64,000 nucleotides of DNA, taken from a virus. Below the pieces are notes generated by a model. The model saw only the letters and a list, made by a program, of their open reading frames with translations, made no database searches and was not told the DNA's origin. Of the stretch, positions 1 through 64,000 are shown one piece after another. Location of the stretch: IMG/VR virus record IMGVR_UViG_3300046690_000230, positions 1-64,000 of that record. One strand, given 5' to 3'. The position numbers were made by a program, and so were the translations under genes. Positions within the stretch are counted from its first letter, which is position 1. Each line of letters opens with the position of its first letter.

Positions 1-207
1 AATCAAGCTATCCTTGGCCGCTACTGCCTGTGCCAAATCATGGCAGATCGTGGTTTCTGGCGTGGTTGCACATTCGGGGTGCAAGACTCGCTCTTTATCT
101 AAGAACGCCTTTGAAGCGACAACTACATTGTAGGCGTTGCGCTCCAGTGGAGTACATCCTGCAATCAACAGAACCGCTACCAACATGACCGGGAATGCTT
201 TCTTCAT
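1..207 (-). CDS. Lipoprotein, N-terminal part (cut by window edge)
   Basis: The 69 visible codons begin MKK, then a hydrophobic stretch ending LLIAGC, which is a signal peptidase II lipobox with Cys18 as the expected lipidated residue. The mature part begins TPLERNAYN and continues past the left edge. A strong Shine-Dalgarno (AAAAGGAGAAAAGG) precedes the ATG. It is the last visible gene of the leftward operon. The family is unrecognised. An outer-membrane spanin subunit is possible because a lysozyme fragment lies at the other edge, but the visible part does not prove this. Confidence 0.75.
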   Translation of the reverse strand, partial: MKKAFPVMLVAVLLIAGCTPLERNAYNVVVASKAFLDKERVLHPECATTPETTICHDLAQAVAAKDSLI

Positions 208-241
208 CCTTTTCTCCTTTTTACTTTTGACTTACAAAATC

Positions 242-411
242 TTTCGTGGCGGTGGGCCTTGATACCCACTGGAAGTAATAGCTCCTGCCACCTGTCTTGG
301 CATGAATGAGCTTTACCGACAGGATTTGCACCCATGCCGTTTTCCAGAAAGCTATGTCTCCTGCAAGTCTGGACCGAATTGCTGCATGTCCTTCCACGCT
401 GCGCCACGAAA
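242..411 (-). other. Possible structured RNA between genes
   Basis: This gap between a small membrane protein gene and the lipoprotein gene is closed by a perfect 10-bp inverted repeat (242-251 with 402-411). Inside are GTGGG/CCCAC (252-256, 265-269), a 6-bp pair 299-304/333-338, a competing 6-bp pair 291-296/318-323, and a 6-bp pair 343-348/368-373. The layout resembles a multibranch RNA, but no tRNA T-arm or other known family is convincing. It could act as a leader for the lipoprotein gene or protect the mRNA. An overlapping minus-strand reading frame here has no protein-like features. Confidence 0.3.
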
Positions 412-416
412 CTCTT

Positions 417-524
417 TTATTTCTGACTTGCTGCTAGTGCAATGACACTGCTCCAGAAAAACACCCATAGAAGGAATTTAGCGATGTCGCGGTTCTCTAT
501 GGCGTCTCCGCTGAAGCGAATCAT
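417..524 (-). CDS. Small single-pass membrane protein (35 aa)
   Basis: The start overlaps the stop of the upstream endonuclease gene as ATGA, so translation is probably coupled. A polar N-terminus (MIRFSGDAIENRD) is followed by one hydrophobic segment of about 16 residues (FLLWVFFWSSVIALAA) ending SQK. The family is unrecognised. A longer reading of this frame starting at 647 would lie inside the endonuclease gene and is not favoured. Confidence 0.5.
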   Translation of the reverse strand: MIRFSGDAIENRDIAKFLLWVFFWSSVIALAASQK

Positions 525-823
525 GACTTCAGATACCCCGCTAGTTCTTCCTTGGCCTTGCCTGTAAGCACTTCCTTGGTGCTGTAGACGAGCACTCGGT
601 AGCCCATGAATGTTCCCGTGCGGCGTTTCTCGTTGTCCGCTCCCCATCCTGCACCGTGCCGCCCCTTGAAGTAACCGTCAATTTCAATGGCGATGTTGGA
701 AGTAGTTAACAGGAAGTCCCAGCGCCATTTACGGCCTGCGTAGAATTGAACTTCCGCCTCATACGCTAATCCCAGTTCCTTCAGGTGAATCTCCATCAGT
801 ATCTCGGCAGGGCTGCGCTTCAT
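521..823 (-). CDS. Small PD-(D/E)XK / Vsr-like endonuclease
   Basis: The 100-residue protein carries the compact nuclease pattern W-R-W-D-F near residue 35, then IAIEIDGYFKGRHG with a central acidic E-I-D, then D-N-E-K-R and a final GYRVLVYS strand. This matches small Vsr/DUF559-type endonucleases common in phages. Likely roles are branched-DNA or mismatch cleavage, or homing. Its ATG overlaps the stop of the upstream coiled-coil gene and its stop overlaps the membrane peptide start. The fold is inferred from motifs and the substrate is unknown. Confidence 0.65.
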   Translation of the reverse strand: MKRSPAEILMEIHLKELGLAYEAEVQFYAGRKWRWDFLLTTSNIAIEIDGYFKGRHGAGWGADNEKRRTGTFMGYRVLVYSTKEVLTGKAKEELAGYLKS

Positions 824-1287
824 CGACGCACCCTCTTGACACGCTTTTTAGGGCGCGGCCACCGCCGCTCGACTGGCTCAAATGGAACCACATCTCGCTC
901 CACCGCCTCTTCCAAACGTTGCGCCATGTTATCCACCGTGGCCACTATTGCTGCTGCACGTTCATCCAGTTTATTTCTATGAGTTACAAGCTCTTTGCAC
1001 GTAGTCAGGTGTCTCGTATCTCGTGTTTTTTCTTGCGTTTCCAGTATCACCGACAGCGCATCAAGGTCGGATTTTATGACGTTTTGGCCTTGTTCAATGC
1101 GCTGCAATTCGGTCTGCCGTAGTTGCACCATGTGGTTCTCTATACGCCTCAGATACTCCGCTTGGTTCTCCTGCCCCTTGGCGAGAATCTCCATCAAAGC
1201 CTTCATCCCATTTTGCAGCGACCGCTCAAAGCCGCTTACCTTGGCTTCGATTAACCTCAGTCGTTCTCTGTCTTCCTTGCGGTACAT
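820..1287 (-). CDS. Coiled-coil protein of unknown function (155 aa)
   Basis: The protein is rich in K, R, E and L with heptad-like spacing over about residues 5-135 and has a basic C-terminus (RRWPRPKKRVKRVRR), which could bind nucleic acid. The start at 1287 is chosen because an AGAGG Shine-Dalgarno sits at good spacing and the ATG overlaps the preceding stop as TGATG. A GTG one codon upstream (1290) is equally close. The longer form from 1359 would overlap a coupled 49-residue gene and lacks a Shine-Dalgarno. No family is recognised. Confidence 0.6.
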   Translation of the reverse strand: MYRKEDRERLRLIEAKVSGFERSLQNGMKALMEILAKGQENQAEYLRRIENHMVQLRQTELQRIEQGQNVIKSDLDALSVILETQEKTRDTRHLTTCKELVTHRNKLDERAAAIVATVDNMAQRLEEAVERDVVPFEPVERRWPRPKKRVKRVRR

Positions 1288-1436
1288 CACCGTATCTGCC
1301 TCTTTATCCAGCGCTTGCGCGGCAGCAGCGGCAGGTACACGCCTACTACCAGGAGCCATTGATGGTTGTGCGGGCGGTAGCAGCCGCCTAGCTTGCGGTA
1401 CAGGCGTTGCCGGAGCGTCTTTTCTCTGCGCGTCAC
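1287..1436 (-). CDS. Small basic protein (49 aa)
   Basis: A GTG start overlaps the upstream stop as GTGA and the stop overlaps the next start as TGATG, so this gene sits in a tight coupling chain. The product is very basic (MTRREKTLRQRLYRKLGG) with a short hydrophobic middle (WLLVVGVYLPLLP). It overlaps an alternative longer start of the coiled-coil gene, so only one of the two readings is likely used. Function is unknown. Confidence 0.4.
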   Translation of the reverse strand: MTRREKTLRQRLYRKLGGCYRPHNHQWLLVVGVYLPLLPRKRWIKRQIR

Positions 1437-1588
1437 TTGGGCAGGCTCCTTAGAAGGGTGCGGAGGCTCACTTCAAGCCCTTTGGGAAGGTCTACGAGGC
1501 GGAAGTTGGTACATTTTATGCGCCCATCTCGCATCTTCTTTTTGACCTTGCCCAGCTTTGAGGCTTCAGAGATCAGTTCGTTTTTCAT
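1433..1588 (-). CDS. Small protein of unknown function (51 aa)
   Basis: The start lies inside the end of the HNH gene, preceded by AGGAGAAAGAC, a good Shine-Dalgarno. The protein is basic (KLGKVKKKMRDGRIKC) and ends VSLRTLLRSLPK. Its stop overlaps a GTG start downstream. No domain is recognised. Confidence 0.5.
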   Translation of the reverse strand: MKNELISEASKLGKVKKKMRDGRIKCTNFRLVDLPKGLEVSLRTLLRSLPK

Positions 1589-1916
1589 GTCTTTCTCCTA
1601 ATCTTGGGTATCTGCCGTGGCGCTCGCGGTGGCACTTTGGGCAGGACCAACGCAGATTGACACACCGTCCTGGCTCATAACACCAACACCTTGCGAACTT
1701 TCGGCCTGAATTAATATGGTCCAGTTCCCCGTAGGCGAGTCCGTAATACGCACCGCAGCGCCAACACCGCCCACCCTCACTGTTAAATACCTGTTCCCTT
1801 CGCTTCCCACAGTCATGCCCAGAGAGATATTCGTGCCCTGCCAAGGAAACGTTAGACCGTCTATCGAGAAACTTTTTAGCTCCGGTAGCTTCTTTGTCAC
1901 GCTTGTTCTCCAGCAT
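1566..1916 (-). CDS. HNH endonuclease
   Basis: The 116-residue protein shows CWRCG near residue 51, GELDHINSG as the first catalytic HNH element, and CPKCHRERHG at the C-terminal side. This gives two zinc-binding Cys pairs around a His-Asp-His core typical of small phage HNH nucleases. The start overlaps the end of the upstream gene by 20 nt. It may act as a homing or DNA-processing nuclease. The family call is firm and the biological role is open. Confidence 0.8.
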   Translation of the reverse strand: MLENKRDKEATGAKKFLDRRSNVSLAGHEYLSGHDCGKRREQVFNSEGGRCWRCGAYYGLAYGELDHINSGRKFARCWCYEPGRCVNLRWSCPKCHRERHGRYPRLGERHEKRTDL

Positions 1917-2211
1917 CTTTCCCCTCTGCCCATCCCTTTACGTCGAAAGTCTTTAGCGCCTCGATAAATGCCGCTGTACGAAAGCTCGGATTGTGGTCAA
2001 GTGTCATCATGTAAGCTTCATTGATTGCCGCCAGTTCCGAGTAATCTGCCGGCGTACAGTTGAAACAAAACCGCTTTCGCTTCTCCCTGTTCTCCATGCG
2101 CGAACGGGCATCTAGCGAAGGCATAATGACCCTTACGTGCATATCGTCCGTTAGCTTGCCTTCCTTGATGAGCCAGCGGAGCCGTTCCTTCTCTTCTCTC
2201 CACTCAGGCAC
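1897..2211 (-). CDS. Unknown early protein (104 aa)
   Basis: A GTG start at 2211 is chosen because GGTGGAGG precedes it by seven bases and it overlaps the upstream stop by only 8 nt. An in-frame start at 2325 would lie deep in the upstream gene. The product starts MPEWREEKERLRWLI, has Cys residues in RFCFNCTP and is otherwise helical and charged. No domain is recognised. Confidence 0.55.
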   Translation of the reverse strand: MPEWREEKERLRWLIKEGKLTDDMHVRVIMPSLDARSRMENREKRKRFCFNCTPADYSELAAINEAYMMTLDHNPSFRTAAFIEALKTFDVKGWAEGKDAGEQA

Positions 2212-2488
2212 GGCGCAGCCTCCACCGACCGATAGTGCCAGCCTGACGCTCCATCCGCGAAGACCGCTCATAGCCAACAAACTCCCAAGGTCCATTGCGA
2301 AACACCGCCCCAGCGGCGTTGCCAAGAGCCTTTGGAGAGATGTAACTGCTTACATCCTCTATGGTTATGGTTTCCTGCTTGGCTCCTAGCAGTTCTGCTA
2401 CGAACTGAGCAGCCATCAGACTCTCTTTGTGCGCGGCGCTCGCCTTGCGGAGTCCTGATAGGAAAAGCTGTCTAGGTTGGGTGGCCAT
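2204..2488 (-). CDS. Small early protein, possible winged-helix-like (94 aa)
   Basis: The C-terminal half (ISPKALGNAAGAVFRNG, WEFVGYERS, TIGRWRLRRA) has a helix-turn-helix-plus-wing pattern that I associate with small DNA-binding phage replication-region proteins. The start lies directly after the stop of the 203-aa neighbour. A DNA-binding role near the exonuclease and SSB genes is plausible but inferred. Confidence 0.55.
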   Translation of the reverse strand: MATQPRQLFLSGLRKASAAHKESLMAAQFVAELLGAKQETITIEDVSSYISPKALGNAAGAVFRNGPWEFVGYERSSRMERQAGTIGRWRLRRA

Positions 2489-3100
2489 CTACTTCACCTC
2501 AAAACTGGTAATTATAAATCTGCCGAAAGTTGGACGAAAATCGCCAAGCCCAATCAATTTACCAGCCGATTGAATGGCATCGTTCAATAATGCCGGAGAA
2601 ATGTACTCAGGCAGTAACACCTGCAATCGCACAGAGATTTGCCAGCCAGCTTTCAGCGCCGGCCTGTGACGGGTAATGGCGTTGCGCTGCACCTGCACCC
2701 GCCGCCTGTCGATGTAGTCCCAATCTTTTAGCCCCGTGTCGCAGAGTTCGTCCAGGCAAGTCACGCCCGCTTTGAATAAGTCCATAGCCGACTTGCGTGG
2801 TGAGCGTGGGTCTTGCTTGTACTTGGCTGCATGAATCACCGACATTCGCAGGTATTCCGATGGAATGGCGATGTTATTGTTATCCAGGCGATAGACATAG
2901 GATTCCACGTCATCGGTCTTTTTGGCCTTGCTGCCTTTGGCTGCATTGGCCTTCGCTTCCACGCCGTCAACCGACCAGCGATGAAAGAGAAACGCCGCGA
3001 TGCCTTGAATTGAAACCTCTGCAATATAAGGCTCAAGAATTGCAAACTGACCATCATTGCTTACTGCATTTAGTTCAGCTACCGCTGCTGATTTTGCCAT
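2489..3100 (-). CDS. Conserved-looking early protein with RAMP-like features (203 aa)
   Basis: The start at 3100 (MAKSAAVAEL) has GGAG at good spacing; the ATG six bases upstream sits too close to it. The order is a first strand (IAEVSIQGIAAFLFHRWS), a basic linker (AAKGSKAKKTDD), IAIPSEYLRMSVIHAAK, then DPRSPRKSAMDLF, and a C-terminal strand-helix-Gly-rich unit ending AGKLIGLGDFRPTFGRFII. The last element resembles the Gly-rich loop of RAMP/Cas7-fold proteins, but I could not test this. It lies directly downstream of the 5-bp array in the transcript and between the nuclease and small DNA-binding genes, which suggests nucleic-acid binding. Confidence 0.6.
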   Translation of the reverse strand: MAKSAAVAELNAVSNDGQFAILEPYIAEVSIQGIAAFLFHRWSVDGVEAKANAAKGSKAKKTDDVESYVYRLDNNNIAIPSEYLRMSVIHAAKYKQDPRSPRKSAMDLFKAGVTCLDELCDTGLKDWDYIDRRRVQVQRNAITRHRPALKAGWQISVRLQVLLPEYISPALLNDAIQSAGKLIGLGDFRPTFGRFIITSFEVK

Positions 3101-3120
3101 GCACATTCTCCTTTTAGATT

Positions 3121-3735
3121 TAACCTCACCCTACCCAACCTAGCCGTTCCGTGCCGAACCGTACCTTGGCTTGCCGCACCTCATCCAACCGTTCCTCACC
3201 GGACCAGACCCGACCTAACCAGAGCACTCCCGGCCCGTCCGTGCCTTACCTTGCCAAACCGGACCGCTCCGCACCATGCCTAACCTAACCTTGCCAAACC
3301 CGACCTAAACAAACCGAACCTCACCAAACCTTGCCGAACCACGCCCCACCATGCCGCGCCAAGGCTGACCTCACCTGACCGCTCCAAGGCCGCGCCTTGT
3401 AGGAGTCCGACCAATCTCTGGCCAGACTCCGACAAAACGCCTACCTCACCGCACCTGGCCGAACCGCTGCTTACCGCACCAGTGCTTGCCTAGCCCATCC
3501 CGACCACATCCTTCCTTGCCCGACCACAACTTGCCATTCCCGACCTGAACTTGCCTGAACTAACCTCTCCACGCCTCACCAAACCCTGCCATGCCGCACC
3601 CTTACTCGCCACGCCTCAGACTAGCTAACCGGACCAAAACCCACCGCACCTTGCCTGACCAAACCTGACCGCACCTCGCCCCGACTAGCCACACCTAGCC
3701 TTGTCCCGCCGTACCTTGGCCAACCTCGCCAAACC
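3121..3735. repeat. Pentamer-period array, NNDCC x 123 (non-coding)
   Basis: Split into five-base steps from 3121, the tract has the form NNDCC (D is A, G or T). By hand count 95 of 123 steps end in CC, the base before CC is never C, and steps such as TAACC, TTGCC, GCACC and AAACC recur in no fixed order. The phase never slips over 615 bp, including across a central 45-bp interruption with a hairpin. The transcript of the flanking minus-strand genes would read (GGHNN)n. Stops are frequent in every frame, so it is not coding. It fills the gap between the exonuclease stop (3737) and the Shine-Dalgarno of the 203-aa gene (about 3108). Confidence 0.95.
3402..3430. other. Hairpin at the centre of the pentamer array
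   Basis: Arms 3402-3413 and 3419-3430 pair at 10 of 12 positions around a 5-base loop (GGAGTC outermost with GACTCC). The hairpin lies in the only stretch without regular NNDCC steps (3396-3440), which is exactly nine pentamers long, so phase is kept on both sides. The array midpoint is 3428. An origin, processing or protein-loading site is possible. No T-run follows, so it is not a simple terminator. Confidence 0.6.
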
Positions 3736-3736
3736 T

Positions 3737-4561
3737 TTATTGAGTGGCTTCCCATGCAGATTGTTTTTCTTCCAACCACTCCCAAAGTGCCTTTACGTGA
3801 AGAAAAGTCTCCATAGTTTGAGCCTCATCATCTGCCTTAACCGCTTCAAATGATGGGTCAGTCAATACTTTAGGAAGCCGCACAATGTAGCCGCACTCAG
3901 GACTTCCATGGCCCATTTCTCTAACAGCGGCTCGGTAGGCTGCATTCTGAAGATGACTTTCTGAGTAAATGGCCTTAGAAGTTTTCCAGTCGATGACCGA
4001 CAACCTACCGTTTACTTTGGCCAAAAGATCGAGCGTGCCGGCGTATTTGTACTTGTGCGACCAGATGACCTGTTCACTGGCAATAGGCTCTAAATCGACG
4101 CTCTTGGCCCATTCCTGCCAATGACCGAAGGCCATCCTCACGGCAGGATTTACTAGGCTGACTTCCTGCTTGAAGGGCAGTCCCATGCGCAGGTTTATCT
4201 CATTTTCAATCGCGTGATGGACCGTCGTGCCAATCTCTCCAGCCTTGCTCAGTTCCTTCTGCGAGGCTTTCGTCTCGCCCAGCCTCGTGTTCAAAGTTAA
4301 TTTCCAGCTCTCCTGGGGCATCAGTTTCTCCCCATAGGTCGCCACTGCCATGCGGTACGCTTCCTCGATCACCATCTCCCGTTCCACCTTGGCTGCCCAG
4401 TTCACTAGCGCGGGCTTGCCAATACAGGACAAGATCGTGGTAACACTGGGATAAAGCTCGATTCCAACCGTCCCCCCTGGCATCGGCTCGAAGTTCGCCT
4501 TCGGAATCTCGTAGAACCGGCCCCGTCGAGTTTGTCGCCTTGCTTCTGTCGTTATTGGCAT
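3737..4561 (-). CDS. RecB/Cas4-like PD-(D/E)XK exonuclease
   Basis: The 274-residue protein carries the exonuclease motifs in order: GTTVHHAIE (His at about 115-116), GTLD with Asp at about 178, IDWKTSK with Asp191 and Lys193, and the Q-x3-Y motif QNAAY at about 205. This is the complete catalytic set of the RecB nuclease family used by phages for recombination and end resection. The start at 4561 is chosen over one ten codons upstream because AGGAGG lies eight bases before it. It sits with an SSB-like gene and the array, suggesting a recombination or replication module. No Cys cluster is seen. Confidence 0.85.
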   Translation of the reverse strand: MPITTEARRQTRRGRFYEIPKANFEPMPGGTVGIELYPSVTTILSCIGKPALVNWAAKVEREMVIEEAYRMAVATYGEKLMPQESWKLTLNTRLGETKASQKELSKAGEIGTTVHHAIENEINLRMGLPFKQEVSLVNPAVRMAFGHWQEWAKSVDLEPIASEQVIWSHKYKYAGTLDLLAKVNGRLSVIDWKTSKAIYSESHLQNAAYRAAVREMGHGSPECGYIVRLPKVLTDPSFEAVKADDEAQTMETFLHVKALWEWLEEKQSAWEATQ

Positions 4562-4722
4562 ACATTGTTCCTCCTCAAATGTTCCCACCAATCCGTTCTT
4601 TCTCCACCCTCTTCATTCCATCCGCAAGAGCAGCAAACCCACATCGCCACACTCCACACGCCACCACCATTCATGTTTACTTGTGGTTCGTGTTTTTCCA
4701 TTGTTTCTTCTTTGATTTCCAT
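4552..4722 (-). CDS. Small Cys-containing protein (56 aa)
   Basis: The gene lies between the SSB-like and exonuclease genes and overlaps the latter by 10 nt. The product contains VCCSCGWNEEGG followed by WWEHLRR, like one half of a zinc knuckle. The start is uncertain: 4722 or 4701, both with weak Shine-Dalgarno sequences. Function is unknown. Confidence 0.5.
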   Translation of the reverse strand: MEIKEETMEKHEPQVNMNGGGVWSVAMWVCCSCGWNEEGGERTDWWEHLRRNNVCQ

Positions 4723-4732
4723 AAAGATTCTT

Positions 4733-5260
4733 TCAAAATGGCACTTCTTCTTCATCTGGCGGTGCGTCGTACTCTGGTTCCTCTACTTCCGGTTCAGGCT
4801 GCGTCGGCGGCACGTACCCTGCCCTGTGAATCTCCCTCTCGTAATCCTCCGCGAACAACTTCTGCGCCATCTTTGACGAAGGAACCACCGCCGTTACATT
4901 GACCCACACGCTTCCGTCATCTCCCACATTATGCGAAAGGCTTAATTGAGCGTTCGCGCCTAGCAGCTTTTCTATATCGAAGAGTTTCAATTCCTGTGAT
5001 GTGAATGGCTTTCCCCGCCAGCTCTCTAAGTCCTTGCGAAGATTGGCTTTCTTTCCCAGACTTGGCGTGTACCGCTTGTTTACCAGGAAACGGCGGCCCC
5101 TTTTGTCGGTTTCGGCCAGTTGCCACACTACCTTGACCTTCACTTGCGGCCCCCACTTCTCCGACTCCACCACCCCAAGGTCAACCACATCGACACAAAC
5201 CGCGTCATGGAGTCCTTGCGGCGCTGTCTCGTACTCTTTCTTCTTGGCGTAAATCGGCAT
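4733..5260 (-). CDS. Single-stranded DNA-binding-like protein
   Basis: The 175-residue protein starts MPIYAKKKEYETAPQG and has the strand-rich core GLHDAVCVDVVDLG, WGPQVKVKVVWQL and a KRYTPSLGKKANL element seen in phage replication-associated SSB-like proteins. It ends in a Pro/Glu-rich tail with the tip DEEEVPF, which mimics the acidic hydrophobic tip by which SSBs recruit partners. The neighbouring exonuclease supports a recombination or replication role. The start overlaps the upstream stop as TGATG. Confidence 0.7.
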   Translation of the reverse strand: MPIYAKKKEYETAPQGLHDAVCVDVVDLGVVESEKWGPQVKVKVVWQLAETDKRGRRFLVNKRYTPSLGKKANLRKDLESWRGKPFTSQELKLFDIEKLLGANAQLSLSHNVGDDGSVWVNVTAVVPSSKMAQKLFAEDYEREIHRAGYVPPTQPEPEVEEPEYDAPPDEEEVPF

Positions 5261-5469
5261 CAGAGTTTCCCCAGTAAATCAGCCTTTTTCTCAAAAGGCA
5301 GAGCCACAAAGATTTCATCGGCTTCTTTGTTCCACTTCTCAATGATAGAAAAAGCATCCTTCGGCAAGCCATTCGGCACCCAAGTTAGCTTTTCTTGCAT
5401 GACCTTGCGCTTCTTCACCCAAGTCGCATGGAAGTTCTCATGCTGGGCTTTTGTCCATTTCTTTCCCAT
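5260..5469 (-). CDS. Small helical protein (69 aa)
   Basis: A charged, helical protein (WTKAQHENFHATWVKKRKV and later AFSIIEKWNKEADEIF). It is coupled on both sides: its start overlaps the RHH stop as TAATG and its stop overlaps the SSB-like start as TGATG. This places it in the same transcript as the regulator and the recombination proteins. No domain is recognised. Confidence 0.6.
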   Translation of the reverse strand: MGKKWTKAQHENFHATWVKKRKVMQEKLTWVPNGLPKDAFSIIEKWNKEADEIFVALPFEKKADLLGKL

Positions 5470-5618
5470 TACGGTTTGACCTCGCCTTCGCGTAGATATT
5501 TTTCAATGGCCCTGTTTACCAGCCAAGTCACGGTCTGCCCATTTTTGCTTGCTCTAACCTTCAGAGAAGCCCAAAGAGTAGAGTTGACTTTTACGCTGGT
5601 TGTTGGTGATTTCTTCAT
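5469..5618 (-). CDS. Ribbon-helix-helix regulator (49 aa)
   Basis: The sequence TTSVKVNSTLWASLKVRA gives the N-terminal strand and first helix, and NGQTVTWLVNRAIEKYLRE gives the turn and second helix of an Arc/CopG-type RHH DNA-binding fold, at the family's usual size. There is no Shine-Dalgarno. The ATG lies 36 nt from the first base of a TTGACA box, so the mRNA is probably leaderless. As first gene of this transcript it may repress its own promoter. Confidence 0.75.
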   Translation of the reverse strand: MKKSPTTSVKVNSTLWASLKVRASKNGQTVTWLVNRAIEKYLREGEVKP

Positions 5619-5625
5619 GCGCTAC

Positions 5626-5654
5626 TTTTTACTACGATGGTGGAATGTTGTCAA
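5626..5654 (-). promoter_or_regulatory. Promoter for the RHH/SSB/exonuclease transcript
   Basis: On the minus strand TTGACA (5649-5654) is followed by a 17-bp spacer and TAAAAA (5626-5631). The ATG at 5618 begins eight bases after the -10 box, so transcription should start at or within a base of it. Confidence 0.6.
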
Positions 5655-5668
5655 GAGAAAAATGAAGT

Positions 5669-5950
5669 TTAGTGAAAAATATATTGGCGAGTACCTTCGG
5701 GTGTAATTACGTATTTACCGTGCTCGTCGCGCATCACAGGACTCTGCCCGTAAATGAAGAATAGGCCACGCCAGCTTCTCATTGTGCTTTGGTCTAATAC
5801 ATCTCCAGGCTCATATCCTTCGTCACGCAAACGCTCAAGCGTTTTAATCGCTAGCGTTTTAGCTCTTTCTGTCAATGGTGCCTTTATCTTATTCCGCATT
5901 TCTATCCATCCATCCCATGCATCTTTAGGTATCCAGTCTGGAAGTTCCAT
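5669..5950 (-). CDS. Replication-protein C-terminal-like domain (93 aa)
   Basis: The opening LPDWIPKDAWDGWIEMRNK, followed by KTLAIKTLERLRDEGYEPGDVLDQSTMRSWRGLF, matches the helical tail I know from phage replication-initiation proteins, where it usually follows a winged-helix DNA-binding part. Here the tail stands alone, so it may be a split or reduced helicase-loader subunit. GAGGAGAGGGT gives a strong Shine-Dalgarno. It lies just upstream of the RHH promoter. Confidence 0.55.
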   Translation of the reverse strand: MELPDWIPKDAWDGWIEMRNKIKAPLTERAKTLAIKTLERLRDEGYEPGDVLDQSTMRSWRGLFFIYGQSPVMRDEHGKYVITPEGTRQYIFH

Positions 5951-6052
5951 ACCCTCTCCTCATACACCCCCGCCATAACGCTCATCTTTCTTAGAAAGCT
6001 GGCTGTCTTTCTTCTTTCAAAGGGGTTGCACCGTGGGGGTATCCGGTGACTC

Positions 6053-6232
6053 TCAGCCTTTGATAGAAGCCCGTCCCTGACAGTAAGGAACTTCGCCGTG
6101 CAGCATGAGCACCAGGTTGTAGGCCGACAGCGCCTGGATTTGGAAAGACACACGGCCACACTTCATTCGCGCCACCGCGCCAAGAGTGAAGCAAATAGAC
6201 TTGCTTGATAGGAGTTTTTTTGTGAGGAACAT
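6053..6232 (-). CDS. Small unknown protein (59 aa)
   Basis: An AGGAGGGATTAG Shine-Dalgarno precedes the ATG at 6232. The product is MFLTKKLLSSKSICFTLGAV..., then FQIQALSAYNLVLMLHGEVP, with no recognised domain. A competing frame (6163-6339) overlaps this start, but its own Shine-Dalgarno is weak. About 100 bp (5951-6052) without a clear gene follow downstream. Confidence 0.45.
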   Translation of the reverse strand: MFLTKKLLSSKSICFTLGAVARMKCGRVSFQIQALSAYNLVLMLHGEVPYCQGRASIKG

Positions 6233-6522
6233 CTAATCCCTCCTACAAGGGAAGGAAGGGGGAGCTGTGTAGGCAACTCCCCAATCCAATGCTGACCGAA
6301 GCTTTTACGCCGCGCCAGCGTGAGTCTAATATCTCTCATAATTCTCTATTCAAAAGCAAGTAAAATCTTAGCCTGTTGCAAGGATGCTCGATATTCCACG
6401 CTCTTAAGGGGCGGTGAAAGCTAGCCGAATATTCTCTAAGTATGAGTGCATCAAGGGCTTCCCAGTTCCCAGTGAATCAACATAACGGCTATCGGTGAAA
6501 CCCCAAGCACCCATGTAGCAAA
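6233..6522 (-). other. Gap of about 290 bp with no confident gene
   Basis: It holds the Shine-Dalgarno of the 59-aa gene and two short frames (6163-6339 with 58 codons; 6404-6514, starting MGAWGFTDSRY) that lack good ribosome-binding sites. I see no terminator or repeat here. It may contain diverged small genes. Confidence 0.4.
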
Positions 6523-6687
6523 CTACTTTTTACTTAATTTTTCGGCATTGGCTATTTGTTTCTGGCTGCGCCAGTACTGTTTCGCAATCTTTCTCTCCAC
6601 GCGCCACGCTTCAAAGCGCCACCAGTACTTCCAATAGAGCCACTGTCTCCAGCGCGGCCATTTGCACACAGTCCAAAATTCAGCCAT
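6523..6687 (-). CDS. Tryptophan-rich small basic protein (54 aa)
   Basis: Nine of 54 residues are Trp, mostly three residues apart (positions 5, 10, 13, 16, 19, 22, 23, 28, 39), interleaved with Arg and Lys (KWPRWRQWLYWKYWWRFE), and the rest is a charged helix. GGAGG lies just before the ATG, which overlaps the preceding stop as TGATG, so the gene is credible. The aromatic-cationic face suggests binding to the inner membrane surface or to another protein, but no family is recognised. Confidence 0.65.
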   Translation of the reverse strand: MAEFWTVCKWPRWRQWLYWKYWWRFEAWRVERKIAKQYWRSQKQIANAEKLSKK

Positions 6688-6872
6688 CAATCCTCCAAGG
6701 TTGCCGCACGTACCACATCGTTATGGTTGCTTTGGGCGGTGGCGTCCAAGGCTTCGCTCAGCTCCTCTACTACCATACACAGGACTATTTGCGGCTCGTT
6801 TAGCATGTTTGCGCCATCGAGCATGGCAGCGTACTGGTCGCGCAGCGTCTCGATTCTGTCTCTTAGGTTCAT
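6687..6872 (-). CDS. Small helical protein (61 aa)
   Basis: The start at 6872 has GGAGG five bases upstream and overlaps the preceding stop as ATGA; longer in-frame starts lack this. The product (MNLRDRIETLRDQYAAML, then EEL-SEALDA) is acidic and helical. No domain is recognised. It is coupled to the Trp-rich gene downstream. Confidence 0.6.
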   Translation of the reverse strand: MNLRDRIETLRDQYAAMLDGANMLNEPQIVLCMVVEELSEALDATAQSNHNDVVRAATLED

Positions 6873-6961
6873 GGAATCCTCCGTGGATAGCGCCGCATCA
6901 GCCATTCCAGGCCGTCGCAGCATAGAAATATGGCTAGAACCTTTAACAGGGCTTCGCTCAT
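6869..6961 (-). CDS. Micro-protein (30 aa)
   Basis: The start and stop both overlap neighbours as ATGA. The product begins MSEALLKVLAIFLCCDG and ends basic (LMRRYPRRIP), a short hydrophobic helix with a positive tail. It is probably a membrane-associated peptide made by coupling. Size limits certainty. Confidence 0.4.
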   Translation of the reverse strand: MSEALLKVLAIFLCCDGLEWLMRRYPRRIP

Positions 6962-7533
6962 GGCTTTTCCTTCTCAGGGGCTTCTGGTTGCGGTGGCGCT
7001 GGCACTGGAACGTCTCGGCAATTTTTCTCAAGCCAGTACTGTCTATCTCCTTCATTTGGGAACCACTCCGGCGTGCGCTCTGCGGCTGGCTGGCGATGAG
7101 TCTTAATCCACTCGTTTAGATGATATTGCGAAGCCGCACAAAGCCCCGTCCACTCGTCACCGTTCATTAGGGCAACGATTTCCTCGACAGGTTCATACGG
7201 ACCTCCTGGCGGCGTGCGCTCTGCGGTTTGGTGGGACTGGCTGCCCGCGTGACTGTCACCAGCCCCAATAGCAACGGTTTCAGCTACCGGGCTTTCCGTC
7301 GCTAAGTTCGTGCGCTCTGCGGTTGCTGCGGCCAGTTCACGAAGTTTGCTAGTGATTACGTCTAGCCGCTTTGCCTTGACGTTCTCGCGTACGAATACAT
7401 CCCATTTCGACCATTCGCTCGCTTGCGCCTCACTCCCACGCGGCTGTGGTTGCGCCGGGGCGGAAGCGAGGTCTTTCTTGCTACGCTCATCCAATTCTGC
7501 ATCAGTCAATTTAGATATGTCCTTGTTCCACAT
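6958..7533 (-). CDS. Unknown hydrophilic early protein (191 aa)
   Basis: GGAG precedes the ATG at good spacing. The N-terminus (DISKLTDAELDERSKKD) is followed by low-complexity Pro/Ala/Gln sequence, a charged middle, and two short units starting AERTP (one ...PGGPYEP, one ...EWFP), and it ends PAPPQPEAPEKEKP. It looks like flexible linkers joining short conserved patches. No enzyme motif is visible. Confidence 0.6.
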   Translation of the reverse strand: MWNKDISKLTDAELDERSKKDLASAPAQPQPRGSEAQASEWSKWDVFVRENVKAKRLDVITSKLRELAAATAERTNLATESPVAETVAIGAGDSHAGSQSHQTAERTPPGGPYEPVEEIVALMNGDEWTGLCAASQYHLNEWIKTHRQPAAERTPEWFPNEGDRQYWLEKNCRDVPVPAPPQPEAPEKEKP

Positions 7534-7975
7534 CTTGCTCTCCTTCTCGGCTCTGCTCAGGCTTGATGGTCTCCAGCGCTGCTCTAATCCCCCTCAACCT
7601 GTCCACCCAGCCCTGGATGGTGTGCTGGGAGAGTGCATTGTCGCTATCTGCAAGCGCTCCCATCCACACATGACAGCGTCCACAGTAAGAGACTCCATCT
7701 ACATCGTAAGAATTGTCATCATATTCACCGTGCTCGTAGGCCGTCCCGGTTTTGTGCAGAACTTTTCGGCAATCAACGCCATGTCGGGTATATAGCCTCA
7801 CCGGCGCTCGCTCGTCTCCAGCCTCGGCTAGAATGGAGTCAATCACTGCGATTACGTCAGCGTACAGGTTTGGTGGATGCTTTCCAGCTTCGTAGCCCAT
7901 TTTGAATGCCTCAAAAAGTAGTTTGTGTTGCGGTTCAGGAAATGCCACTGCGATTACGTCAGGATCGGCTTTCAC
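7511..7975 (-). CDS. Unknown early protein with CxxC pair (154 aa)
   Basis: A GTG start overlaps the upstream stop as GTGA, with AGAGG at good spacing. The protein has a helical N-terminus (LLFEAFKMGYEAGKHPPNLYADVIAVID), a lone Cys in HGVDCRKVLHKTG, and SYCGRCHVWMGALAD, which looks like a zinc- or redox-type CxxC. It overlaps the next gene by 23 nt. Function is unknown. Confidence 0.6.
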   Translation of the reverse strand: MKADPDVIAVAFPEPQHKLLFEAFKMGYEAGKHPPNLYADVIAVIDSILAEAGDERAPVRLYTRHGVDCRKVLHKTGTAYEHGEYDDNSYDVDGVSYCGRCHVWMGALADSDNALSQHTIQGWVDRLRGIRAALETIKPEQSREGEQDVEQGHI

Positions 7976-8133
7976 GGTTTCCTCTTTTTCTGCTTGCGAA
8001 TAGCCTTGTGCAATAATCTCGTAGCAGACCACAGCTTTTCGCTAATTACGCTGTGCGGCTCTTTATCCATGCACGCGCCGATAGCAGATTTAATCCATGC
8101 CAGAGCATGTTCTACTGGGTCGCGCTCGCTCAT
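7972..8133 (-). CDS. Small basic helical protein (53 aa)
   Basis: AAGGAG precedes the ATG. The start overlaps the previous stop (ATGA) and the stop overlaps the next start (GTGA). The product (EHALAWIKSAIGACMDKE...) ends in a very basic tail (KAIRKQKKRKP), which suggests nucleic-acid or membrane-surface contact. No family is recognised. Confidence 0.55.
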   Translation of the reverse strand: MSERDPVEHALAWIKSAIGACMDKEPHSVISEKLWSATRLLHKAIRKQKKRKP

Positions 8134-8207
8134 GGGCGATGGCTCCTTTTAGGCAGACACAGGGCAAAGAGATAGAACAGGGCGCAAATGAGTGCCAGCA
8201 CGCTCAC
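8130..8207 (-). CDS. Membrane micro-protein (25 aa)
   Basis: A GTG start overlaps the upstream stop as GTGA and the stop overlaps the next ATG as ATGA. The peptide is one hydrophobic helix (VLALICALFYLFALCLP) with a KRSHRP tail. It may pair with the 40-residue membrane protein before it. Very short, hence modest confidence. Confidence 0.4.
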   Translation of the reverse strand: MSVLALICALFYLFALCLPKRSHRP

Positions 8208-8326
8208 AGGATGCCCCGCAATCGCGCCAGGAGCCATTTACAGCCACTTTGCAGCCCCAGGGCGATGAAACACACACCCCCGACCGCATACGCGAGCAAA
8301 CCGCACCATATTAGGTTTTCGTTCAT
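8204..8326 (-). CDS. Small membrane protein (40 aa)
   Basis: GAGGAG precedes the ATG and the start overlaps the upstream stop as ATGA. One hydrophobic segment (LIWCGLLAYAVGGVCFIALGL) is followed by SGCKWLLARLRGIL. Membrane interference or holin-type roles are possible but unproven. Confidence 0.5.
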   Translation of the reverse strand: MNENLIWCGLLAYAVGGVCFIALGLQSGCKWLLARLRGIL

Positions 8327-8535
8327 TGGACTTCTCCTCGTATTTCCTTCACGGCTAGGTCTACGACGCGGTGCCAGGTAGAATGGGGCGTACGCGCCGC
8401 GATGCAGCCGAGGATTACAGATTCGACGCAGTGGCGCTGGTCGTCGCTTAAGCCATGTAAAGCTACATTCAGGTACTCCACATTGCCAAAATAGAGGTCT
8501 TGCTCGCGCAATACGTCACTAACGGGACTTTTCAT
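8323..8535 (-). CDS. Small unknown protein (70 aa)
   Basis: The start at 8535 overlaps the secreted-protein stop as ATGA and has AAGG upstream; a longer in-frame start at 8616 lies inside that gene. The product (SPVSDVLREQDLYFGNVEYLN, then RHCVESVILGCIAARTP) is mixed helix with no recognised domain. Confidence 0.55.
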   Translation of the reverse strand: MKSPVSDVLREQDLYFGNVEYLNVALHGLSDDQRHCVESVILGCIAARTPHSTWHRVVDLAVKEIRGEVQ

Positions 8536-9026
8536 GGCAGATACCTTTCTGCGCGGGTAGCTACCGGAGCGAGGCGAAAAAGACCAGCGAAAACGGACAG
8601 AACCAAGCCAAAACAAAGCAGCACTAGTACTGACGATTCTGGTACTGGTACTTGTCCACTTTCTTGCACTATTTCAGAGCCAAAATAGAGCGCGTTAGGG
8701 GTTATGCCGACGGTAGCGCCTGGGTCGATGGCGATGGTGGATTGCGCCCAAGTGAATTGGTCGTAGTCGGCGAATCCAACGTAGGGCGTACCGTCGAGAG
8801 TGATGGCGCGAACCACGGCCTCAATGGACAGTTCGAGCGATTCAGGTCCGGCGTAGGCGACTTGGGTTTGCGCGAGCAAGAGATTCCCCGCTAGGTCTTG
8901 CGCGACACCAAACCTAAACGGAATGTCCACGAGCGCACGCAGTTCAGACGCGACGGTGTTAATCGAATCGGCTTGAGCGACCGCTGGCAACAGAGCGAAT
9001 GCGAGAATACAGAGTGTACGTTTCAT
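8532..9026 (-). CDS. Secreted protein with PEP-CTERM-like sorting tail
   Basis: The 164-residue protein has an N-terminal Sec signal (KRTLCILAFALLPAVAQA, cleavage before D20) and a C-terminal sorting-type tail: V-P-E-S at about 128-131, a hydrophobic helix of about 18 residues, then an Arg-containing end (TRAER). This is the layout of PEP-CTERM proteins, which bacterial exosortases anchor or release, although the usual PEP here reads PES. The middle is beta-rich (ELSIEAVVRAITLDGTPYVGF). It may modify the host surface or matrix. Confidence 0.65.
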   Translation of the reverse strand: MKRTLCILAFALLPAVAQADSINTVASELRALVDIPFRFGVAQDLAGNLLLAQTQVAYAGPESLELSIEAVVRAITLDGTPYVGFADYDQFTWAQSTIAIDPGATVGITPNALYFGSEIVQESGQVPVPESSVLVLLCFGLVLSVFAGLFRLAPVATRAERYLP

Positions 9027-9181
9027 TGGGATTTCCTTTCAACTTTAGCGATTACTTCGTATGCGAATTCAAAGTAACCGTCATATTTCGGGTTAGACAT
9101 ATCGCGTTTACCGATTTCCAGTATTCCTTTGAGCGCTTCTAAAAGTAGTTTTATGTCGGTTTCCGATTGTTCTTGGCTCAC
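9023..9181 (-). CDS. Small helical protein (52 aa)
   Basis: GGAGG lies five bases before a GTG start that overlaps the upstream stop as GTGA. The product (SETDIKLLLEALKGILEIGKRD, ending VIAKVERKSQ) is an acidic-basic helical protein without known motifs. It is coupled to the secreted-protein gene downstream. Confidence 0.55.
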   Translation of the reverse strand: MSQEQSETDIKLLLEALKGILEIGKRDMSNPKYDGYFEFAYEVIAKVERKSQ

Positions 9182-9351
9182 AGCGCCCTCCAGTATGCGA
9201 ATGCGAGCAATAGGAAGCCCGCCACGGCGCAAACGACGCCGATCACGTCATACACATCGGGCCGGACGCTAGCACGCGGCTGTGCGCCCTGCAATGCGTT
9301 TTGTTGGTCGAGATAGACTTCAGTGAGTGCAATTGCACGTTCTTGTTTCAT
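9178..9351 (-). CDS. Small tail-anchored membrane protein (57 aa)
   Basis: GGAGG precedes the ATG at 9351, which overlaps the upstream stop as ATGA. A polar N-terminus (KQERAIALTEVYLDQQN) is followed by one C-terminal membrane segment (VIGVVCAVAGFLLLAFAYW). Starts further upstream in this frame give Arg-rich nonsense sequence and are rejected. Confidence 0.55.
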   Translation of the reverse strand: MKQERAIALTEVYLDQQNALQGAQPRASVRPDVYDVIGVVCAVAGFLLLAFAYWRAL

Positions 9352-9650
9352 GCTGGTTTCCCTCCTGCCTTGGCAATAGCGGCCTCGGCCTGTGCAAGTG
9401 CCATCTCGCAATCGCGAGGGAGAACGCTGTTTAGGTGTGCGCCATCGGCAATCATTTTGCCAAGCCAAGGGACGGCGCGGCGCAATGCGGCTAACAGTTC
9501 TGGCGCGGCTACAATCAGGCGAGCATCGGCTTCGCCTGCCGGAAAGTCTGTGCAATAGATTTCGGCAATTTTGATTGTGCCATTGCCTATCAATTCGCAC
9601 GGCTCGTGCTCGTGCTCTAACAAATTCCAAGGTGCATTTGTGTGTTTCAT
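9348..9650 (-). CDS. Phage protein of a common unknown family (100 aa)
   Basis: The stretch ADARLIVAAPELLAALRRAVPWL matches a small phage protein type recognised by its NA-x-LIAAAPELLAAL core; its function is not known. The start at 9650 (MKHTNAPWNLLE) overlaps the upstream stop as ATGA. It usually sits among small early genes, as here. Confidence 0.7.
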   Translation of the reverse strand: MKHTNAPWNLLEHEHEPCELIGNGTIKIAEIYCTDFPAGEADARLIVAAPELLAALRRAVPWLGKMIADGAHLNSVLPRDCEMALAQAEAAIAKAGGKPA

Positions 9651-9778
9651 TGGGTTGGTTCTCCTGGTAGATACGCGCACTGCTTTTGCAATGCGGAAAG
9701 GGTTTTCTGCTGATGCACGCAGACTGCTACGACGACCGCCAGCGCCGCCACTAAGACACCTATAAGGAAGGTTTTCAC
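9647..9778 (-). CDS. Small membrane-anchored protein (43 aa)
   Basis: A GTG start overlaps the upstream stop as GTGA. The N-terminus is one hydrophobic segment (TFLIGVLVAALAVVVAVCV), followed by a short polar tail (HQQKTLSALQKQC). It resembles tiny N-anchored phage membrane proteins. An inner-membrane spanin is possible but the tail is short. Confidence 0.5.
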   Translation of the reverse strand: MKTFLIGVLVAALAVVVAVCVHQQKTLSALQKQCAYLPGEPTQ

Positions 9779-10173
9779 GCGGCACAGCCTTTCATTAATT
9801 CGGAATAATCCACTTGCTCGAACTGCGTTTGCCACTTTTCCGCCCATGCGGTCAATTCTTTGTGGTGTTTCTTGGCGTAGGCTTGCGCGTACAGTACTTC
9901 GTTGCGAATGTTGAGAATATCGTCAACGGAAAAGCGGTCAGGTTCGCGCCAACCATCTAACAGATGTTTCACGGTGAACAATCTAGCGCCATCCTTCGCG
10001 CTGAAACCGTCCGCAACGCCATAAATCGAAGTACCTTTGCGATGCCTACGCTCCGCTTCGATATTCATGTCATACAATCTGTCCACGACATTAAAGAAAC
10101 CATCGTATAGATCGTGCCGCGCCAGTTCCCTAAATGCTTCGCGTACTACACTGATTTGCTGTGATTTATTCAT
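9775..10173 (-). CDS. Unknown helical early protein (132 aa)
   Basis: The start at 10173 (MNKSQQISVVREAF) follows AAGGCGG, and the frame above it is not protein-like. The protein is helical and charged, with FFNVVDRLYDMNIEAERR, DGWREPDRFSVDDILNIRNEV and KHHKELTAWAEKWQTQFEQ. No domain is recognised. The stop is coupled to the membrane gene downstream. Confidence 0.6.
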   Translation of the reverse strand: MNKSQQISVVREAFRELARHDLYDGFFNVVDRLYDMNIEAERRHRKGTSIYGVADGFSAKDGARLFTVKHLLDGWREPDRFSVDDILNIRNEVLYAQAYAKKHHKELTAWAEKWQTQFEQVDYSELMKGCAA

Positions 10174-10228
10174 GGTGATACACCGCCTTTTTGTGTGCCT
10201 TGCTTCCCGGTGCAAGGCTACCGCCGTG

Positions 10229-10324
10229 CTAGAGATGCGCCAAACGTAGAACGTAGAGCAAGACCGCGCCAATGAAACCAACACCAACGACCGCGCTGGC
10301 CAGCCGGCTAATGAGAGTAAGCAT
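10229..10324 (-). CDS. Membrane micro-protein (31 aa)
   Basis: GGAAAGG lies seven bases before the ATG. The peptide is nearly all hydrophobic with small residues (LASAVVGVGFIGAVLLYVLRL). It is separated from both neighbours by short gaps, unlike most genes here. Possibly a membrane-disturbing peptide. Confidence 0.45.
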   Translation of the reverse strand: MLTLISRLASAVVGVGFIGAVLLYVLRLAHL

Positions 10325-10349
10325 TGCAAAACCTTTCCGGGCTAAAGCC

Positions 10350-10517
10350 CTAGCGTGTCTCCGCTTTAGCTAACACCTTGGCAAATTCGGCCATTTTCAG
10401 CGCTGCTTTCTTGGTGCGCGTGCCTTCGATCGAATGAGGGAACTGTACGCTCCACTTGCTCGCCGCGCTCCAATCGTCCCGCCAGACTTCGCCTACTTGG
10501 TGCTTTTGCTTTTCCAT
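10350..10517 (-). CDS. Small unknown protein (55 aa)
   Basis: GGGAGGGAAGGAA precedes the ATG, an excellent ribosome-binding site. The product starts KQKHQVGEVWRDDWSAASKW and ends in an Ala/Lys-rich helix (TKKAALKMAEFAKVLAKAE). The pattern resembles small phage proteins with a strand-strand-helix layout. Function is unknown. Confidence 0.55.
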   Translation of the reverse strand: MEKQKHQVGEVWRDDWSAASKWSVQFPHSIEGTRTKKAALKMAEFAKVLAKAETR

Positions 10518-10552
10518 TTCCTTCCCTCCCCTATAGAATCGTTCCGCTACCG

Positions 10553-10720
10553 CTAGGCTTGCCCTGCTTGTTTTAGGGCGTCACTAGGGCTGATGTAACT
10601 TTGCGAATTTAATCGTACAAATTCTGCAAAATGAATCAGTTCATTTTCAATCTGCCAAGGCACTAAAGATTTACTGTAAATCAGTTGCGCCAATTCCCGT
10701 GCTCGCTCCTGTATCGTCAC
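10553..10720 (-). CDS. Small helical protein (55 aa)
   Basis: A GTG start with GGGAAG upstream is chosen over longer in-frame starts that fall in the neighbour. The product (TIQERARELAQLIYSKSLV...) is amphipathic and helical and ends SYISPSDALKQAGQA. No domain is recognised. Confidence 0.5.
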   Translation of the reverse strand: MTIQERARELAQLIYSKSLVPWQIENELIHFAEFVRLNSQSYISPSDALKQAGQA

Positions 10721-10742
10721 GTTTGTCTTCCCTTCCCAGTCT

Positions 10743-10958
10743 TTATTGCGCTGACCTCGTATCGAAAACGACTTTGCCGCCTTGCAAAACTTGAGCGAAA
10801 TAGCCTTTCCGCACATGCTTAGGCCGATTCGCCCATTCCCGCGCTACCTCAACAGACCGCTCCATCTCTCGAAACTCTGCTAGATGCATCAAATAATCGC
10901 CACTCGCAACTCGCGCTATCGTCTGCAAACTAAGTGGGTTATTGAATTCGTTGGCCAT
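10743..10958 (-). CDS. Small unknown protein (71 aa)
   Basis: AGGGGGAGC sits directly before the ATG. The product has a helical N-terminal half (SLQTIARVASGDYLMHLAEF) and a strand-rich end (GYFAQVLQGGKVVFDT). It ends 22 bases before the next gene. No known family. Confidence 0.55.
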   Translation of the reverse strand: MANEFNNPLSLQTIARVASGDYLMHLAEFREMERSVEVAREWANRPKHVRKGYFAQVLQGGKVVFDTRSAQ

Positions 10959-11026
10959 GCTCCCCCTCGCTCTACCGCTGAGTACGCTTCATAGTGCCCA
11001 CTACGAGAATGGGCACGAGAAAAGTA

Positions 11027-11365
11027 CTACCGCAACTCATATTGAGCGCAATTGTAGGGTTTCGAGAATTGATTGTATGCGCGGCAAATGACACGTTCCG
11101 CCAGTCGGCCTACGTGAAACTGTTTTTCTTCGAGCCACAACACGCGCCGCGCTAACGAATAATCCACTTCTGCCCAAGGTTTGCCGCTATTCAGTCCGCA
11201 CATTGCATTATGTGCATGCAAATACGGCATATTAGGGTCTAGGCCGGCCATGCCAGCCGTGCGCCGCGCATCGCTATCCATCATGCGCTCTGTACGCTCT
11301 GCCATTTCCCGTACTCGCCGCGCTACTTGCTGCCATGCTGCAAATTCTGCTTGCCAGTTGCTCAT
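11027..11365 (-). CDS. First gene of the leftward early operon (112 aa, unknown)
   Basis: GGGGAGGCG precedes the ATG, and a consensus promoter lies about 45 bases upstream. The product is helical at the N-terminus (WQAEFAAWQQVARRVREMAE), has NMPYLHAHNAMCG in the middle and ends with Cys residues spaced far apart. Position suggests immediate-early expression. Function is unknown. Confidence 0.6.
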   Translation of the reverse strand: MSNWQAEFAAWQQVARRVREMAERTERMMDSDARRTAGMAGLDPNMPYLHAHNAMCGLNSGKPWAEVDYSLARRVLWLEEKQFHVGRLAERVICRAYNQFSKPYNCAQYELR

Positions 11366-11408
11366 TTGCTTGCGCCTCCCCGCGCTACACCATCTAACTT
11401 ACTTGACT

Positions 11409-11437
11409 ATCATAGGGAAAACACAGAATCCAGTCAA
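11409..11437 (-). promoter_or_regulatory. Leftward early promoter
   Basis: On the minus strand TTGACT (11432-11437), a 17-bp spacer and TATGAT (11409-11414) form a near-consensus sigma70-type promoter reading into the first leftward gene. Confidence 0.75.
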
Positions 11438-11645
11438 GCTGTCAGTAATACCAGCGAAGGAAAATAGAACGTTTTCAATCACTTACAAATGGGTCAAATA
11501 CTCCCCGTTTGTTACATTTCTACCCCATTCTGTACTGGACATACTGTGACACGTGGCTACTTTCACGCCATTTCAGTAACAAAACGTTACATCACAGCGT
11601 CTAAGAATGTTACTAGCAGTACTCAAAAGATATATACTCTTACGC
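11438..11645. promoter_or_regulatory. Divergent control region with GTAAC repeats
   Basis: This spacer between the leftward and rightward promoters holds no gene. It carries a perfect palindrome-type repeat, GTAAC-AAAAC-GTTAC (11576-11590), plus single GTTAC copies at about 11512 and 11610, as expected of operator half-sites for a phage regulator. The RHH proteins encoded at 5469-5618 and 11681-11974 are candidate ligands (inference). Confidence 0.45.
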
Positions 11646-11674
11646 TTGACAGGATGAAAAAGGATATATAAAGT
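11646..11674 (+). promoter_or_regulatory. Rightward promoter for the RHH/zinc gene
   Basis: TTGACA (11646-11651), a 17-bp spacer and TAAAGT (11669-11674). The ATG at 11681 lies seven bases after the -10 box, so the transcript should be leaderless. TATAAA at 11667 is an alternative -10 with a 15-bp spacer. Confidence 0.55.
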
Positions 11675-11680
11675 ATATGC

Positions 11681-11974
11681 ATGAAGGCAATTCTGCTGAA
11701 AATACCGGACGAACAGTATATACATTGGATAGATCGGTCTAAGATACTGGGATTGAGTTTATCGGCTTGGATTCGATTGCAATGCAATGGAGCAACTAAT
11801 CACAATACGGACGTGTCACGGGCTCATACGCCTGTTGAACGGAGCGCAGTTGCCGCCCGATCTGTCCCTGTACGAGATACGCCACTACCAGCCGGCATGT
11901 GCCCACACCATCACCAACGCGGCGAGCTCTGCTACAAGTGTGATAGCAAGTTCGGCCAACCGGCCTTGTCATGA
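11681..11974 (+). CDS. RHH-like protein with C-terminal Cys/His motif (97 aa)
   Basis: The N-terminus (KAILLKIPDEQYIHWID, then ILGLSLSAWIRLQC) fits the strand-helix-turn-helix of a ribbon-helix-helix DNA-binding domain. A flexible middle leads to CPHHHQRGELCYKC, a likely zinc site (C-x9-C-x2-C with His). First gene of the rightward arm, with no Shine-Dalgarno but a promoter placed for a leaderless start. A transcriptional regulator of the early-late switch is likely. Confidence 0.65.
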   Translation: MKAILLKIPDEQYIHWIDRSKILGLSLSAWIRLQCNGATNHNTDVSRAHTPVERSAVAARSVPVRDTPLPAGMCPHHHQRGELCYKCDSKFGQPALS

Positions 11975-12210
11975 CCAGTCCACAGCTTAGTCCTTAGTCG
12001 CCCGTAAGCGTGTCGCACGCATCCCCCTGCCACTAACTACCATTCCCCCGCCGATCGTGCGCCAAATCGCCTGCAAATGGCCTCTACGGGCCTATCTAGC
12101 GTATGGCATAGAGCGCATTGGCCTAGTCTCCGAGTTGTCCGTACCTGGGAAGCGGCGGCGCGGCGGCTAGTCTCAGGGCTTGCTGGCTTCTTTTTTTTAT
12201 TTTATTTTCA
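11975..12210. other. Intergenic spacer with weak terminator-like end
   Basis: I see no gene here. It contains a small hairpin GCGTG-TCG-CACGC (12008-12020). A 5-bp GAAGC/GCTTC pair (12149-12153 and 12186-12190) is followed by eight Ts (12191-12198) and may end transcription of the preceding gene. The long loop makes it a weak terminator. Confidence 0.35.
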
Positions 12211-12239
12211 TTGACACGAAACGCTTACTTACCTATGAT
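12211..12239 (+). promoter_or_regulatory. Rightward promoter, near consensus
   Basis: TTGACA (12211-12216), a 17-bp spacer and TATGAT (12234-12239). The ATG at 12246 lies seven bases after the -10 box, giving a predicted start of transcription on the A of the ATG. Confidence 0.75.
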
Positions 12240-12245
12240 AGTCCC

Positions 12246-12347
12246 ATGCCGTATAGAACATTGCATAAAGGGAATTTATTTGTGTGGGGGTATGCCGTAT
12301 TTTTGTCTCTGACTGCTATTTTAGCATTATGGTTGGTGGCGCGGTGA
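12246..12347 (+). CDS. Small membrane protein, leaderless (33 aa)
   Basis: A basic start (PYRTLHKGN) is followed by a membrane helix (FVWGYAVFLSLTAILALWLVA). There is no Shine-Dalgarno and the promoter predicts a leaderless mRNA. The stop overlaps the next start as TGATG. Unknown family. Confidence 0.55.
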   Translation: MPYRTLHKGNLFVWGYAVFLSLTAILALWLVAR

Positions 12348-12532
12348 TGGGGTGTGAGGAGCCTGGGAAGTGTACTTGTTGTGGGGAGAATACTTGGTGT
12401 GAGAACTCAGAGCGGGGGTTTATGGAGTGGGTGGTAGTGGCGCGGTTGGGGGTGTATTCGTTTGTGATTGGCGGGGTAGTAGGGGTGGTGGCGGTGTGGA
12501 TTGGGGGTTGGTTATGGCACCTAGGGCGATAG
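12347..12532 (+). CDS. Cys-rich, C-terminal membrane protein (61 aa)
   Basis: The N-terminus is Cys-rich (CEEPGKCTCCGENTWCEN) and could bind metal. The C-terminus is one Gly/Val-rich membrane segment (VYSFVIGGVVGVVAVWIGGW). Coupled to the preceding gene. The coding strand is exceptionally G-rich. Function is unknown. Confidence 0.55.
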   Translation: MGCEEPGKCTCCGENTWCENSERGFMEWVVVARLGVYSFVIGGVVGVVAVWIGGWLWHLGR

Positions 12533-12753
12533 GGAGTTTAGTGGCGCAGTGGCGCGATGCGGCTAAATCTACGACTCTGCAGGACGTATACAGCGATGAA
12601 GCGGGGCCGTATTTTGAGTGTGCTCAGGAGTTAGAATCGTTGTTGCGTGAGTGGGATGAATATTTAGCGCATGTCACGACAGTGAGCCTTCCTACGACGG
12701 GGATACAGCAAATCATCCGTCATAATATTTTTGGTCTGAAGGAGTCCAAGTGA
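12514..12753 (+). CDS. Small helical protein (79 aa)
   Basis: The start overlaps the preceding gene by 19 nt (MAPRAIGSLVAQWRD). The product is helical and acidic in the middle (CAQELESLLREWDEYLAH) and ends GIQQIIRHNIFGLKESK. The stop overlaps the next GTG start. No domain is recognised. Confidence 0.55.
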   Translation: MAPRAIGSLVAQWRDAAKSTTLQDVYSDEAGPYFECAQELESLLREWDEYLAHVTTVSLPTTGIQQIIRHNIFGLKESK

Positions 12754-12827
12754 TAACGAATTACTGGCGGCGGTGGCTGGGACGGCGCATGACGTTTCGC
12801 TTGCGGCGCTATCGCGATGAGTTTTAG
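12750..12827 (+). CDS. Arg-rich micro-protein (25 aa)
   Basis: GGAG lies before a GTG start that overlaps the upstream stop as GTGA. The peptide (ITNYWRRWLGRRMTFRLRRYR) has about nine Arg and could bind nucleic acid. It overlaps the next gene by 11 nt. Confidence 0.35.
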   Translation: MITNYWRRWLGRRMTFRLRRYRDEF

Positions 12828-12975
12828 GCGGCTGTGGATGGAGGTGAGGTTTGCTTGGCGCATTTGGCGTTCTCCTAAGTATTCTGGCGAGCGTCATGTG
12901 CTCAAAGTGCTGCGAAATTCCTGCCGTTCCATGTACTCCGATCTTGATATCGATTTCCATGACTATCATAAGTAG
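12817..12975 (+). CDS. Small basic aromatic protein (52 aa)
   Basis: The product (SFRRLWMEVRFAWRIWRSP...) has an aromatic and Arg-rich N-terminal half and an acidic end (YSDLDIDFHDYHK). It is coupled by overlap to the Arg-rich peptide. No family is recognised. Confidence 0.45.
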   Translation: MSFRRLWMEVRFAWRIWRSPKYSGERHVLKVLRNSCRSMYSDLDIDFHDYHK

Positions 12976-13020
12976 TATCGGCAGTTGATACGTAGATAGA
13001 ACTTTAAAAAAGACTATGAT

Positions 13021-13371
13021 ATGACATTGATTATTGATAAAGCATGGGGCCGAGAGGAAGTACTAGTCAACGCCGAGGAGTACTGTGCGAAGTGGCTCAT
13101 CATTGAACCGATGAAGCGGTGCTCGATGCACTATCACCCCATCAAGAAGGAAACCTTCGTAGTCATTCGTGGAAAGGTTCTCCTTGAGCAGCGCGACGTG
13201 CGTGGTCTTCCCATCGAAGAGTCTCTCTACCCTGGCGACAGCCGCACCATCATGCCTAAGACCCCGCACCGCTTCTCTTCCGTCCTAGGTGCCAAGATTC
13301 TGGAGATTTCGACCCATCACGAAGATTTGGATTGCATTCGATTGGAACCATCGGGGGATATGCGGCAATGA
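13021..13371 (+). CDS. Cupin-domain protein
   Basis: The 116-residue single-domain protein has cupin motif 1 as CSMHYHPIKKETF (His37, His39, Glu44) and motif 2 as LYPGDSRTI...TPHRF (His83), then ILEISTHHEDLDCIRL. The closest type I can name is the sugar-isomerase or WxcM-like cupins, which act on nucleotide or phospho-sugars. It may supply sugars to the glycosyltransferase island (inference). No Shine-Dalgarno is seen, but a TTGATA box begins 36 bases upstream of the ATG. Confidence 0.75.
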   Translation: MTLIIDKAWGREEVLVNAEEYCAKWLIIEPMKRCSMHYHPIKKETFVVIRGKVLLEQRDVRGLPIEESLYPGDSRTIMPKTPHRFSSVLGAKILEISTHHEDLDCIRLEPSGDMRQ

Positions 13372-13931
13372 AGCAGTGTAAGATGTGCTTGAAATTCCTA
13401 GAAGCTACCACTGTCAATTTTCACAGGCATCCTCAAACTAAAGATCGGTTGGACACTAGATGTAAGCCATGTTTCCATGATCGCATTTCTTATAAGAGAA
13501 AGACTCCTGCCGAGAAAAGAAAAGCTGTAGAAAGAACAGACCACTACAGAAAAAGAAATTCAGAAAAGATCAAAGCATGGCGGAGAGAGTATGAGAGCCG
13601 TCCAGAAGTTAGAGAGAGGACTCGCCTATATGCCAAAAGGAAAAGAACCGAATACGTGTATGGCATTACTAATGAACAGGTCTCTGAAATTTTAGAACGC
13701 CAGAATGGTTTGTGTGGTCTTTGTAAGGAACCTTTGGAAAAAGGTCGTAGGCAAACTATCGACCATAACCATAGAACTGGAAAGGTCCGAGGCATTTTGC
13801 ATCAGAAGTGCAACACCATATTAGGTTTTCATGAAAGTAATCCAAGCCTGTATTCCAAGATTCTTGAATACCTTAAAGAGTATTCAGATGACGGATTTGC
13901 GCCTATCATAGCGAAACTGCTTGACACGTAG
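13368..13931 (+). CDS. Recombination endonuclease VII-like protein
   Basis: A long basic N-terminal region with paired Cys (CKMC, CKPC) and KRK repeats precedes the endonuclease VII core: YGITNEQVSEIL, LCGLC (Cys116, Cys119), TIDHNHRTGKVRGIL and HQKCN (Cys148). This His-Asp-His-zinc core cleaves branched DNA in T4-like phages and also occurs in homing enzymes. The ATG overlaps the cupin stop. The gene is A-rich compared with its neighbours, so recent acquisition is possible. Confidence 0.85.
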   Translation: MKQCKMCLKFLEATTVNFHRHPQTKDRLDTRCKPCFHDRISYKRKTPAEKRKAVERTDHYRKRNSEKIKAWRREYESRPEVRERTRLYAKRKRTEYVYGITNEQVSEILERQNGLCGLCKEPLEKGRRQTIDHNHRTGKVRGILHQKCNTILGFHESNPSLYSKILEYLKEYSDDGFAPIIAKLLDT

Positions 13932-13949
13932 TTATAATATCCATATACA
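13921..13949 (+). promoter_or_regulatory. Internal promoter for the zinc-ribbon gene
   Basis: TTGACA (13921-13926), a 17-bp spacer and TATACA (13944-13949). An in-frame GTG at 13957 lies eight bases after the -10 box, matching the leaderless spacing seen elsewhere. Confidence 0.5.
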
Positions 13950-13956
13950 TGATGGC

Positions 13957-14133
13957 GTGGAACATCTTTGCCCAACCTGTGGAGAGAAATTCGATTGTGG
14001 GCGGAAGTTCTGCGATGGCGACCCGAATGTTCCTTGTAAACCATGCGCGGAGAAGGCTAGGGCTTTGATTCGTCAGTGGGCTGATAACATCCAAAAATAT
14101 GGAAGGCCAGAAGGTCCACATGGAACGCCTTGA
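13957..14133 (+). CDS. Small zinc-ribbon protein (58 aa)
   Basis: From the GTG the product reads MEHLCPTCGEKFDCGRKFC, then VPCKPCAEKAR: several Cys pairs able to form a zinc ribbon. A TTG start at 13921 would add 12 residues but overlaps the promoter box and lacks a Shine-Dalgarno. A DNA-binding or adaptor role is likely for this size. Start choice is inferred. Confidence 0.6.
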   Translation: MEHLCPTCGEKFDCGRKFCDGDPNVPCKPCAEKARALIRQWADNIQKYGRPEGPHGTP

Positions 14134-14680
14134 AATCGCCATCCGGCCTCCTTTGCCCAAGACTGTAGAGAAGTTACGCGAGCGCTACAGGCAGTTGAAG
14201 GACGCCAGGGCGGTCATCGATGAAGAGATCAAAGCGATTCTCTCGACGCACAGCGACATGGCGGAGGCGCGAAGGTTCCATTGCCAGCGCTGTCACTATG
14301 ACTGGACTCCGAAGATCATCCGCATCAGCGACCCTAAGCAGTGCCCGAACTGCCATTCAAGCTATTGGAGCCGTCCCCGCCAACTAATACGCACCGTCAA
14401 ACCGCCAGCCGCAGGTGGAAACAGATGGGTCAAGAAGAAAATCATCATCCCCGACCCAATCGAAGCGCCGACTGGAGCCGCATTAGCGGCAGCCCTTCCC
14501 GCACTGCACGACGCACTGATGCTCGCTCCCCCTCCACCGCCCCCGCTTTCCTTAAAAGAACGTCTTGCTCAGTTCGCCTCCAAGACCGATGACGCCATGC
14601 AACTCGTTGAAACCATCAAGGAAGAAAAACAGGAACAGGAAGCAATCGAGGCCATCAATGCCACTGACGATTGCACCTAA
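14120..14680 (+). CDS. Zinc-ribbon protein with coiled-coil start (186 aa)
   Basis: AAGG sits five bases before the ATG at 14120. A helical N-terminus (TVEKLRERYRQLKDARAVIDEEI) is followed by FHCQRCHYDWTPKI and KQCPNCHSSYW, a clear two-knuckle zinc ribbon, then a Pro-rich linker and a Glu/Gln-rich helix at the end. It overlaps the start of the next gene. A DNA-binding role in transcription or packaging is possible. Confidence 0.65.
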   Translation: MERLEIAIRPPLPKTVEKLRERYRQLKDARAVIDEEIKAILSTHSDMAEARRFHCQRCHYDWTPKIIRISDPKQCPNCHSSYWSRPRQLIRTVKPPAAGGNRWVKKKIIIPDPIEAPTGAALAAALPALHDALMLAPPPPPPLSLKERLAQFASKTDDAMQLVETIKEEKQEQEAIEAINATDDCT

Positions 14681-14996
14681 AACGGAAAAGCGTATCGCCT
14701 TCCGCTGGAAGCAGTGGATTCCCTGGGCCACGCACCACATCCACGAGCAAGGCGAATCCACTGACAAATTTCTGACTATCATAGAGCTTCTACATCACTC
14801 GCGGGTAGTCACTTGTCTAGCACTCGGCCTAAACTGGGGTACTATACGTCGTAGGAAGCTCGACAATCCGCTGGTTTCCGATGAAGACTTTCAACATGCT
14901 GTGTATTTGGCCTCGGTATCTGGTTATATAGGCATGAAGCACGGCGTGCGCCGCACAAAGGAGCAAAAGTGCCAGAAGTTAATGAAAACGCTCTGA
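14658..14996 (+). CDS. Unknown late-region protein (112 aa)
   Basis: GAGG precedes the ATG, which lies inside the end of the previous gene. The protein is basic at the start (APKTEKRIAFRWKQWIPW), with FLTIIELLHHSRVVTCLALGL and NWGTIRRRKLDNP, suggesting helix-turn-helix-like DNA contact. No family is certain. Confidence 0.55.
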   Translation: MPLTIAPKTEKRIAFRWKQWIPWATHHIHEQGESTDKFLTIIELLHHSRVVTCLALGLNWGTIRRRKLDNPLVSDEDFQHAVYLASVSGYIGMKHGVRRTKEQKCQKLMKTL

Positions 14997-15277
14997 TGCA
15001 TATGCGGTTGGGACGCTGGCTGAAAAATCCCAATAAGCCTTCTGTTTTTGCTTGGCTTTCCTGCACGCCGACTGAGCAGAGAGTTCCTGGCGAATTTTAT
15101 GCATTGAAAGTGGAAGTCGATAAAAAAGAAGTGGAAGGAAAGTCTTGGGAAGAAATTCTTTCTATTGTTCAATGGAAGCTAGACATAGCTCTTGGCCTAA
15201 TGGAATCTTTCCGAGTACATCCTCCAGATTTGAAGAATCCGCTAACAGGAGAATACACAGATGCCCAGCACGGCTGA
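14969..15277 (+). CDS. Unknown protein (102 aa)
   Basis: A GTG start with GGAG five bases upstream. The product has short basic and strand-forming parts (RLGRWLKNP, EFYALKVEVDKKEVEG) and a helix (WEEILSIVQWKLDIALGL). It overlaps both neighbours. Function is unknown. Confidence 0.55.
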   Translation: MPEVNENALMHMRLGRWLKNPNKPSVFAWLSCTPTEQRVPGEFYALKVEVDKKEVEGKSWEEILSIVQWKLDIALGLMESFRVHPPDLKNPLTGEYTDAQHG

Positions 15278-15704
15278 GAAAGTAGTCAACAAGGCTTTAA
15301 GCGGAGCGGAGATGAAAGAAATCATCCGCAAGGACTTCGACCGCCTGCTCGACAACTGCGGCGAACTCTCGCACTACGTCGCCTACGGCAAGGCCGGTTG
15401 GAAGATTCTCCTCACTCTCCAGACTGGTAACGCCCGTTCCCCTGAGTCATCTTCCACCATTGAAGGCGGCGACCCAGTTGATGAAATCACCGGAGCGAAG
15501 GAACTGGAGCACCAGTTCGATTCCCCCAACCAGGAACGTCTCATCGCGGGTATGCCCATTCCCGTCGTCACCAAGGCGCTCGACGGCACTACGCAGACCC
15601 AGATGGTGCAGTACCCTCCACAGCCTGAACTAGAAGCCGATATGAAGCTATCTGATGTTACGCCTCGCGAAAAAGACAAGCTGTGGCGCAAGAAGAATCC
15701 ATGA
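15261..15704 (+). CDS. Unknown protein before the terminase genes (147 aa)
   Basis: GGAG precedes the ATG. The N-terminal helix (EMKEIIRKDFDRLLDNCGEL) leads to a polar, Pro-rich C-terminus ending KDKLWRKKNP. It could belong to the packaging module by position only. Confidence 0.55.
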   Translation: MPSTAEKVVNKALSGAEMKEIIRKDFDRLLDNCGELSHYVAYGKAGWKILLTLQTGNARSPESSSTIEGGDPVDEITGAKELEHQFDSPNQERLIAGMPIPVVTKALDGTTQTQMVQYPPQPELEADMKLSDVTPREKDKLWRKKNP

Positions 15705-15865
15705 ATAAGCGTACCCAAAATAGACTCTTGAAGCATTTTTACAATGCTATCAAGCAATCTCCTATTCCGATGACGGCTCGTGCTGTATTACATTTCTGTC
15801 CAAAACATCCGGTACGTTGGTTTATTACGATTGAACCTAAACCTCTAAAAAGGAAACGGACTTGA
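15701..15865 (+). CDS. Small basic protein (54 aa)
   Basis: The ATG overlaps the upstream stop. The product (NKRTQNRLLKHFYNAIKQSP, ending KPLKRKRT) is strongly basic. It is coupled as TGATG to a membrane peptide. Unknown family. Confidence 0.5.
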   Translation: MNKRTQNRLLKHFYNAIKQSPIPMTARAVLHFCPKHPVRWFITIEPKPLKRKRT

Positions 15866-15969
15866 TGTTTTATGGTGCATGTTTTTTTCTAATAGGAGTT
15901 TGTATCGGATGGATATTTGGTTTTGCTACTGGATTGGGAGAAATTAGCAAGTTTAAAAGAAATCCATGA
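15865..15969 (+). CDS. Small membrane protein (34 aa)
   Basis: Coupled to both neighbours (TGATG and ATGA). One glycine-containing membrane helix (ACFFLIGVCIGWIFGFATGL) is followed by a basic tail (SKFKRNP). Confidence 0.45.
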   Translation: MFYGACFFLIGVCIGWIFGFATGLGEISKFKRNP

Positions 15970-16199
15970 AACTACTTCAGCGATTCAGTCTTCTTAGGCG
16001 TTTGGCCGTGGCGCAGGAGCGCACTGCTGACGCACTGGAGCGCATCGCAACAATCGCTGAAGATAATTGGGCACAGAAGCACGCTCCAGTGAAGCGCACA
16101 CCCGCAGAATTTGGTACTCTCGACCTCGACTGGATGAACGAGCGTTACGCACAGGAAGAAGCAGCCCGCGCCGCAGGTTTTGAACTCGATGAGGATTAG
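15966..16199 (+). CDS. Small coiled-coil protein (77 aa)
   Basis: The N-terminal half is an amphipathic helix (RFSLLRRLAVAQERTADALERI), followed by a Pro/Thr linker and an acidic end (EEAARAAGFELDED). Tight overlap with the next gene links it to the packaging operon. No known domain. Confidence 0.5.
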   Translation: MKLLQRFSLLRRLAVAQERTADALERIATIAEDNWAQKHAPVKRTPAEFGTLDLDWMNERYAQEEAARAAGFELDED

Positions 16200-16803
16200 A
16201 GCCTACTACAAGAAGTTAGGCATCACGCCGGAACAAGTCGAAGCCCTGCCAAAAATAACCAAGCACCTAAAAAAGCTGATGTCAGAAATGCCCGCCAAGG
16301 ACATGCCGGATGACATTGAGTACTACCTGGAAGCCGCAGCAGACCCTGTAGCCATGAAAGTGAAGCAGAAACGTAGCTTACTCAATTACAACCAGAAGAA
16401 GCGTATTTCCCTAGAAGAACTCTGTGCCGCCGCCGAAGTCTCTCCCCACGACCTGCAAAGCGCCATCATGGACGCCATCCACAGACTATTCCGCTACGAT
16501 GCGACATTCAGACTGTCTTCCGCTCAGACCGATGTAGCCGATAAGACAGTGAACATGGCGCTTACCGATGAAGGTTTCAAGGACCGCGAGATGTATATGA
16601 AGATTGTGGGCTTGATGCCGCAACCGAAGGGCGCTCAAACGCTCATCAACGTCACGCAGCACGCCCAGCACTCGCCACAGACCATCGTCATGGCTCCATC
16701 GGCTGATAGCTCCATCCGCCGACTTTCAGATAGAATGAACAAGCTCTTGCCGGCAGCCGAGGTCGTAGATGTACTCGCGGAACAAAATACAGAAGAGGAT
16801 TGA
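16189..16803 (+). CDS. Probable terminase small subunit (204 aa)
   Basis: It lies directly upstream of, and overlaps, the large terminase gene, the usual place of the small subunit. The middle has helix-turn-helix-like elements (ISLEELCAAAEVSPHDLQSAI) fit for recognising the packaging site, and the C-terminus (SIRRLSDRMNKLLP) could contact the motor. The ATG at 16189 overlaps the upstream stop. The call rests on position and helical pattern. Confidence 0.55.
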   Translation: MRIRAYYKKLGITPEQVEALPKITKHLKKLMSEMPAKDMPDDIEYYLEAAADPVAMKVKQKRSLLNYNQKKRISLEELCAAAEVSPHDLQSAIMDAIHRLFRYDATFRLSSAQTDVADKTVNMALTDEGFKDREMYMKIVGLMPQPKGAQTLINVTQHAQHSPQTIVMAPSADSSIRRLSDRMNKLLPAAEVVDVLAEQNTEED

Positions 16804-18970
16804 AATAGCGGAGACGGAGTTTCGTCTAGCCCCTGAGTACCACTCTGTCGAGGATGTCATCGCTTTCGAGAGTCACCTTCACAGCAAGGGCATGTACATT
16901 CTCGATGATTCAGGCCATATCAAGGGGATACAAAACCTCACCGACTTCGAGCACGACTGGATGCTCAATGAACAAATCCTCTGCAAGTGCGATGCGGATT
17001 ACTTCCTGACCCGCTACGCCTTTCTGATTGATGACATGGGTGTAATCAGGCGTTACATTCACCGCGTAGCGCAGCGCATCATGTTCAATATCATTGCGGA
17101 TTTGGAGGAACGGGAATCTTCCATCGAGCTACAAATCCTCAAAGCAAGACAGCTTGGCGCAACGACACTTACACAGGCTCTCATCTGCCACCGCATCGTG
17201 TTTGGTTACGGTGTAAACGCCATCTCAGGTAGCGCCGACCAGCAGAAGACGGCCATCATGGCCAACAAGATGTTCCTGACCTACGACATGCTTCCAGTGT
17301 GGTTGAAGCCAGAAGCCACAGGCCGATCACGCACCGAACGTGGCTATTTGACCTTCGCCAAAACGATGTCAGGCGTCAGTTTCCAGCACGGAGCTCAGAT
17401 GTCTGGTATCGCACGAGGCACCACGCCCACGGTCTATCATTTATCTGAGTGCGCTTCTTTCACCAATCCTGAACAGCAGATTGAGGCTTCTCTTTTCAAA
17501 GCGGTTCACGCTTCTCCGGCGATTTTCGGTGTGCTTGAATCGACAGGAGAAGGTGACAAGAATTGGTGGGCCAATACCTGGCGCATTTCCAAAACAGAAT
17601 GGAAGCGCAACCGTTCGCGTCTGTGTCCTCTCTTCCTTCCGTGGTTCACGGCGAACAATCTCTATCCCACGCCGACATGGTTGCGGATGCGGCCTGTGCC
17701 AGAAGACTGGGTGCCTAACGTAGAGACTCGTGCCCACACGGCTAAATCGGAACTATTCGTTCGCTCTAATTCACTGCTAAACAAGCAACTAGGTGCTGAC
17801 TTCAAACTTCCCAAGGAACAGCAGTGGTGGTGGGAAGTCGAGCATGAGCAAGCCAAGATGAAAGGATTGGAGCCTGGATTCCTGCAAGAGTACTGCGGCG
17901 ACGATGAAGAAGCTCTGCAACGCTCTACCACTGGCGTTTTTGGTGCCGATGCCATCATCGAGATAGACTCTCAGCGGGAAAGAGACTACGAATGTTTCGC
18001 CATCGTAGGGCAGTCTGTCGAGCAGGACCACGAACCACCTACAGACTGCATAGATTATGAAAAGACTAGAATCCCCGTGCGCTACACCAACATGCGGGAA
18101 GAAAGCTATCGCTGGGAACTAATCCCTCTGAGATTCAGTCCTCCGCTACGAGAGAACATGCCCGAAGATGCTACTGGAGTTCTCTTTATCTGGCACCATC
18201 CCCAGCAAGGGGTTCGTTACGCCATAGGAGTAGACACGGGCGGCGGTCTAGGTGAGGACTCGACTTGCATCTCCGTGTGGGCATTGGGTACTGGCGACCA
18301 ACAGGATGTGCAAGTAGCTGAATACACTTCGGCTTATGTTTCGCACGTAGAGAGTTTCGCCTTTGTAATCGCTCTGGCTGCCTACTACAAGTCCGCAATG
18401 AATCCAGACCTAACAGGATGGAAGGAACCATACGTCAGCATCGAGCAACTAAAGGCAGTAGGTGATGTGGCTCAGGTGCAGATGGCCAAGATGGGCTACA
18501 CCAACTTCCACATGTTCAGCCGCTATGATGGCAAGAATCCCAATGAGGACAAGCGAAGAAGTAGGAGACGTGGCTGGTACACCAATTCATGGTCCAGACC
18601 GATTCTGACAGGCTATTTCGTGACCTGGGCCAAGAACCACTGGATAAAAATAAACAGTCCGTGGCTTATCGAAGAGTGCAAGACATTCGAGCAGAAGGTG
18701 ACGGCAACGGGTAAGCAGAAGATGGAGCACGAAGACGGTTGTTACGATGACCGTATCTTTGCAGCGGCGATGGCTACTTTCTGCCCCCACGACAGCGACC
18801 CAATGGTGCATAGGAGCAAGAAACGGACCATAGAAAACCAAGTTCTGCCGTCGCTGGACCTGCGCCCTTACGTGGCAAATACGTTCAGCTACAAAGACCT
18901 GGAACAAAGAAACGTTGCATCCATAGAGGATTTGCTTGATAGTAGCAACCAACTGGAGAGGTTCCGATGA
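16769..18970 (+). CDS. Large terminase subunit (packaging ATPase-nuclease)
   Basis: The 733-residue motor protein has a T4-type Walker A, LKARQLGATT (residues 124-133), a Walker B TVYHLSE (221-227), and ESTGEG (257-262) as the coupling element. The nuclease half has IGVDTGGGLGEDST (Asp489) and YDDRIFAAA near 650, the RNase H-like metal site. It cuts and pumps DNA into the prohead with the portal. The length is above the usual 450-650 residues. It overlaps both neighbours. Confidence 0.93.
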   Translation: MYSRNKIQKRIEIAETEFRLAPEYHSVEDVIAFESHLHSKGMYILDDSGHIKGIQNLTDFEHDWMLNEQILCKCDADYFLTRYAFLIDDMGVIRRYIHRVAQRIMFNIIADLEERESSIELQILKARQLGATTLTQALICHRIVFGYGVNAISGSADQQKTAIMANKMFLTYDMLPVWLKPEATGRSRTERGYLTFAKTMSGVSFQHGAQMSGIARGTTPTVYHLSECASFTNPEQQIEASLFKAVHASPAIFGVLESTGEGDKNWWANTWRISKTEWKRNRSRLCPLFLPWFTANNLYPTPTWLRMRPVPEDWVPNVETRAHTAKSELFVRSNSLLNKQLGADFKLPKEQQWWWEVEHEQAKMKGLEPGFLQEYCGDDEEALQRSTTGVFGADAIIEIDSQRERDYECFAIVGQSVEQDHEPPTDCIDYEKTRIPVRYTNMREESYRWELIPLRFSPPLRENMPEDATGVLFIWHHPQQGVRYAIGVDTGGGLGEDSTCISVWALGTGDQQDVQVAEYTSAYVSHVESFAFVIALAAYYKSAMNPDLTGWKEPYVSIEQLKAVGDVAQVQMAKMGYTNFHMFSRYDGKNPNEDKRRSRRRGWYTNSWSRPILTGYFVTWAKNHWIKINSPWLIEECKTFEQKVTATGKQKMEHEDGCYDDRIFAAAMATFCPHDSDPMVHRSKKRTIENQVLPSLDLRPYVANTFSYKDLEQRNVASIEDLLDSSNQLERFR

Positions 18971-19119
18971 AGTGGAAGATTACTCGAATCCGACAGCAGA
19001 TTTCTCCTGGCTATCTGGTTTGGCATTTTGACTGGTACGCTACCAATGGCGAGAAATTCTGGCTGGCCCCTACTTTTGAATGGATTAGAAGGAAAGTTTG
19101 GGAGGAATTGAGTGCTTAA
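18967..19119 (+). CDS. Small protein after terminase (50 aa)
   Basis: The start overlaps the terminase stop as ATGA. The product (KWKITRIRQQISPGYLVWHF...) has a basic beginning and several Trp. It is coupled to the next gene. Unknown. Confidence 0.5.
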   Translation: MKWKITRIRQQISPGYLVWHFDWYATNGEKFWLAPTFEWIRRKVWEELSA

Positions 19120-19561
19120 ACCGGGCTGTATACCTGCGATTATTTACTTTGAATACCGAAACGGTCACGTCACACTGGCACCGTTCACGGATTGCCCAAC
19201 TCCAGAAGGGTCTATTCGCAAGGAAGCCGATACTCTTTCACAGGCAGACAAATTAGAAGCACGCCTTCAGCAACAGGAAAGAGAACAGTTAGAACGTGAA
19301 ATGGAATATGAGGAAGCGTTGTTTGAGGGACGTAAGCAAGCAATTCGTGACAGGATGTATGCTCGTTCAATTTCCTCCGCTACTTCTGCATTTGAAAAAG
19401 AACTTTTGCAATTATATCCACTATTGAAAGATGAACAAAAGAAAGCCAAATATCGCCAGCGCTTGTTAGAACATCAGTTCTATTTGTACGCAAGGCACAA
19501 CAATCTTGGTGATCGTGACGCATCGAAAGAGGAAGTCAACTTGGACAAGGTGAACTTCTAG
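19112..19561 (+). CDS. Coiled-coil protein between terminase and portal (149 aa)
   Basis: GGGAGG precedes a GTG start. A short strand-rich N-terminus (IPAIIYFEYRNGHVTLAPF) leads to a Glu/Gln-rich coiled coil (ARLQQQEREQLEREMEYEEA). The position suggests a head-assembly or portal accessory protein, which is not proven. Confidence 0.55.
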   Translation: MLKPGCIPAIIYFEYRNGHVTLAPFTDCPTPEGSIRKEADTLSQADKLEARLQQQEREQLEREMEYEEALFEGRKQAIRDRMYARSISSATSAFEKELLQLYPLLKDEQKKAKYRQRLLEHQFYLYARHNNLGDRDASKEEVNLDKVNF

Positions 19562-21642
19562 TGGCCAGCGGCCCAACGTACAAGACCTGGCAAGTTCCGC
19601 CAGCAGTCGCTTCTGAATCTTCCCTAATAGGTTGGATTGATGATGCGTGCGGCGAAGGCTTGAACTGGCTCAAAAGCCAGCGATGCAGCAGAGACTACCG
19701 CAAAGCACTAGACACGTTATCGGGGATGGACACGCAGCCGAATCCATCGGCTTCTTATCGTTCACGGCTAAACACCAACAGACTCAAGCGCAACATCCGT
19801 GAAGTTGTCTCCGTGCTTTCACGTCTCAGACCGTTCTGGGGCTATCAGTCGGACAACAAAGCCTATCAAGAAGAAGCGGCGATGATGAATCAGGTTTGCC
19901 GCTCATGGTATCTGGAAACTTTCGCAGACCGTGCAGTGAAAGAGGCATTACAGTACGCCGCAGCAACTGGACGTGGTTGGTTACATCCGATTTACCGCCG
20001 TGACATGGCTGGCACAGGCAAGGGCGACATCAAGTTACTGACCTTCGGCGCTCCTTGTGTTCTTCCTACACAGCTTCCAAGCAACGGTGACTGGCAGTCA
20101 GCCTATGCAGTGACAATTTTGGATGAGTGGCCGATTTACATGGCGCATGGGATGTTTCCGCAATATCAGGATAGGCTAGTGCCTTCTAGTAGTCGCTTCT
20201 GGTATCAGAACGACAATGTGAAGAAATCCGCGATGGGCAACTGGTGGCAAAGAGCGTTCAAATCCGCCGCCAATCGTTCCGGTGAACCAGGTCTACCGGA
20301 ACTACTGATACCTATAAGGAAGTCTTATGTCCTCGATTTGAGCCTGAACACCACCAAAGAGCCTATCCCAATGGGTGAACCTGGCTCATCGTGGTTCTAT
20401 GAGGTTCCGTTTATTGGGCAGGACATACCTGCTGGCCACGACATGCACGGCAACCAAATCTTCAGAAAGGCCAACGAAAATGATGCACGACTCTACCCCT
20501 ATCGACGCCTCATTATATCCAGCGACAAATGCAGACTATACGATGGTCCTGCCTTTGACTGGCACGGAATGTTTCCCGGTGTCTCTTTCTGTCCCGATTC
20601 CTGGCCTTGGGAACCTCTTGGTTTCTCTCTGGTCCACGACGGCTACGATATCAATGAGTCCATCAAAGAAATAGACCGTGGAGTGATGGACAAGGTTCGC
20701 GCTCAACTGAATCCTGCTTTGTCTTTCGATATGAATGTTGTCTCCAAAAAGGAGATGGAGCGGTTTGACCCATTCAAGCCGAATGCACGTATGGCATTCG
20801 ATGGTATGGGAACAAGTGCCCCGCCAGCTCAGCCCGTTCTTCCCTACGAGTTCCTGAAAGTCAGTCCTGAGATAGTGACCTACCGCCAAGTTCTGCAAGA
20901 CGGTATGGATTCGCAAATGTGCATCAACGATGTGGCGGCGCTCGCTAAAGCGAGAACCGTAGGCTCCGTAGACCAAATCGAAAAGATTATGGAGATGCAA
21001 GGGCCAATCATCACGGACATGTCCCGTTCGATGGAACCGCCCATGCGCGACCTAGGCAACATGATTAAATACAACGTGTTGCAGTACTACACGACCACCA
21101 GAGTCATGCAGTTGGTAGGCGCGGACATGATGCCGCTGACTACTTTCGATTTCGAGCCAGACAGCATTGTGCCAAGCCACTTGCCCGATGAAGATTCAAG
21201 CCATGAAAGCCAGCACGACCGCATTAAGCGTGCCAGAACGTTTGCAGACAACCTGAGATTCTTCATTCTGCCCAATTCCTTGCATGAATATCAGCAGATG
21301 GAAATGAAACTGGGTCTTGTGCAACTCATCAAAGCAGGGGCTAAAATCTCCACACAGACATTAGCAGAGGCTTGGAACGTAAGAGATTACGGCAAATTCG
21401 ATGGTGTAAACGAAATTGAGCGCTGGAAATCAGAGAAGGAAATGGAACTGGAGTTTATGGTCAGAGGCGAAGTCATCAAGCAGAACCTAGAGACTGCGAT
21501 GATGGCAGCGTCTGTAGTTCAGCCTCCAGGTTCAGCGCAACCTGGAAAACAACCAGAAGGTAGACCAACAACTGGTATGGATGCCCCTCGTTTAGTTTCA
21601 AAGGACGGCGGAGCACGTAGCACGATCACCCAAGTTAAATGA
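19561..21642 (+). CDS. Portal protein
   Basis: The 693-residue protein follows the terminase and precedes the scaffold and capsid genes. It has portal-like blocks: a helical N-terminal RLNTNRLKRNIREVVSVLSRLRP, a wing or stem region with ESIKEIDRGVMDKVRAQLNPA, and a crown-side helix with DMSRSMEPPMRDLGNMIKYNVLQYY. Its length fits large portals of short-tailed phages. The GTG start overlaps the previous stop. It forms the ring through which DNA enters and leaves the head. Confidence 0.85.
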   Translation: MASGPTYKTWQVPPAVASESSLIGWIDDACGEGLNWLKSQRCSRDYRKALDTLSGMDTQPNPSASYRSRLNTNRLKRNIREVVSVLSRLRPFWGYQSDNKAYQEEAAMMNQVCRSWYLETFADRAVKEALQYAAATGRGWLHPIYRRDMAGTGKGDIKLLTFGAPCVLPTQLPSNGDWQSAYAVTILDEWPIYMAHGMFPQYQDRLVPSSSRFWYQNDNVKKSAMGNWWQRAFKSAANRSGEPGLPELLIPIRKSYVLDLSLNTTKEPIPMGEPGSSWFYEVPFIGQDIPAGHDMHGNQIFRKANENDARLYPYRRLIISSDKCRLYDGPAFDWHGMFPGVSFCPDSWPWEPLGFSLVHDGYDINESIKEIDRGVMDKVRAQLNPALSFDMNVVSKKEMERFDPFKPNARMAFDGMGTSAPPAQPVLPYEFLKVSPEIVTYRQVLQDGMDSQMCINDVAALAKARTVGSVDQIEKIMEMQGPIITDMSRSMEPPMRDLGNMIKYNVLQYYTTTRVMQLVGADMMPLTTFDFEPDSIVPSHLPDEDSSHESQHDRIKRARTFADNLRFFILPNSLHEYQQMEMKLGLVQLIKAGAKISTQTLAEAWNVRDYGKFDGVNEIERWKSEKEMELEFMVRGEVIKQNLETAMMAASVVQPPGSAQPGKQPEGRPTTGMDAPRLVSKDGGARSTITQVK

Positions 21643-21860
21643 GCACTGTCACCGATTTCACGTCTGTTGAATGCATTAAAAGCAACTACCGCTTGGTACG
21701 CGAGCGCAGCTTCACATCGAGCCATGACGACCTGTTGCAGTTAGTTTTGCAACTCCGCGCTGAAAGAGTAACGGGCACCATGACCATAGATTTCAGCCAA
21801 GGCGGCATCAATCGGGTGCGCTTCCGTGAGGAACAAGACATCAGGTACAGCGAAAAGTAA
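21639..21860 (+). CDS. Small protein after portal (73 aa)
   Basis: The start overlaps the portal stop as ATGA. The product (RSFTSSHDDLLQLVLQLRAE, then GTMTIDFSQGGINRVRF) mixes one helix with two strands. Similar small helix-strand proteins often accompany phage portals. No function known. Confidence 0.55.
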   Translation: MSTVTDFTSVECIKSNYRLVRERSFTSSHDDLLQLVLQLRAERVTGTMTIDFSQGGINRVRFREEQDIRYSEK

Positions 21861-21879
21861 CAATAACTACATTTTGTCC

Positions 21880-21908
21880 TTGACACGCATATCCCAGTAC
21901 TCATAGAT
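21880..21908 (+). promoter_or_regulatory. Promoter candidate before a possible small RNA
   Basis: TTGACA (21880-21885), a 17-bp spacer and ATAGAT (21903-21908), or an 18-bp spacer to TAGATT. No start codon sits at the usual 34-36 nt distance, so this transcript would be non-coding at its 5' end. Confidence 0.45.
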
Positions 21909-21914
21909 TAGCAA

Positions 21915-22020
21915 CGCGCAGGATTCGGACTTTCTATTTGTCCTAACTAGGCAGATAGAAGCGACGGCCCGCTGTTTAGATGGGATTCCCAACCCCTTCC
22001 ATCTAAATGGCGGGCTTTTT
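21915..22020 (+). ncRNA. Possible small RNA of about 105 nt
   Basis: A promoter-like signal and a strong intrinsic terminator are only about 110 bases apart with no reading frame between them. The internal part can pair (GGAC with GTCC around 21925-21942; TTCTAT with ATAGAA). It could instead be only an attenuating leader of the head operon. Inferred from layout. Confidence 0.35.
21967..22020 (+). terminator. Rho-independent terminator
   Basis: A long stem (GCCCGC with GCGGGC outermost, then TTTAGATGG with CCATCTAAA) closes a 15-base loop and is followed by TTTTT (22016-22020). It separates the terminase-portal block from the scaffold-capsid block and may set their expression ratio. Confidence 0.85.
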
Positions 22021-22037
22021 GCGTTTCTGGAGGCTAA

Positions 22038-22121
22038 ATGAAGCACTTCGGCAAAAAAGAAGAGAAAAAGAAAGACGGCAAGAAAAAGCACGAAGGCAAA
22101 AAGCACGAAGGGAAAAAGTAA
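22038..22121 (+). CDS. Lysine-rich peptide (27 aa)
   Basis: TGGAGG precedes the ATG. The peptide is mostly Lys, Glu and Gly with repeats of KKHEGK. The stop is directly followed by the next ATG. Likely a DNA- or scaffold-binding basic peptide. Confidence 0.5.
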   Translation: MKHFGKKEEKKKDGKKKHEGKKHEGKK

Positions 22122-22274
22122 ATGCGCGGGCACAAATCCGGTGGTTTCGCAGGCAATCTCTCCAAGCTAGGTGGTTCCGGCTCCAAACTCAAAATGAAGT
22201 CCGACATGAAAGCGGAATCAATGGTTAACCCTTCGCTCAAGAAGGGCAAGAAACAGGCTCATAAGAAGGCTTAA
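22122..22274 (+). CDS. Basic Gly/Lys-rich protein (50 aa)
   Basis: It begins MRGHKSGGFAGNLSKLGG and ends in a Lys-rich tail (KKGKKQAHKKA). The stop overlaps the next start as TAATG. Its low complexity and charge resemble the small basic proteins at 35763-36359, and it may be packaged with DNA. Confidence 0.5.
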   Translation: MRGHKSGGFAGNLSKLGGSGSKLKMKSDMKAESMVNPSLKKGKKQAHKKA

Positions 22275-22561
22275 TGGCAACGGCTCCATCACCGATGACC
22301 GCGCCGCCGACTCCTGGTGGTGGTGCGCCCGGTCCAACGACTCCGCCTGTAGCCAGTCCTTCGCCGGCACAAGCCAATCCCACGATGCAGCAAGGAACGG
22401 CACTAGCGATTGGGGTAGCAAGAAGTTTGCAGACCATTGCCAAGATGTTTCCCAGCACCGCCCCAGCAGTAGCAGATATGAACAACAAACTCCGCGATGT
22501 GGTCAGTTCGATGATGGAGGATAGCCAGTCACCGGAGCCAGCCGCTCCGCCACAAGGCTAA
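22274..22561 (+). CDS. Pro/Ala-rich head-region protein (95 aa)
   Basis: A disordered Pro-rich N-terminus (about residues 5-37) is followed by a helix (ALAIGVARSLQTIAKMFPS) and a second helix (VADMNNKLRDVVSSMMED). It could be a scaffold accessory or portal plug. Position next to the scaffold is the main evidence. Confidence 0.5.
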   Translation: MATAPSPMTAPPTPGGGAPGPTTPPVASPSPAQANPTMQQGTALAIGVARSLQTIAKMFPSTAPAVADMNNKLRDVVSSMMEDSQSPEPAAPPQG

Positions 22562-22571
22562 GGAGGCTTAA

Positions 22572-23393
22572 ATGAGCAAATACTACGACTATTTGGTAGC
22601 AAACGGGGCCAGCGCAGAAGAAGCAAAGTTACTCGATACACCCACGTCCAACCGACTTTATGAGAAGCAACAGGCTGAATTAGAAGCACAAACAGCGGCA
22701 GCGACGAAGCTGGATACAGATTTGACGAACTATCAGGCAGCGGTCAACAAGTGGCACGAAGAGAACAATGCCAAATTGATTCAGGCTCAGAACGACGCCA
22801 TTGGAGCGAAGGCTGAAGAAGCAAGGCACCGCGCCGCTCTACAGGAAGCACAGAAGCGCGGGTTGTTCGACGTAGCCAAGGATTTGGGCTGGAAGGAAGA
22901 AGCTCCTGTGGAAGCGAAGTCCGAGAACATTTCCAGAGAAGAATTTGCCAAGATTGCGGATTCCATCGGTGACAACCTAGCGGCACTCGAAGACATGGTG
23001 ATGGAACACAAGCAGTTGTTCCCAGACCGTCCGCTCTCCGTGCGTCAGCTTCGCAAGGAAGCTCTCGCCTCTGGCAAGCCCGTACATCAGTACTGGGAAG
23101 AGAAATACAAAGTACAGCAAGAGCGCGAATCCGCCGCCAACAAGCAACGTGAATCAGAAATCGCCAAGTGGAAGATGGAAGGCGCAAAGGAAAAGGAAAC
23201 TGAAATGGTTTCCAAGTATGGCAATCCTTCGACACGCACTCCTATGCCCTCGCAGCGTCCAGTTTTCGCATCTCGCACTGGAGACACAGTGCGCGAAGGC
23301 AAACAGCCTTGGGACCACGCCGATGGCCAGTTACAGAACGACCGCGTGGAACGAGTTACCAAGAAGTTGATTGAACGGCAGTACCAGAATTAA
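22572..23393 (+). CDS. Scaffolding-like protein
   Basis: AGGAGG precedes the ATG. The 273-residue protein is charged and helical, with a coiled coil around residues 28-105 and a basic C-terminus (RVERVTKKLIERQ), and it lies directly upstream of the major capsid gene. This is the standard profile and place of an internal scaffold that guides capsid assembly. Confidence 0.7.
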   Translation: MSKYYDYLVANGASAEEAKLLDTPTSNRLYEKQQAELEAQTAAATKLDTDLTNYQAAVNKWHEENNAKLIQAQNDAIGAKAEEARHRAALQEAQKRGLFDVAKDLGWKEEAPVEAKSENISREEFAKIADSIGDNLAALEDMVMEHKQLFPDRPLSVRQLRKEALASGKPVHQYWEEKYKVQQERESAANKQRESEIAKWKMEGAKEKETEMVSKYGNPSTRTPMPSQRPVFASRTGDTVREGKQPWDHADGQLQNDRVERVTKKLIERQYQN

Positions 23394-23404
23394 GGAGATG
23401 AACA

Positions 23405-24553
23405 GTGGCCGACCCAACATTTGATCAAATTAGCGCAACAACGCTAGCCGATCTCCGAGAAGACGTACTCGTAGACAACTTCTTCGTCGAGACGCCTTGG
23501 CAAAAGAAGATGCGTGCTATGGGCGCACTCGAAGACTTCAATGGCGGCACGTTCATGCAGGAACCATTCATGTATGACCGTGTGAACGGTGGCGCTATCG
23601 CTCCCGGCTCTGATGTCACCGTCATGCAGAAGCAGATTATCGCGGCTGCCGCGTTTGTGCCCAAGGAATACGTGGAGCAGGTTCCTCTGAACCTGTGGGA
23701 AACCAACGTTATCCAAGGCTCTGGTCCTGCGGTGAAGGTGAAGTTGATTGACGCCTACATGCAGAACGCGGTGCAGGCGCTCAACACCGACATCGCCATC
23801 GACTTCTACCGCCACGGGCAGAACATCACTGGCTCCAACCGCCAAATCTTCATCAACGGCTTGAGCGAAGCGCTGAACGACGGTGTCAATCCTTCGTGGG
23901 ACGGCAACGTGTTCACCACCTACGGCGGGCAGACCCGCAACGGCGTGGTGGGCAACGTCCTTAACTCGGTTCCGACTTGGGTTGGCGGCACTGACGGAAG
24001 TACGGGCCAAATCACTTACAAGACAGTCTTTGAAGCGTATCAGAACTGCGTACAACCGCCTGATGTTGGGTTGTGCAACAAGGCATTGTTCAGTTACTTG
24101 GCCGAGCGGCAGGAACCGAAACAGAGATTTGAGATGGGTGGCAAGGACATCGACGTTGGCGTATCCGGTTTGAAGGTTTTGGATGGCACTATCTTCGTTG
24201 ATAAGCTCGCGCCTTCGACCAAGTACGGCACGATTCTTCCTTCGGGCTTGAGCCAGACGACTTCCATCAAGCCGACAGCATTTACCACGCCGACCTTGAG
24301 CACGACACAAGCGGCGATTTCCAACTATCCAAGCGCCACTGCAAATACCAACCCTGGTGAGCCTTTCTTCTGGCTTCGCGTAAAGGGATGGAAACTGCGG
24401 CCTGCGTCTGACCCTGAATACAATTTCAACTTCACGCCGCCGATTCGCAGCCAGAATAACCCTGACTTGGTTGTTCTTTTCCTCAAGGCGGGTTTGAACA
24501 TTTACACAGTGCAGCCGCGTGACAACTGGCAGTTGGTTGGCGCTGGGTTCTAA
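23405..24553 (+). CDS. Major capsid protein
   Basis: The 382-residue protein follows the scaffold with AAGGAG before a GTG start. It begins ADPTFDQISATTLADLREDVL and has long beta-rich parts and VQALNTDIAIDFYRHGQNI, consistent with a coat protein of HK97-like fold. No protease gene is seen nearby. It should be one of the most strongly expressed genes. The call is by context and composition. Confidence 0.75.
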   Translation: MADPTFDQISATTLADLREDVLVDNFFVETPWQKKMRAMGALEDFNGGTFMQEPFMYDRVNGGAIAPGSDVTVMQKQIIAAAAFVPKEYVEQVPLNLWETNVIQGSGPAVKVKLIDAYMQNAVQALNTDIAIDFYRHGQNITGSNRQIFINGLSEALNDGVNPSWDGNVFTTYGGQTRNGVVGNVLNSVPTWVGGTDGSTGQITYKTVFEAYQNCVQPPDVGLCNKALFSYLAERQEPKQRFEMGGKDIDVGVSGLKVLDGTIFVDKLAPSTKYGTILPSGLSQTTSIKPTAFTTPTLSTTQAAISNYPSATANTNPGEPFFWLRVKGWKLRPASDPEYNFNFTPPIRSQNNPDLVVLFLKAGLNIYTVQPRDNWQLVGAGF

Positions 24554-24582
24554 GAGTTTTACAGGATTAAAGGAGACAAACG

Positions 24583-25260
24583 ATGGCCGGTGGAATGCTC
24601 ACAAAACAAGCGGATAGACTGACCGCTAAGTGGCTCAATGACGTTAATGACTCCGTATCAGGCGGTGCAGTAGTATCCGTCCCGACTGGTGCGCCGTCTG
24701 CCCAAGTTTCGCAGACGCAGCCTGGTGACCGCATCGTGCTTGATGACGCCACGGCATTGGCTCTGTCTGACACTACGGTAGGCACGCTCTACGGTGGCGT
24801 TTACATGTACGTAGGAACGCTGGCGACGGCAACGGCTTCTCCTGCGCGTGGGACTGGAGCTTTCTGGCGCATCTCGGACCTGCCGGGTGGAGCAACGCAG
24901 TCCTACACGGTCAGTTCGGACGTACAGCCCAACACTTTGCTGCCGGCCTACATTGCTGGCGTATTCATCAATGCGACGACCTCTTCGGGCACTGCCGTTG
25001 CGCTGACCAAGGGCAACTTTGGCTGGATTCAGGTGGCGGGAACGGCTTCCTGCTTGATGGACAATACCCTTACCTCAACCGCTCTTGCTACGACCATCAG
25101 TTCCAAGGTTTCGGCAACCACCGCATCCACTTGGGATGCTGGTGTGGCGTTGACCACGGTGACTCTCGCTAACGTTTTGGGTGTGGCGATTGGCACCCCA
25201 GTCATCTCAACGATTTCATCTGTTATCATCACTCGCGGAAACTTCTGCGGCAGAATCTAA
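24583..25260 (+). CDS. Probable head decoration protein (225 aa)
   Basis: AAGGAG precedes the ATG. The protein is Thr/Ser/Ala/Val-rich and beta-type (TTVGTLYGGVYMYVGTL; VALTKGNFGWIQVAGTAS), like decoration proteins or capsid-stabilising spikes. It lies between the capsid gene and the connectors. Confidence 0.55.
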   Translation: MAGGMLTKQADRLTAKWLNDVNDSVSGGAVVSVPTGAPSAQVSQTQPGDRIVLDDATALALSDTTVGTLYGGVYMYVGTLATATASPARGTGAFWRISDLPGGATQSYTVSSDVQPNTLLPAYIAGVFINATTSSGTAVALTKGNFGWIQVAGTASCLMDNTLTSTALATTISSKVSATTASTWDAGVALTTVTLANVLGVAIGTPVISTISSVIITRGNFCGRI

Positions 25261-25270
25261 GGAGTAACGG

Positions 25271-25663
25271 ATGGCCTTCGCTACCGGAATCAAGGTTCTT
25301 CCTGGCTACCCGCAACCAGCGGGTGCCAAGTATCAGCTTATCTTCGACCGTACCGGCACGACTTCCTATGTCCGCTACGTTACTGGAACGACTCCGGTTG
25401 GCGGAGACGTTATAAAAGCAAGTGCTCTGGGAATGGGCGGTTTTGACAACGTAGACGACACATTCGACACCACAGGCCAGATTTCTGCGGTAGTAGTTAT
25501 GGACCAAGCAGGGACTGGCAATGCGGTAGGACAGGTCACCATCAAGTATTACGCAGGGGCGACGGCTACATTGGGTGGCCAATCGCAGACGATTGGGACT
25601 GAGATTGCAGCGGGAACGAACCTGTCCACTTTCAGCTTTCGCTTTGAATGTTACATGGTCTAA
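25271..25663 (+). CDS. Small beta-rich head protein (130 aa)
   Basis: AAGGAGTAACGG precedes the ATG. The sequence is strand-rich with Gly and Thr (YVRYVTGTTPVGGDVIKA; ISAVVVMDQAGTGNAVGQVTI). It is likely another decoration or head-completion protein. Function by position only. Confidence 0.5.
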   Translation: MAFATGIKVLPGYPQPAGAKYQLIFDRTGTTSYVRYVTGTTPVGGDVIKASALGMGGFDNVDDTFDTTGQISAVVVMDQAGTGNAVGQVTIKYYAGATATLGGQSQTIGTEIAAGTNLSTFSFRFECYMV

Positions 25664-25684
25664 TCTGAGCGCCGGAGGCTCACT

Positions 25685-26701
25685 TTGGCGCTACAGGACA
25701 TGCAGGCAGAAATTCGGGGCGCGGTTCCAAAGCTCCCGTATGCCTTCACGCAAACTCTAATCAACCGCGCTTGGGGCGTCATTCGCCAATCGAACCTCTG
25801 GTCTTTTAATCTCTATGAGGGCAGTTGGATTTCTCCGCCTGTTCTGACGACGGGCACAGTCACTACGGTACAAGGCTCGGACACGGTTCAGTTCGATGCG
25901 ACGGCAACTGCTGCCATCAATGCGTGGCAAATAGCCAATCCCTATACGCTGGTGACGCAGTGCCAGTTGAGGCCAGGAGCGGTAGCGGGCATCGCGCAAA
26001 TCTACAATCTCATCCAGTACGATCAGGTGACAGGCGCAGCCACGCTAGACCGGATGTATGCAGACCCGTCCGGCACCAACGTCGCCTACCAGCTCTACCA
26101 ACTCTATTACGCCGCTCCGTTCAAAGACCATCTGACTTGGGTATCGGTACGTAACTTCCAGATGTTCCTAGACTTAGGCATTAATATGGAGCGCAATCAG
26201 ATTGACAAGATTGACCCGCAGCGTTCTATCTATCAGTGGCCCACGCAAGTCGTTCCGTACACCATTGATTATCGCGGGCAAGGCACGATTTACGAGTCTG
26301 CAACACTGGGATTTCCACTGTTTGAACTCTGGGGCCAGCCAGTCAATCCGTTCTCTTACGGCCTCTACGGCATCCGCAAAGGGGTAGACCTTGTTAACCC
26401 GACTGATACTCTTCCTATACAGGTTGGTGAAGACTGCGTTCTAGCCTTGGCGAGAACTTACGCTTACGAGTGGGCCGAAGCGAACAAGGACATGTCGCCC
26501 AGAAGCGCGGGACCGGATTTCAAGTTTCTTATCGGCAAGTCGATGGACGAATATACCAAACGGCTCATTCTCTACCGCAAGAATGACAAAGAGTTTGTAG
26601 ATGCATACTTTAGCGCCCGTAACCTAATGTGGAATGGCAACTTAGTGGGTGTGTACAACAGCCAAGCGGGTGTGGCTACTACGTACGGCGGCTACTACTA
26701 A
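25685..26701 (+). CDS. Head-tail connector/adaptor-like protein (338 aa)
   Basis: A TTG start with GGAGG six bases upstream. The N-terminal helix (LQDMQAEIRGAVPKLPYAFTQ) and the strand-rich middle resemble adaptor proteins that join portal and tail. The C-terminus is helical (YEWAEANKDMSPRS) and ends in a Gly/Tyr-rich tail. It closes the head operon. Confidence 0.55.
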   Translation: MALQDMQAEIRGAVPKLPYAFTQTLINRAWGVIRQSNLWSFNLYEGSWISPPVLTTGTVTTVQGSDTVQFDATATAAINAWQIANPYTLVTQCQLRPGAVAGIAQIYNLIQYDQVTGAATLDRMYADPSGTNVAYQLYQLYYAAPFKDHLTWVSVRNFQMFLDLGINMERNQIDKIDPQRSIYQWPTQVVPYTIDYRGQGTIYESATLGFPLFELWGQPVNPFSYGLYGIRKGVDLVNPTDTLPIQVGEDCVLALARTYAYEWAEANKDMSPRSAGPDFKFLIGKSMDEYTKRLILYRKNDKEFVDAYFSARNLMWNGNLVGVYNSQAGVATTYGGYY

Positions 26702-26710
26702 ACTTTCCTC

Positions 26711-26741
26711 TTGACCTTTTCTCCAATTATGCGACTATCAT
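26711..26741 (+). promoter_or_regulatory. Promoter candidate for the sugar island
   Basis: TTGACC (26711-26716) is followed 19 bases later by TATCAT (26736-26741). The ATG at 26751 lacks a Shine-Dalgarno and lies within 10 bases of the -10 box. Spacing is less ideal than at other sites. Confidence 0.45.
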
Positions 26742-26750
26742 CGCCATCGC

Positions 26751-27896
26751 ATGATTCTCACTCTCAATCCCTTCCATAAAACTCCTGAGATTGTTGACCC
26801 TGTTGGTCCTGAGACGGAATTATCTAACCTTGCATCTGAGTTCTATCTGTGCGGGGAAACTGCCAAAGCCATTACGATGGTGGAACTGGCTCTGAAGATT
26901 GCCCGTACCGTCCCTGTTCTAGTCAACATGGCAGTGATTCTGGAGTCTTTAGGGCGGTTCGATGAAGCATTCAAGTATGCCGAGGAAGCCTACAAGCTCA
27001 ACCCTGCCGACAAACGAACCATTAACCTATACGCTGAAGCGTTGCTGCGGCGGGGAGATTTGGCCCAAGGATGGCCGCTCTACAGCCAATCTCGCAATAC
27101 CCGTTCCCAGTTAAAGGATTTCATCCCAGAATGGACGGACCAAGGTCTAAGTGGGAAGCGCCTCTTGGTGGTAGAAGGCGAGGGCTATGGTGACAACATC
27201 TACTTTCTACGATGGTTGGCCGCTCTACGAGACTTGGGAGCAGAACTGGACTACATCTGCCAGCCTACTCTGGCACCACTGGTCGAACACATGGGATTCC
27301 GTCCCTTGGAGAACTGGGGCGGAAACGTGGACTTCCGTTTCACTGATTACGATTACCACGTCTCTATCCTTACCCTGCCCCAGAAGTTCGGAGTCACCTA
27401 CGACAACTACCAGTGGAACGGGCCTTATGTCGTGGTGGGAGCACCTGTCCGTCGCAAGATAGCTGGCGAACCCTTACGTGTAGGTATTTGCTCTCTAGCG
27501 GGAGAGGGAATGTCAGCCCGCCGACAGCGCTCTCTGCACGCCTCACAGCTTCAACCATTGATGAACTCTTTAGACCCTCGGCATAAGTGGGTCAACCTAC
27601 ACCATCACTATATCTTGCCAGACACGGTAGACCACCCAATCGTAGAGACTTGGCTAGACACCGCCAAAGCCATCTCAACTTGCGATTTAGTTGTCTCAGT
27701 TGATACGGCGGTAGCGCATCTCGCTGCTGCGATGGGAATTGTCACTTGGGTCATGCTTCCCGGCGCTTCGGCGTGGCACTACCCGCTCTACCGCCCAGAC
27801 CATCCTTTTTACCCTTCGATGAGGATGTTTCGCAACCAAGCCGAAGGTCTTGATTTCGCTGTTCAATTCGTCAGTGCGGAGTTAAACCGTCTATGA
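26751..27896 (+). CDS. TPR-glycosyltransferase fusion (381 aa)
   Basis: Residues of about 20-130 form TPR-like helical pairs (LASEFYLCGETAKAI, LNPADKRTINLYAEALLRRGD), then a GT-B-type C-terminal domain with DLVVSVDTAVAHLAAAMG, the nucleotide-sugar site pattern of heptosyltransferase-like (GT9) and related TPR glycosyltransferases. It heads the sugar island, probably leaderless. It may glycosylate virion proteins or host surface glycans (inference). Confidence 0.75.
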   Translation: MILTLNPFHKTPEIVDPVGPETELSNLASEFYLCGETAKAITMVELALKIARTVPVLVNMAVILESLGRFDEAFKYAEEAYKLNPADKRTINLYAEALLRRGDLAQGWPLYSQSRNTRSQLKDFIPEWTDQGLSGKRLLVVEGEGYGDNIYFLRWLAALRDLGAELDYICQPTLAPLVEHMGFRPLENWGGNVDFRFTDYDYHVSILTLPQKFGVTYDNYQWNGPYVVVGAPVRRKIAGEPLRVGICSLAGEGMSARRQRSLHASQLQPLMNSLDPRHKWVNLHHHYILPDTVDHPIVETWLDTAKAISTCDLVVSVDTAVAHLAAAMGIVTWVMLPGASAWHYPLYRPDHPFYPSMRMFRNQAEGLDFAVQFVSAELNRL

Positions 27897-28417
27897 TCTA
27901 CACAGGCTGTAACCAGAGAATCCCTGAATATCATTCCTGGGTTGCTCTCAATCGGGGCATGGACATTCAATCCTACGTGGAGCTGGGCTGTGGCTCCGCT
28001 TCGTTCTTGCAAGATGCAGGAGTGCCTAAAGTGGTCACGGTTGACCTGTTGCAGAATGGTCAGAGCAACGTCCATCACATCCAAGGCAACTCTCACGAAT
28101 TGGATACCCTGCATCAAGTCTTAACCTATCTGGGAGACAGGCCAGAATGCGTGTTCATCGACGCTGACCACACCTACAATGGCGTCCGGTTTGACTTCGA
28201 TGTGTGGTATCCAGTAGCGACTCGGCTTGTTGGATTCCACGACATTCTGATGCCAGGAGTAATGGAGTTCTGGTTGGAAGTCAGCCGGCAATACCCTTCC
28301 ATTCAAATTATTTCAAGGGACATCGCTTCGGCCAACAAGTGGCAGCATGGCTGTCAGACTCACACTGGCGATGTGAACTGTGGTGGCATCGGCGTTATTT
28401 TTAAGGAGATAGAATGA
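27893..28417 (+). CDS. SAM-dependent methyltransferase-like protein (174 aa)
   Basis: YVELGCGSASFLQ near residue 30 is the SAM-binding motif I, and CVFIDADHTYNGVRFDFDVWYP is the Asp-rich motif of the CmcI/Methyltransf_24 type, followed by VGFHDILMPGV. The start overlaps the previous stop as ATGA. It probably O-methylates a sugar in the same island. Confidence 0.7.
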   Translation: MIYTGCNQRIPEYHSWVALNRGMDIQSYVELGCGSASFLQDAGVPKVVTVDLLQNGQSNVHHIQGNSHELDTLHQVLTYLGDRPECVFIDADHTYNGVRFDFDVWYPVATRLVGFHDILMPGVMEFWLEVSRQYPSIQIISRDIASANKWQHGCQTHTGDVNCGGIGVIFKEIE

Positions 28418-29292
28418 GCATTGGCGTAGTATTCGCCACTACTGGTGGACCAAAGATTGAACGTTGCTTGCGTTCCTTCGCAAGAATTGAACCTGATTTA
28501 CACGCACAGGCGCATGTAGTTCTAGATGCAACTTCCAATACATGGCTGCGTCATCCGCGCATGGACGTGGGAACTATCCCCGTTCGTTCTGTCAGCAATG
28601 GAGCGCACATCAACGGCATTCTGAACCATGCTCTGCACTGGATGAAAGAACTAGGCCACTCGCACGCTCTGATGTTCCACGACGATTTGATCTTTTCTCC
28701 GCTTCCACAGCACCAAGGCAGCATCTCCAAGTGGTTAGATATTCCACAGGTGCTCTCAGGTTCTGGCATCAGCTTTGGCCACTTCGAGACGTTCACACAG
28801 GAAGGCCGCCGCCCCTCTGAAATATGGGACTACGAAGACCTAGAAGGCACTCGTCTGTGGAACTATCTCGCTTCTCTTCAGGAGCCTATCGAGGGCGGAG
28901 TGGATTTGCGGCCTCCTGGTGTCTCTTACTGGTTCCGTTCTGAAGGTGCCGACAAGGTACGCAAATGGAACCGCCTTGGCCCGACTGGCCAGATTGTTCC
29001 TATCTCTACTTGGGAGTCCGTTGGCCGTTTCGATGAAACTGCGGGTATTTTTTACGATCAGGAATACCCTTCGGAGTGCTTCCGTCGTAAACTCCCGCCT
29101 ATCTGGGCTGTTCCTAACTTTCCGTGGATTCATCTGCACAACCAGTCCATGAACCCTTGGGGCGACCCTGCACCCAACGCATTTTCTAATACAGGCGCAG
29201 CTTATGAGAAGCGATTCGGTGCGCGGGACAATCGAGCAGAGGGTTGGGCAGGATTTTGGGGTTCAAATTGGGAAGAAGAGTGGGAGGGATAA
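28414..29292 (+). CDS. GT-A-like glycosyltransferase (292 aa)
   Basis: The N-terminus (IGVVFATTGGPKIERCLRSF) and HALMFHDDLIFS, where HDD stands in the place of a DXD metal site, fit a GT-A nucleotide-diphospho-sugar transferase. The C-terminal half is Trp- and Pro-rich. Coupled to the methyltransferase gene. The acceptor is unknown. Confidence 0.55.
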   Translation: MSIGVVFATTGGPKIERCLRSFARIEPDLHAQAHVVLDATSNTWLRHPRMDVGTIPVRSVSNGAHINGILNHALHWMKELGHSHALMFHDDLIFSPLPQHQGSISKWLDIPQVLSGSGISFGHFETFTQEGRRPSEIWDYEDLEGTRLWNYLASLQEPIEGGVDLRPPGVSYWFRSEGADKVRKWNRLGPTGQIVPISTWESVGRFDETAGIFYDQEYPSECFRRKLPPIWAVPNFPWIHLHNQSMNPWGDPAPNAFSNTGAAYEKRFGARDNRAEGWAGFWGSNWEEEWEG

Positions 29293-29681
29293 TGCCTACT
29301 GCTAAACAATGGTCAAGGATGTCTCCTGAAGCCCGCGCACATTCATTAGCAAAAATGAAGGAGTACTACCATAAGCACAGGGAAAAGAGAATGAAAAATG
29401 CTAGGGATTGGGCATTGGCTCATCCTGAGCATGTTAGAGCACGAGCACGTGCTGACGGAAGAAGAAAGCGAGGTCTTCATGTAGTAGGAGGAGAAAAAAG
29501 AGTAGGAACATGTCCGTTATGTTCCAAGGCTGGGCCATTGGTTCCAGACCATCCATTTGGTATTGATATGGTAAGAGACTGGATTTGTAGAAAATGTAAC
29601 ATGCAATTGGGTCAGTACGAAGCCAGAGAATCCAATGGTCAGCATCAGAAGTTTCGGGAGTATCTGGCGAGGTTTGTGTGA
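29292..29681 (+). CDS. HNH / endonuclease VII-like gene inside the island (129 aa)
   Basis: After an Arg/Lys-rich N-terminus, CPLCSKAGPLVPDHPFGIDMVRDW and CRKCN form a His/Asp zinc-nuclease core. The start overlaps the previous stop as TAATG and the stop overlaps the next GTG, so it was slotted in without breaking coupling. It is A-rich relative to neighbours. Likely a free-standing homing endonuclease. Confidence 0.7.
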   Translation: MPTAKQWSRMSPEARAHSLAKMKEYYHKHREKRMKNARDWALAHPEHVRARARADGRRKRGLHVVGGEKRVGTCPLCSKAGPLVPDHPFGIDMVRDWICRKCNMQLGQYEARESNGQHQKFREYLARFV

Positions 29682-30529
29682 AAGTTCTATATCTGAGTGG
29701 TGCTACTGGGGCCGATTATATGGCGGATATGCTGTTTCATGGTTTACGTACCTTGCTTGGTCCTGATTTGGTTGATGTCAACCGTCTCGATTTCATGTAC
29801 AGGGACTGGCCTCATCCGCCTTTCTACTCCATCTACGGACTACTCACAGAACCAGATGGCATAGACCGTACCGACATAGAAGCCAAAATTGCCAATCATT
29901 ACTTCGACTTGATTGTGTACGGGTCAATCCATCGTTTCCGCCAGTGCATGGATTTGGTCTGGCAGCACTACCCTCCCAACAAGGTTGTGTATATTGACGG
30001 CGAAGACGATCATTCCACAATCATTCTAGGCAACACGGGGATTTACTTTAAGCGCGAACTTGCCGATATTCACCCTTCATCGTATCTTCCAATCCAGTTC
30101 TGCATTCCCAAGGAAAAGATTCGCCCTATCGATCTATCGCGCAAGACTCGCTTAATGTCTCCGCTAATCCCCGGCGATACTTCCACTTACATCTACTATG
30201 GCGATGAGTCCAAGTACTACGACCAATACAGCGAATCTTATTTTGGTCGCACCAAGAAAAAGGGTGGTTGGGATTGTTGCAGGCATCATGAAATTCTAGC
30301 GGCTGGGACGTTGCCATATTTTCAGGACTTTGAAAATTGTCCTCCATTGACTCTTTTCAATTTCAATAGAAGTTTAATAAAAATGGCAAAAGAAATGTAT
30401 GACAATTGGAGTGATGATCATTGGCAGGTTGAAGTATACGAGACTGTACTTTCTCAATTACAAAATTTTAGTCTAACCACCACAGAAGCGATGGCCAAGT
30501 ACGTCCTTGATACGGTAGGAGCGGCATGA
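29678..30529 (+). CDS. Probable glycosyltransferase (283 aa)
   Basis: It starts VLYLSGATGADYMADMLF and has HYFDLIVYGSIHRF plus a C-terminal CCRHHEILAAGTLPYFQDFE, which resembles the GT-B acceptor and donor end that many surface-sugar transferases show (ExHHEILAAGTLP). The final third is AT-rich compared with the start. It is coupled to the upstream HNH gene and the downstream methyltransferase remnant. Confidence 0.5.
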   Translation: MKVLYLSGATGADYMADMLFHGLRTLLGPDLVDVNRLDFMYRDWPHPPFYSIYGLLTEPDGIDRTDIEAKIANHYFDLIVYGSIHRFRQCMDLVWQHYPPNKVVYIDGEDDHSTIILGNTGIYFKRELADIHPSSYLPIQFCIPKEKIRPIDLSRKTRLMSPLIPGDTSTYIYYGDESKYYDQYSESYFGRTKKKGGWDCCRHHEILAAGTLPYFQDFENCPPLTLFNFNRSLIKMAKEMYDNWSDDHWQVEVYETVLSQLQNFSLTTTEAMAKYVLDTVGAA

Positions 30530-30849
30530 GCGTAAACATTGAAAACGCACTAAAGATTACAGGTTGGATGGAGGACCATTCCTTGGTCTGGTTGGCAGAA
30601 CAGGCGGCAATTCACAATTCCATCGTAGAAGTGGGTTGCTGGCGCGGGAAATCAACTACTTGTCTGGCCGACAATACTTCTGGAATCGTTTATGCCGTTG
30701 ACCATTGGAAGGGCAGTGAGGAGCACCAACCTGTCGATGAAGAGAAGTTGTATCAGATGTTTCTTGACCAGATGGCTCCGTCCATGATGCAGGCTACGAC
30801 CCAGTTGAACGTGCAGCCAATGACCTGCTTCCAAGCAACAAGCATGTAG
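30526..30849 (+). pseudogene. Truncated SAM methyltransferase remnant
   Basis: The first 80 residues match a Methyltransf_24-like N-terminus (SIVEVGCWRGKSTTCLAD, GIVYAVDHWKGS), but the frame ends at about 107 residues, before the acidic motif and the rest of the fold. A second frame over the end (SNKHVGSMWVVYL) runs to a TGA that overlaps the ATG at 30872. This looks like an internal deletion or frameshift beside the HNH insertion. Confidence 0.6.
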
Positions 30850-30871
30850 GCAGTATGTGGGTAGTCTACCT

Positions 30872-30899
30872 ATGAGAGCACTTGTTACCGGAGGAGCAT
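30872..30899 (+). pseudogene. Fossil 5' end of a sugar epimerase gene
   Basis: An ATGA-coupled start encodes MRALVTGGA, the opening of an NAD-binding Rossmann fold, and is cut after Gly-Gly-Ala exactly where the HNH gene ends (30900). The intact epimerase starts anew at 31337 with SRCLVSGGAGFLGSHV. Two starts for one enzyme suggest an insertion followed by replacement. Confidence 0.6.
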
Positions 30900-31307
30900 T
30901 TAGGAACGTCTATGTTGGTTGTAGCATTTATAGGAACAAAAATCATGGTAGTAGCGCATACGATGTTTAGCTTTGTAGAACTGGTTCTTGCAAAAGTGGC
31001 ACGTAAGTTGCATGGATTTATGTTTGCGTTGATGGACGGAATTACGAAGAAGTTCCAAGTTATCAAAGCGGTCGTTGTCTTTTGTACCGTCGATATGGTG
31101 CAGTTCGTATCCCTTGGGATGCACTTCACCTGTTTTGAGCCACCAAACAACATGATATCTAAGGGCATATCCTTCCGAATAACACCGTGGATAATCAGGT
31201 CTATAGACACGAAATCTTCCTCTATTGTCCGTGTATCCTTCATCCCAATGTTCGGGCGTCCAAGATTCAATATAAATGCGCTTGAAAGTTCCGTTTGGAT
31301 TTCGCAT
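30900..31307 (-). CDS. HNH homing endonuclease (135 aa)
   Basis: On the opposite strand to the island, the protein has YHVVWWLKTGEVHPKGYELHHIDG and KDNDRFDNLELL, the HNH core with adjacent His residues, then two CxxC pairs (CHFC, CSYKC). A TTGACA/TATATT promoter lies in the adjacent epimerase 5' end and predicts a leaderless start at 31307. Its stop abuts the fossil epimerase start. A mobile homing gene is the best reading. Confidence 0.85.
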   Translation of the reverse strand: MRNPNGTFKRIYIESWTPEHWDEGYTDNRGRFRVYRPDYPRCYSEGYALRYHVVWWLKTGEVHPKGYELHHIDGTKDNDRFDNLELLRNSVHQRKHKSMQLTCHFCKNQFYKAKHRMRYYHDFCSYKCYNQHRRS

Positions 31308-31314
31308 AATCCGC

Positions 31315-31343
31315 AATATATAAGGGGTTCATAGGTATGTCAA
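31315..31343 (-). promoter_or_regulatory. Promoter of the HNH gene
   Basis: On the minus strand TTGACA (31338-31343), a 17-bp spacer and TATATT (31315-31320). The ATG at 31307 lies eight bases after the -10 box. Confidence 0.65.
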
Positions 31344-32350
31344 GATGCTTAGTTTCTGGGGGTGCAGGATTTCTGGGCAGCCATGTCGTAGACCATCTCA
31401 TCGCGGCAGGGCATGAAGTAGCGGTTATTGATGATCTATCAGGAGGGTTTCGTGAAAACATCCACTCGCAAGCGCGATTCTACCAAGGCTCGATCACGGA
31501 CTCGGTCTTTGTTGAACAAGTCTTTAACGAATGTAAGTTCGACTTCGTTTACCACCTCGCAGCCTACGCTGCTGAGGGCCTCAGTCACTTTATCAGGAGC
31601 TTCAACTACCACAACAACGTCATCGGCTCCGTTAATCTTATCAACAGTTCCATACGTCATAGTGTCAAGTGCTTTGTCTTCACGTCGTCCATCGCGGTCT
31701 ATGGGTCGGCGCAAGTCCCAATGACTGAGGACATGACGCCGGCTCCAGAAGACCCCTACGGAATAGCGAAGTATGCGGTGGAGATGGACTTAGCAGCGGC
31801 TCATCGTCAATTTGGTCTGCCTTACATCATTTTCAGGCCACACAACGTCTATGGAGAGCGACAGAACATTGGTGACCCATACCGCAATGTCATCGGTATC
31901 TGGATGAACCAGATTCTAAAGGGTGAGCCTTGCACTATTTTTGGCGATGGCCAGCAGACTCGTGCTTTTACACACATTTATGATGTAGCGCCGATTATTG
32001 CATGGGCGCACGAATTTCCTGCAGCTTACGGCCATGTATTCAATATTGGAGCTGATTTACCCATAACCGTAAATTACTTGTTTGAAATGGTTCAACGGGC
32101 TATGGATATTCCCGCAGAAAAGATTCATCTTCCAGAAAGAAAGGAAGTGAGACACGCTTTCAGCGAACATTCCAAGGTTCAATTCTTTTTTAATCCCAGG
32201 CCCTGGATTAGTTTAGAGAAAGGACTTCAAAAAATGGCGATATGGGTAAAACAGCATGGCTCGCGCCAGACCAAACCATTTGCCAATCTGGAGTTGGAGA
32301 ATGGTCTTCCACCATCATGGACGAAGGCTCGCGAGCAGGTGCTTTCGTGA
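31337..32350 (+). CDS. NAD-dependent sugar epimerase/dehydratase
   Basis: An extended short-chain dehydrogenase: GGAGFLGSHV (Rossmann Gly motif, residues 8-17), VIDDLSGG, FTSSIAVYG (catalytic Ser) and DPYGIAKYAVE with the Tyr-x3-Lys pair, then FRPHNVYGERQ. This is the profile of UDP-glucose 4-epimerase-like enzymes, which provide nucleotide sugars for glycosyltransferases. The N-terminus overlaps the HNH promoter. AAGGGG precedes the ATG. Confidence 0.9.
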   Translation: MSRCLVSGGAGFLGSHVVDHLIAAGHEVAVIDDLSGGFRENIHSQARFYQGSITDSVFVEQVFNECKFDFVYHLAAYAAEGLSHFIRSFNYHNNVIGSVNLINSSIRHSVKCFVFTSSIAVYGSAQVPMTEDMTPAPEDPYGIAKYAVEMDLAAAHRQFGLPYIIFRPHNVYGERQNIGDPYRNVIGIWMNQILKGEPCTIFGDGQQTRAFTHIYDVAPIIAWAHEFPAAYGHVFNIGADLPITVNYLFEMVQRAMDIPAEKIHLPERKEVRHAFSEHSKVQFFFNPRPWISLEKGLQKMAIWVKQHGSRQTKPFANLELENGLPPSWTKAREQVLS

Positions 32351-32526
32351 AACTCTACTACCCAATCGAGCGAATAATGACCGATGAAGAGATAGATGCC
32401 TATTTCAAAGAACGGGGAATCACGGGAATGCATATTACGTATATCCCCGCCACTCATCCTCGCCCTGAGCACGACAGTAAGGCTCCATTTGAGATTCCAG
32501 AAGGCCATCGGAGAGTGAAATCGTGA
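32347..32526 (+). CDS. Small island protein (59 aa)
   Basis: A GTG start overlaps the epimerase stop as GTGA. The product (KLYYPIERIMTDEEIDAYF, then GITGMHITYIPATHPRPE) is strand-helix-strand. Coupled at both ends. No known family. Confidence 0.5.
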   Translation: MKLYYPIERIMTDEEIDAYFKERGITGMHITYIPATHPRPEHDSKAPFEIPEGHRRVKS

Positions 32527-33476
32527 GGGTATTAGCGCCGACAGGGGTAGGAGACGTAGCGTGGGCTTTGCACAAAATCCAAGCCGTGCGCGACAAGCTA
32601 GACCCTGGTGGCCCTATTGACGTAACCCTGGTAGGCGGCAATGGCAAGATTGACTCTCGCGCTATGGATTTCGTTCGCAGGTTCAGCTTTGTCAACTCTG
32701 TCAACATGAAGCCGTACTCGCTGCACGCCTACGGACCACTGACGCATCCAGACGGAACATACAACTACATCGAGGATGGCGATTATACTTTTGAAGGAGA
32801 GCATTACATCGTTCTAATTCCCAATCGTAGCTTAGAACAAGGTATCCGTTTAGAGGACTGGCTGGCGCATTATCCTATTCGGTGGGACATCTTTCAGGAC
32901 TTCCAAATCGACATCACAGAGCGGATTCGCGCCGCCGTTATACACGAAAAGATAGGGCGGGACTTCTGCGTATTCTATCCAGGGCCGCTCGCTGGCAACA
33001 CCGTCGAAGGGCACAACCGAGGGCCAATCTGGACACCGCAGGAATGGGTGGAATTGGGCAAGCGTGCCAGTGAAGAGTTTGGCCTGCACATTGTAGTGGT
33101 TGGTGCTTCCTACGACCTGCCGTACTTCAACACTTTTTTGGAGCCATTGCTGAATGGGCAGTCTTACTGGACCAGCGTAATCGGCCAGACCAACCTAGGA
33201 GATTTGTGGGCGCTGACTGACCGCGCCAAATTCGTCATTTCCTATCAAGCGGGAGTGGGCATCATCAGCACGTATAGGAAGACTCCCACAGGCATTTTCT
33301 GGCGGCAACACGGAAACTCGATTAGCGGCCAACACTACCTGACCTTCGATGAGCGGATGGCAAGTGCTTGGGTTCCCCCTGCCATTCTCGAAAAAGGCAC
33401 ACATTTGCCACTTTACTACGGGAAATCTAGTGTAGACTCCATCCTGAAAGAAGTCCGTTCAAGAAACTGGATTTAG
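32523..33476 (+). CDS. Glycosyltransferase family 9-like protein (317 aa)
   Basis: The N-terminus (RVLAPTGVGDVAWALHKIQ) is the GT-B opening of heptosyltransferases, followed by GIRLEDWLAHYP and, at about 230-240, DRAKFVISYQAGVGIIS, the sugar-donor site. Coupled as GTGA to the preceding gene. It is the last transferase of the island. Confidence 0.7.
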   Translation: MRVLAPTGVGDVAWALHKIQAVRDKLDPGGPIDVTLVGGNGKIDSRAMDFVRRFSFVNSVNMKPYSLHAYGPLTHPDGTYNYIEDGDYTFEGEHYIVLIPNRSLEQGIRLEDWLAHYPIRWDIFQDFQIDITERIRAAVIHEKIGRDFCVFYPGPLAGNTVEGHNRGPIWTPQEWVELGKRASEEFGLHIVVVGASYDLPYFNTFLEPLLNGQSYWTSVIGQTNLGDLWALTDRAKFVISYQAGVGIISTYRKTPTGIFWRQHGNSISGQHYLTFDERMASAWVPPAILEKGTHLPLYYGKSSVDSILKEVRSRNWI

Positions 33477-33484
33477 GAGGTCAA

Positions 33485-33724
33485 ATGCTGTATCCACTGT
33501 TGGCTTTCCAACATCGTATCGGCTTTTTCGGCCATGAAGGCGGTATATGGGCCTTTATCGGGTTTCTGTTCATGGTTGTTGTTATCGCTATCCTGTTCAA
33601 GCTAATGAAACTGATATTGCCAGCGCTGGGCGTCACTTCGCCGTGGGATCAGGTCTGTTTCTGGGTAGCCGTACTGATTTGCGTCATCATGTTTGCTAAC
33701 TATTCGTTTGGGTACTGGTTCTAA
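33485..33724 (+). CDS. Two-pass membrane protein, holin-like (79 aa)
   Basis: AGGAGG precedes the ATG. Two membrane helices (IGFLFMVVVIAILFKLMKL; VCFWVAVLICVIMFANYSF) are joined by a short polar loop. Small size and two helices fit a holin or antiholin, but the lysozyme lies far away at the right edge. Confidence 0.5.
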   Translation: MLYPLLAFQHRIGFFGHEGGIWAFIGFLFMVVVIAILFKLMKLILPALGVTSPWDQVCFWVAVLICVIMFANYSFGYWF

Positions 33725-33730
33725 GCGCCG

Positions 33731-35524
33731 ATGCGCCGGCTGCTCATACTTCTAGCTCTGTTGACACTTCCATCGGTAGCCAGTGCCCGTGAGGGGTGGC
33801 GCGACTGGTGCTGGAACGGTGCCAAGCGGGTCACGACCTCTGGCCTGAACAGCACAACTACCGTCCAAGCCACCACGGCAAGCTGCACTGTCACCATCTA
33901 CGTCCACGGTGGGAGCACACTCGCCACAATCTATTCGGACAATAACGGAACGCCTCTCGCCAATCCTTTTACTGGCAGCAATCCCAATGGGCAATTCATC
34001 TGGTACGCAGACAATGGGCGCTACGATCAGACGATAAACGTCACTATCAACGGGGCATCGAACACCGTCACCATGTCCGATGTGCTGCTCTGCGACCCCT
34101 ATGTGACAGGTTCCACATGCAACAATGGCGGGTCAACCACGGCGCACAACCTGCTCTCAACCACGCACCTTGACACCATTCCAGAATCTCCTCCTGTGCG
34201 CGGCGACCTAATCACAGGTCAGAATCAGACTTCGCCTACGGGTGTCAATCCTTCATGGGCAGCACTGCCACTTGGCACTGCTGGTCAAGTTCTACTATCC
34301 AATGGCCTTGACGCCTTGTGGGGCAATCTGGTGGCTGGAACCAACATCACCATTGTCAATTCAGGTTCTCCTTCGGGTTCAACCGTCACGATTAATTCTA
34401 CTGGTGGAGGATCGGGTTGTACGCTTCCCGGTGTGACTGATACTGGAATCTTAACAGAGCATCCAGTAAGTACTTGTTACGATTCTTCTCGCGCCACATG
34501 GGACGATACGAATTTCAATCTGCAAATTGGTAGTGGTAGCAATGTTTTTACCGGAACAAACACCAAAAACTTTATCCTTGCTGGTTCAAACCATTTAACG
34601 GATGTTACCGATGCTAATGTCAACGGAGCCAGCAACACTATCACCTGCGATGCGAACACATTGGGAAGTTCTACCTGCGATCTTTTTATGATTGGTGGTG
34701 TTGCCAACACGGTTACGAATACAGGTGCCAGTAGTGCCGCATTTTCTACTCACATGTATGGTCGTCTAAATTCATTGACTGTCACTGGCGGAAGTAGTTC
34801 ATCTACAATGATGTTTTTTATGCGTAGCAACACTGCTACAGCCGGTACTGGTGGAGATGTGGATGATTCAATTCTGATGGGTCTAGCCAATGACAGCCAA
34901 GCTAATGGCACTGGTTCAATAACCAGTTCATTGTTTGTTATTGGGGAAAATAATTCCGTTCATACAGTATCAGGTGGAGATTTAGAAGATAACTTCATTT
35001 TAGGAGAGAATAACTCCATGTCAGCAAATGCTGCTGCCAGCGGTGGTGGTTTTATGACAGAAATTGGATTCAACCACACCATTTTCACTTCCACTGGCGG
35101 TGTGCAGATGAACTATGGAACGGCCATTGGTCATGCAAATAGCAACAGTGATGGTTCCGGCGCGACATCCACCATGACTGATTTCATCATGGTTGGTCAT
35201 TCCCTTCATCTTGTAAATTGCACGGATTGTTTCTCGATGGGCAAGAACATCGACCAAGCAGGAATTAACAATACGCTTTGGCTAGGCATGTCTGCCAGCG
35301 ATGTTGGCCTCGTTATTACCAATAGCGGTGGCACTCACGACAACGTTCGCCGCACGCCAATGGTATTTGCTTCTCTCCCTGCTTGCGCCGCTGGAACAGA
35401 AGGCTCATTTGCATCAATTACAGATTCCTCAACTAACACATGGGGTGCTACCATCACGGGCAGTAGCGGGAGTCACGTATTAGGTTATTGCGATGGTACG
35501 AATTGGACTGTCGCAGGAAAGTAG
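33731..35524 (+). CDS. Secreted fibre-like protein (597 aa)
   Basis: The N-terminus (RRLLILLALLTLPSVASA) is a Sec signal with cleavage after ASA. The rest is Gly/Ser/Thr/Asn-rich with repeated beta-turn units (GTNITIVNSG, TSSLFVIGENNSV, GDLEDNFILGENNS), like tail-fibre or adhesin stalks, ending in a compact Cys-containing tip. No Shine-Dalgarno is obvious. It starts the receptor-binding part of the genome. Confidence 0.6.
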   Translation: MRRLLILLALLTLPSVASAREGWRDWCWNGAKRVTTSGLNSTTTVQATTASCTVTIYVHGGSTLATIYSDNNGTPLANPFTGSNPNGQFIWYADNGRYDQTINVTINGASNTVTMSDVLLCDPYVTGSTCNNGGSTTAHNLLSTTHLDTIPESPPVRGDLITGQNQTSPTGVNPSWAALPLGTAGQVLLSNGLDALWGNLVAGTNITIVNSGSPSGSTVTINSTGGGSGCTLPGVTDTGILTEHPVSTCYDSSRATWDDTNFNLQIGSGSNVFTGTNTKNFILAGSNHLTDVTDANVNGASNTITCDANTLGSSTCDLFMIGGVANTVTNTGASSAAFSTHMYGRLNSLTVTGGSSSSTMMFFMRSNTATAGTGGDVDDSILMGLANDSQANGTGSITSSLFVIGENNSVHTVSGGDLEDNFILGENNSMSANAAASGGGFMTEIGFNHTIFTSTGGVQMNYGTAIGHANSNSDGSGATSTMTDFIMVGHSLHLVNCTDCFSMGKNIDQAGINNTLWLGMSASDVGLVITNSGGTHDNVRRTPMVFASLPACAAGTEGSFASITDSSTNTWGATITGSSGSHVLGYCDGTNWTVAGK

Positions 35525-35529
35525 GTTTT

Positions 35530-35763
35530 ATGTACGACGAACGAGACAAGTCATATGCCAGTGAAGCTGCGAATCTCCGCATCTTCGGCGCAACGCGGCT
35601 GCATTGCGACTCTTACCGCGATGACATGTTGGATGAAGAAGGCTACTACGCAACAGGTGGCGGGTTGACGGAGCGCCGTTTGGGACGCGGCGACGTGAAC
35701 GAATCGCAGTCCAAGCTGTTCAATGAACGGCTGCGGGCTGGCCACGAGCATCTGAGGCGCTAA
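35530..35763 (+). CDS. Small acidic protein (77 aa)
   Basis: The start at 35530 (MYDERDKSYASEAANLRIF) has AGTAGG upstream. The product is polar and charged, with no hydrophobic or Cys motif. The stop overlaps the next ATG (TAATG). Confidence 0.5.
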   Translation: MYDERDKSYASEAANLRIFGATRLHCDSYRDDMLDEEGYYATGGGLTERRLGRGDVNESQSKLFNERLRAGHEHLRR

Positions 35764-35984
35764 TGCCGCGCTACGGACTGCCCAACCCGACGAAGCCCGT
35801 TACCAGCCTGTCTAAAGGCTCGCGCCAAGACATCAAGCTGACCAATCCCGCTTCCTCTAAGAGCGGTTTTGCAGCGTCCAGCAAGCCTCCCAAAGTAACG
35901 CCCGACTACGGCTATGTGCCGCACAAGATGGGAGCCAAGACCTTAAAGGGCAAGTCTCCCAGCAAGACAGTCATGGGGAAATGA
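35763..35984 (+). CDS. Basic Ser/Lys-rich protein (73 aa)
   Basis: Low-complexity basic protein (TSLSKGSRQDIKLTNPASSK, ending KGKSPSKTVMGK). First of three small basic genes in a row. Candidate virion DNA-associated protein. Confidence 0.5.
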   Translation: MPRYGLPNPTKPVTSLSKGSRQDIKLTNPASSKSGFAASSKPPKVTPDYGYVPHKMGAKTLKGKSPSKTVMGK

Positions 35985-35985
35985 C

Positions 35986-36177
35986 ATGGCCAAATGGATA
36001 CAGGCAGCCCGCGAAAAGATGGAGGAAAAGGGGTCAGTCGGCTCCTTCGGGAAGGCCACCGCGAAGCACATTGCCTCCGCTAAAAAAGAGGGTGGCGTTG
36101 AAAAGAAAAAGGCCGTCTTTGCCCAGAACATGAAAAAGATTGCACAGAAACACAAGTCGGGCGGGGAGAAGAAGTAA
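35986..36177 (+). CDS. Basic protein (63 aa)
   Basis: Starts KWIQAAREKMEEKGSVGSFG and ends KKIAQKHKSGGEKK. It resembles small basic virion-region proteins found in several phages and plasmids. The stop overlaps the next ATG. Confidence 0.55.
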   Translation: MAKWIQAAREKMEEKGSVGSFGKATAKHIASAKKEGGVEKKKAVFAQNMKKIAQKHKSGGEKK

Positions 36178-36359
36178 TGCCCTACGACGAGGTGATGCAT
36201 AAATACAAGGAGGGAGAACTTCATAGCGGTTCCAAGTCTGGCCCGAAGGTTGGTAATCGAAAACAAGCAATCGCTATTATGCTCAGCGAGAAACGTGCTG
36301 CCAAGGGTGGCAAGAGCGAGTACAAAAGTAAGAAGGAAAGTAAACGGAGCGGCAAATGA
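36177..36359 (+). CDS. DUF6496-like basic protein (60 aa)
   Basis: The pattern EVMHKYKEGELHSGSKSG...VGNRKQAIAIMLSE is the core of the small DUF6496-type family, followed by a Lys-rich tail. Known only as a short conserved protein of bacteria and phages. Coupled to the holin-like gene. Confidence 0.65.
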   Translation: MPYDEVMHKYKEGELHSGSKSGPKVGNRKQAIAIMLSEKRAAKGGKSEYKSKKESKRSGK

Positions 36360-36571
36360 GCTGGGATGGTTTCCTGAAGTCTATGGAAACAGATGGTGGC
36401 AAGCTGATAGTGCTCCTATTTATGCTGCTCTTTTTGGCTGGAATTGCTCTGTTGTTGTTGATTACTGGACATACCCCACAGGAGGCAGGCCGTCAGATGT
36501 TGGTTGGGGCTATATCATCGCTATTGGGAATTTTGTACGGGTATCTCAAATCATCAGGACCGACTAAGTGA
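36356..36571 (+). CDS. Holin-like membrane protein (71 aa)
   Basis: An amphipathic start (WDGFLKSMETDGGKL) and a long hydrophobic segment (VLLFMLLFLAGIALLLLI), then a second one (LVGAISSLLGILYGYL). The size and two helices match phage holins. Overlaps the previous stop as ATGA. Confidence 0.55.
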   Translation: MSWDGFLKSMETDGGKLIVLLFMLLFLAGIALLLLITGHTPQEAGRQMLVGAISSLLGILYGYLKSSGPTK

Positions 36572-38002
36572 ATGGCCACACAAGCGCTGCCCTACGCATA
36601 TATAACTCTGAGCCAGTTGAGGCAGCAAATAGCGAACCGCCTCTACGACCCATCTATGGTGTTCTGGAGTTCAGCAGAGCTTACGGCATACGCAGCGGAA
36701 GCCTTGCAAACATGGAATGCGTTAACAGGGAACTGGAGAGGGGATTTTGTCTTTCCGTCATCGCAGGGCGTTATCTGGTACGATATTCCGAGCCTGACGA
36801 ACACGCTTCGCCCCTACACGGTTACTGATACCGCCATCTACAACGAGATTCTGTACCACCTGCTAGAACCCATCACAGGGCCAGTTTCGCTGCAATATAC
36901 TACCGACGACATTGTAAACGCAGTCCAGCGGAGGCGCGATGAACTCCTTTCAATCACTTCCTGCACACAAACGGTTACCACGGTGGGTGCGGTTGCTGGA
37001 AGAATCACCCTCTCCGACTCAGTTATTGACGTTCGTAGAATGGCATATCTCCCGACTGAATCTATCCAGACGGGAGTTGGCTATGGTACGGGAAGGTATG
37101 GGTTTGGCCTTTACGGGAAGTCAGCGAAAGCAAGAATAGACATTCCCAAGCCTTCGGTCCTCTGGCCGGAAGACACATGGGCGGAGCAGTCCTACGACGC
37201 GACATACACGCTAAATCCAGCAGGCAAACCCAACACTCCTCTGACCTACCTGATGAGCACGCAGCCGCCGCTGTCTTTCGATACCAATGCACCACCAGCT
37301 TTTGGTGGTTCCTACGAACTACTCACGGTAAACGCAGGTGGGACTCTTTCTTTCACCGTGCCTTCGCTTTTCACCATCCCAGACGATTGGACGCATGTCA
37401 TCAAGTGGGGTGCTCTGGCTGACCTCTTTGGCAGGGCATCAAACGCCACCGACCCGCTACGCCAGCAATACTGCGAGAAACGCTATGAGATGGGTTGTGC
37501 GCTCTTGGCGCAGGCTCCGTCGCTGCTGGCCATGAGAATCAACAATGTGCCTGCTCAGGTGTCTTCGGTGCGCGGAGCTGACCTCTACAACACCTCTTGG
37601 GAAGGGGCAGACCAGAGTGCTCCGAGGCAGGTCTACCATTCAGGATTAAACCTATTGGCGCTGTCTCCGACTCCCGATGCGGGTGTAAACAGCGTACCTT
37701 ACGACTGCACAGCGACAGTGGTTGAGAATGCGCCGATACCAGTACTAGATGCGGATTTGGTTCAGATTAGCAGGGACGATCTGGACGCTCTGATTGACTA
37801 TGCAGTGCATCTGGCGGCTGTGAAGATGGGCGGCCAAGAATTTATCTCCACAATGCCGTTGTTCCAGAACTTCCAGCAACAGGCTGCACTCTACAACCGT
37901 AAATTGCTAGAGAATGCCGAGTACAATTCCATTCTGAGATGGGTCAGCAACATGGAAGCGAGCCAGAATCCAGCCCAGCAGCCTGAAGAGGTTAAGCAAT
38001 AA
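36572..38002 (+). CDS. Tail connector-like structural protein (476 aa)
   Basis: The opening ITLSQLRQQIANRLYDPSMVFW and AYAAEALQTWNALTG resemble adaptor proteins of short-tailed phages. The middle is beta-rich and the C-terminus helical (QISRDDLDALIDYAVHLAAVK). Its stop overlaps the next start, pairing it with the very large tail protein. Confidence 0.55.
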   Translation: MATQALPYAYITLSQLRQQIANRLYDPSMVFWSSAELTAYAAEALQTWNALTGNWRGDFVFPSSQGVIWYDIPSLTNTLRPYTVTDTAIYNEILYHLLEPITGPVSLQYTTDDIVNAVQRRRDELLSITSCTQTVTTVGAVAGRITLSDSVIDVRRMAYLPTESIQTGVGYGTGRYGFGLYGKSAKARIDIPKPSVLWPEDTWAEQSYDATYTLNPAGKPNTPLTYLMSTQPPLSFDTNAPPAFGGSYELLTVNAGGTLSFTVPSLFTIPDDWTHVIKWGALADLFGRASNATDPLRQQYCEKRYEMGCALLAQAPSLLAMRINNVPAQVSSVRGADLYNTSWEGADQSAPRQVYHSGLNLLALSPTPDAGVNSVPYDCTATVVENAPIPVLDADLVQISRDDLDALIDYAVHLAAVKMGGQEFISTMPLFQNFQQQAALYNRKLLENAEYNSILRWVSNMEASQNPAQQPEEVKQ

Positions 38003-41000
38003 TGGCTTACGGCGCTGACTTTAAATACCTATTTGGGCGTGGGTCGTTTGAGCGGCCAAAAGAGGGATGGCGTTTTCACTTCAAGGGCATGAAGACCAAT
38101 GCCGCGCCAGACTCTCTGCCTCCAGGGAAGCACCCGATTGCCGTCAACATCAGGGCGGTGAATGACAATTCTGTGGAAACTCGTCCTGGTACTGGTCCAC
38201 AGGTGTTTGCTACCCACGCTCTGCCTGTCACGGACTTGCGTAGCTACACCGTCCTAGGAACTGACAATCTTCCACGAACTCTAGCCAGAGATTCAGACGA
38301 CACGATTTGGCTGGATGACAGTACGCAGGTAGGAACGTTGGCGGCTGGGGGGCTAGGCGCGACGATGATTCCCTTTCGTCCCAGCCAGTCTCCTGACCCG
38401 TACATGTACATCGCCAACGCGGCGGATTACCAGAAATTCTCAGCTCCCGACCCTACGGTTGTGGCTTCCAAGGTCGGTATTGCCGAGCCACAAGACTCTT
38501 GTGAAGCGGCGCAGATTGCCCAACAGTTTACTGAAGTGCTGTCTCCAGGGGGAACATGGAATACGGCTGGCACGGCTTCGGCTTGGTCTTCCGGTGACCG
38601 CTCAACGGACATCGTAGTTACGGCTTTAAACGACCCTGTAAGCCCTTTTAAGGAAGGCGGAATCCACGGGGCCACTCCCCCTCGCTGGTCGGTGCAAGTC
38701 TCGCCTACGGTTCAGTATCAGCGCGGGGAGATAGTTTACTTCAATGGCTCTCCGGCTCTTATCACTATCGTAGAAGAAGTGATTGCGCCGCTGTCCATCT
38801 CCATGACCGTGCAGGCGATCTACTACAAGTCTGGCCCTCCAGGAGTGGCGGTTGTGGTGTTGCAAGGCATCACTTCACCAGGGAAATCGACTCCACAGGA
38901 CAACCAATCTGGCGTCATTCTCAACAATATCGATGTGATTGCCCAGTTAGTGCGCGGGGCGCTGGTTAGCATAGGTGGCGAGACTACCTTCGTTCGGTCT
39001 GTTACTTCCGGTCCAGACAATCAGATTTGCATTGAATGCTTCCTGAACAACACGCACATCGTAGGTGAAATTGTCATCGGGCTTCCCACCATCATCGTCA
39101 ACGACGTGCAGAACGCCACCAGCGTAATAGCTGGTACGCCTATCATTGGTGACCAAGGAAATGTAGAGAACTTCACGGTAGGGGCGGGGGTGGGAACTCT
39201 CACGACGGGGCCAGCAGGCGGTGGGCCTACAGGAACCATCATCGCCAATGCCACATCGAGCCTGAATGGCTGGGGACCAAACGCCCATGTAGGTGCCTAT
39301 GAAATGGGTACGGCACAAGCCTTTAACTGGGGATTAGACCCTTCCACCACGTCTGGTTACACCAACCCAAATAACGTAGGCGATGGCAATACCACTACCT
39401 TTGCCGATGCTACAGGCCAGCATACCCATACTTATTACGGTTCTATCTGGGGATTCACTGCTGGCGTTGCACAGTCGAACATGGTGCTAAACATCAATTC
39501 CAGAGTTCTGGCTAACGGCGATGATGGATTTACAGTCACCAAACGTTCCGCAGGCATCTGGTATTCGCTCGACAATTCAGTGACGTGGAACCAGATTTAC
39601 AATATGGGGCCGGAGTTGCCTTCTCCTCAACCATTGTCCCGCCCCCAACAGTGGGATTCCGTTCCTTTACCAGCCAATCAGGACATTACCCAAGTGCAGG
39701 TGATGGCTTTCACCGATTCGCATGATGACATGGTTCATTACGTCTATGAAATCAACATCTCGGTGGGGGCGGCTTCCATCGGTGTAGATACCGGAGCCTA
39801 TCAGGAAGACGACTATCTGCACTTTTCAGTGCTTGCGGATGACCCTACAAACCTGATTGAACTGAAGCTGCAATTTGATGTGGCTGACGGAACATTTCTC
39901 GACAACTACTACTACACTTCAGTCAGGCCATCGGACCTCGTGCCTGTCACGGCCAACACCGTGTCTCAGTTAGGTGCCATTCAGTCTATCGTCTCGCAGA
40001 CGCAGACAAACCAAGAGGCTCAGGCTGTAGGTCTGAACATCTCCAATCCTAGCGTGGCAGGGGATGGGCAATGGACGGAGATTTGGATACCCATTAGCGA
40101 ACTGACTCGTATCGGCGGCGACCAGACCAAGACTCTAGCTAACATCAATTCCGTGCAGATTGTAGTCAATGCGTTGGCTACTATCAGGGTAGCGGTTTCT
40201 TCGATAGCCTTCGTAGGCGGTGGCCAGCCTGACGTGGGGCAGATTGGTGAGCCTTACCGCTATCGTGTTCGTCCTCGTTCTTCTGTAACTGGAGCGATTG
40301 GCAACCCATCTCCTGATATGCGTTATGGCGTTTCAGCGGTGCGCCAGCCAGTACAGATTGACCTGCCCTCGGCGGCTTACGATACGCAGATTGACAGGTG
40401 GGACATCTTTCGGTTTGGTGGTTCGATTACTTCGTGGCGCTTCTTGGGTTCCGTCGATGTCAGTCACACTTCATTTGAGGACAACTACTTCGATGATGCA
40501 GCGGAAGTTGGAGAGGTTCTGGACTTCGACAACTTCGAGCCTTGGCCGTCCATCGACCTTCCGCTCAACGCTACAGCCACAACCATCGTAGGAACGGAAG
40601 CGGAAGTAGTCATTCCCAGTCCGACTCTGGTACTCCGTTACTTGCCGGGGAACATTGTCAACCTTGGAGGCCAATCGTCCTACACGCTTAGGAAACGTCC
40701 TACTCTTATCAGTGGAACAACTTATCTCTTTGAGTTTGATGAATGTACAGTTGGATTCAACCAAGGCACCATCAGCGACAATGGCCAAGTCTCCATCTAC
40801 GAACCAGCCTTAGCCAGACAGTTCCTGCCCTATATGTGGGGGCCGGATGTGAATGGAACGGTCTTTGCCGTGGGCGACCCGTTAAGACCTGGCACCATCT
40901 ACACAGCCAAACCCAGCAATCCCGATTCAGCACCGGATTCCTACAATCAGGAACTGACTTCTCCGGCAGAGCCTTTGCTTGGTGGAGAGGTGCTGGACGG

Positions 41001-42249
41001 GCTTTCTTTCGTTGGTTCGAGCGAACGCTGGTGGGCGCTGTACCCGCAACTAAACAATCCAGAGCAGCGCTACAATCCCGTGCAACAGCCCCTTCCAAGA
41101 GGGTTGGCGGCTCCGTGGGGTCATGCTACAGACGGCCAGCAAATCTACTGGTGGGCCAAGGATGGTATCTGGGCGTCCAGAGAAGGCTCTCTCACTGACG
41201 ACGATCTCTACAACATCTTTCCCCATGAAGGCGTGGATGGAGTGGCAGTTAGCTATGGACCCCCGGTCTTGGGGCGTACTGTTCAACCACCCGACTATTC
41301 ACGGGCCGGAACGTTTCGTCTCGTTTACGACAACTACTACCTATACGCCATTTACCAAGATTCTACCGGAACCTACGACATGCTCGTGTACGACATCCGG
41401 CGCAAAGCATGGAGCGTAGACGTATATCCCAATCCAATCTCAGCGATGTATGCGTCAGAGCAGCAATCAGGCACCTTGCAGACGGCAGGCACGCCTTACG
41501 CCGAGTTGTTGATGGCAGATACGGCAGGACTTGTTTACTCGCAGACTCCGTTTGCCAACGATAATGGGACTCCAATCACACCCACCATTGCTACTAACGA
41601 GTTTGATGGTGGAGACTTGCGAGCGCCGAAACAGTGGGGAGATTACTTCATTGATTCGCTGTCTGCTTCCGCTGCTGGCATCTCCGTTCAGCCGATGTCT
41701 CTGGGCGCTCCCGTAGCTCCTGCCACTACCATTCCCAATGGTGCTGGGCGGCAACAGACTCCGCTAAGTGTCAGTGGGGTAGTTGTTTCGCAGTTCATGG
41801 GCCTCTTCCTTACCTGGACAGACGATTTCAGCGTACAGGTAAATCCCACGCGGTTGCATATCTGGGACATCAGTTTTCAGGTTCAGCCAGCCCGCACGAT
41901 TGCTTGGACTACCTTTGGCACATCCTTTGGCATGGACGGCTACTGCCATATCAGGGAAGTGGTTCTGGCTTTCGTCTCGACCGCTGACATTACACTCACT
42001 ATTACCAGCTACGATGGGCAATCGCCGCTGCCAATCACCATCCCATCAAGCGCAGGTCAGTATCAGAAGGTGTTGTTTCCTGTCTCGGCAAATAAGGGAC
42101 AGCTCTATCGTTTCCAGATGACTTGCACCGAGTCCTTTCAAATATTCAATGAGGACATGGAAGTGAGGGTCGGGGGCTGGTCGCGGCAGACGCCCTATTC
42201 GCACATGAAGTCTTTCAGCGGAGATGTAGTCAGTCCTGCTACGATTTGA
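38002..42249 (+). CDS. Very large tail structural protein (1415 aa)
   Basis: The longest gene in the window. It begins AYGADFKYLFGRGSF, then the strand-rich NSVETRPGTGPQVFATHALP and LPRTLARDSDDTIWLDD, followed by long beta domains (WDIFRFGGSITSWRFLGS), and ends with lectin-like strands. Its size, lack of coiled coil and location fit a nozzle or tail-tip protein of a short tail (comparable to tail tubular proteins) rather than a tape measure. The exact homology is not established. Confidence 0.55.
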   Translation: MAYGADFKYLFGRGSFERPKEGWRFHFKGMKTNAAPDSLPPGKHPIAVNIRAVNDNSVETRPGTGPQVFATHALPVTDLRSYTVLGTDNLPRTLARDSDDTIWLDDSTQVGTLAAGGLGATMIPFRPSQSPDPYMYIANAADYQKFSAPDPTVVASKVGIAEPQDSCEAAQIAQQFTEVLSPGGTWNTAGTASAWSSGDRSTDIVVTALNDPVSPFKEGGIHGATPPRWSVQVSPTVQYQRGEIVYFNGSPALITIVEEVIAPLSISMTVQAIYYKSGPPGVAVVVLQGITSPGKSTPQDNQSGVILNNIDVIAQLVRGALVSIGGETTFVRSVTSGPDNQICIECFLNNTHIVGEIVIGLPTIIVNDVQNATSVIAGTPIIGDQGNVENFTVGAGVGTLTTGPAGGGPTGTIIANATSSLNGWGPNAHVGAYEMGTAQAFNWGLDPSTTSGYTNPNNVGDGNTTTFADATGQHTHTYYGSIWGFTAGVAQSNMVLNINSRVLANGDDGFTVTKRSAGIWYSLDNSVTWNQIYNMGPELPSPQPLSRPQQWDSVPLPANQDITQVQVMAFTDSHDDMVHYVYEINISVGAASIGVDTGAYQEDDYLHFSVLADDPTNLIELKLQFDVADGTFLDNYYYTSVRPSDLVPVTANTVSQLGAIQSIVSQTQTNQEAQAVGLNISNPSVAGDGQWTEIWIPISELTRIGGDQTKTLANINSVQIVVNALATIRVAVSSIAFVGGGQPDVGQIGEPYRYRVRPRSSVTGAIGNPSPDMRYGVSAVRQPVQIDLPSAAYDTQIDRWDIFRFGGSITSWRFLGSVDVSHTSFEDNYFDDAAEVGEVLDFDNFEPWPSIDLPLNATATTIVGTEAEVVIPSPTLVLRYLPGNIVNLGGQSSYTLRKRPTLISGTTYLFEFDECTVGFNQGTISDNGQVSIYEPALARQFLPYMWGPDVNGTVFAVGDPLRPGTIYTAKPSNPDSAPDSYNQELTSPAEPLLGGEVLDGLSFVGSSERWWALYPQLNNPEQRYNPVQQPLPRGLAAPWGHATDGQQIYWWAKDGIWASREGSLTDDDLYNIFPHEGVDGVAVSYGPPVLGRTVQPPDYSRAGTFRLVYDNYYLYAIYQDSTGTYDMLVYDIRRKAWSVDVYPNPISAMYASEQQSGTLQTAGTPYAELLMADTAGLVYSQTPFANDNGTPITPTIATNEFDGGDLRAPKQWGDYFIDSLSASAAGISVQPMSLGAPVAPATTIPNGAGRQQTPLSVSGVVVSQFMGLFLTWTDDFSVQVNPTRLHIWDISFQVQPARTIAWTTFGTSFGMDGYCHIREVVLAFVSTADITLTITSYDGQSPLPITIPSSAGQYQKVLFPVSANKGQLYRFQMTCTESFQIFNEDMEVRVGGWSRQTPYSHMKSFSGDVVSPATI

Positions 42250-42256
42250 GGGTTTT

Positions 42257-42421
42257 ATGGCAGAAGCGAGATGGTATCCGAGCACCCAACAATTAGGCAA
42301 TCCAGACGAACTGGAACGCACCTTACGTGAAGTCCTGCGGCTGCACTATTCGCTAGTTGACCGCCACGAAGAGTTGCTGAAACAAGTCAGTACCTTAAAG
42401 ACTCCACCCAAGCCCAAATGA
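42257..42421 (+). CDS. Small helical protein (54 aa)
   Basis: GAGGG precedes the ATG. A helical segment (DELERTLREVLRLHYSLVDRH) is followed by a Lys/Pro tail. Coupled as ATGA to the next fibre gene. It could be a fibre chaperone or hinge. Confidence 0.5.
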   Translation: MAEARWYPSTQQLGNPDELERTLREVLRLHYSLVDRHEELLKQVSTLKTPPKPK

Positions 42422-43089
42422 GCGATTCCGCTTCCAAGACGAAGATATTAGGGCTTCCGGTATTTCCGTCCGATACCAGCCAACTCGCTTCTGGCTCCAT
42501 TCTTACCTACGACTTGGCCAATAGGCAGTTCAAGTTCATACCAGGTGGCGGAGTTGCGGGTGTCAGCAGCCTGAACGGTTTAACGGGCGCACTAACTCTT
42601 GTAGCAGGGACCAACATCAGTCTGGCTATAGGCGCATCGACTATCACCATTTCAGCGTCTGGCGGCGGTGGTGGCACTGGTACGGTTACCTCAATAGGAT
42701 TGGCTGTACCAGGGGAGTTGAACGTAACTGGTAGCCCCGTCACCACGGCTGGAACGATAACCATAGGAAAGGCTACACAGACCGCTAATACGGTATGGGC
42801 AGGACCGACTCTTGGCGCAGCGGCGCAACCTACGTTCAGAGCTTTAGTCTCTGCCGATATTCCTGGTGGCGCTGCCACTTTTGCCGATGAAGAAATACCT
42901 TCAGGCGGCACTCCTGGCACGTCGTTTTCGTTGGCAAACGCGCCTAATCCGGTTAAGTCATTGCTTTTATTCTGGAATGGATTGTTACAGAAACCGGGAG
43001 GAGTGGACTATACTCTCGCAGGAACTGCTATTACTACGGTAAATACGATAGGAGCAGGAGACAGCTTCCTGGCATGGTACAGGTTCTAA
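42418..43089 (+). CDS. Tail-fibre-like protein (223 aa)
   Basis: The unit VSSLNGLTGALTLVAGTNIS and the later NTVWAGPTLGAAAQPTFRALVSADIP are characteristic of trimeric fibre stalks and recur in the fibre gene at 50492. It ends with LLLFWNGLLQKPGGVDYTL, a phage host-recognition tip motif. No signal peptide. Overlaps the next gene start. Confidence 0.65.
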   Translation: MSDSASKTKILGLPVFPSDTSQLASGSILTYDLANRQFKFIPGGGVAGVSSLNGLTGALTLVAGTNISLAIGASTITISASGGGGGTGTVTSIGLAVPGELNVTGSPVTTAGTITIGKATQTANTVWAGPTLGAAAQPTFRALVSADIPGGAATFADEEIPSGGTPGTSFSLANAPNPVKSLLLFWNGLLQKPGGVDYTLAGTAITTVNTIGAGDSFLAWYRF

Positions 43090-44387
43090 TCATCGCTCTA
43101 TTGCTTCTGTTTCCCTGTAGTCTGTGGGCGCAGACCAAGATAGACCTGACCACGCAGGTCAAGAGTTCCACGCTTACCACTAACACCATTCCCAAGTGGA
43201 CAGGTTCGACAGGATTCGGAAACGGTTGTGTACTCGACGATGGAACCCATGCGGTGCGTTGCGATGCAGGATTCGATGTCAATTCGTTGGGTGCTTATAT
43301 CTTCTGGGCAGTAAATAATACCGTAACAGGGACCACAGTCAATAAGATGGCCTGTGACGATGGGACTGGAAAAGTAATCATCTGCCCTTCCGCTTCATCG
43401 ACCACCAACGACCCTTTGGGCGTAGCAGTAGCGGCAGATGGAGCCACGCCGGGAACCAGCGGAAGTACGGGCATCTGCATTATTGGGTTTTGCTCCGTCA
43501 TCATGGACAACTCAGCTACGGCTGGTCACTATGCCCAATCCAGCAGCACTGTAAATGGTGACTTGAGCGATGTTGGTGCTACGATTCCCACTAATGGACA
43601 ATCTTATTGGCGCATCTTCACAGGGAACTCTGGTGCTGGCACGGCAGCGGTATTCCGCAATCTGACGCCTAGTGAGTTAAACGCATCCGGTGTTAGCGGT
43701 GGCAACGGTAAGAGTATTCAGATTCAAATAAATGGTACAGCGATAACCAAACCCATCGCCAATCTGGTTAATGGAACTGGGATAACCTTCGCTACGGGAA
43801 ATTCAGGAAACACTACGACAATTACTCCTACAGTCAGTCTTTCTGCACTGACATTCCCTGAAGTGAAAATCATTCCAGCGGCTAATTGTCCTAATGCAAC
43901 GCCTGGAAGCGGTTGGAGTTATGCATCTTCCACATGGACGGCTGCTTGTCGTGCAGGTACGAATAACTTAGGTGGTGCGCTTCAGCTTATCCCTTCCACG
44001 GGAGGAGCAGCACAGTTCCGTTTCGAGATTCCCGCCGACTGGGATTCCGCTTCACAGCCTTTCATTCGCATTGAGTACGCTTCTGGAGCCAATACTTCCG
44101 GCACGGTGATTTGGACGGTAGCGAGTGCTTGTACCAAAGCCGATGGTTCGATAACTGACGACCCTTCCTTTGTTGCTGAATCGGCATTTGGTACACAGAC
44201 GATGGCTACGGCAAACAGAGCATGGTCACAGACTGGACAGTTCACGGCAATAACCAGCGGGAACAACTGTGTAGGAGGCGGTGGTTTAGTCATCAAACTC
44301 ACTCTTTCTGGCACAGCAGCGAGTGCTATCAACGCATACCAAGCGGTTATTACAACCCAGAGGCTTCCAGTAGTGCAGGCTAATTGA
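43074..44387 (+). CDS. Secreted fibre-like protein (437 aa)
   Basis: The signal MVQVLIIALLLLFPCSLWAQ has an Ala-x-Ala-like end (LWA). The remainder is beta-rich fibre-type sequence (KPIANLVNGTGITFATGNSG) and a C-terminal domain with paired Cys (CPNATPGSG; ASACTKADG). It overlaps the previous gene by 16 nt. Export signal plus fibre sequence is unusual for a virion protein. Confidence 0.6.
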   Translation: MVQVLIIALLLLFPCSLWAQTKIDLTTQVKSSTLTTNTIPKWTGSTGFGNGCVLDDGTHAVRCDAGFDVNSLGAYIFWAVNNTVTGTTVNKMACDDGTGKVIICPSASSTTNDPLGVAVAADGATPGTSGSTGICIIGFCSVIMDNSATAGHYAQSSSTVNGDLSDVGATIPTNGQSYWRIFTGNSGAGTAAVFRNLTPSELNASGVSGGNGKSIQIQINGTAITKPIANLVNGTGITFATGNSGNTTTITPTVSLSALTFPEVKIIPAANCPNATPGSGWSYASSTWTAACRAGTNNLGGALQLIPSTGGAAQFRFEIPADWDSASQPFIRIEYASGANTSGTVIWTVASACTKADGSITDDPSFVAESAFGTQTMATANRAWSQTGQFTAITSGNNCVGGGGLVIKLTLSGTAASAINAYQAVITTQRLPVVQAN

Positions 44388-45253
44388 TGAAAACACTCAT
44401 TCTCATTGCTGCCATTTTTCTTTGTGCGAGTTTAGTTTGCGCGACGGAGCCAGTTGCCACTTGCAAAGGCAGCACAACGGGTGGAACGTCTATAAATTGC
44501 TCAACCACAATTACTCCTGGTGCATCGGGCCATAGATTCATCGCCACGGTGACAGGGTTTGGAAACCTAGCCAGCATTGCTTTTTCAATGTCCAATACGG
44601 CTGGAAGTACATGGTCAAAACTTGTTCAGCAAAACACCACTGGAGGCACTGGCTACAGTATTCAACTCTTTTGTGCTCAGGTAAATTCAGTTGCTGCCCA
44701 GACTTTTACAGGAAGTACAAATCAAGCTTCAAACGTATTAACGGTCAATGTTATAGAGTACGCTACATTGACAAGTTGTACCGTTGATAATTCACAAACA
44801 AACGGAAACTGGGGAATGAGTACGGGAGTAACTTCCGTCACTGGCGGTAATGTAACGACGACACAAGGTGATCGAGTAATTAGCGCTATTATGACGGTAT
44901 CTCTAACTGACACCAGTGTGAACAGTGTTGGAAGCGGATATACAAAGCAGTTGAGCAATCAGATCAATGCAACAGGAGTTGGTGGAGGCATTCAATCAAA
45001 CGAGATAGAGGACCAGTGGGGAACGGGAACATTTGCATCAGCTTGGACAAATAACGTCACGACAGGCAGTTCATTTACTTGTCCGTCTGATGGCTTGACC
45101 GGACAACTATGCTGGGTCATTGAAATTGTGCTTATTCCAGCGAATAATCCCAATCCAGTACAAGCATTTCCATATATTGCTAAATTTGATGTACCCAGCA
45201 AAAAGATTCCTTGGGACAATCGCAAGAGAAAATTGGAGATTGCTAGAATATGA
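44387..45253 (+). CDS. Secreted beta-rich protein (288 aa)
   Basis: The signal KTLILIAAIFLCASLVCA is followed by repeated Thr/Ser/Gly strands (GASGHRFIATVTGFGNLAS), reminiscent of immunoglobulin-like or adhesin repeats. It overlaps its neighbours as TGATG and ATGA. Confidence 0.55.
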   Translation: MKTLILIAAIFLCASLVCATEPVATCKGSTTGGTSINCSTTITPGASGHRFIATVTGFGNLASIAFSMSNTAGSTWSKLVQQNTTGGTGYSIQLFCAQVNSVAAQTFTGSTNQASNVLTVNVIEYATLTSCTVDNSQTNGNWGMSTGVTSVTGGNVTTTQGDRVISAIMTVSLTDTSVNSVGSGYTKQLSNQINATGVGGGIQSNEIEDQWGTGTFASAWTNNVTTGSSFTCPSDGLTGQLCWVIEIVLIPANNPNPVQAFPYIAKFDVPSKKIPWDNRKRKLEIARI

Positions 45254-45387
45254 TGATTGTCAGCGCACCCAAGCCCACTGACGTGCGACAGAAGCAGCGT
45301 GAATACCGCCTTGAGATTGCTATGTGGTTCATTCTTTCCATTCAAATCCTTGAATTGCTGGCTTTGGCTTTACTGGTGCGGCGATGA
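45250..45387 (+). CDS. Small membrane protein (45 aa)
   Basis: The polar start (SAPKPTDVRQKQREYRLE) is followed by one membrane helix (IAMWFILSIQILELLALALLV). Coupled on both sides. Unknown. Confidence 0.5.
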   Translation: MMIVSAPKPTDVRQKQREYRLEIAMWFILSIQILELLALALLVRR

Positions 45388-45818
45388 CCAATTCCATCCA
45401 ACGCGACCCGCAAGGACCGGATTGGCCGTTAGGATTTGTAGGCGTCGTCACTCCTGGCACTCCTGTAGGCTTTATGTCCGTCGTAGACCCCACATCGGAC
45501 AATGCTCCTGAAACTGCTACCAGTCCAACCAACTACGCTTATACCGTCAGAGCCGAAGAAATCATGGTGCAGGCGTTCAAGCCAGCCTCGGCGGGAACGC
45601 AGCTAAACATTGGGAACATCTACATCGTTCGGCGTGGAAACGGTGGGGGGTCAGGGAACCGCTCCGACACAGGCAGCATTGTCGCTACGCTTGTTCCCGG
45701 CCAGACTCTTTTCTTCACAGCGGCTGCGGTCAACCGCAACGTCTGGAGTCCTTATCGCTACTCGATTGACGCTGACTTTGCTGGCGACGGGGCGTTTATT
45801 ACCCTGATTGTGCAGTAA
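45384..45818 (+). CDS. Fibre-associated beta protein, copy 1 (144 aa)
   Basis: Paralogous to the gene at 55245: both share ...WPLG...VTPGTPV, a Pro-Thr-rich middle, YTVRA...I-V-Q, a GNIY strand and N-R-N near the end. The start overlaps the previous stop as ATGA. Likely a small virion or fibre protein that occurs twice. Confidence 0.6.
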   Translation: MTNSIQRDPQGPDWPLGFVGVVTPGTPVGFMSVVDPTSDNAPETATSPTNYAYTVRAEEIMVQAFKPASAGTQLNIGNIYIVRRGNGGGSGNRSDTGSIVATLVPGQTLFFTAAAVNRNVWSPYRYSIDADFAGDGAFITLIVQ

Positions 45819-46570
45819 TGCCATTACCTGGACTAGTCGGTTGGTGGCAGTTGCTAGACGGTTCAGGAACAATAGCGACCGATTCTTCTGGCAATGGAAA
45901 CAATGGCAATCTGGTAGGAAGCCCGACTTGGATTACTACAGGGCCAAACGGCGGTGGGTTATCCTTCCGTGGCGGGACTTTCACAGACTCAGTTCGCATC
46001 CCTCGCGCACCAGTACTAGAACCAGCAGCCTTTACCGTGTCTGCGTGGATTAAAGGTCCACAAGCGCAAGACCATATACGGCAGTCCGTTTTTGGAAAGG
46101 CGTTCGACAACGATAATACCGTCCCGTTTCAGAGCTATCAGTTGGCCGTAAACAACGGAGGTCCAGGAGATGCTTCGTTGTTTGTGTTTGGTTCACCTGG
46201 AAGTGTCAACGAAATAGTTGCTGCAAATACGGTATCGGATAATTTAGTCTGGCAGAACTTTGTTGGAACCTATGATCCTGCTGGTGGTAATCCTGAGCAG
46301 AGATTCTACCTGGACGGAAGCGTTATCGGCATTAATGGCCTCACTTTCCCGGTTGTTTATGACACTACTCCTGCAGGAGATTTATACATAGCAGCCAATT
46401 CTGATTTGAGTGTTTTGAACAAGACTTACCAAGGCTCTGTAACCGATGTGCAGGTTTACAATCGGGCATTGAGCGCGGAAGAGGTGGGAACCATTTACGG
46501 AATCTCCAAAGTATCCATATTGCGCGGGTCGCATGGCGGTTCTCGCATGACACCGCCCTACAATCCATGA
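45818..46570 (+). CDS. Concanavalin A-like (LamG) lectin protein (250 aa)
   Basis: The pattern LVGWWQLLDGSGTIATDSSGN, FTVSAWIKG, a mid QNFVGTYDP strand and GSVTDVQVYNRALSAEEV is the LamG/laminin-like lectin signature, used to bind glycans. It may adsorb to host surface polysaccharides. Overlaps the previous stop. Confidence 0.75.
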   Translation: MPLPGLVGWWQLLDGSGTIATDSSGNGNNGNLVGSPTWITTGPNGGGLSFRGGTFTDSVRIPRAPVLEPAAFTVSAWIKGPQAQDHIRQSVFGKAFDNDNTVPFQSYQLAVNNGGPGDASLFVFGSPGSVNEIVAANTVSDNLVWQNFVGTYDPAGGNPEQRFYLDGSVIGINGLTFPVVYDTTPAGDLYIAANSDLSVLNKTYQGSVTDVQVYNRALSAEEVGTIYGISKVSILRGSHGGSRMTPPYNP

Positions 46571-46583
46571 TATGAAAGGCACA

Positions 46584-49529
46584 ATGAGACGTTTACTGTT
46601 AGTTCTAGTCCTGCTGCTAATCGCACCAAGCGCTTGGGCTTCTAACTGGTTTGTGCGCTCGTCCACCACCTGCGCCAACAATGGCAACGGCACTTCTGCG
46701 CTTTGTGCATCCTCTCCTGGCGGGGCTGGCGGGTGGAAGGGATTCTCCAATATCAACTGGGGTGCTATCCACGGCGGCGACACGCTGTTCCTAGTACCTG
46801 GTGACACTTACGCAGAACAACTAACCATCGGGGCTTCAGGTTCTAGCGGAAATCTCATTACCATCAGCAAGAGCGGCGGAGGTACTGCCATTATAGATGG
46901 CGGCAACTCGCGAACTGGAATCAGTTTCAATGGTCAATCCTTTGTAACTGTAGATGGTCTAATAGGTAACGCAGCCTTCGGCGGCAGCCAAACCTACGGA
47001 ATCAAGATCATCAACATTGGTTTACCGAATTACTGTGCCTACATAAATAACGCAGAACAGCATGTAAAGTTTCTTCACGTTGAATGCTCCGGCAACGGGC
47101 AAAACACGGACAACGCGCATCTCAACGCCCCTCCATCTCCTGACGATAATCGTGGCGGAGTTTTCGGCGGCGGTGGTGCTCATTTTGTTGAGGTTGCCTA
47201 CAACTGGTTCCATACACAGATGGCGCAATACAACATCTCCAGTTGCAGCATTTCAGGAACTACCTATACCTGCACGGTCACGACTACCATCACTGATACT
47301 CATTGGACCTCTCCATCAGTGCCCTTTGCCAGCATTGGACTCTACGGAAACACGGGTGTTAACGGTCACTGTGGCCTGATTAGCGTTAGTGGAAACACGT
47401 TTACTTGCGAGGGAGGCGGCTCTGGTACAGGTACTGGTGGCATAGCAGTCATGGAGTGGGCGGCTACGGCGGTCACGGGGTTTTTCGCTACGGGAAGTAC
47501 GAATTACAACGACAACACAACCCACGATAACTTCGCCTACGGCGTTTTTAACGACGGTTTTCGTGCTAATGGCAACGCGCAAATCTACCACAATGAAGCC
47601 CAAGCGGGTATGGGTTCAGGCCACAGTGATGCGACTCTGGCTCAATCCGCTCTTTACGTAGAAATATCCAGCAATTATGTGCATGATTGGAACGACCAGA
47701 ACTGCTACTTGGATAACCTATCCCCTGCGTCCAGAGGGCACATTCGCATCTACAACAATATCTGGAACTCACCTATGGGATTTGGTGGTTGCAACATTGA
47801 TCCAGAGGGTACTTCGGCCAATTGGGACGACATCGTAATGATAAACAATACGTCCTACGCATCACGGGACTACGTTGTTCACTACGGAAACCAGGGCGGT
47901 ACGGTAACGAATTTCGTGTATATGAATAACATTTCGCGTGTGTCTGGATCGCAAGGCAGCCCGCCGTGGGGCGCAGGTGGTGGCATTGCTTTTGCTACCA
48001 CAGGCGACCCGTTTGATTACAACGTTTATTCTCCAACACTTGGCGTGCAGTTCCCTATCATTGCAAACTACAGTGGAGGGAATAAGACGATAGCGCAGTT
48101 ACGATTGCTCTCTCCACAGCGCGAAGTGAATGGCAACACTTGCGATGTTACTTACATTGGTGGAGCGCTGCCTACGGGTGCGACTCCAGCAGGTACGGAC
48201 AATTGCGCCAAGGGTAAGGGAGCAAATCTGTCGGCAACCTACCCGTTCGCTAATACAGATTTCAATGGCACCATTCGTGGTACTACTTGGGATACAGGAG
48301 CTATTTCAGCAGGAGCAGCGGTAACTCCGCCCAACGCTCCAACTGGGCTTACTGCTTCGGCTTCCGGTTCCACCGTAACTCTGAATTGGACAGCAAGCAG
48401 CGGTTCTCCTATCCCCACCGCCTACACACTCTATCGCGGCACGGTTCACAACGGGCCGTACACACTCATCAAGACCGCCATGACCAGCACATCCACCACC
48501 GACACGGTGGCTAATGGAACCTATTTTTATGTGGTCACGGCGTATGTCGGGGGAATCATCAGCACCATCAGTGGAAATAGTTCTGTTGCCACCGTCACTT
48601 GCATGTCTGCTTGCCCCAGTTTCGCTACAGGGACAGCCTTCACCATCGCAGGAGATTCTACCTCTAGCTTCAACGGAACCTTTACATCCACAGGACAGCC
48701 GACTTCTAGCACTTTCACTTTTAATAGCTCTACGAACTCCATTGGTAGTGGTGGTGGGGTATGGCCTACGAATCAGGAAAGTGCAAGGTCGAATGAAGCC
48801 TCTGTAGTGGTGGGAGCGGCGATTACCGTGTCCGCCGCACCGTCAGCACTGACCTTTTCTTCCTTCACGATAGGCACGTCCAGCCCCTCGCAGAACGTGA
48901 CCATGACCAATACTTCTGGGGCTGGGAATACAGTGACTTTCACGTTAGTGGCATTTAGCGGGACCAATCCAGGGGACTTCTCGCGTACCACTAATTGCAC
49001 TACTTTAACCACAACAGGACAGCAATGCACAACTCAGGTTACTTTTACTCCAACGGCGGCAGGTGCTCGTTCCGCTATTTTAGGTTTCTCTGACAATGCT
49101 GCTGGTTCCCCACAGCAAATTCCTGTGAGTGGTACGGGCGTATCGGCGGCACCAGGAGTTAGTCTAAATCCCACCAGCCTAAACTTTGGCGATCAGACGC
49201 TTTCCACTACTTCCACTACGCGGAGCATCATCCTGACCAATACAGGTTCTGGAACGCTCACGATTTCATCGGTGGTGGCTTCTGGAGACTTTGCGGTGGT
49301 GACGGTTCCGGTAACGAATTGCGGCGGGACGCTGGCTTCGCTCGCCACTTGCTCGCTGAACGTTACGTTCACTCCCACCGCTACAGGGGGAAGGGTTGGC
49401 GCTGTTACCATCACAGATAACGCTGCTGGAAACCCACATGTCGCTAATCTGTCTGGAAACGGAATCAACACCAAGTGCCAGATGACGGGGAACGTAACCC
49501 TTAGTGGCATAGCCACCATTTGTCAATAA
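46584..49529 (+). CDS. Secreted beta-helix protein with FnIII and ASH domains (981 aa)
   Basis: The start at 46584 is chosen because AAAGG lies four bases upstream. Order: Sec signal (RRLLLVLVLLLIAPSAWA), a right-handed beta-helix region with ISKSGGGTAIIDGGNS and repeated Asn ladders (about residues 50-500), a fibronectin III domain (APTGLTASASGSTVTLNW), then two SPD-2/Hydin (ASH)-like units (TFSSFTIGTSSPSQNVTMTN; LNFGDQTLSTTSTTRSIILT). A surface glycan-degrading or adhesive spike is likely. Confidence 0.7.
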   Translation: MRRLLLVLVLLLIAPSAWASNWFVRSSTTCANNGNGTSALCASSPGGAGGWKGFSNINWGAIHGGDTLFLVPGDTYAEQLTIGASGSSGNLITISKSGGGTAIIDGGNSRTGISFNGQSFVTVDGLIGNAAFGGSQTYGIKIINIGLPNYCAYINNAEQHVKFLHVECSGNGQNTDNAHLNAPPSPDDNRGGVFGGGGAHFVEVAYNWFHTQMAQYNISSCSISGTTYTCTVTTTITDTHWTSPSVPFASIGLYGNTGVNGHCGLISVSGNTFTCEGGGSGTGTGGIAVMEWAATAVTGFFATGSTNYNDNTTHDNFAYGVFNDGFRANGNAQIYHNEAQAGMGSGHSDATLAQSALYVEISSNYVHDWNDQNCYLDNLSPASRGHIRIYNNIWNSPMGFGGCNIDPEGTSANWDDIVMINNTSYASRDYVVHYGNQGGTVTNFVYMNNISRVSGSQGSPPWGAGGGIAFATTGDPFDYNVYSPTLGVQFPIIANYSGGNKTIAQLRLLSPQREVNGNTCDVTYIGGALPTGATPAGTDNCAKGKGANLSATYPFANTDFNGTIRGTTWDTGAISAGAAVTPPNAPTGLTASASGSTVTLNWTASSGSPIPTAYTLYRGTVHNGPYTLIKTAMTSTSTTDTVANGTYFYVVTAYVGGIISTISGNSSVATVTCMSACPSFATGTAFTIAGDSTSSFNGTFTSTGQPTSSTFTFNSSTNSIGSGGGVWPTNQESARSNEASVVVGAAITVSAAPSALTFSSFTIGTSSPSQNVTMTNTSGAGNTVTFTLVAFSGTNPGDFSRTTNCTTLTTTGQQCTTQVTFTPTAAGARSAILGFSDNAAGSPQQIPVSGTGVSAAPGVSLNPTSLNFGDQTLSTTSTTRSIILTNTGSGTLTISSVVASGDFAVVTVPVTNCGGTLASLATCSLNVTFTPTATGGRVGAVTITDNAAGNPHVANLSGNGINTKCQMTGNVTLSGIATICQ

Positions 49530-49586
49530 GGATTTTGATGGACACTCTATGGTTATGAGACGTACAGTACCGCAAGGAGAAATGTC

Positions 49587-50120
49587 GTGCCACCGCGCAT
49601 CCCAGTGATAGGAAGGCAGTTTGGGCGTTGGACAATCCTTTCTTTTCGATGGGATAAGTCCCAAAAACGTTCTTTCTTGTTTTGCCGATGCCTATGCGGG
49701 ACTGAAAGAGAAGTTGCTAGAAGTAGTGTAATTAGTGGCCTTTCTGTCAGTTGTGGGTGCTATAAGCAGGAACAAACCATAAAACTTAGACGGAAGCATG
49801 GAGAAGGCGACTGGCGGCACAAGAATATAACCGTCGAATACAAACTATGGAAAGGCATACGCCAGAGATGCCTTAATCCAAACTCTAAGGTCTATCCATA
49901 TTATGGTGGCCGTGGTATAGCCATTTGCGACCGCTGGCAGGATTACGAGAATTTCTTGGCTGATATGGGACGGAGACCTTCACCGGACCTGACCATAGAT
50001 AGAATAGACAATAGTTTGGGGTATTCTCCAGAGAATTGCCGGTGGGCAACAAGAAAAGAACAATCCCAGAATCAGCGGCCAAGACGTACTGGTTATCATC
50101 GGAGGCCCAAACTTGCCTAG
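49587..50120 (+). CDS. HNH/AP2-type homing endonuclease (177 aa)
   Basis: AAGGAG precedes a GTG start. The order is an N-terminal FGRWTILSF element, a Cys-rich patch ([16 protein letters not shown]...SCGC), and the homing core [55 protein letters not shown]. It sits between two fibre genes and overlaps the next by 8 nt. A paralog is at 55685. Confidence 0.8.
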
Positions 50121-50514
50121 TACACCGACACCTATATTGGGGTTAATCGTTCCGACAATTGGTGGAGATAGTAATATTTGGGGTCAGGAATTAAACACCA
50201 ACCTGCAAACCATTGACCTTGTTGGGGCTACAGCTATTTTCTCAGTTTCATCGAACTACACCGCCACCATCAGCAAGTCTCCTCTGACCCTAATCAAAGT
50301 AACTACTTCCGGTTTGACTATCAACATCACCATGCCAGACCCAGCTACCAACACTGGAAAACAGTACAACATCAAGAAGATGGATGCGGGTGCCGGCATT
50401 GTCAACGTCATTGCAACCATAGACTTACAGACTTCCTGGCAGCTAACCAACCAGTTTCAATGCCTGGGCATAACTTCAAATGGAGTAACTTATGACGTCG
50501 TGTCTGTTGCGTAG
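50113..50514 (+). CDS. Small fibre protein (133 aa)
   Basis: The TTG start overlaps the HNH gene. The sequence [20 protein letters not shown] and [11 protein letters not shown] is the conserved N-terminal module of many phage fibres, followed by beta strands ([19 protein letters not shown]). It overlaps the next fibre gene by 23 nt. Confidence 0.65.
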
Positions 50515-52894
50515 GCTGGCTTTCGTTTTACTTTTGCCGTCTATCGCTTTTGCTCAAGGGAACAGCGGCAAAACAACGCTTATTCAATCGTCTCTGCAGC
50601 CTCTTCCGAATTGCTCTCCTGCAACACAAGGGATTCAGGAGCCAATGATTTGGGACATAACCGCACAGTTACTGAAGACTTGCGGGCCTACGGCTAATAC
50701 CTGGACGGCGGTGGGCAGTGGAGGAGGAGGTGGTGGAGGTACTGTTACTAATTTTAGCATTGCTGGTAGCACTAGTCCTTACTTTTCTGCTGCGGTCACT
50801 TCGCCCACCTCGACCCCCCTTCTGACCTTCACAGTTACCTCACAGTCCGCTAACACGGTGGCGGCAGGGCCGGCAGGTGGAGGAGCGGTGGCACCAACCT
50901 TCCGTGCTCTCGTAGCAGCGGATATTCCTCCGATTAGCTTGGTAACAGGGGTTACGGGGAATCTGCCTGTTACGAATTTGAACTCAGGGACGAGCGCAGG
51001 CCCAACCACATTCTGGGCAGGGGATGGGACATGGAAAATACCGGGAGGGTCTGGTTCAGTTTTTTCAATCGCTACCACTTCGCCAATCTTAGGCGGCACG
51101 ATCACCACTACAGGCACCATTTCTTGCCCGACTTGCACCACGTCTGCTTCTGCCCTTACCGCCAACCGAATCCTTTTAGGTAATGCGTTACAGGCCATTA
51201 CCACGGTAGCTTCACTTGGCAGCACGACCACCGTTCTTCATGGCAATGCAGGCGGCGCTCCGACGTTTGGCGCAGTGGCTCTGACTACCGACATTACTGG
51301 GAATCTTCCTGTTACCAACCTAAACAGCGGCACAGGGGCTAGTGGAGCGACGTTCTGGCGCGGCGATGGGACGTGGGCAGCTCCTCCGGGGTCGGGTACG
51401 GTTATGAACATTGTGTTTAGTTCTCCGCTAACGGGCGGAACGATCACAACGACAGGAACAGTGGGGTGTGCAACATGCGTAACCAGCGCAGCAAGTCTAA
51501 CCGCAAACGCCGTAATAGTCGGAAGCGGAAGTCAAGGAAGCCAAGCACTAGCGAGCCTCGGAACAACAACGACACTGCTACATGGGAACGCGGCTGGTCT
51601 GCCTACTTTTGGAGCAGTCTCCTTATCGGCAGACGTGACGGGGAACCTTCCTGTCACAAACCTCAATTCAGGAACGTCGGCATCTAGCTCAACTTTCTGG
51701 CGCGGAGATGGCACATGGGCAACACCAGCGGGGAGTGGCAACGTAACAGCAGCGGGGACGTTGACCATCAACCAGATAGTATTGGGTGGGAACACGACTG
51801 CGGTCAGCACTCTCGGTAGCCTAGGTACAACTACACAAGTCTTGCACGGCAATGCTGGCGGGGCACCTAGTTTCGCGGCAGTGTCCCTGTCAGCGGACGT
51901 AACTGGCAACCTCCCGGTTACGAATCTGAATAGCGGAACGGCTGCGTCCAGCAGCACCTTCTGGAGAGGCGATGGAACATGGGCAGCACCTCCGGCGACA
52001 GGGATTACTTCACTGAACAGCCTGACTGGAACAGCGCAGACTTTTGCGACTGGTACAACGGGCGCAGACTTCAATATCTCATCCAGCGGAACTACGCATA
52101 CCTTCAACATTCCGTCAGCGTCAACAGCAAACCGTGGGTTGATGACGATAGCGGCCCAATCCTTTTTGGGTGCAAAGACGTTCACTCTAGGCACCATTAC
52201 AAGCGCGGCTAGTCCTATCGCTTCAACAGCGACATGGAATAGTGGAGCAACAACGTTTGATGGCTGGACAGAGGATGTAACAGATACTGCTTCAGCGGCT
52301 GGCTCGTTCCTGATGCGTCTTCGCGTAGGTGGGACTTCTCAGTTTTCGGTGAACAAGAGCGGTGTGGTGACCGCACTCGGTGCCCTGACGGCAGTGAGCT
52401 TGACATCGAATGGCGCTGGTAGCGGTAAACTCGCGCTCACCGCTTCCGGTGGTGGTACATTCGGCTGGCAGGCTCCTGCCGTTGTTTCTAGCTATACATG
52501 GACAGTTCCTGGTGCCGATGCGGCTGGCATTGTTCAATCGGATGGCGCAGGCGTACTCAGCGTCAATACAGCCATTCGTCAGGGAACGCCTTCAGTCAAT
52601 TCTGGATTTGGCACTAGTCCAAGTTGCAGTCCTTGCGTTAATCCTTTGGCTTTCACGGTAACGGTTGGTTCTGCACCAGGAAACAGCGGCGTGCTCACCT
52701 TGCCCACGGCTCCGGCAGGATGGACTTGCTGGGTCAATAACCGTACTGCGGCTCTCAACAACCGAGCCGACAACACACGCCAGACGGATTCTACAACCAC
52801 CAGCGCAACGTTTCAGAACCAGACAACTTCAACGGGTGCGGCCATCGCTTTTACGGCATCCGATGTTTTACGGTTTACCTGTGTGGCTTTATAA
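50492..52894 (+). CDS. Secreted repeat-bearing tail fibre (800 aa)
   Basis: GGAG six bases upstream supports this ATG. The signal [20 protein letters not shown] is followed by four copies of a fibre unit whose marker [11 protein letters not shown] begins at about residues 156, 270, 384 and 472 (spacing 114, 114, 88), each with FWxGDGTW after it. The C-terminus has [16 protein letters not shown] and a tip-like end. A trimeric stalk is likely; the signal peptide is unexpected. Confidence 0.7.
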
Positions 52895-52897
52895 CCT

Positions 52898-55234
52898 ATG
52901 CCCGTAATCTCAGCACTGACGTATACGGTGACAGATAGCACCATTGTCGCTGTATGGACTACAGACGTTCCTGCAGACTCCAATCTGACTGCTGGTAGTA
53001 AAGCGGCTATTGATAATGGAGTGGCGGCATCAAGCACTAGCCATCAATGTGTGGTTCCTGGCCTGTTGCCTAATACACTTTACCCATGCTTTGTTACTTC
53101 GGGCGGTTCAAGTTCTAATCCTCAAAACGTCCGTACCAACCCTGCCCAGAATCGTCTGCTGATAACTTCTGGAACGATGGGTGCTATCACTGCAGGAACA
53201 ACTCCTGCAGGTGACACTTACCGCTCGTTCGTGTCGAGTGACAATGCCACTTACATGACGCAGGACGATGGGAAAGGATTCATCGTAGGTTCTCCCAGTT
53301 CTGGCTATAACACGCAAATTGGGAAGATTTCCAACGAAACAACACTTGCCGGAACGCTGATTAGTCTTACGAATTATGGAGCGTTAAACAGTAGCTCTGG
53401 AACGGATGGACCTGCTGGCGCTGCCATGTCCAACAAGTCCACTGGCTTGTTTGGACTGAATGGCAATCTGCACTGCTTTGTCTATCGGCAATTCCCTCCA
53501 ACGTACACGACGAATCGTTATTGCAACTGGATAAAGTCTACTGACCACGGAGCAACGTGGAATAACTTCACGGCACTATCAACATTCGTTGCAAATGGGA
53601 ATCCGGTAACGCCCAACAGCCCTGCGGAGCCGATTCAGTTCTACGTCAATACCATAGGAATCGTTACGCCAGTTCTGTACGCGGCTGACGATGGCACGCT
53701 CGGATATAACACAGCGGGACAACAAATCGATGGCGGCAATGCGTATGTGTACTGTTCTTTCGTCAAAGACAATACGCCACTGTACATGCTGCGGATTCCG
53801 CGTATTCAATTTGATGCACAGACCAGCAGTGCTTTCGAGTATTGGGTAGGTTCGGTTTCTCCAGCGGTAGCAGATTTCGTGAACGATGCGAACTGGTCCT
53901 CTTCGCCAACCAGCGCCACTAACATTTTACCAGGAGCGACTGTAGGTGCATGGTGGCAGATAGCGTTCGTGCCGCGAATCAATTCCTACATTATGACTAC
54001 TTGGGTAGGATTGGCTCCTGGTTCGCGGCTTCAGTGCTATTCATCACCTACACCTGCTGGCCCTTGGACTTTGGCTTTCAATGGCGCTGCTAATACCACT
54101 GTAGGAAGCATCTGGTACGGTCCATTCCCATTTCATCGGGACATTATTACCAATACTCGCACGGACCAGATTACGACTCGCATCGTCTTTCAAGGTGAAT
54201 CATCGGGAGCGAACTACAAACCTAATTGGGCGACCCTAACACTTTTCGTTAATGCATCTACGCCATCGACAAACACATTTATTCAAGGTGCTCAATCCAG
54301 CACCAACCAAGCTGCTCCTTATACGCTGCAATATCCAGGGAATGTCACTACGGGGAATTTACTCATAGCGGCTTGGCGACGTGGTCAAGCTGGGGCGATT
54401 ACCGATGTACACGACGATCAGAATGGTGTAGGCAATCCTTGGACTATTGTCTACGACACTTTTGACAGTGGTGGTGCGGCTTCTGTCTATGGAGGCTGGG
54501 CTTACCTATTCTCGACCGTAACCAGTTCCACTCATCCTACGGTTACGATAACTGGAGCAGGCGTAGGTTCGGGATTAGTGGTCATTGCCGAATATAATGG
54601 GCCAAGTTTGGTTCGAGAGTTATCTGCGGTTGGAAAGACAGGAGCGCCAACGCCAGTTAGTCCAGCGATTACCACAGACCAAGCAGGAGACTTGCTGATT
54701 GGCGTATGCGGACTTAACACCAGTACTGCGCTTACCGCAGGTTCTGGATACGTACTTCGGGAGAGATCGAGTCTAGCTGGTCCAACATTCTTCTCCGCGA
54801 TCGAAGACAATCTGAATGCGGCTGGCGGTTCGATTACGGCTTCATTCACTGCTACAGGTTCGGCTACAACCACGGCTGGCATCGGAGCTTTCTACGGTTT
54901 TGCGCTAGAGTTCACTATATCAGGTAGCGCAGGAGTAGCAGGAGCAACGCTGAGTTATGTAGGGACATCCAGCGGCAGCGTGGTAGCGGATTCTTCTGGG
55001 AACTATGTAATCCAGAATCTGTTTGCTGGCTCCTATACGATTACCCCTTCACTGGCTGGATATACATTTGTTCCAGTGGTTTCAACTCTGCAAACCATTA
55101 CTAATGCAAACATAACAGGTGTAAACTTCACGGCAACTGGAACGGGTGGCGGTGGTACAGGACTTGGAACAAGCTATCTTGGTTCACCGATACGGTATTG
55201 TTCTAGGGTAGATACCGAAGTAGCAATGGGATAA
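52898..55234 (+). CDS. Multidomain receptor-binding/enzyme-like protein (778 aa)
   Basis: An N-terminal FnIII-like part (ISALTYTVTDSTIVAVWTT), a beta-propeller-like middle containing an Asp-box (S-T-D-H-G-A-T-W) and RIPRIQFDAQTSSAFEY, then two adhesin-type domains, and a C-terminal carboxypeptidase-regulatory-like domain (GATLSYVGTSSGSVVADSSG). The Asp-box is known from sialidases and other glycan hydrolases. No signal peptide is seen. A glycan-degrading spike is possible. Confidence 0.55.
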   Translation: MPVISALTYTVTDSTIVAVWTTDVPADSNLTAGSKAAIDNGVAASSTSHQCVVPGLLPNTLYPCFVTSGGSSSNPQNVRTNPAQNRLLITSGTMGAITAGTTPAGDTYRSFVSSDNATYMTQDDGKGFIVGSPSSGYNTQIGKISNETTLAGTLISLTNYGALNSSSGTDGPAGAAMSNKSTGLFGLNGNLHCFVYRQFPPTYTTNRYCNWIKSTDHGATWNNFTALSTFVANGNPVTPNSPAEPIQFYVNTIGIVTPVLYAADDGTLGYNTAGQQIDGGNAYVYCSFVKDNTPLYMLRIPRIQFDAQTSSAFEYWVGSVSPAVADFVNDANWSSSPTSATNILPGATVGAWWQIAFVPRINSYIMTTWVGLAPGSRLQCYSSPTPAGPWTLAFNGAANTTVGSIWYGPFPFHRDIITNTRTDQITTRIVFQGESSGANYKPNWATLTLFVNASTPSTNTFIQGAQSSTNQAAPYTLQYPGNVTTGNLLIAAWRRGQAGAITDVHDDQNGVGNPWTIVYDTFDSGGAASVYGGWAYLFSTVTSSTHPTVTITGAGVGSGLVVIAEYNGPSLVRELSAVGKTGAPTPVSPAITTDQAGDLLIGVCGLNTSTALTAGSGYVLRERSSLAGPTFFSAIEDNLNAAGGSITASFTATGSATTTAGIGAFYGFALEFTISGSAGVAGATLSYVGTSSGSVVADSSGNYVIQNLFAGSYTITPSLAGYTFVPVVSTLQTITNANITGVNFTATGTGGGGTGLGTSYLGSPIRYCSRVDTEVAMG

Positions 55235-55244
55235 AGGAGAGTAA

Positions 55245-55682
55245 ATGGCTAATTCAGTTCTAAAGAATCCACAAGGTCCGTTCTGGCCTCTTGGCAGCAT
55301 AGTGGTTACGACGCCGGGAACTCCAGTGCGTATGACTTCGCTGGTAGACCCTACGGGCGTCAATGCTCCTGAGAGTGCCACGTCTGCTACTTCTGCTGAG
55401 TACACGGTACGAGCGCAGCAGATTTATGTTCAGGGCATGAAGTCAAACTCTGGCTCCGGCTTGACTAACAACACTGGCAATATCTATGTGTGCCTAAAGC
55501 CGGCAGGCAGTGGCTCAGGTGGCAGAGCGGATACCGGAGTGATTGTCCTTGCGGTGCCAGCGGGACAGACGGGTGTCATTGCATCGTCGGCCATGAATAG
55601 AAACGTGTTCACGCCTTATCAGCTTTATATTGACGCAGATAACGCTTCAGACGCAGCACAAATTTGCTTGGTAATACAGTAA
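55245..55682 (+). CDS. Fibre-associated beta protein, copy 2 (145 aa)
   Basis: AAAGGAG precedes the ATG. This is the paralog of the gene at 45384 with the same order of motifs (FWPLGSIVVTTPGTPV, YTVRAQQIYVQ, NTGNIYVC, MNRNV). The two copies are about 9.9 kb apart, one on each side of the fibre cluster. Confidence 0.65.
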   Translation: MANSVLKNPQGPFWPLGSIVVTTPGTPVRMTSLVDPTGVNAPESATSATSAEYTVRAQQIYVQGMKSNSGSGLTNNTGNIYVCLKPAGSGSGGRADTGVIVLAVPAGQTGVIASSAMNRNVFTPYQLYIDADNASDAAQICLVIQ

Positions 55683-55684
55683 TT

Positions 55685-56290
55685 ATGTTATCAACTGAGA
55701 TAACTTCGGAGATGCGTTTTGGAAGATGGACTACCATTTCCAAGAACTATGTGCCTATGCATGTTACTTGGAAATGCCATTGTGATTGTGGAACGATTAG
55801 AGAAGTATGGGATTTTAGTTTGATCCGTGGGCAAAGTGTCAGTTGCGGATGTTTTCAAAAGCAAAGAACCATTGAAGTGCAGACCACTCATTCCATGTCC
55901 AAATCGAAGGAATATCGCAAGTGGTTGTCTATGAAACAACGTTGTTACAACCAAAAACATACAAGCTATCCGAATTATGGTGGGCGTGGAATAGCAGTTT
56001 GTGATAGTTGGAAGAACTCCTTTGAAAACTTCTATGCGGACATGGGGCCGTGTCCTTCAGGATTGGAACTAGACCGAATCTACGTCAATGGAAATTATGA
56101 ACCTGGAAACTGTCGTTGGGCTACAGATTCGGAACAATCCAACAATAAAAGAAAAATAGTACGAACCACTTGCCATGCTGGCCATTCAGTCTGTCCTGAG
56201 AATACATATACACTTTCTAATGGAATTACAGGGTGTCTACCATGCAGAAGAATCAGATATAAGCGTTGGAAAGAAAAGAAGGCTGCATGA
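55685..56290 (+). CDS. HNH/AP2-type homing endonuclease, second copy (201 aa)
   Basis: The start at 55685 (MLSTEITSEMRFGRWTTISK) is chosen, two bases after the upstream stop. The same core as at 49587 occurs (YRKWLSMKQRCYNQKHTSYP, NYGGRGIAVCDSW, GNYEPGNCRWATDSE), with an extra C-terminal Cys pair (CLPC). A-rich compared with neighbours. It lies directly after copy 2 of the paralogous fibre protein. Confidence 0.8.
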   Translation: MLSTEITSEMRFGRWTTISKNYVPMHVTWKCHCDCGTIREVWDFSLIRGQSVSCGCFQKQRTIEVQTTHSMSKSKEYRKWLSMKQRCYNQKHTSYPNYGGRGIAVCDSWKNSFENFYADMGPCPSGLELDRIYVNGNYEPGNCRWATDSEQSNNKRKIVRTTCHAGHSVCPENTYTLSNGITGCLPCRRIRYKRWKEKKAA

Positions 56291-56673
56291 CCGCCGAGAT
56301 TCATTACCGCTGGATTAGTGGCCCTGAATGTTCCGATGAGGAATGGGCGGTGCTCGATGAGATTGTGGCTAAACAGGGCTGGATGGTGTGGAATAAAGAG
56401 ACAACGATGGTGCGGGTGGCGGAGCATGATGGCGAGATTATAGCCTTCTACCCTGTCCAATTAATACCACATGCCGAGCCCTTATACGTCAAAGAAGAGT
56501 TTCGTGGCAATGGCATAGCGAACCAGTTGGCCGATGATGTAGTGGAATGGCTGACGCTGATTGAAGCTAGAGGGTGGCTGGCGATAGCGGACAATCCGAT
56601 AGCGGCCAAGATGTGTGAAGAACGAGGATGGCAGAAATTAGGTTCTCCAGTTTACTTTGTGGTGAGGGATTAA
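56287..56673 (+). CDS. GNAT-like acetyltransferase (128 aa)
   Basis: The start at 56287 overlaps the HNH stop as ATGA. The pattern EIIAFYPVQLIPHAEPLYVKEEF and RGNGIANQLADDVVEWL fits the acetyl-CoA-binding motif A (R-G-x-G-x-A), ending with KMCEERGWQKLG. Its place among structural genes is typical of phage GNAT genes. The acceptor is unknown. Confidence 0.65.
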   Translation: MTAEIHYRWISGPECSDEEWAVLDEIVAKQGWMVWNKETTMVRVAEHDGEIIAFYPVQLIPHAEPLYVKEEFRGNGIANQLADDVVEWLTLIEARGWLAIADNPIAAKMCEERGWQKLGSPVYFVVRD

Positions 56674-56674
56674 T

Positions 56675-57322
56675 ATGGCAGGACTATTTACTTCTTTAGT
56701 TGGCTCCGGCGCTTTAGGTGGTTCATCGGCCAAACGTGACAGGTCGGACTATCTTGACTCACAGTCACGCATGGGAAATGTCTTCAACCAAGCGTTTGGT
56801 TTTGGACAAGGACTAGAAAATCGTGGTACAGCAGCTACGGGTCAAGGTATGCAGGACTTGGGCACTTCTGGAAACTTTTTCCGCAGGTTGACTAGCGGTA
56901 ATCGTGCAGCTACTACCGAAGCGATGGCACCGCAGATTAATGCGGTAGAATCACAGGGCGATGCTGAAAGAAGACAGCAAGCCTCTCTTGGTACAGCACG
57001 TGGCGGAGGAGCAGCAGGAGTGAATCAGGACGCTCGCTCTCGACGTATGGCGGCCATCGACAATATGCTGTTTGGAGCACAGACCGGAGCGGCCAAGGAA
57101 GTAGGAGACATCGGACGCACTGAGGCTGGTGTAGGTTTGGGTGAGACTGGGCAGGGCATTGGCGCAGTGAGTGGTGCTGGTGACCTTGCAGCAAAAGCAG
57201 GAGAAGAATCCTTGGCATCTAGAAAACTTTCAGATGAAATGCACCGCCAAGCAACTGGTGATATTTCTAAGGGAATTACAGGAACTCTTGCAAATATATT
57301 CAAGATGATAGGGATTCACTAA
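56675..57322 (+). CDS. Gly/Ala-rich virion-internal protein (215 aa)
   Basis: GAGGG precedes the ATG. The sequence is low in hydrophobics, with Gly/Ala/Gln repeats (GLENRGTAATGQGMQDL) and flexible helices (RRMAAIDNMLFGAQ). It is followed by two larger genes of the same style, like ejection proteins inside the heads of short-tailed phages. Function by layout. Confidence 0.5.
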   Translation: MAGLFTSLVGSGALGGSSAKRDRSDYLDSQSRMGNVFNQAFGFGQGLENRGTAATGQGMQDLGTSGNFFRRLTSGNRAATTEAMAPQINAVESQGDAERRQQASLGTARGGGAAGVNQDARSRRMAAIDNMLFGAQTGAAKEVGDIGRTEAGVGLGETGQGIGAVSGAGDLAAKAGEESLASRKLSDEMHRQATGDISKGITGTLANIFKMIGIH

Positions 57323-59344
57323 ATGGCCCCACAACAACCTACTACTAGCGACCCTTACGCGCAGGATCAGATAACCCAAGTCCCTGCTGACCGTAGAGAA
57401 GGATTCTTGGGCTTAATGGGCGGCGATGTTGAAGGTTCTCCCATGAGTGAAATGATAAAACAACATCATTCCGCTCGTCTTGCTAATGCCCAGATGTATG
57501 CCAACGCATCTAAGACTGCTGTTGGGAATTATCTCCACGCCCAGCAAGGCATCGACCCGCGCACCAATCAGCGCTTCGATGATCCTGACTACAAGGGAAT
57601 TAACCCGATTACTGGGCAGCCTTTCGCCAATGCCCAAGAAGCTAAAGATGCTCTGCAACAGTACTACAACAATCAGCACGAAGAAGCGTGGGGCAACTAC
57701 ACAAAGATTGCTGGCGTAAACCCAGAAGCTAAAGGGGCGCTGGGTAAGGCACAAGCCATCTTGCAGCACATCATGGGGCAAGGCGCGGTGCAGGGTGTGC
57801 CGCAGCAACAACCGCAACGAGGTGGACAGATGGCCGCTCCACCCGCTCCATCTACTCCTAACTATCCCACTACAGTCGGAGAGGCTGGTGTTACTCAAAC
57901 GGCAGCCCCACAAGCAAGAGGTATGGCACCTCCGCCGCAGGCACCTAGTGGTCCAAGTTTTTTAGCACAAGCCCCATTCCTCCGAGCACAAGAGGAGTTT
58001 ACTAGAGGACTGGGGCAACGTAAGGCAGAAATGGTTTCCGATGTGGACACCCGTACAGCCCTAGTTAACAAGGTCATACCTGAAGCAGACCGAGAGAAGC
58101 CCTATGTGCAGGACTATAAACTTACGGGGAACATTTCCAGAGGTATGGCGGCCCAGTTTAAGATGCAGCGAGGGCCGTTGGTTATGGATGAGTACGGCAT
58201 TCCTCATGCAACTTTCGTTAACCCAGATACTTCCGTTGGTGGAATAGTAGATTCAATCAACATGCAGCCCATAACAAAAGGAACTCCAATCTCTCAATCT
58301 GATTTGTCTGCACACCAGATTTTCTATGAAGGTCCAGGTGGAGAGAAACTATTTGGATATACTTTTGGAACTGGTGAGAACAAAAAGCTATACGACCAAG
58401 GGTTTCAGGAACTTCCAGCAGGTACTAAGGGATGGTCTGCTGCTGATGTAGTTAAAACCACCAAAGGAAGTGCAGAGCGAATTGACTCTGTTACGGGGGA
58501 GCGTCAAATCCTGCACACTACCAGAACTATAGGGCCGCAAAACAAAGTTGCTCCGGCTGTTACAGCACCTGCGGTTCAAGGTCCGCCATCTCCAAATAGT
58601 ACTCCTCTGCCTCCTGCTGGAACCAAGATTACAGGACCAGGGGGATACAAGGCGGGAACGCAACAAGCTCCAGCGACCAATAAGCCTTCCTCTTCGCCAA
58701 CAGGTAAATTGTCTGGACCTACAGGTGTCATAGCTGACCAAGATGCTCGCCGCGAAGAGGCGTATCAGAAGCGCACAAACCTTAAGAATCTGACCAGTTC
58801 CACCAGAACGATGGTTGAATTTGCTCCAAAGGTGAATAACTTCATTGATCGTATTGAGCCACAGATTGATGGCTTACAGAATGAACTTGGTCCAGTCGCT
58901 GGACGGTGGAACGAGTTCTGGACCGGAAAAGTTGGAACAAGCAACCCTGAATATATGAAGCTGCGTACCAATGTTGATTTGCTTACAACGGCATTGATGA
59001 AGATGCACGTTGGCGCTCGTGGCAGCGACATGATTATGCAGCACTTCAAAGACCTCATCGCTCAAGGAAAACAAAGTCCCGACAATATGAAGGCGGCGCT
59101 TGAAGAAATCAAATCATACGCTGGAGATATTATTCAAGAGGGTAAGGATGCTGGCGTTGACCCCACTACTCCTATCGTGAGAGGCCGGAATGCGATGCCT
59201 GCTCCGCCTACCGCTCCTACTACAACAAAAGCGTCTTCTGCTGGTGGCAGTCTTGGCTATACGGACGGCGGAAAGAACTACAACATTCCCAAGGAAATGG
59301 TTGCAGACTTCTTGAAAGACCACCCCAATGCCAAACCAAGATGA
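57323..59344 (+). CDS. Large virion-internal protein (673 aa)
   Basis: It begins APQQPTTSDPYAQDQITQVP and has Gln/Pro/Ala-rich linkers, a helical part (ANAQEAKDALQQYYNNQHEEA) and a C-terminal coiled region (TRTMVEFAPKVNNFIDRIEP). Length and composition match proteins that leave the head with the DNA. No catalytic motif is visible. Confidence 0.55.
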   Translation: MAPQQPTTSDPYAQDQITQVPADRREGFLGLMGGDVEGSPMSEMIKQHHSARLANAQMYANASKTAVGNYLHAQQGIDPRTNQRFDDPDYKGINPITGQPFANAQEAKDALQQYYNNQHEEAWGNYTKIAGVNPEAKGALGKAQAILQHIMGQGAVQGVPQQQPQRGGQMAAPPAPSTPNYPTTVGEAGVTQTAAPQARGMAPPPQAPSGPSFLAQAPFLRAQEEFTRGLGQRKAEMVSDVDTRTALVNKVIPEADREKPYVQDYKLTGNISRGMAAQFKMQRGPLVMDEYGIPHATFVNPDTSVGGIVDSINMQPITKGTPISQSDLSAHQIFYEGPGGEKLFGYTFGTGENKKLYDQGFQELPAGTKGWSAADVVKTTKGSAERIDSVTGERQILHTTRTIGPQNKVAPAVTAPAVQGPPSPNSTPLPPAGTKITGPGGYKAGTQQAPATNKPSSSPTGKLSGPTGVIADQDARREEAYQKRTNLKNLTSSTRTMVEFAPKVNNFIDRIEPQIDGLQNELGPVAGRWNEFWTGKVGTSNPEYMKLRTNVDLLTTALMKMHVGARGSDMIMQHFKDLIAQGKQSPDNMKAALEEIKSYAGDIIQEGKDAGVDPTTPIVRGRNAMPAPPTAPTTTKASSAGGSLGYTDGGKNYNIPKEMVADFLKDHPNAKPR

Positions 59345-60479
59345 CAAGTGGGCACAGTTTGAAGATAAGGGTGGCGGTGACAAATGGGCAAAATATGTCG
59401 CTCCTGAAACAGGACCATCCACATATAGCAAACTAACTGCTGGCTACAATCCAGATGTAGAACAGTTTGCACAAAACCATCCCGTCCTTGGACCTGCCGT
59501 AAGGTTCCTAGACGCTGCTGGCGGGGCAGCAATGGCAACTCCTGAAGGGATTTATAACGCTTTACGTCATCCAGTTGATACTGCAAAAGGTGCCCTTGAA
59601 AGTATCGCTGCATGGAAAGACCCCAATGTTCGCGCTGGTGCATTGAGTGTTCTTCCTGAAGCGCTAGGGCAAGGCGTTGGAAACGTTGCGGGTGGAGAAG
59701 CGATTGGTGCCGTAGCACCTAAAGTTGTCAAAGGGATTCCTGAAGCTGCCAAGAGAACACATGGCAAGATAGCCGAAACGTTTCGACAGGAAGGCGGCAC
59801 TGGCCCCATAAAACCAGGAGTTCATGCTGCTTCTAGGTTGGTAGGTATGGGAGCAGGACATTATACAGGCATACCTGGACTTGGAGAGTTAGGTGGATAT
59901 GTCATTGCTCCAGAGGTAGCGGAAGCGCTAATTCCCAAGAAAAGTGGTGGAGCACCCGCTGCAGTGGGAGAGACTGCGGAATCTTTTTCTAAACAGCAAC
60001 GCTCTGCTGCTTACGAAGAGATGAACAAAGATTTCGCTAAAAAGACTGCTGCTAAAGCTAAAGCTGATGCCGCCGCAGCGAAGGCTGCTGAGAAACTAGC
60101 CAAGAACGCGCCACCACCCAATCCTTTTGCTGGCATGACTTCTAGTGCTGCACCTGTTGGCAGCGCAGAACTTCCTCCAGCTACAGGAGCGCAAGCGCCA
60201 TTTCCTGCCGTGACACGCAAGGCGCAGATGGCCGCACCTCCAACGCCAGAAACACCTCCATCAACAGGAGGACCACTCGACATAACGCAGCCTAAGACCA
60301 GCCTGCTCTCTCGTGGGAGAACGGTAATACAACCAGGAATGGAACCTGATATGAGCAACCCAGCCCACGTAAAGATGATTAACGACTACCAGACTATCTC
60401 TGGCCCTAAACTTCGTGAACTGGCTGGTGCTGGCGACCGCTTCGCTGCGTTTGTACTTCGCCACATGCCAAGGCCATGA
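59328..60479 (+). CDS. Virion-internal protein (383 aa)
   Basis: Overlaps the previous gene by 17 nt. Starts PNQDDKWAQFEDKGGGDKW, with Gly/Ala-rich blocks and an Ala/Lys-rich helix (AKADAAAAKAAEKLAKNAPP). Probably an ejection partner of the two preceding genes. Confidence 0.5.
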   Translation: MPNQDDKWAQFEDKGGGDKWAKYVAPETGPSTYSKLTAGYNPDVEQFAQNHPVLGPAVRFLDAAGGAAMATPEGIYNALRHPVDTAKGALESIAAWKDPNVRAGALSVLPEALGQGVGNVAGGEAIGAVAPKVVKGIPEAAKRTHGKIAETFRQEGGTGPIKPGVHAASRLVGMGAGHYTGIPGLGELGGYVIAPEVAEALIPKKSGGAPAAVGETAESFSKQQRSAAYEEMNKDFAKKTAAKAKADAAAAKAAEKLAKNAPPPNPFAGMTSSAAPVGSAELPPATGAQAPFPAVTRKAQMAAPPTPETPPSTGGPLDITQPKTSLLSRGRTVIQPGMEPDMSNPAHVKMINDYQTISGPKLRELAGAGDRFAAFVLRHMPRP

Positions 60480-61465
60480 CGTTCCAGATTGATGCAGCCA
60501 TCCTCCATGAAAAACAGTCCTGTTTACGCAAAGCCAACCTAGGCCATGAATGGAACTACAGGCTGTGGCGGGCGAAGTCCCTCTTTGATGTGTTGCTGCG
60601 GCGCGGCATTCTGCAACTCTCCAAAGGTATCGCGGTAGCGCAAGCAGCTGGCGAAGCCAAAGCTACCTTCCTAGAGAAAGCGACTGAACCAGGACTAGAC
60701 CTCATCGGCAAAGACCCTTGGGAAGCATCGAAGGGCTGGACTTCGTTGCTGGAGAGCGTGCTGCATGGCCTAGCTAAGAGTCCGCTACCTGTCCTGCACG
60801 ACCCGCACCCCGCTAAGTTGACTGCTTCGATGGAGTGGAGATTCCTTTCATGGGCCGATGATTCTGGGCAGCTTCATCGCTGGGTGACGGTGGATGCGCT
60901 CGACAGAGATGCCCTCGCTAGAGAGATGCACTCCTGGCGCACGGTGGGAGATTTGTGCCTGTCACGTACTCCGATGGTGCTGCACGTTATTGTGATTGGT
61001 CAGCAAAGACAGGTGGGACATTTCGCTTCTGCTTGGACTCGGACCTGGCGGCATCCCGCTATGCCCAATCTCCGCTGGCAGTTCTTAAAGCCAGAAGACT
61101 CTACGACGTGGAAGCCGCTCTACCTTTGCGACATTCCAGACATCTCAGCCGAAGAGTGGGTGGAGATGGCGTGGGGACAAGGCGCTCTCCAGCCATTGAT
61201 GCAGGACTTTCTCGTAGAAGAACCTTCTGAAGAAACACGCATGGAGACGCTGCGGCAGATTACGCTGGAAGCGGTGGACACCAAGAAGGCCATAGAAGCG
61301 CACTGGCATGAACTCCCCATGAGCCGTGGCGTGTGTGACTTGTTCGTACCGTGTGTTTATCAACCCGTATGCCATTCTCAGGAATTGGTGGACATTGAAA
61401 GTACAGGCTTGTATGTACGAAAGAAGCCTATTACAGTGTCAGTCAAACAAGGGAGCGCCCAATGA
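60476..61465 (+). CDS. Cas4/AddB-like iron-sulfur nuclease fold, degenerate (329 aa)
   Basis: Cys16 (HEKQSCLRKAN) and a C-terminal C-x5-C-x5-C (Cys287, Cys293, Cys299) match the 4Fe-4S site of Cas4/AddB-type nucleases. The catalytic region reads VTVDALDRDA and MHSWRTVGD, where the usual D-W-K-T of an active site is S-W-R-T, so metal catalysis is probably lost. It overlaps its neighbours as ATGA. The homologous active set is kept in the exonuclease at 3737. Confidence 0.5.
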   Translation: MTFQIDAAILHEKQSCLRKANLGHEWNYRLWRAKSLFDVLLRRGILQLSKGIAVAQAAGEAKATFLEKATEPGLDLIGKDPWEASKGWTSLLESVLHGLAKSPLPVLHDPHPAKLTASMEWRFLSWADDSGQLHRWVTVDALDRDALAREMHSWRTVGDLCLSRTPMVLHVIVIGQQRQVGHFASAWTRTWRHPAMPNLRWQFLKPEDSTTWKPLYLCDIPDISAEEWVEMAWGQGALQPLMQDFLVEEPSEETRMETLRQITLEAVDTKKAIEAHWHELPMSRGVCDLFVPCVYQPVCHSQELVDIESTGLYVRKKPITVSVKQGSAQ

Positions 61466-61797
61466 CCCTCACGGCAATAACGAATGCCAAAACCTATGCA
61501 TGGTCCGATTGGTTGATTGGAATTATGCGATCCTTTCTCAGTGGAGGGTCTGCCGCCTTGATTTCAGGCGGCGGCGGGGCCATTGCGGGAATCACCGCCA
61601 AACAGCAGTACATCATGATGGGCAGTAGTTTTCTTGGAATGGGGATTTATCGTATAGGTGAGTTCCTGCAACTGCATGGAGCGCCAGACAAGATTCAGCA
61701 GACGTTGCAGGTGGCCGCCGAAGCTACCGACAAAGCCAAAGAAGCCATCTCTGTAGCCAAGACGCAGGTAGAAGAGACGAATCCTCCCAAGCCGTAA
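61462..61797 (+). CDS. Membrane protein with C-terminal coiled coil (111 aa)
   Basis: A hydrophobic Gly/Ser/Ala-rich stretch (SFLSGGSAALISGGGGAIAG) and GSSFLGMGIYRIGEFL are followed by a helical tail (AAEATDKAKEAISVAKTQV). A late membrane function such as a holin is possible. Overlaps the preceding stop. Confidence 0.5.
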   Translation: MTLTAITNAKTYAWSDWLIGIMRSFLSGGSAALISGGGGAIAGITAKQQYIMMGSSFLGMGIYRIGEFLQLHGAPDKIQQTLQVAAEATDKAKEAISVAKTQVEETNPPKP

Positions 61798-61811
61798 CCT
61801 GGGTATGGTCT

Positions 61812-62105
61812 GTGAGCGATGCAAGGATACTGAACGAAGATACTCCCGAAGGAAGGCTTGCCGCTGTCGCGGTGCTTGTCGCTACTAAATTTGAAGACCG
61901 CTACAACCAAACAGGACAGGGACCAAGAAGACCCGACGTTGCCGATTTAAGAGAAGTCCTCCGTCCTTACGTTCAGGAGATAGAACTCCGCGCCAGACTG
62001 GATGAGTTTGAAAAGGCTACCGGAGGCAAGGTTGCACGGCGGTCTGAACTGGTCAGAATGCTTTATGTATGCCAGTTGCAGATGCCCGTAGCTCACCGCT
62101 TATGA
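61812..62105 (+). CDS. Small helical protein (97 aa)
   Basis: A GTG start without a clear Shine-Dalgarno. Helical and charged (EGRLAAVAVLVATKFEDRYN, then LREVLRPYVQEIELRARLDEF). Overlaps the next gene as ATGA. No domain known. Confidence 0.5.
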   Translation: MSDARILNEDTPEGRLAAVAVLVATKFEDRYNQTGQGPRRPDVADLREVLRPYVQEIELRARLDEFEKATGGKVARRSELVRMLYVCQLQMPVAHRL

Positions 62106-62314
62106 GCGCTGAATGGGTAGGCGCTCTTACCTTCGTGGTGGGGGTTATCTTTGCTGCCGGCATCCTGCGCTCTGAAGTGAAACAACTCCGCACTGACTTG
62201 AACGGCATCGGCAAGAAAGCCCGTAAGCTGCATACGGTTCAAATGGTGATTATCGCGCAGACCGATGATCGTATTGAGCGGTTCAAGCTGGTCAGTCTGT
62301 TTAAGGAAGATTAG
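62102..62314 (+). CDS. N-anchored coiled-coil membrane protein (70 aa)
   Basis: Starts SAEWVGALTFVVGVIFAAGIL, one membrane segment, followed by a coiled coil (LRSEVKQLRTDLNGIGKKARK). This shape fits an inner-membrane spanin or a small membrane-tether. Last gene of the long rightward operon; it overlaps the convergent gene end. Confidence 0.5.
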   Translation: MSAEWVGALTFVVGVIFAAGILRSEVKQLRTDLNGIGKKARKLHTVQMVIIAQTDDRIERFKLVSLFKED

Positions 62315-62516
62315 CTTCAGGATAACGACGTGCGAACTCCGCTTCAGCCAGTGCCTTGTTCTCTTCTTCTGTGAGTCTTGGCTTGCTGACTTCACGCAGG
62401 ATGATTTCCATCACCTTGGCTCGCAGGCCGGCATCCTCTTTAATGTTCTCAGCCGCTTGCTTGCGGGCGTACTCGGTCACTGGCCCAAACGCTGTTGGTA
62501 TCTTAATTTCACTCAT
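62301..62516 (-). CDS. Small helical protein (71 aa)
   Basis: Overlaps the preceding stop as ATGA and converges with the end of the rightward operon (14-nt overlap). The product (IKIPTAFGPVTEYARKQAAEN) is helical and charged. Unknown. Confidence 0.5.
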   Translation of the reverse strand: MSEIKIPTAFGPVTEYARKQAAENIKEDAGLRAKVMEIILREVSKPRLTEEENKALAEAEFARRYPEANLP

Positions 62517-62848
62517 TGTTTCTTTGCTTCCTTTGCCGTGGGGTCAGAAAAAGTCAGTGAATTTGGATCGAAGGCTGTTTCCTTGGGCCAAGAGTTTTCT
62601 ACCTTCACTTTTTCTCCCTCTTCCGTCAAGGCTTTGAGGCTTTCCTGGAATGACTTCTGCGTGCTCTGCATCTCGGCCTGAAGTGCGTCAAGGCGCTGTT
62701 TAAGGAGAAGCGCGTCCTTCTGCTTATTCTGCAAGCGCAGCGTCTGGACCTCGCTCAACTTGAACTCTTTCGGCTTGTCCTGCTGCGCCATAGCCCACGC
62801 TGTAGCCATAGCTACGAAAAATGATATAACCATGACCGCTGCTTTCAT
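62513..62848 (-). CDS. Exported coiled-coil protein (111 aa)
   Basis: GGAG precedes the ATG. A Sec-type start (KAAVMVISFFVAMATAWA) with MAQQ following is combined with a Gln/Lys/Glu coiled coil (LRLQNKQKDALLLKQRLDAL). A periplasmic spanin-type protein is a good candidate. Confidence 0.6.
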   Translation of the reverse strand: MKAAVMVISFFVAMATAWAMAQQDKPKEFKLSEVQTLRLQNKQKDALLLKQRLDALQAEMQSTQKSFQESLKALTEEGEKVKVENSWPKETAFDPNSLTFSDPTAKEAKKQ

Positions 62849-63015
62849 TCCGTCTCCTTGAGCGCCCTCTCCATCTCTTTTTCCACTTCGATGGGGTTGG
62901 CTTTCTTGTATTGCCAGTTGCGGTTGCGGCACATCGGGCATTGCACCGGATGGCTAGTGCGCGGCGTCCACTCATGCTCACACTTCTTGCACTTGTACAG
63001 TGGAAGTTTAGGCAT
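62845..63015 (-). CDS. Zinc-ribbon protein, leaderless (56 aa)
   Basis: YKCKKCEHEW and VQCPMCRNRNW are two CxxC knuckles, followed by a charged helix (ANPIEVEKEMERALKE). No Shine-Dalgarno lies before the ATG, but a promoter places the transcript start at about the ATG. Coupled as ATGA to the exported coiled-coil gene. Confidence 0.65.
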   Translation of the reverse strand: MPKLPLYKCKKCEHEWTPRTSHPVQCPMCRNRNWQYKKANPIEVEKEMERALKETE

Positions 63016-63020
63016 AAGTC

Positions 63021-63049
63021 TTTGTATCGTATGTTATGATGATAGTCAA
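63021..63049 (-). promoter_or_regulatory. Promoter of the leftward zinc-ribbon cluster
   Basis: On the minus strand TTGACT (63044-63049), a 17-bp spacer and TACAAA (63021-63026). The ATG at 63015 is six bases after the -10 box. Confidence 0.55.
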
Positions 63050-63096
63050 GCAATTTCTTGTGGTCCTGTGTTACTCTTGCTGCCGAGAGGTGACCT

Positions 63097-63267
63097 ATGG
63101 GGAGCGGAGCGCCCAACCCGAAAGGCAAGCAGATTCCAGAAGTAACGGTTACAGATAAAACAAATAATGATGGATGGGTGAATGTCGAATTTTCGATGCC
63201 AACCGAAGATGCGGCATACTTTGAAGTCGGCAAAACCTACAAACTCGTTGCCATAGAGAAAGAGTGA
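63097..63267 (+). CDS. Small strand-rich protein (56 aa)
   Basis: GAGAGG precedes the ATG. The product (QIPEVTVTDKTNNDGWVNV, then FEVGKTYKLVAIEKE) looks like a small beta-barrel or OB-like protein. Its stop overlaps the next GTG start as GTGA. Confidence 0.55.
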   Translation: MGSGAPNPKGKQIPEVTVTDKTNNDGWVNVEFSMPTEDAAYFEVGKTYKLVAIEKE

Positions 63268-63869
63268 TTCAGCCGCTTTTGCTCGTGCTTGGCCTGATGT
63301 GGCTCATTACTTCGGAGCCGCCGTTTTACCTTTTGTACTACATCCTGACCGAAGGCGCGGTGACGTTCCTGCTCTATGGGACGCTCATCTTCCACGATGA
63401 AACGACTTACGAGTACGCCCATATCTGGGGATTGTGTACGCTGCTGCTAGCCTCGGCCTATGTGACTCTGGCGTGGTACTTCCTCACCAAGAATCCCAAG
63501 AAGACAATAGCGGTCGTTTGTGCTTTTCTCTTGAGTTTTGCCTGCGCTTTCCTTACCTACCGGCATTTGACTCGGCACAACCTAGCGGCGTGGCTGGGGC
63601 TTGGCGCGGGCACCATCCTCGCTGGAACGGGAGTCATCCTCTACGTCTCATCGTTTTATCATTCTCGCAAAGATAGGACGGTAGGTTTGGTACTAGGTCT
63701 TTTGTTTATCTCTCAAAGCGTGTGGAACCTTGGGTTTGTGCTTGGTTCCAGCTCCTGGTGGGACAGAGTGAACTACGTGATTCCAACCATGCTCTGTCTG
63801 GCTGCGTGGGGCTATCTTGGTATGAGGCTAAGATCAAGTCCAAGTTCCAGTACGCATCTGCTGGGATAG
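63264..63869 (+). CDS. Multi-pass membrane protein (201 aa)
   Basis: A GTG start overlaps the previous stop. About six membrane segments are visible (PLLLVLGLMWLI, PFYLLYYILTEGAVTFLLYG, GLCTLLLASAYVTLAWYFL, VVCAFLLSFACAFL, LGLGAGTILAGTGVILYV, VLGLLFISQSVWNLGFVLG). No family recognised. Possibly a host-envelope modifier; the 3' end overlaps the lysozyme gene. Confidence 0.6.
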   Translation: MIQPLLLVLGLMWLITSEPPFYLLYYILTEGAVTFLLYGTLIFHDETTYEYAHIWGLCTLLLASAYVTLAWYFLTKNPKKTIAVVCAFLLSFACAFLTYRHLTRHNLAAWLGLGAGTILAGTGVILYVSSFYHSRKDRTVGLVLGLLFISQSVWNLGFVLGSSSWWDRVNYVIPTMLCLAAWGYLGMRLRSSPSSSTHLLG

Positions 63870-64000
63870 GCGTTGCGCTCGAGCACCGACCTGCCGTGCC
63901 CACAGCGAATCCAGCATCTCTACCGCTGCCCCTTCGTAGTCGCCTGATTGAACTAGTGCCAGCATCCTTGGGAAAGCGGAGACGCTGCCCATGTTGAATG
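63834..64000 (-). CDS. T4-type lysozyme, C-terminal part (cut by window edge)
   Basis: The minus-strand frame ends at 63834 and its last 55 codons read FNMGSVSAFPRMLALVQSGD, then YEGAAVEMLDSLWARQVGAR and AQRLSQQMRTGTWT. This is the C-terminal part of the GH24 lysozyme family (T4-type), up to the R-A-x-R and M-R-T-G end. The catalytic Glu region lies beyond the right edge. It would cut peptidoglycan at lysis. It converges with the membrane gene (36-nt overlap). Confidence 0.85.
   Translation of the reverse strand, partial: FNMGSVSAFPRMLALVQSGDYEGAAVEMLDSLWARQVGARAQRLSQQMRTGTWT

Follow-up and report, generated by a model that had tools for sequence, protein, structure and literature searches.

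A pentameric tract between two minus-strand genes

This study examined the tract at positions 3121-3735 of a window comprising 64 kb of a 66.2-kb IMG/VR viral record. Read on the minus strand, the tract begins 1 nt past the stop codon of an exonuclease ORF, and it ends approximately 20 nt ahead of the start of a minus-strand gene encoding a RAMP/Cas7-like protein of 205 aa (2489-3106), designated vipr here on the basis of a PDB sequence match and a predicted fold. The upstream neighbor (3737-4591, minus strand) encodes a PD-(D/E)XK exonuclease (phrog_298, PF12705) that is probably the recombination nuclease of the phage. The same minus-strand block includes a match to NF046043, "phage replication initiation protein, NGO0469 family," at 4733-5260 (E 3.5e-37), and the phage Tunturi_1 carries a single-strand DNA binding protein and an exonuclease in a comparable block.

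An exact recount agreed with the hand count given in a preliminary description of this DNA: 123 pentamers keep one phase from 3121 on, 95 of them end in CC, and C is never the third base of these 95 units. Counted as dinucleotides, 95 of 124 CC in the tract share a common phase. The autocorrelation proposed in that description revealed identities of 0.49-0.51 at lags 5, 10 and so on to 30, versus 0.19-0.33 at the other lags. The best 200-base stretch of the tract held in-phase CC in 36 of 40 units, compared with 11-12 of 40 (CC or GG) in the best 200 bases elsewhere in the 64-kb window. The tract contains 59 different pentamers and yielded only weak TRF calls, which ruled out a simple tandem repeat produced by slippage, as the description had held; its non-coding character was likewise upheld, with no ORF reaching 60 aa inside 3121-3735. 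No similar DNA was found among 50,697 phage records, no Rfam match was obtained at E values up to 1, and a TRF tandem-repeat scan, which detects head-to-tail copies only, found no CRISPR repeat-spacer array in the whole window.

Because both flanking genes lie on the minus strand, an RNA from the tract would read GGY-NN. The early operon named in the preliminary description would be a putative one, suggested by flanking genes that all have this orientation. On this strand GGY predominates and GGA is a minor form, in agreement with the (GGHNN)n transcript proposed previously: GG is present in 95 of the 123 units, and the third base is T in 66, C in 36, A in 15, and G in 6, such that Y occupies this place in 102 units and is missing from 21. 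About ten of the 28 units without GG (CC on the strand shown) belong to a hairpin of 21 bp and 49 nt at 3392-3440 (minus strand; -38.6 kcal/mol, z -5.85), which interrupts the array and yet retains its phase, leaving 59 units on one side and about 54 on the other. This hairpin is perhaps a tail, a punctuation mark, or a processing element.

The vipr gene and arrays at homologous loci

The ATG at 3100, which is preceded about 8 nt upstream by AAGGAG, is the likelier start of vipr, and the ATG at 3106 is a possible one. The sole PHROG match of the 205-aa protein was phrog_4652, an unannotated family, and its relatives at 50-79% identity came from viral contigs, MAGs, and one named phage, DSL-LC04. 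A single PDB protein matched the sequence, namely 36pp_D, "SUSP1 Vipr protein" (E 3.1e-5). When the family profile was used, the match to 36pp_D improved to E 2.8e-11 across positions 28-198 and included the glycine-rich loop, where the conserved AG(R/K)L(I/V)G.(G/A)DF.PT(F/Y)GRF of the family aligned with AGNLCGVGDWRPRFGRF of SUSP1 Vipr. An AlphaFold model of the window protein (mean pLDDT 75.8, with low confidence in the glycine-rich loop) had type VII Cas7 and Csm3 subunits as its best PDB folds (Foldseek E 1.3e-5), and VIA-align superposed the model with Cas7/Csm3 over 160 residues (Z 10.8, rmsd 4.6). On the strength of the SUSP1 Vipr sequence match and the Cas7/Csm3 fold match, the product of 2489-3106 is assigned to the Vipr family as a RAMP with a predicted RRM core.

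We compared 118 loci carrying a vipr homologue. Arrays with GG at period 5 lay near the gene in 112 of them, upstream, downstream, or on both sides; 277 arrays were on the strand of vipr, and 6 were on the opposite strand. Opposite-strand arrays were located at L125 6913-7107, L134 4215-4339, and L192 4728-4807 and 6657-6746 (reverse-complement coordinates). An exonuclease homologue was near vipr in 2 of the 118 loci; the arrays thus track the vipr gene and not the exonuclease, and a role of the exonuclease as a VIPR accessory is unsupported. The earlier proposals that selection holds the GG spacing and that related phages would keep arrays at the same gene were right, and the opposing case, in which both flanking genes are kept and the period is lost, did not arise. 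No neighbor of the window vipr was conserved across the 118 loci, and no vap gene was recognised.

The closest relative, L124, lies on a 63.7-kb contig with a capsid protein 91% identical to that of the window and has a 60-unit array at the same upstream position. This contig is the only one of 31 having the window's capsid gene, many of which are fragments, to carry vipr; with this limit, VIPR looks like an accessory module. The 123 units of the window are long but not alone, since the L172 locus has arrays of 116, 30, and 84 units around vipr. The nearest named relatives of the capsid protein belong to phages of Tunturiibacter (Acidobacteriota), at 32% identity, and a guess from this similarity is that the window phage perhaps infects Acidobacteriota. 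Within its structural gene block, the window also encodes a nucleotide-sugar epimerase-like protein (31337-32350, plus strand; phrog_540, E 5e-63).

The window array had one strong in-phase hairpin and no repeated structured 3' tail, and no tails resembling the SUSP1 pseudoknot were recognised between its units. Hairpins between array segments were found in L116, L118, L184, and L196. Those at L184:6653-6698 and L196:5333-5414 differ in sequence and are alike in shape, which suggests a covarying punctuation element. The layout on an Alicyclobacillus sendaiensis contig (L118:4565-5830) is the classical VIPR one: three distinct vrRNAs, 16-18 units long, have structured tails that resemble one another. 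No Rfam family reached the gathering score in 14 relative loci, and hammerhead-punctuated arrays were therefore not seen.

Matches of the NN strings to other DNA

VIPR (Viral Interference Programmable Repeat), a relative of CRISPR known from a recent preprint, comprises a phage-encoded Vipr protein and vrRNAs of alternating GGY/NN pentamers, which bind dsDNA through N1N2-x-N3N4-x pairing, that is, with a 1-nt skip, and thereby repress rival phages (PMC13142463). Seven types (I-VII) are set by Vipr phylogeny, and the two systems studied were the SUSP1 and P. fulva prophage type II systems (PMC13142463). In a mismatch-tolerant comparison, we matched the NN strings of every array to fetched DNA, first 3.1 Mb and later 4.5 Mb, and used skips of 0, 2, 4, and 5, reversed order, and 40 shuffles of the NN order as controls for a skip of 1. 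The results revealed top scores of 28, 21, 20, 20, 19, and 19 for skip 1, whereas the other skips and the reversed order never reached 19; six real segments scored at least 19, compared with a shuffle mean of 0.05 and a maximum of 1. The mismatch-tolerant score was needed because a test of exact runs by itself gave just a modest enrichment (14 versus 4-7).

Several of the matches fell on conserved motifs. The L155 array matched NRTRPAMKAGWQA and the L172 array matched KKSDNIESYVY, both of which are conserved motifs of rival vipr genes, and in both cases the match was in frame with the skip at codon position 3. At five sister loci, the L104 array matched the DNA that immediately precedes vipr. 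These findings support the noncontiguous 1-nt-skip code in a clade of at least 118 Vipr loci, beyond the two systems of PMC13142463, and suggest that the guides aim at conserved codon motifs of rivals, namely vipr itself and replication genes. Such an aim would account for the placement of the skip at the wobble base.

One segment of an L172 array matched the vipr genes of many relatives. In the viral contigs L150 and L153, each array, read with the 1-nt skip, matched the genome of the other with scores of 20 and 21, an apparent case of reciprocal targeting; both contigs also encode proteins distantly homologous to the capsid protein of the window. One guide each from a Thermomonas locus and an Alicyclobacillus locus had no match in the family genomes.

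For the window array, matches in related phages did not exceed the controls, and the 4.5 Mb of related sequence held no full-length unequivocal target. Its one exact 8-unit match among related sequences fell in the primase-helicase gene of L392, a phage contig that itself carries VIPR; by itself this match is at chance level (approximately 0.2 expected, by estimate, with controls also reaching 16). A scan of IMG/VR with this 8-unit pattern found 112 stretches, compared with 8 and 31 for two other 8-unit windows of the tract, a difference that may be partly due to base composition; none of the matches of these two windows extended. The next unit upstream also matched in 66 of 111 stretches and one further unit in 12, giving ten exact units over TRRVLYRLP[ED], and the longest ORF was in the frame that places the skip at codon position 3 in 69 of the 81 matches examined (60 in sense frame S0 and 9 in A0, where the phase is less secure); because the matches are homologous, these frame and extension counts are not independent and amount to one family. 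The matched gene encodes a Toprim/AAA_25 or DnaB-type primase-helicase (phrog_239).

The predicted guide comprises units 98-107 (AC CG CG GT CT TA CG CT CC GA; 3196-3245, minus strand), corresponding to the codons T R R V L Y R L P [E/D]. Although this candidate was chosen after a chance-level 8-unit match, its extension makes it likely that phage primase-helicases are a real target family of these units. The TRRVLYRLP[ED] motif is absent from the window, and self-targeting would therefore not be expected; among the fetched relatives it occurs in L392 only.

A probable guide RNA array and its alternatives

With a Vipr gene adjoining it and the same kind of array at 112 of 118 homologous loci, the tract almost certainly encodes the guide RNAs (vrRNAs) of a VIPR system that the phage carries. 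Directly demonstrated were the array itself, the homology of its neighbor to Vipr, the RAMP fold, the co-occurrence, and the 1-nt-skip match statistics of the clade. In the proposed mechanism, the tract would be transcribed from the minus strand, jointly with vipr or just ahead of it, into an RNA of repeated GGY-NN. Vipr, as a small Cas7-like RAMP, would coat this RNA with presumably one subunit per 5 nt, using GGY as an anchor and presenting NN; the successive NNs would pair with DNA as N1N2-x-N3N4-x, one base being skipped each time, and the pairing would block transcription of rival-phage genes. RNA loading, dsDNA binding, and silencing are taken from PMC13142463, by analogy with which the window copy would work in the same manner, and the guide of units 98-107 would be directed at primase-helicase genes of other phages. 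The preliminary description had pictured a multimer reading GG every 5 nt on RNA or DNA. RNA and a multimeric reader are favored, with a Cas7-like Vipr encoded next door; what that picture missed was the message in NN. Positions 1-2, which it regarded as free, do take all 16 dinucleotides, but they would be the functional content that specifies DNA targets.

T4 gp32 regulates its own synthesis by binding its own mRNA, and the Cas7-like neighbor might similarly bind its own leader solely for self-regulation, the NN bases being meaningless. The array does lie directly upstream of vipr on its strand, and arrays are near vipr in nearly all relatives; however, many relatives have them downstream or on both sides, and when read with the 1-nt skip the NN strings find matches in other DNA far in excess of the shuffles, several of them at in-frame conserved motifs. 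We consider an RNA operator of this type very unlikely. A second alternative is a regulator unrelated to CRISPR, such as a TRAP-like multimer or another RNA-binding protein with a 5-nt period; the preliminary description had guessed at a multimeric reader and compared the spacing with that of TRAP. The trp RNA-binding attenuation protein (TRAP) binds repeats at 5-nt spacing and thus shares a fixed RNA motif at this interval with the window array, but it is an unrelated protein whose spacer bases carry no information. The protein co-occurring with the arrays is instead a RAMP matching the solved Vipr chain, and the scanned neighbors gave no TRAP-like family, which makes this reading exceedingly improbable. 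The same slight chance is given to a DNA-level element, that is, a replication origin, a packaging site, or the concatemer-end repeat array to which the tract had been likened. The tract is long, GC-skewed, and non-coding, and it adjoins recombination and replication genes, but the 277:6 strand bias relative to vipr and the accessory look of vipr among the 31 capsid-gene contigs, many of them fragments, argue against an origin or an end.

Like the window, the VIPR systems of PMC13142463 are phage-borne and have a Vipr homologue with GGY/NN arrays flanking its gene on its strand, and like the window clade they have a 1-nt-skip code and apparent targets in rival VIPR loci and rival phages. In contrast to their vrRNAs of approximately 100 nt, each with 9-16 units and a structured tail, the window has 123 nearly continuous units and one hairpin. 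It further differs from these systems in that its Vipr is only weakly similar to that of SUSP1, about a sixth of its units are non-GGY at the third place, and no vap is recognised. The backbones of class 1 CRISPR systems (Csm3 and type VII Cas7) share the protein fold and, in principle, would share RNA coating with a periodic unpaired base; their period is 6, whereas the window system would use 5 nt of guide per 3 nt of target, with no CRISPR array in the window.

PMC13142463 mentions staggered arrays with overlapping vrRNAs, and by analogy overlapping vrRNAs would fit the 123-unit tract. We tentatively propose, with rather less than even confidence, that this clade reads overlapping guides off one long, nearly tail-less array of more than 100 NN units in a single phase, with the hairpin as punctuation; these guides would be directed at codon motifs conserved in rival vipr genes and in primase-helicases, with the skip at the wobble position, and one guide would cover whole gene families.

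The tract is a real and strongly constrained feature that VIPR explains in kind, represented here by a member with a long array from a phage group that is little known. VIPR was first reported in 2026, and one of its guide arrays was rediscovered here independently from raw sequence. For the window clade, the analysis provides an independent confirmation of the code and a plausible target. If the window phage is acidobacterial, the carrier range of VIPR may widen, and if the proposed overlapping reading is true, the long, nearly tail-less array would be a distinct VIPR architecture with broad-spectrum guides.

Follow-up and report, generated by a model that had tools for sequence, protein, structure and literature searches.

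The stretch of soil phage DNA analysed here, hereafter the window, spans 64,000 nucleotides and includes a tail-fibre block in which five proteins, named here by the positions of their start codons, begin with a predicted signal peptide (Table 1). Pfam and PHROGs gave no family for 33731, 43074, 44387 or 50492, and a Pfam scan of the five proteins for a C-terminal outer-membrane anchor of the autotransporter type gave none at E 0.01, with no match of any kind for four of these proteins. Protein 46584 had no match among cultured phages, and the orthologues of 43074 are distant or partial only. An Rfam search of the DNA returned no match, and promoter and terminator patterns were no more frequent than in shuffled sequence.

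Table 1. Coordinates of the genes and features discussed in the text
Feature	Position	Strand	Basis or remark
Major head protein, defining the phage clade here	23405..24553	+	phrog_9953; 92/91% identity in relatives G001/G002; 32% in Tunturi_1/2
Leader-bearing fibre/spike protein, 597 aa	33731..35524	+	N- and C-terminal regions conserved, middle divergent; orthologues in 3 relatives
Predicted signal peptide of 33731	33731..33787	+	leader rule; leaders of two relatives align
Tailspike-type N-terminal domain behind the 33731 leader, two conserved Cys	33797..34138	+	A4 alignment; hhalign; PDB profile match 9vyg
Fibre-like protein without leader (contrast)	42418..43089	+	ORF and leader rule
Leader-bearing fibre-like protein, 437 aa; leader 43074-43130	43074..44387	+	69% identity between its C-terminal part and a 946-aa frame of G004
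Leader-bearing protein, 288 aa; leader 44387-44443	44387..45253	+	ATG overlaps stop of preceding gene
Laminin_G_3/ConA-lectin-like protein without leader (contrast)	45818..46570	+	Pfam E 3e-20
Large adhesin/spike-like protein, leader-bearing; leader 46584-46640	46584..49529	+	two C-terminal HYDIN/ASH-type Ig domains
Fibre-repeat protein (FWxGDGTW repeats), leader-bearing, 800 aa; leader 50492-50554	50492..52894	+	ORF, repeats, leader alignment

Signal peptides in the tail-fibre block

Leaders were scored with a rule of our own rather than with SignalP, employing charge, hydrophobic core and the residues at -3 and -1, with a pass at a score of 4.3. Among the 29 non-overlapping window ORFs of at least 200 aa, five pass, all of them inside the tail-fibre block; with ORFs of at least 80 aa the passes number six of 185, namely 33731, 43074, 44387, 46584, 50492 and a minus-strand ORF at 8532-9026. 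By the same rule, the neighbours 36572, 38002, 42418, 45818 and 52898 carry no leader. Chance passes amount to 66 of 17,000 shuffled N-termini (0.4%) and 20 of 8,614 internal starts, and shuffling residues 2-30 alone of the five leaders retains the pass in 528 of 10,000 cases, indicating that composition accounts for part of the leader score.

The five signal peptides reported by the initial annotation were all recovered where it had placed them, each scoring as an n-h-c leader with a -3/-1 site of the Sec/signal peptidase I type. The leader reads MRRLLILLALLTLPSVASA, then REGW, in 33731; MVQVLIIALLLLFPCSLWA, then QTKI, in 43074; MKTLILIAAIFLCASLVCA, then TEPV, in 44387; and MRRLLLVLVLLLIAPSAWA, then SNWF, in 46584. 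A lipobox ending in Cys, as for signal peptidase II lipoproteins, occurs in none of the five, and a lipobox-like stretch is present in three of 73 phage leader proteins, two of these three being orthologues of 50492.

With regard to translation starts, the well-placed Shine-Dalgarno claimed for 50492 was confirmed as GGAG, 6 nt 5' of the ATG; AAAGG lies 4 nt upstream of 46584, for which a second in-frame ATG exists at 46572, and the starts of 43074 and 44387 overlap the preceding gene. No clear Shine-Dalgarno was found upstream of 33731, which would suit true starts located downstream, the leaders being untranslated in-frame sequence. Such an arrangement is very improbable, in view of the good ribosome-binding site of 50492 and of leader codons that vary while the hydrophobic character stays; downstream starts, which the initial annotation had allowed for, are contradicted for 33731 and 50492 because their orthologues keep the leaders.

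Persistence of the leaders in relatives

Short exact patterns retrieved no relatives of 33731 from IMG/VR, and its orthologues were found when the relatives' own records were searched; prophage relatives sought through the head protein in genome_contigs yielded 20 stretches and 0 relatives. The leaders of the orthologues have drifted to 36-55% identity and are still signal peptides by the rule, and when random codon drift to similar divergence was simulated for three leaders, the pass survived 315, 255 and 659 times in 4,000 trials. In the orthologues of 33731 and 50492, leaders are retained across high or saturated synonymous divergence.

The HYDIN/ASH-type domains of 46584, whose sole match in genome_contigs is an Acidobacteriaceae MAG, evoke the possibility that the leaders arrived recently with genes for secreted host proteins that were taken up as fibre modules, and that they have no selected function in the phage. 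This is quite unlikely: it is contradicted for 33731 and 50492 by the survival of their leaders over such divergence, and the same phage tailspike domain (see below) follows leaders in contigs of approximately 10-138 kb. The recruitment of host modules proposed by the initial annotation fits 46584 only, and leaves the conserved arrangement of leader plus tailspike domain unexplained.

A tailspike domain behind the leader

The predicted cleavage site of 33731 lies a few residues before a domain that would constitute the mature N-terminus only if the leader is cleaved. An hhalign comparison between the 33731-type domain (alignment A4) and the N-termini of conventional tailspikes (alignment A6) gave a probability of 99.4 and an E-value of 3.9e-21, and the only matches at E 1 in a PDB profile search were the tail spike proteins 9vyg/9vyh (E 0.005-0.036). 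The best Foldseek matches were the podophage tail machines of cyanophages Pam1 (7eeq) and Pan3 (9vyg, also the top profile match), at E 0.07-0.08 and with weak fold scores (Z 5.6). Transthyretin-like and DUF4425 fold matches were discounted, since beta-sandwich matches are common.

In the conventional tailspikes of Serratia phage MTx, E. coli phage ep3, phages ECO1230-10 and Alux-21, Klebsiella phage KA2-1 and Pseudomonas phage KT1, a homologous N-terminal domain fronts a longer tail protein. Unlike in 33731, the domain of the MTx/ep3-type tailspikes runs from the start codon, with 0 leaders, and its second conserved position lacks the Cys; in all eight of the eight other cultured phages with the domain, the protein begins with it and has no leader. 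The Cys-type domain is preceded by a scored leader in 43 of 47 virus loci, a set biased toward the Cys form because the pattern used to fetch it included the second Cys. A profile of the leaderless form collected 41 distinct loci, of which 36 have neither Cys nor leader, four have both and one has Cys without leader. The leader and the two domain cysteines thus occur together, with exceptions: loci L174, L207 and L266 combine a leader with the second Cys only, and L262 has the second Cys and no leader. Several further apparent exceptions were products of misplaced anchors.

These observations bear on whether the leaders could stay uncleaved, the hydrophobic N-terminus serving as a peg for virion or membrane attachment in proteins that are never exported and assemble in the cytoplasm as usual. 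The leader of the 46584 relative in L084 does resemble a transmembrane anchor, but AxA-type cleavage sites recur, Gln occupies +1 in 29 of 72 phage leader sites, and two cysteines accompany the leader, all of which make a peg unlikely.

Cysteine content also distinguishes the two groups of fibre-like proteins, with a median of 1.92 Cys per 100 aa in those with a leader versus 0.60 in leaderless ones (18 versus 44 clusters, p 1e-6). Cysteine counts were even in 48 of 58 proteins before clustering; after clustering, even counts did not differ between fibre-like proteins with a leader (14/17) and without (15/20), and for this reason parity was dropped as a main argument for disulfides.

Export, assembly and cultured phages

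The assembly of tailed phages is taught as being cytoplasmic until lysis, and to our knowledge their proteins are not expected to need export signals. Leader conservation, the cysteine pattern and the spread of both across phages support the prediction that the five proteins are exported to the envelope or beyond. The reading that we favour, with a probability of roughly 0.5, is that these tailspike and tail-fibre proteins are Sec-exported, cleaved and periplasm-oxidised precursors that become joined to virions at lysis. The leader would direct the protein through the host Sec machinery and, as the AxA-type sites suggest, would be removed by signal peptidase I, while cysteine content and covariation point to folding and disulfide formation in the periplasm. 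Cleavage of 33731 would place a domain of the conventional tailspike anchor type at the new N-terminus, from which we infer the attachment of mature spikes to tails; this may occur when the inner membrane is breached by holin/endolysin lysis, bringing finished virions into contact with the spikes in the periplasm. Proteins 43074, 44387, 46584 and 50492 yielded no anchor domain, and the putative link of these four to the virion consequently comes from gene position and fibre-type sequence only. Exported spikes would still have to meet virions assembled in the cytoplasm, a point that counts against the explanation. The initial annotation had opposed virion proteins, devoid of signals, to exported ones; export is supported, but the opposition is not, since 33731, with a leader before an ordinary tailspike N-terminus, suggests both.

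A lesser but credible possibility is that the proteins are exported and processed without entering the virion, as secreted or surface-bound spike derivatives. Their role could be to prevent superinfection by occupying receptors, to break down polysaccharide on surfaces, or to make progeny adhere to cells and matrix. Leaders and cysteine richness suit any exported role, 46584 carries host-like Ig domains, and ORF14 of the cultured phage Tunturi_2 is annotated as a pectin lyase; furthermore, the leaderless fibre-like proteins 42418, 45818 and 52898 are also encoded, and the virion therefore need not rely on exported ones. Against this stand the position of the genes in, and overlapping, the virion gene block, and, in 33731 and its relatives, a tailspike N-terminal domain that follows immediately after the predicted cleavage site and for which a free protein has no obvious need.

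Leaders are also present on fibre genes of the cultured Acidobacteriota phages Tunturi_1 and Tunturi_2 (podoviruses) and Tunturi_4 (siphovirus), in clusters where, as in the window, tail proteins are leader-bearing and cysteine-rich. In Tunturi_1 they occur on ORFs 12, 13, 14 ('tail spike'), 16 and 17 ('virion structural protein'), with the same set in Tunturi_2, and in Tunturi_4 on ORF113 ('tail protein') and ORF114 ('virion structural protein') at 83.7-87.3 kb, all names being depositors' predictions. ORF12 of Tunturi_1 has the same domain as 33731, although the terminase and head protein of Tunturi_1/2 are only about 32% identical to those of the window phage. No leader was found in the tail genes of Tunturi_3 that were examined, in a scan of the genome outside 50,000-70,000 that scored a single ORF in 70,000-97,608. 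It is only a little less likely than not that a large group of soil phages, with both podo- and siphoviruses among its members and Acidobacteriota as hosts of at least some of them, divides tail completion between two compartments. Heads and tails would be made in the cytoplasm, whereas disulfide-bonded receptor-binding spikes would be exported by Sec, processed in the periplasm and joined to virions at lysis.

The coat proteins of filamentous phages are virion proteins with cleaved signal peptides; unlike the window proteins, they are membrane-assembled and unrelated to tailed phages. Porphyromonas gingivalis phages encode Sec leaders with Gln at +1 (PMC10367356), and the available sections of that paper describe five such genes of unknown function that, unlike those of the window, are not termed tailspikes. 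Glutaminyl cyclase (PF05096) had no match in the Acidobacteriaceae MAG. Signal peptides were counted in two Bacteroides phages in a rumen phage study, whose available sections do not name tail proteins (PMC5723332), and are mentioned 0 times in the main text of the Tunturi phage paper (PMC11924767). No report of signal peptides on tailspikes was found in literature judged by titles and the starts of abstracts, with most subscription journals outside its scope, so that absence is unproven. Lack of a signal peptide has been used, in the available part of one study, as support for the phage origin of diversified proteins (PMC6199706). If the favoured explanation is true, receptor-binding proteins can mature, with disulfides, outside the cytoplasm, which would matter for the biology of host range, for annotation pipelines and for the production of spikes; and since cultured phages with leader-bearing fibres exist, the question is directly testable.

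Predicted leaders in the fibre region

The initial annotation proposed that five fibre-type proteins of the window each start with a Sec signal peptide (here, leader), and this was confirmed with our own scoring rule (not SignalP), under which the n-region must not be negative, the hydrophobic core must be free of polar residues and the -3/-1 site must hold small residues. A score of 4.3 was passed by 6 of 185 window ORFs of at least 80 aa, five of which are the proteins in question; chance passes numbered 66/17,000 for shuffled N-termini and 20/8,614 for internal starts. The Shine-Dalgarno sequence claimed for 50492 is also present.

Features of the window, by position (minus strand marked)
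Position	Feature	Details
8532-9026 (-)	leader-bearing ORF outside fibre block	MKRTLCILAFALLPAVAQADSIN; 164 aa; PHROGs search, no match
26751-33476	carbohydrate genes	head block on one side, fibre block on the other
26751	TPR + Glyco_transf_9 fragment	
31337	nucleotide-sugar epimerase	phrog_540, E 5e-63
33731	leader-bearing protein	no clear Shine-Dalgarno upstream
43074	leader-bearing protein	start overlaps preceding gene by 16 bases
44387	leader-bearing protein	start overlaps stop of preceding gene
45384-45818	small protein, paralogue of 55245-55682	MTNSIQRDPQGPDWPLG; by eye like Tunturi_1 ORF33, annotated 'tail fiber protein'
46584	leader-bearing protein	AAAGG four bases upstream; favoured over ATG at 46572
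49587-50120	protein similar to HNH/AP2-type homing endonucleases (by eye)	between two fibre genes; Pfam search, no match
50492	leader-bearing protein	GGAG six bases upstream
55245-55682	small protein, paralogue of 45384-45818	MANSVLKNPQGPFWPLG; same likeness
62513-62848 (-)	small ORF with leader	MKAAVMVISFFVAMATAWAMAQQDKPK

Leaders in relatives and cultured phages

Sequence comparison indicates that the leaders are conserved in relatives, three of which, from IMG/VR, have a head protein 91-92% identical. Orthologues of 33731 align from residue 1 (MKRLFILLLFLLGSAKLASA, MNRPLILLLLLLGSAGVASA), and those of 50492 carry differing leaders before a common mature start, QG(N/G)SGK. Identity between orthologue leaders is 36-55%, and synonymous divergence ranges from high to saturated; when codon drift to similar divergence was simulated for three leaders, the pass was kept in 315, 255 and 659 of 4,000 runs. 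In compared genomes G000, G001, G002 and G004, long leader-bearing ORFs lie within the fibre region, with a few short ones elsewhere; for 43074, G002 holds a distant relative that also bears a leader, and its C-terminal part is shared with G004. Two 50492 orthologues (L002:9992, L003:10001) hold a lipobox-like LSGC within the leader and may therefore be lipoproteins, unlike the window's 50492.

The window, 64,000 of the 66,190 bases of an IMG/VR virus record, encodes a terminase, a P22-type portal and a head protein. By terminase and head protein, its nearest cultured relatives (about 32% identity) are Tunturi_1 and Tunturi_2, and from this relatedness we infer the host; passages of PMC11924767 describe both as podoviruses of Tunturiibacter (Acidobacteriota). 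In Tunturi_1, leaders are found on ORFs 12, 13, 14 (annotated tail spike), 16 and 17 (annotated virion structural protein), and in Tunturi_2 on the same genes; the siphovirus Tunturi_4 has them on ORF113 (tail protein) and ORF114 (virion structural protein), and none was seen among the tail genes read in Tunturi_3. A term search of the main text describing these phages (PMC11924767) found neither signal peptides nor mass spectrometry.

Among ORFs with fibre-repeat motifs in fetched loci, 18/85 passed at 4.3, some being the same gene twice; among pooled, deduplicated phage ORFs of at least 200 aa, leaders were found in 55/180 fibre-like versus 18/670 others. Leader-bearing arrays occur in loci of contigs of up to 231 kb. 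Gln follows the predicted cleavage site in 29/72 phage leaders and 10/40 leaders of the Acidobacteriaceae MAG G006, reminiscent of the Bacteroidetes Q-rule (PMC5837995, whose main text does not mention Acidobacteria); a search of G006 for the PF05096 cyclase gave no match.

A tailspike-type domain and its cysteines

In all 12 members of an alignment of the domain behind the 33731 leader, a leader-like segment (judged by eye in L116 and L123) precedes the domain, which has two invariant cysteines. By tblastn, the domain matches N-termini of tailspikes and tail fibres of cultured phages; none of the eight homologues read (0/8) has a leader, and in these the matched stretch starts 16-33 residues past the upstream stop. 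Profile-profile comparison of the Cys-type domain with leaderless tailspike N-termini gave E 3.9e-21, and a PDB profile search returned, at E 1, only the tail spike proteins 9vyg/9vyh (E 0.005-0.036). When the domain was modelled with AlphaFold2 (mean pLDDT 78.6), the two best Foldseek matches were the tail machines of Pam1 and Pan3, in that order; taken alone, these matches are weak (E 0.066 and 0.082; Z 5.6 and 5.3).

At the sequence level, leader and cysteines occur together. Loci drawn from IMG/VR with the Cys-type profile passed at score 4.0 in 43/47 cases (39/42 distinct), a set biased because the fetching pattern included the second Cys; in the non-passing L170, L182, L186 and L187, a hydrophobic stretch at the N-terminus can be made out by eye. 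A profile of the leaderless form fetched 59 loci, 41 distinct: 36 have neither the second Cys nor a leader, four have both, and one (L262) has that Cys without a leader. Among the 36, L256 has the first Cys only and a leader-like stretch under threshold. L227 and L244 share an extended N-terminus lacking leader and both cysteines; L244, L227 and L262, leaderless extended-domain forms without one or both cysteines, offer natural contrasts. The pooled automatic table of both cysteines against leader (39/2/6/46) includes some misplaced anchors and four unplaced rows, and its Fisher p of 2e-17 is only indicative, since the sequences are related. Across fibre-like clusters, median Cys per 100 aa was 1.92 with leader (18) versus 0.60 without (44; p 1e-6); even Cys counts after clustering (14/17 versus 15/20) did not separate the groups.

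A possible two-compartment route

The leader-bearing proteins are very probably exported. An economical reading, to which we assign a probability of roughly 0.5, is that the spikes would be exported via Sec, lose the leader to signal peptidase, form disulfides in the periplasm and join virions at lysis; cleavage of 33731 would give back a conventional tailspike N-terminus. VKOR is a disulfide-forming family, and the Acidobacteriaceae MAG has two VKOR-family matches. Late spike attachment is plausible, since in vitro the tailspikes of P22 can join heads that are already complete. The chief rival reading is that the proteins are exported but do not attach to virions. Should attachment after export hold, the assembly route would be, to our knowledge, new for tailed phages.

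Literature searches over titles and abstract openings, mostly outside subscription journals, listed none that describes a tailspike with a Sec leader. The nearest precedent, in excerpts of PMC10367356, comes from phages of P. gingivalis, in which genes of unknown function encode signal peptides, and phage DGR proteins are stated, in a portion of PMC6199706, to be without signal peptides. The carbohydrate genes upstream of the fibre block possibly form a surface- or virion-glycan cassette.
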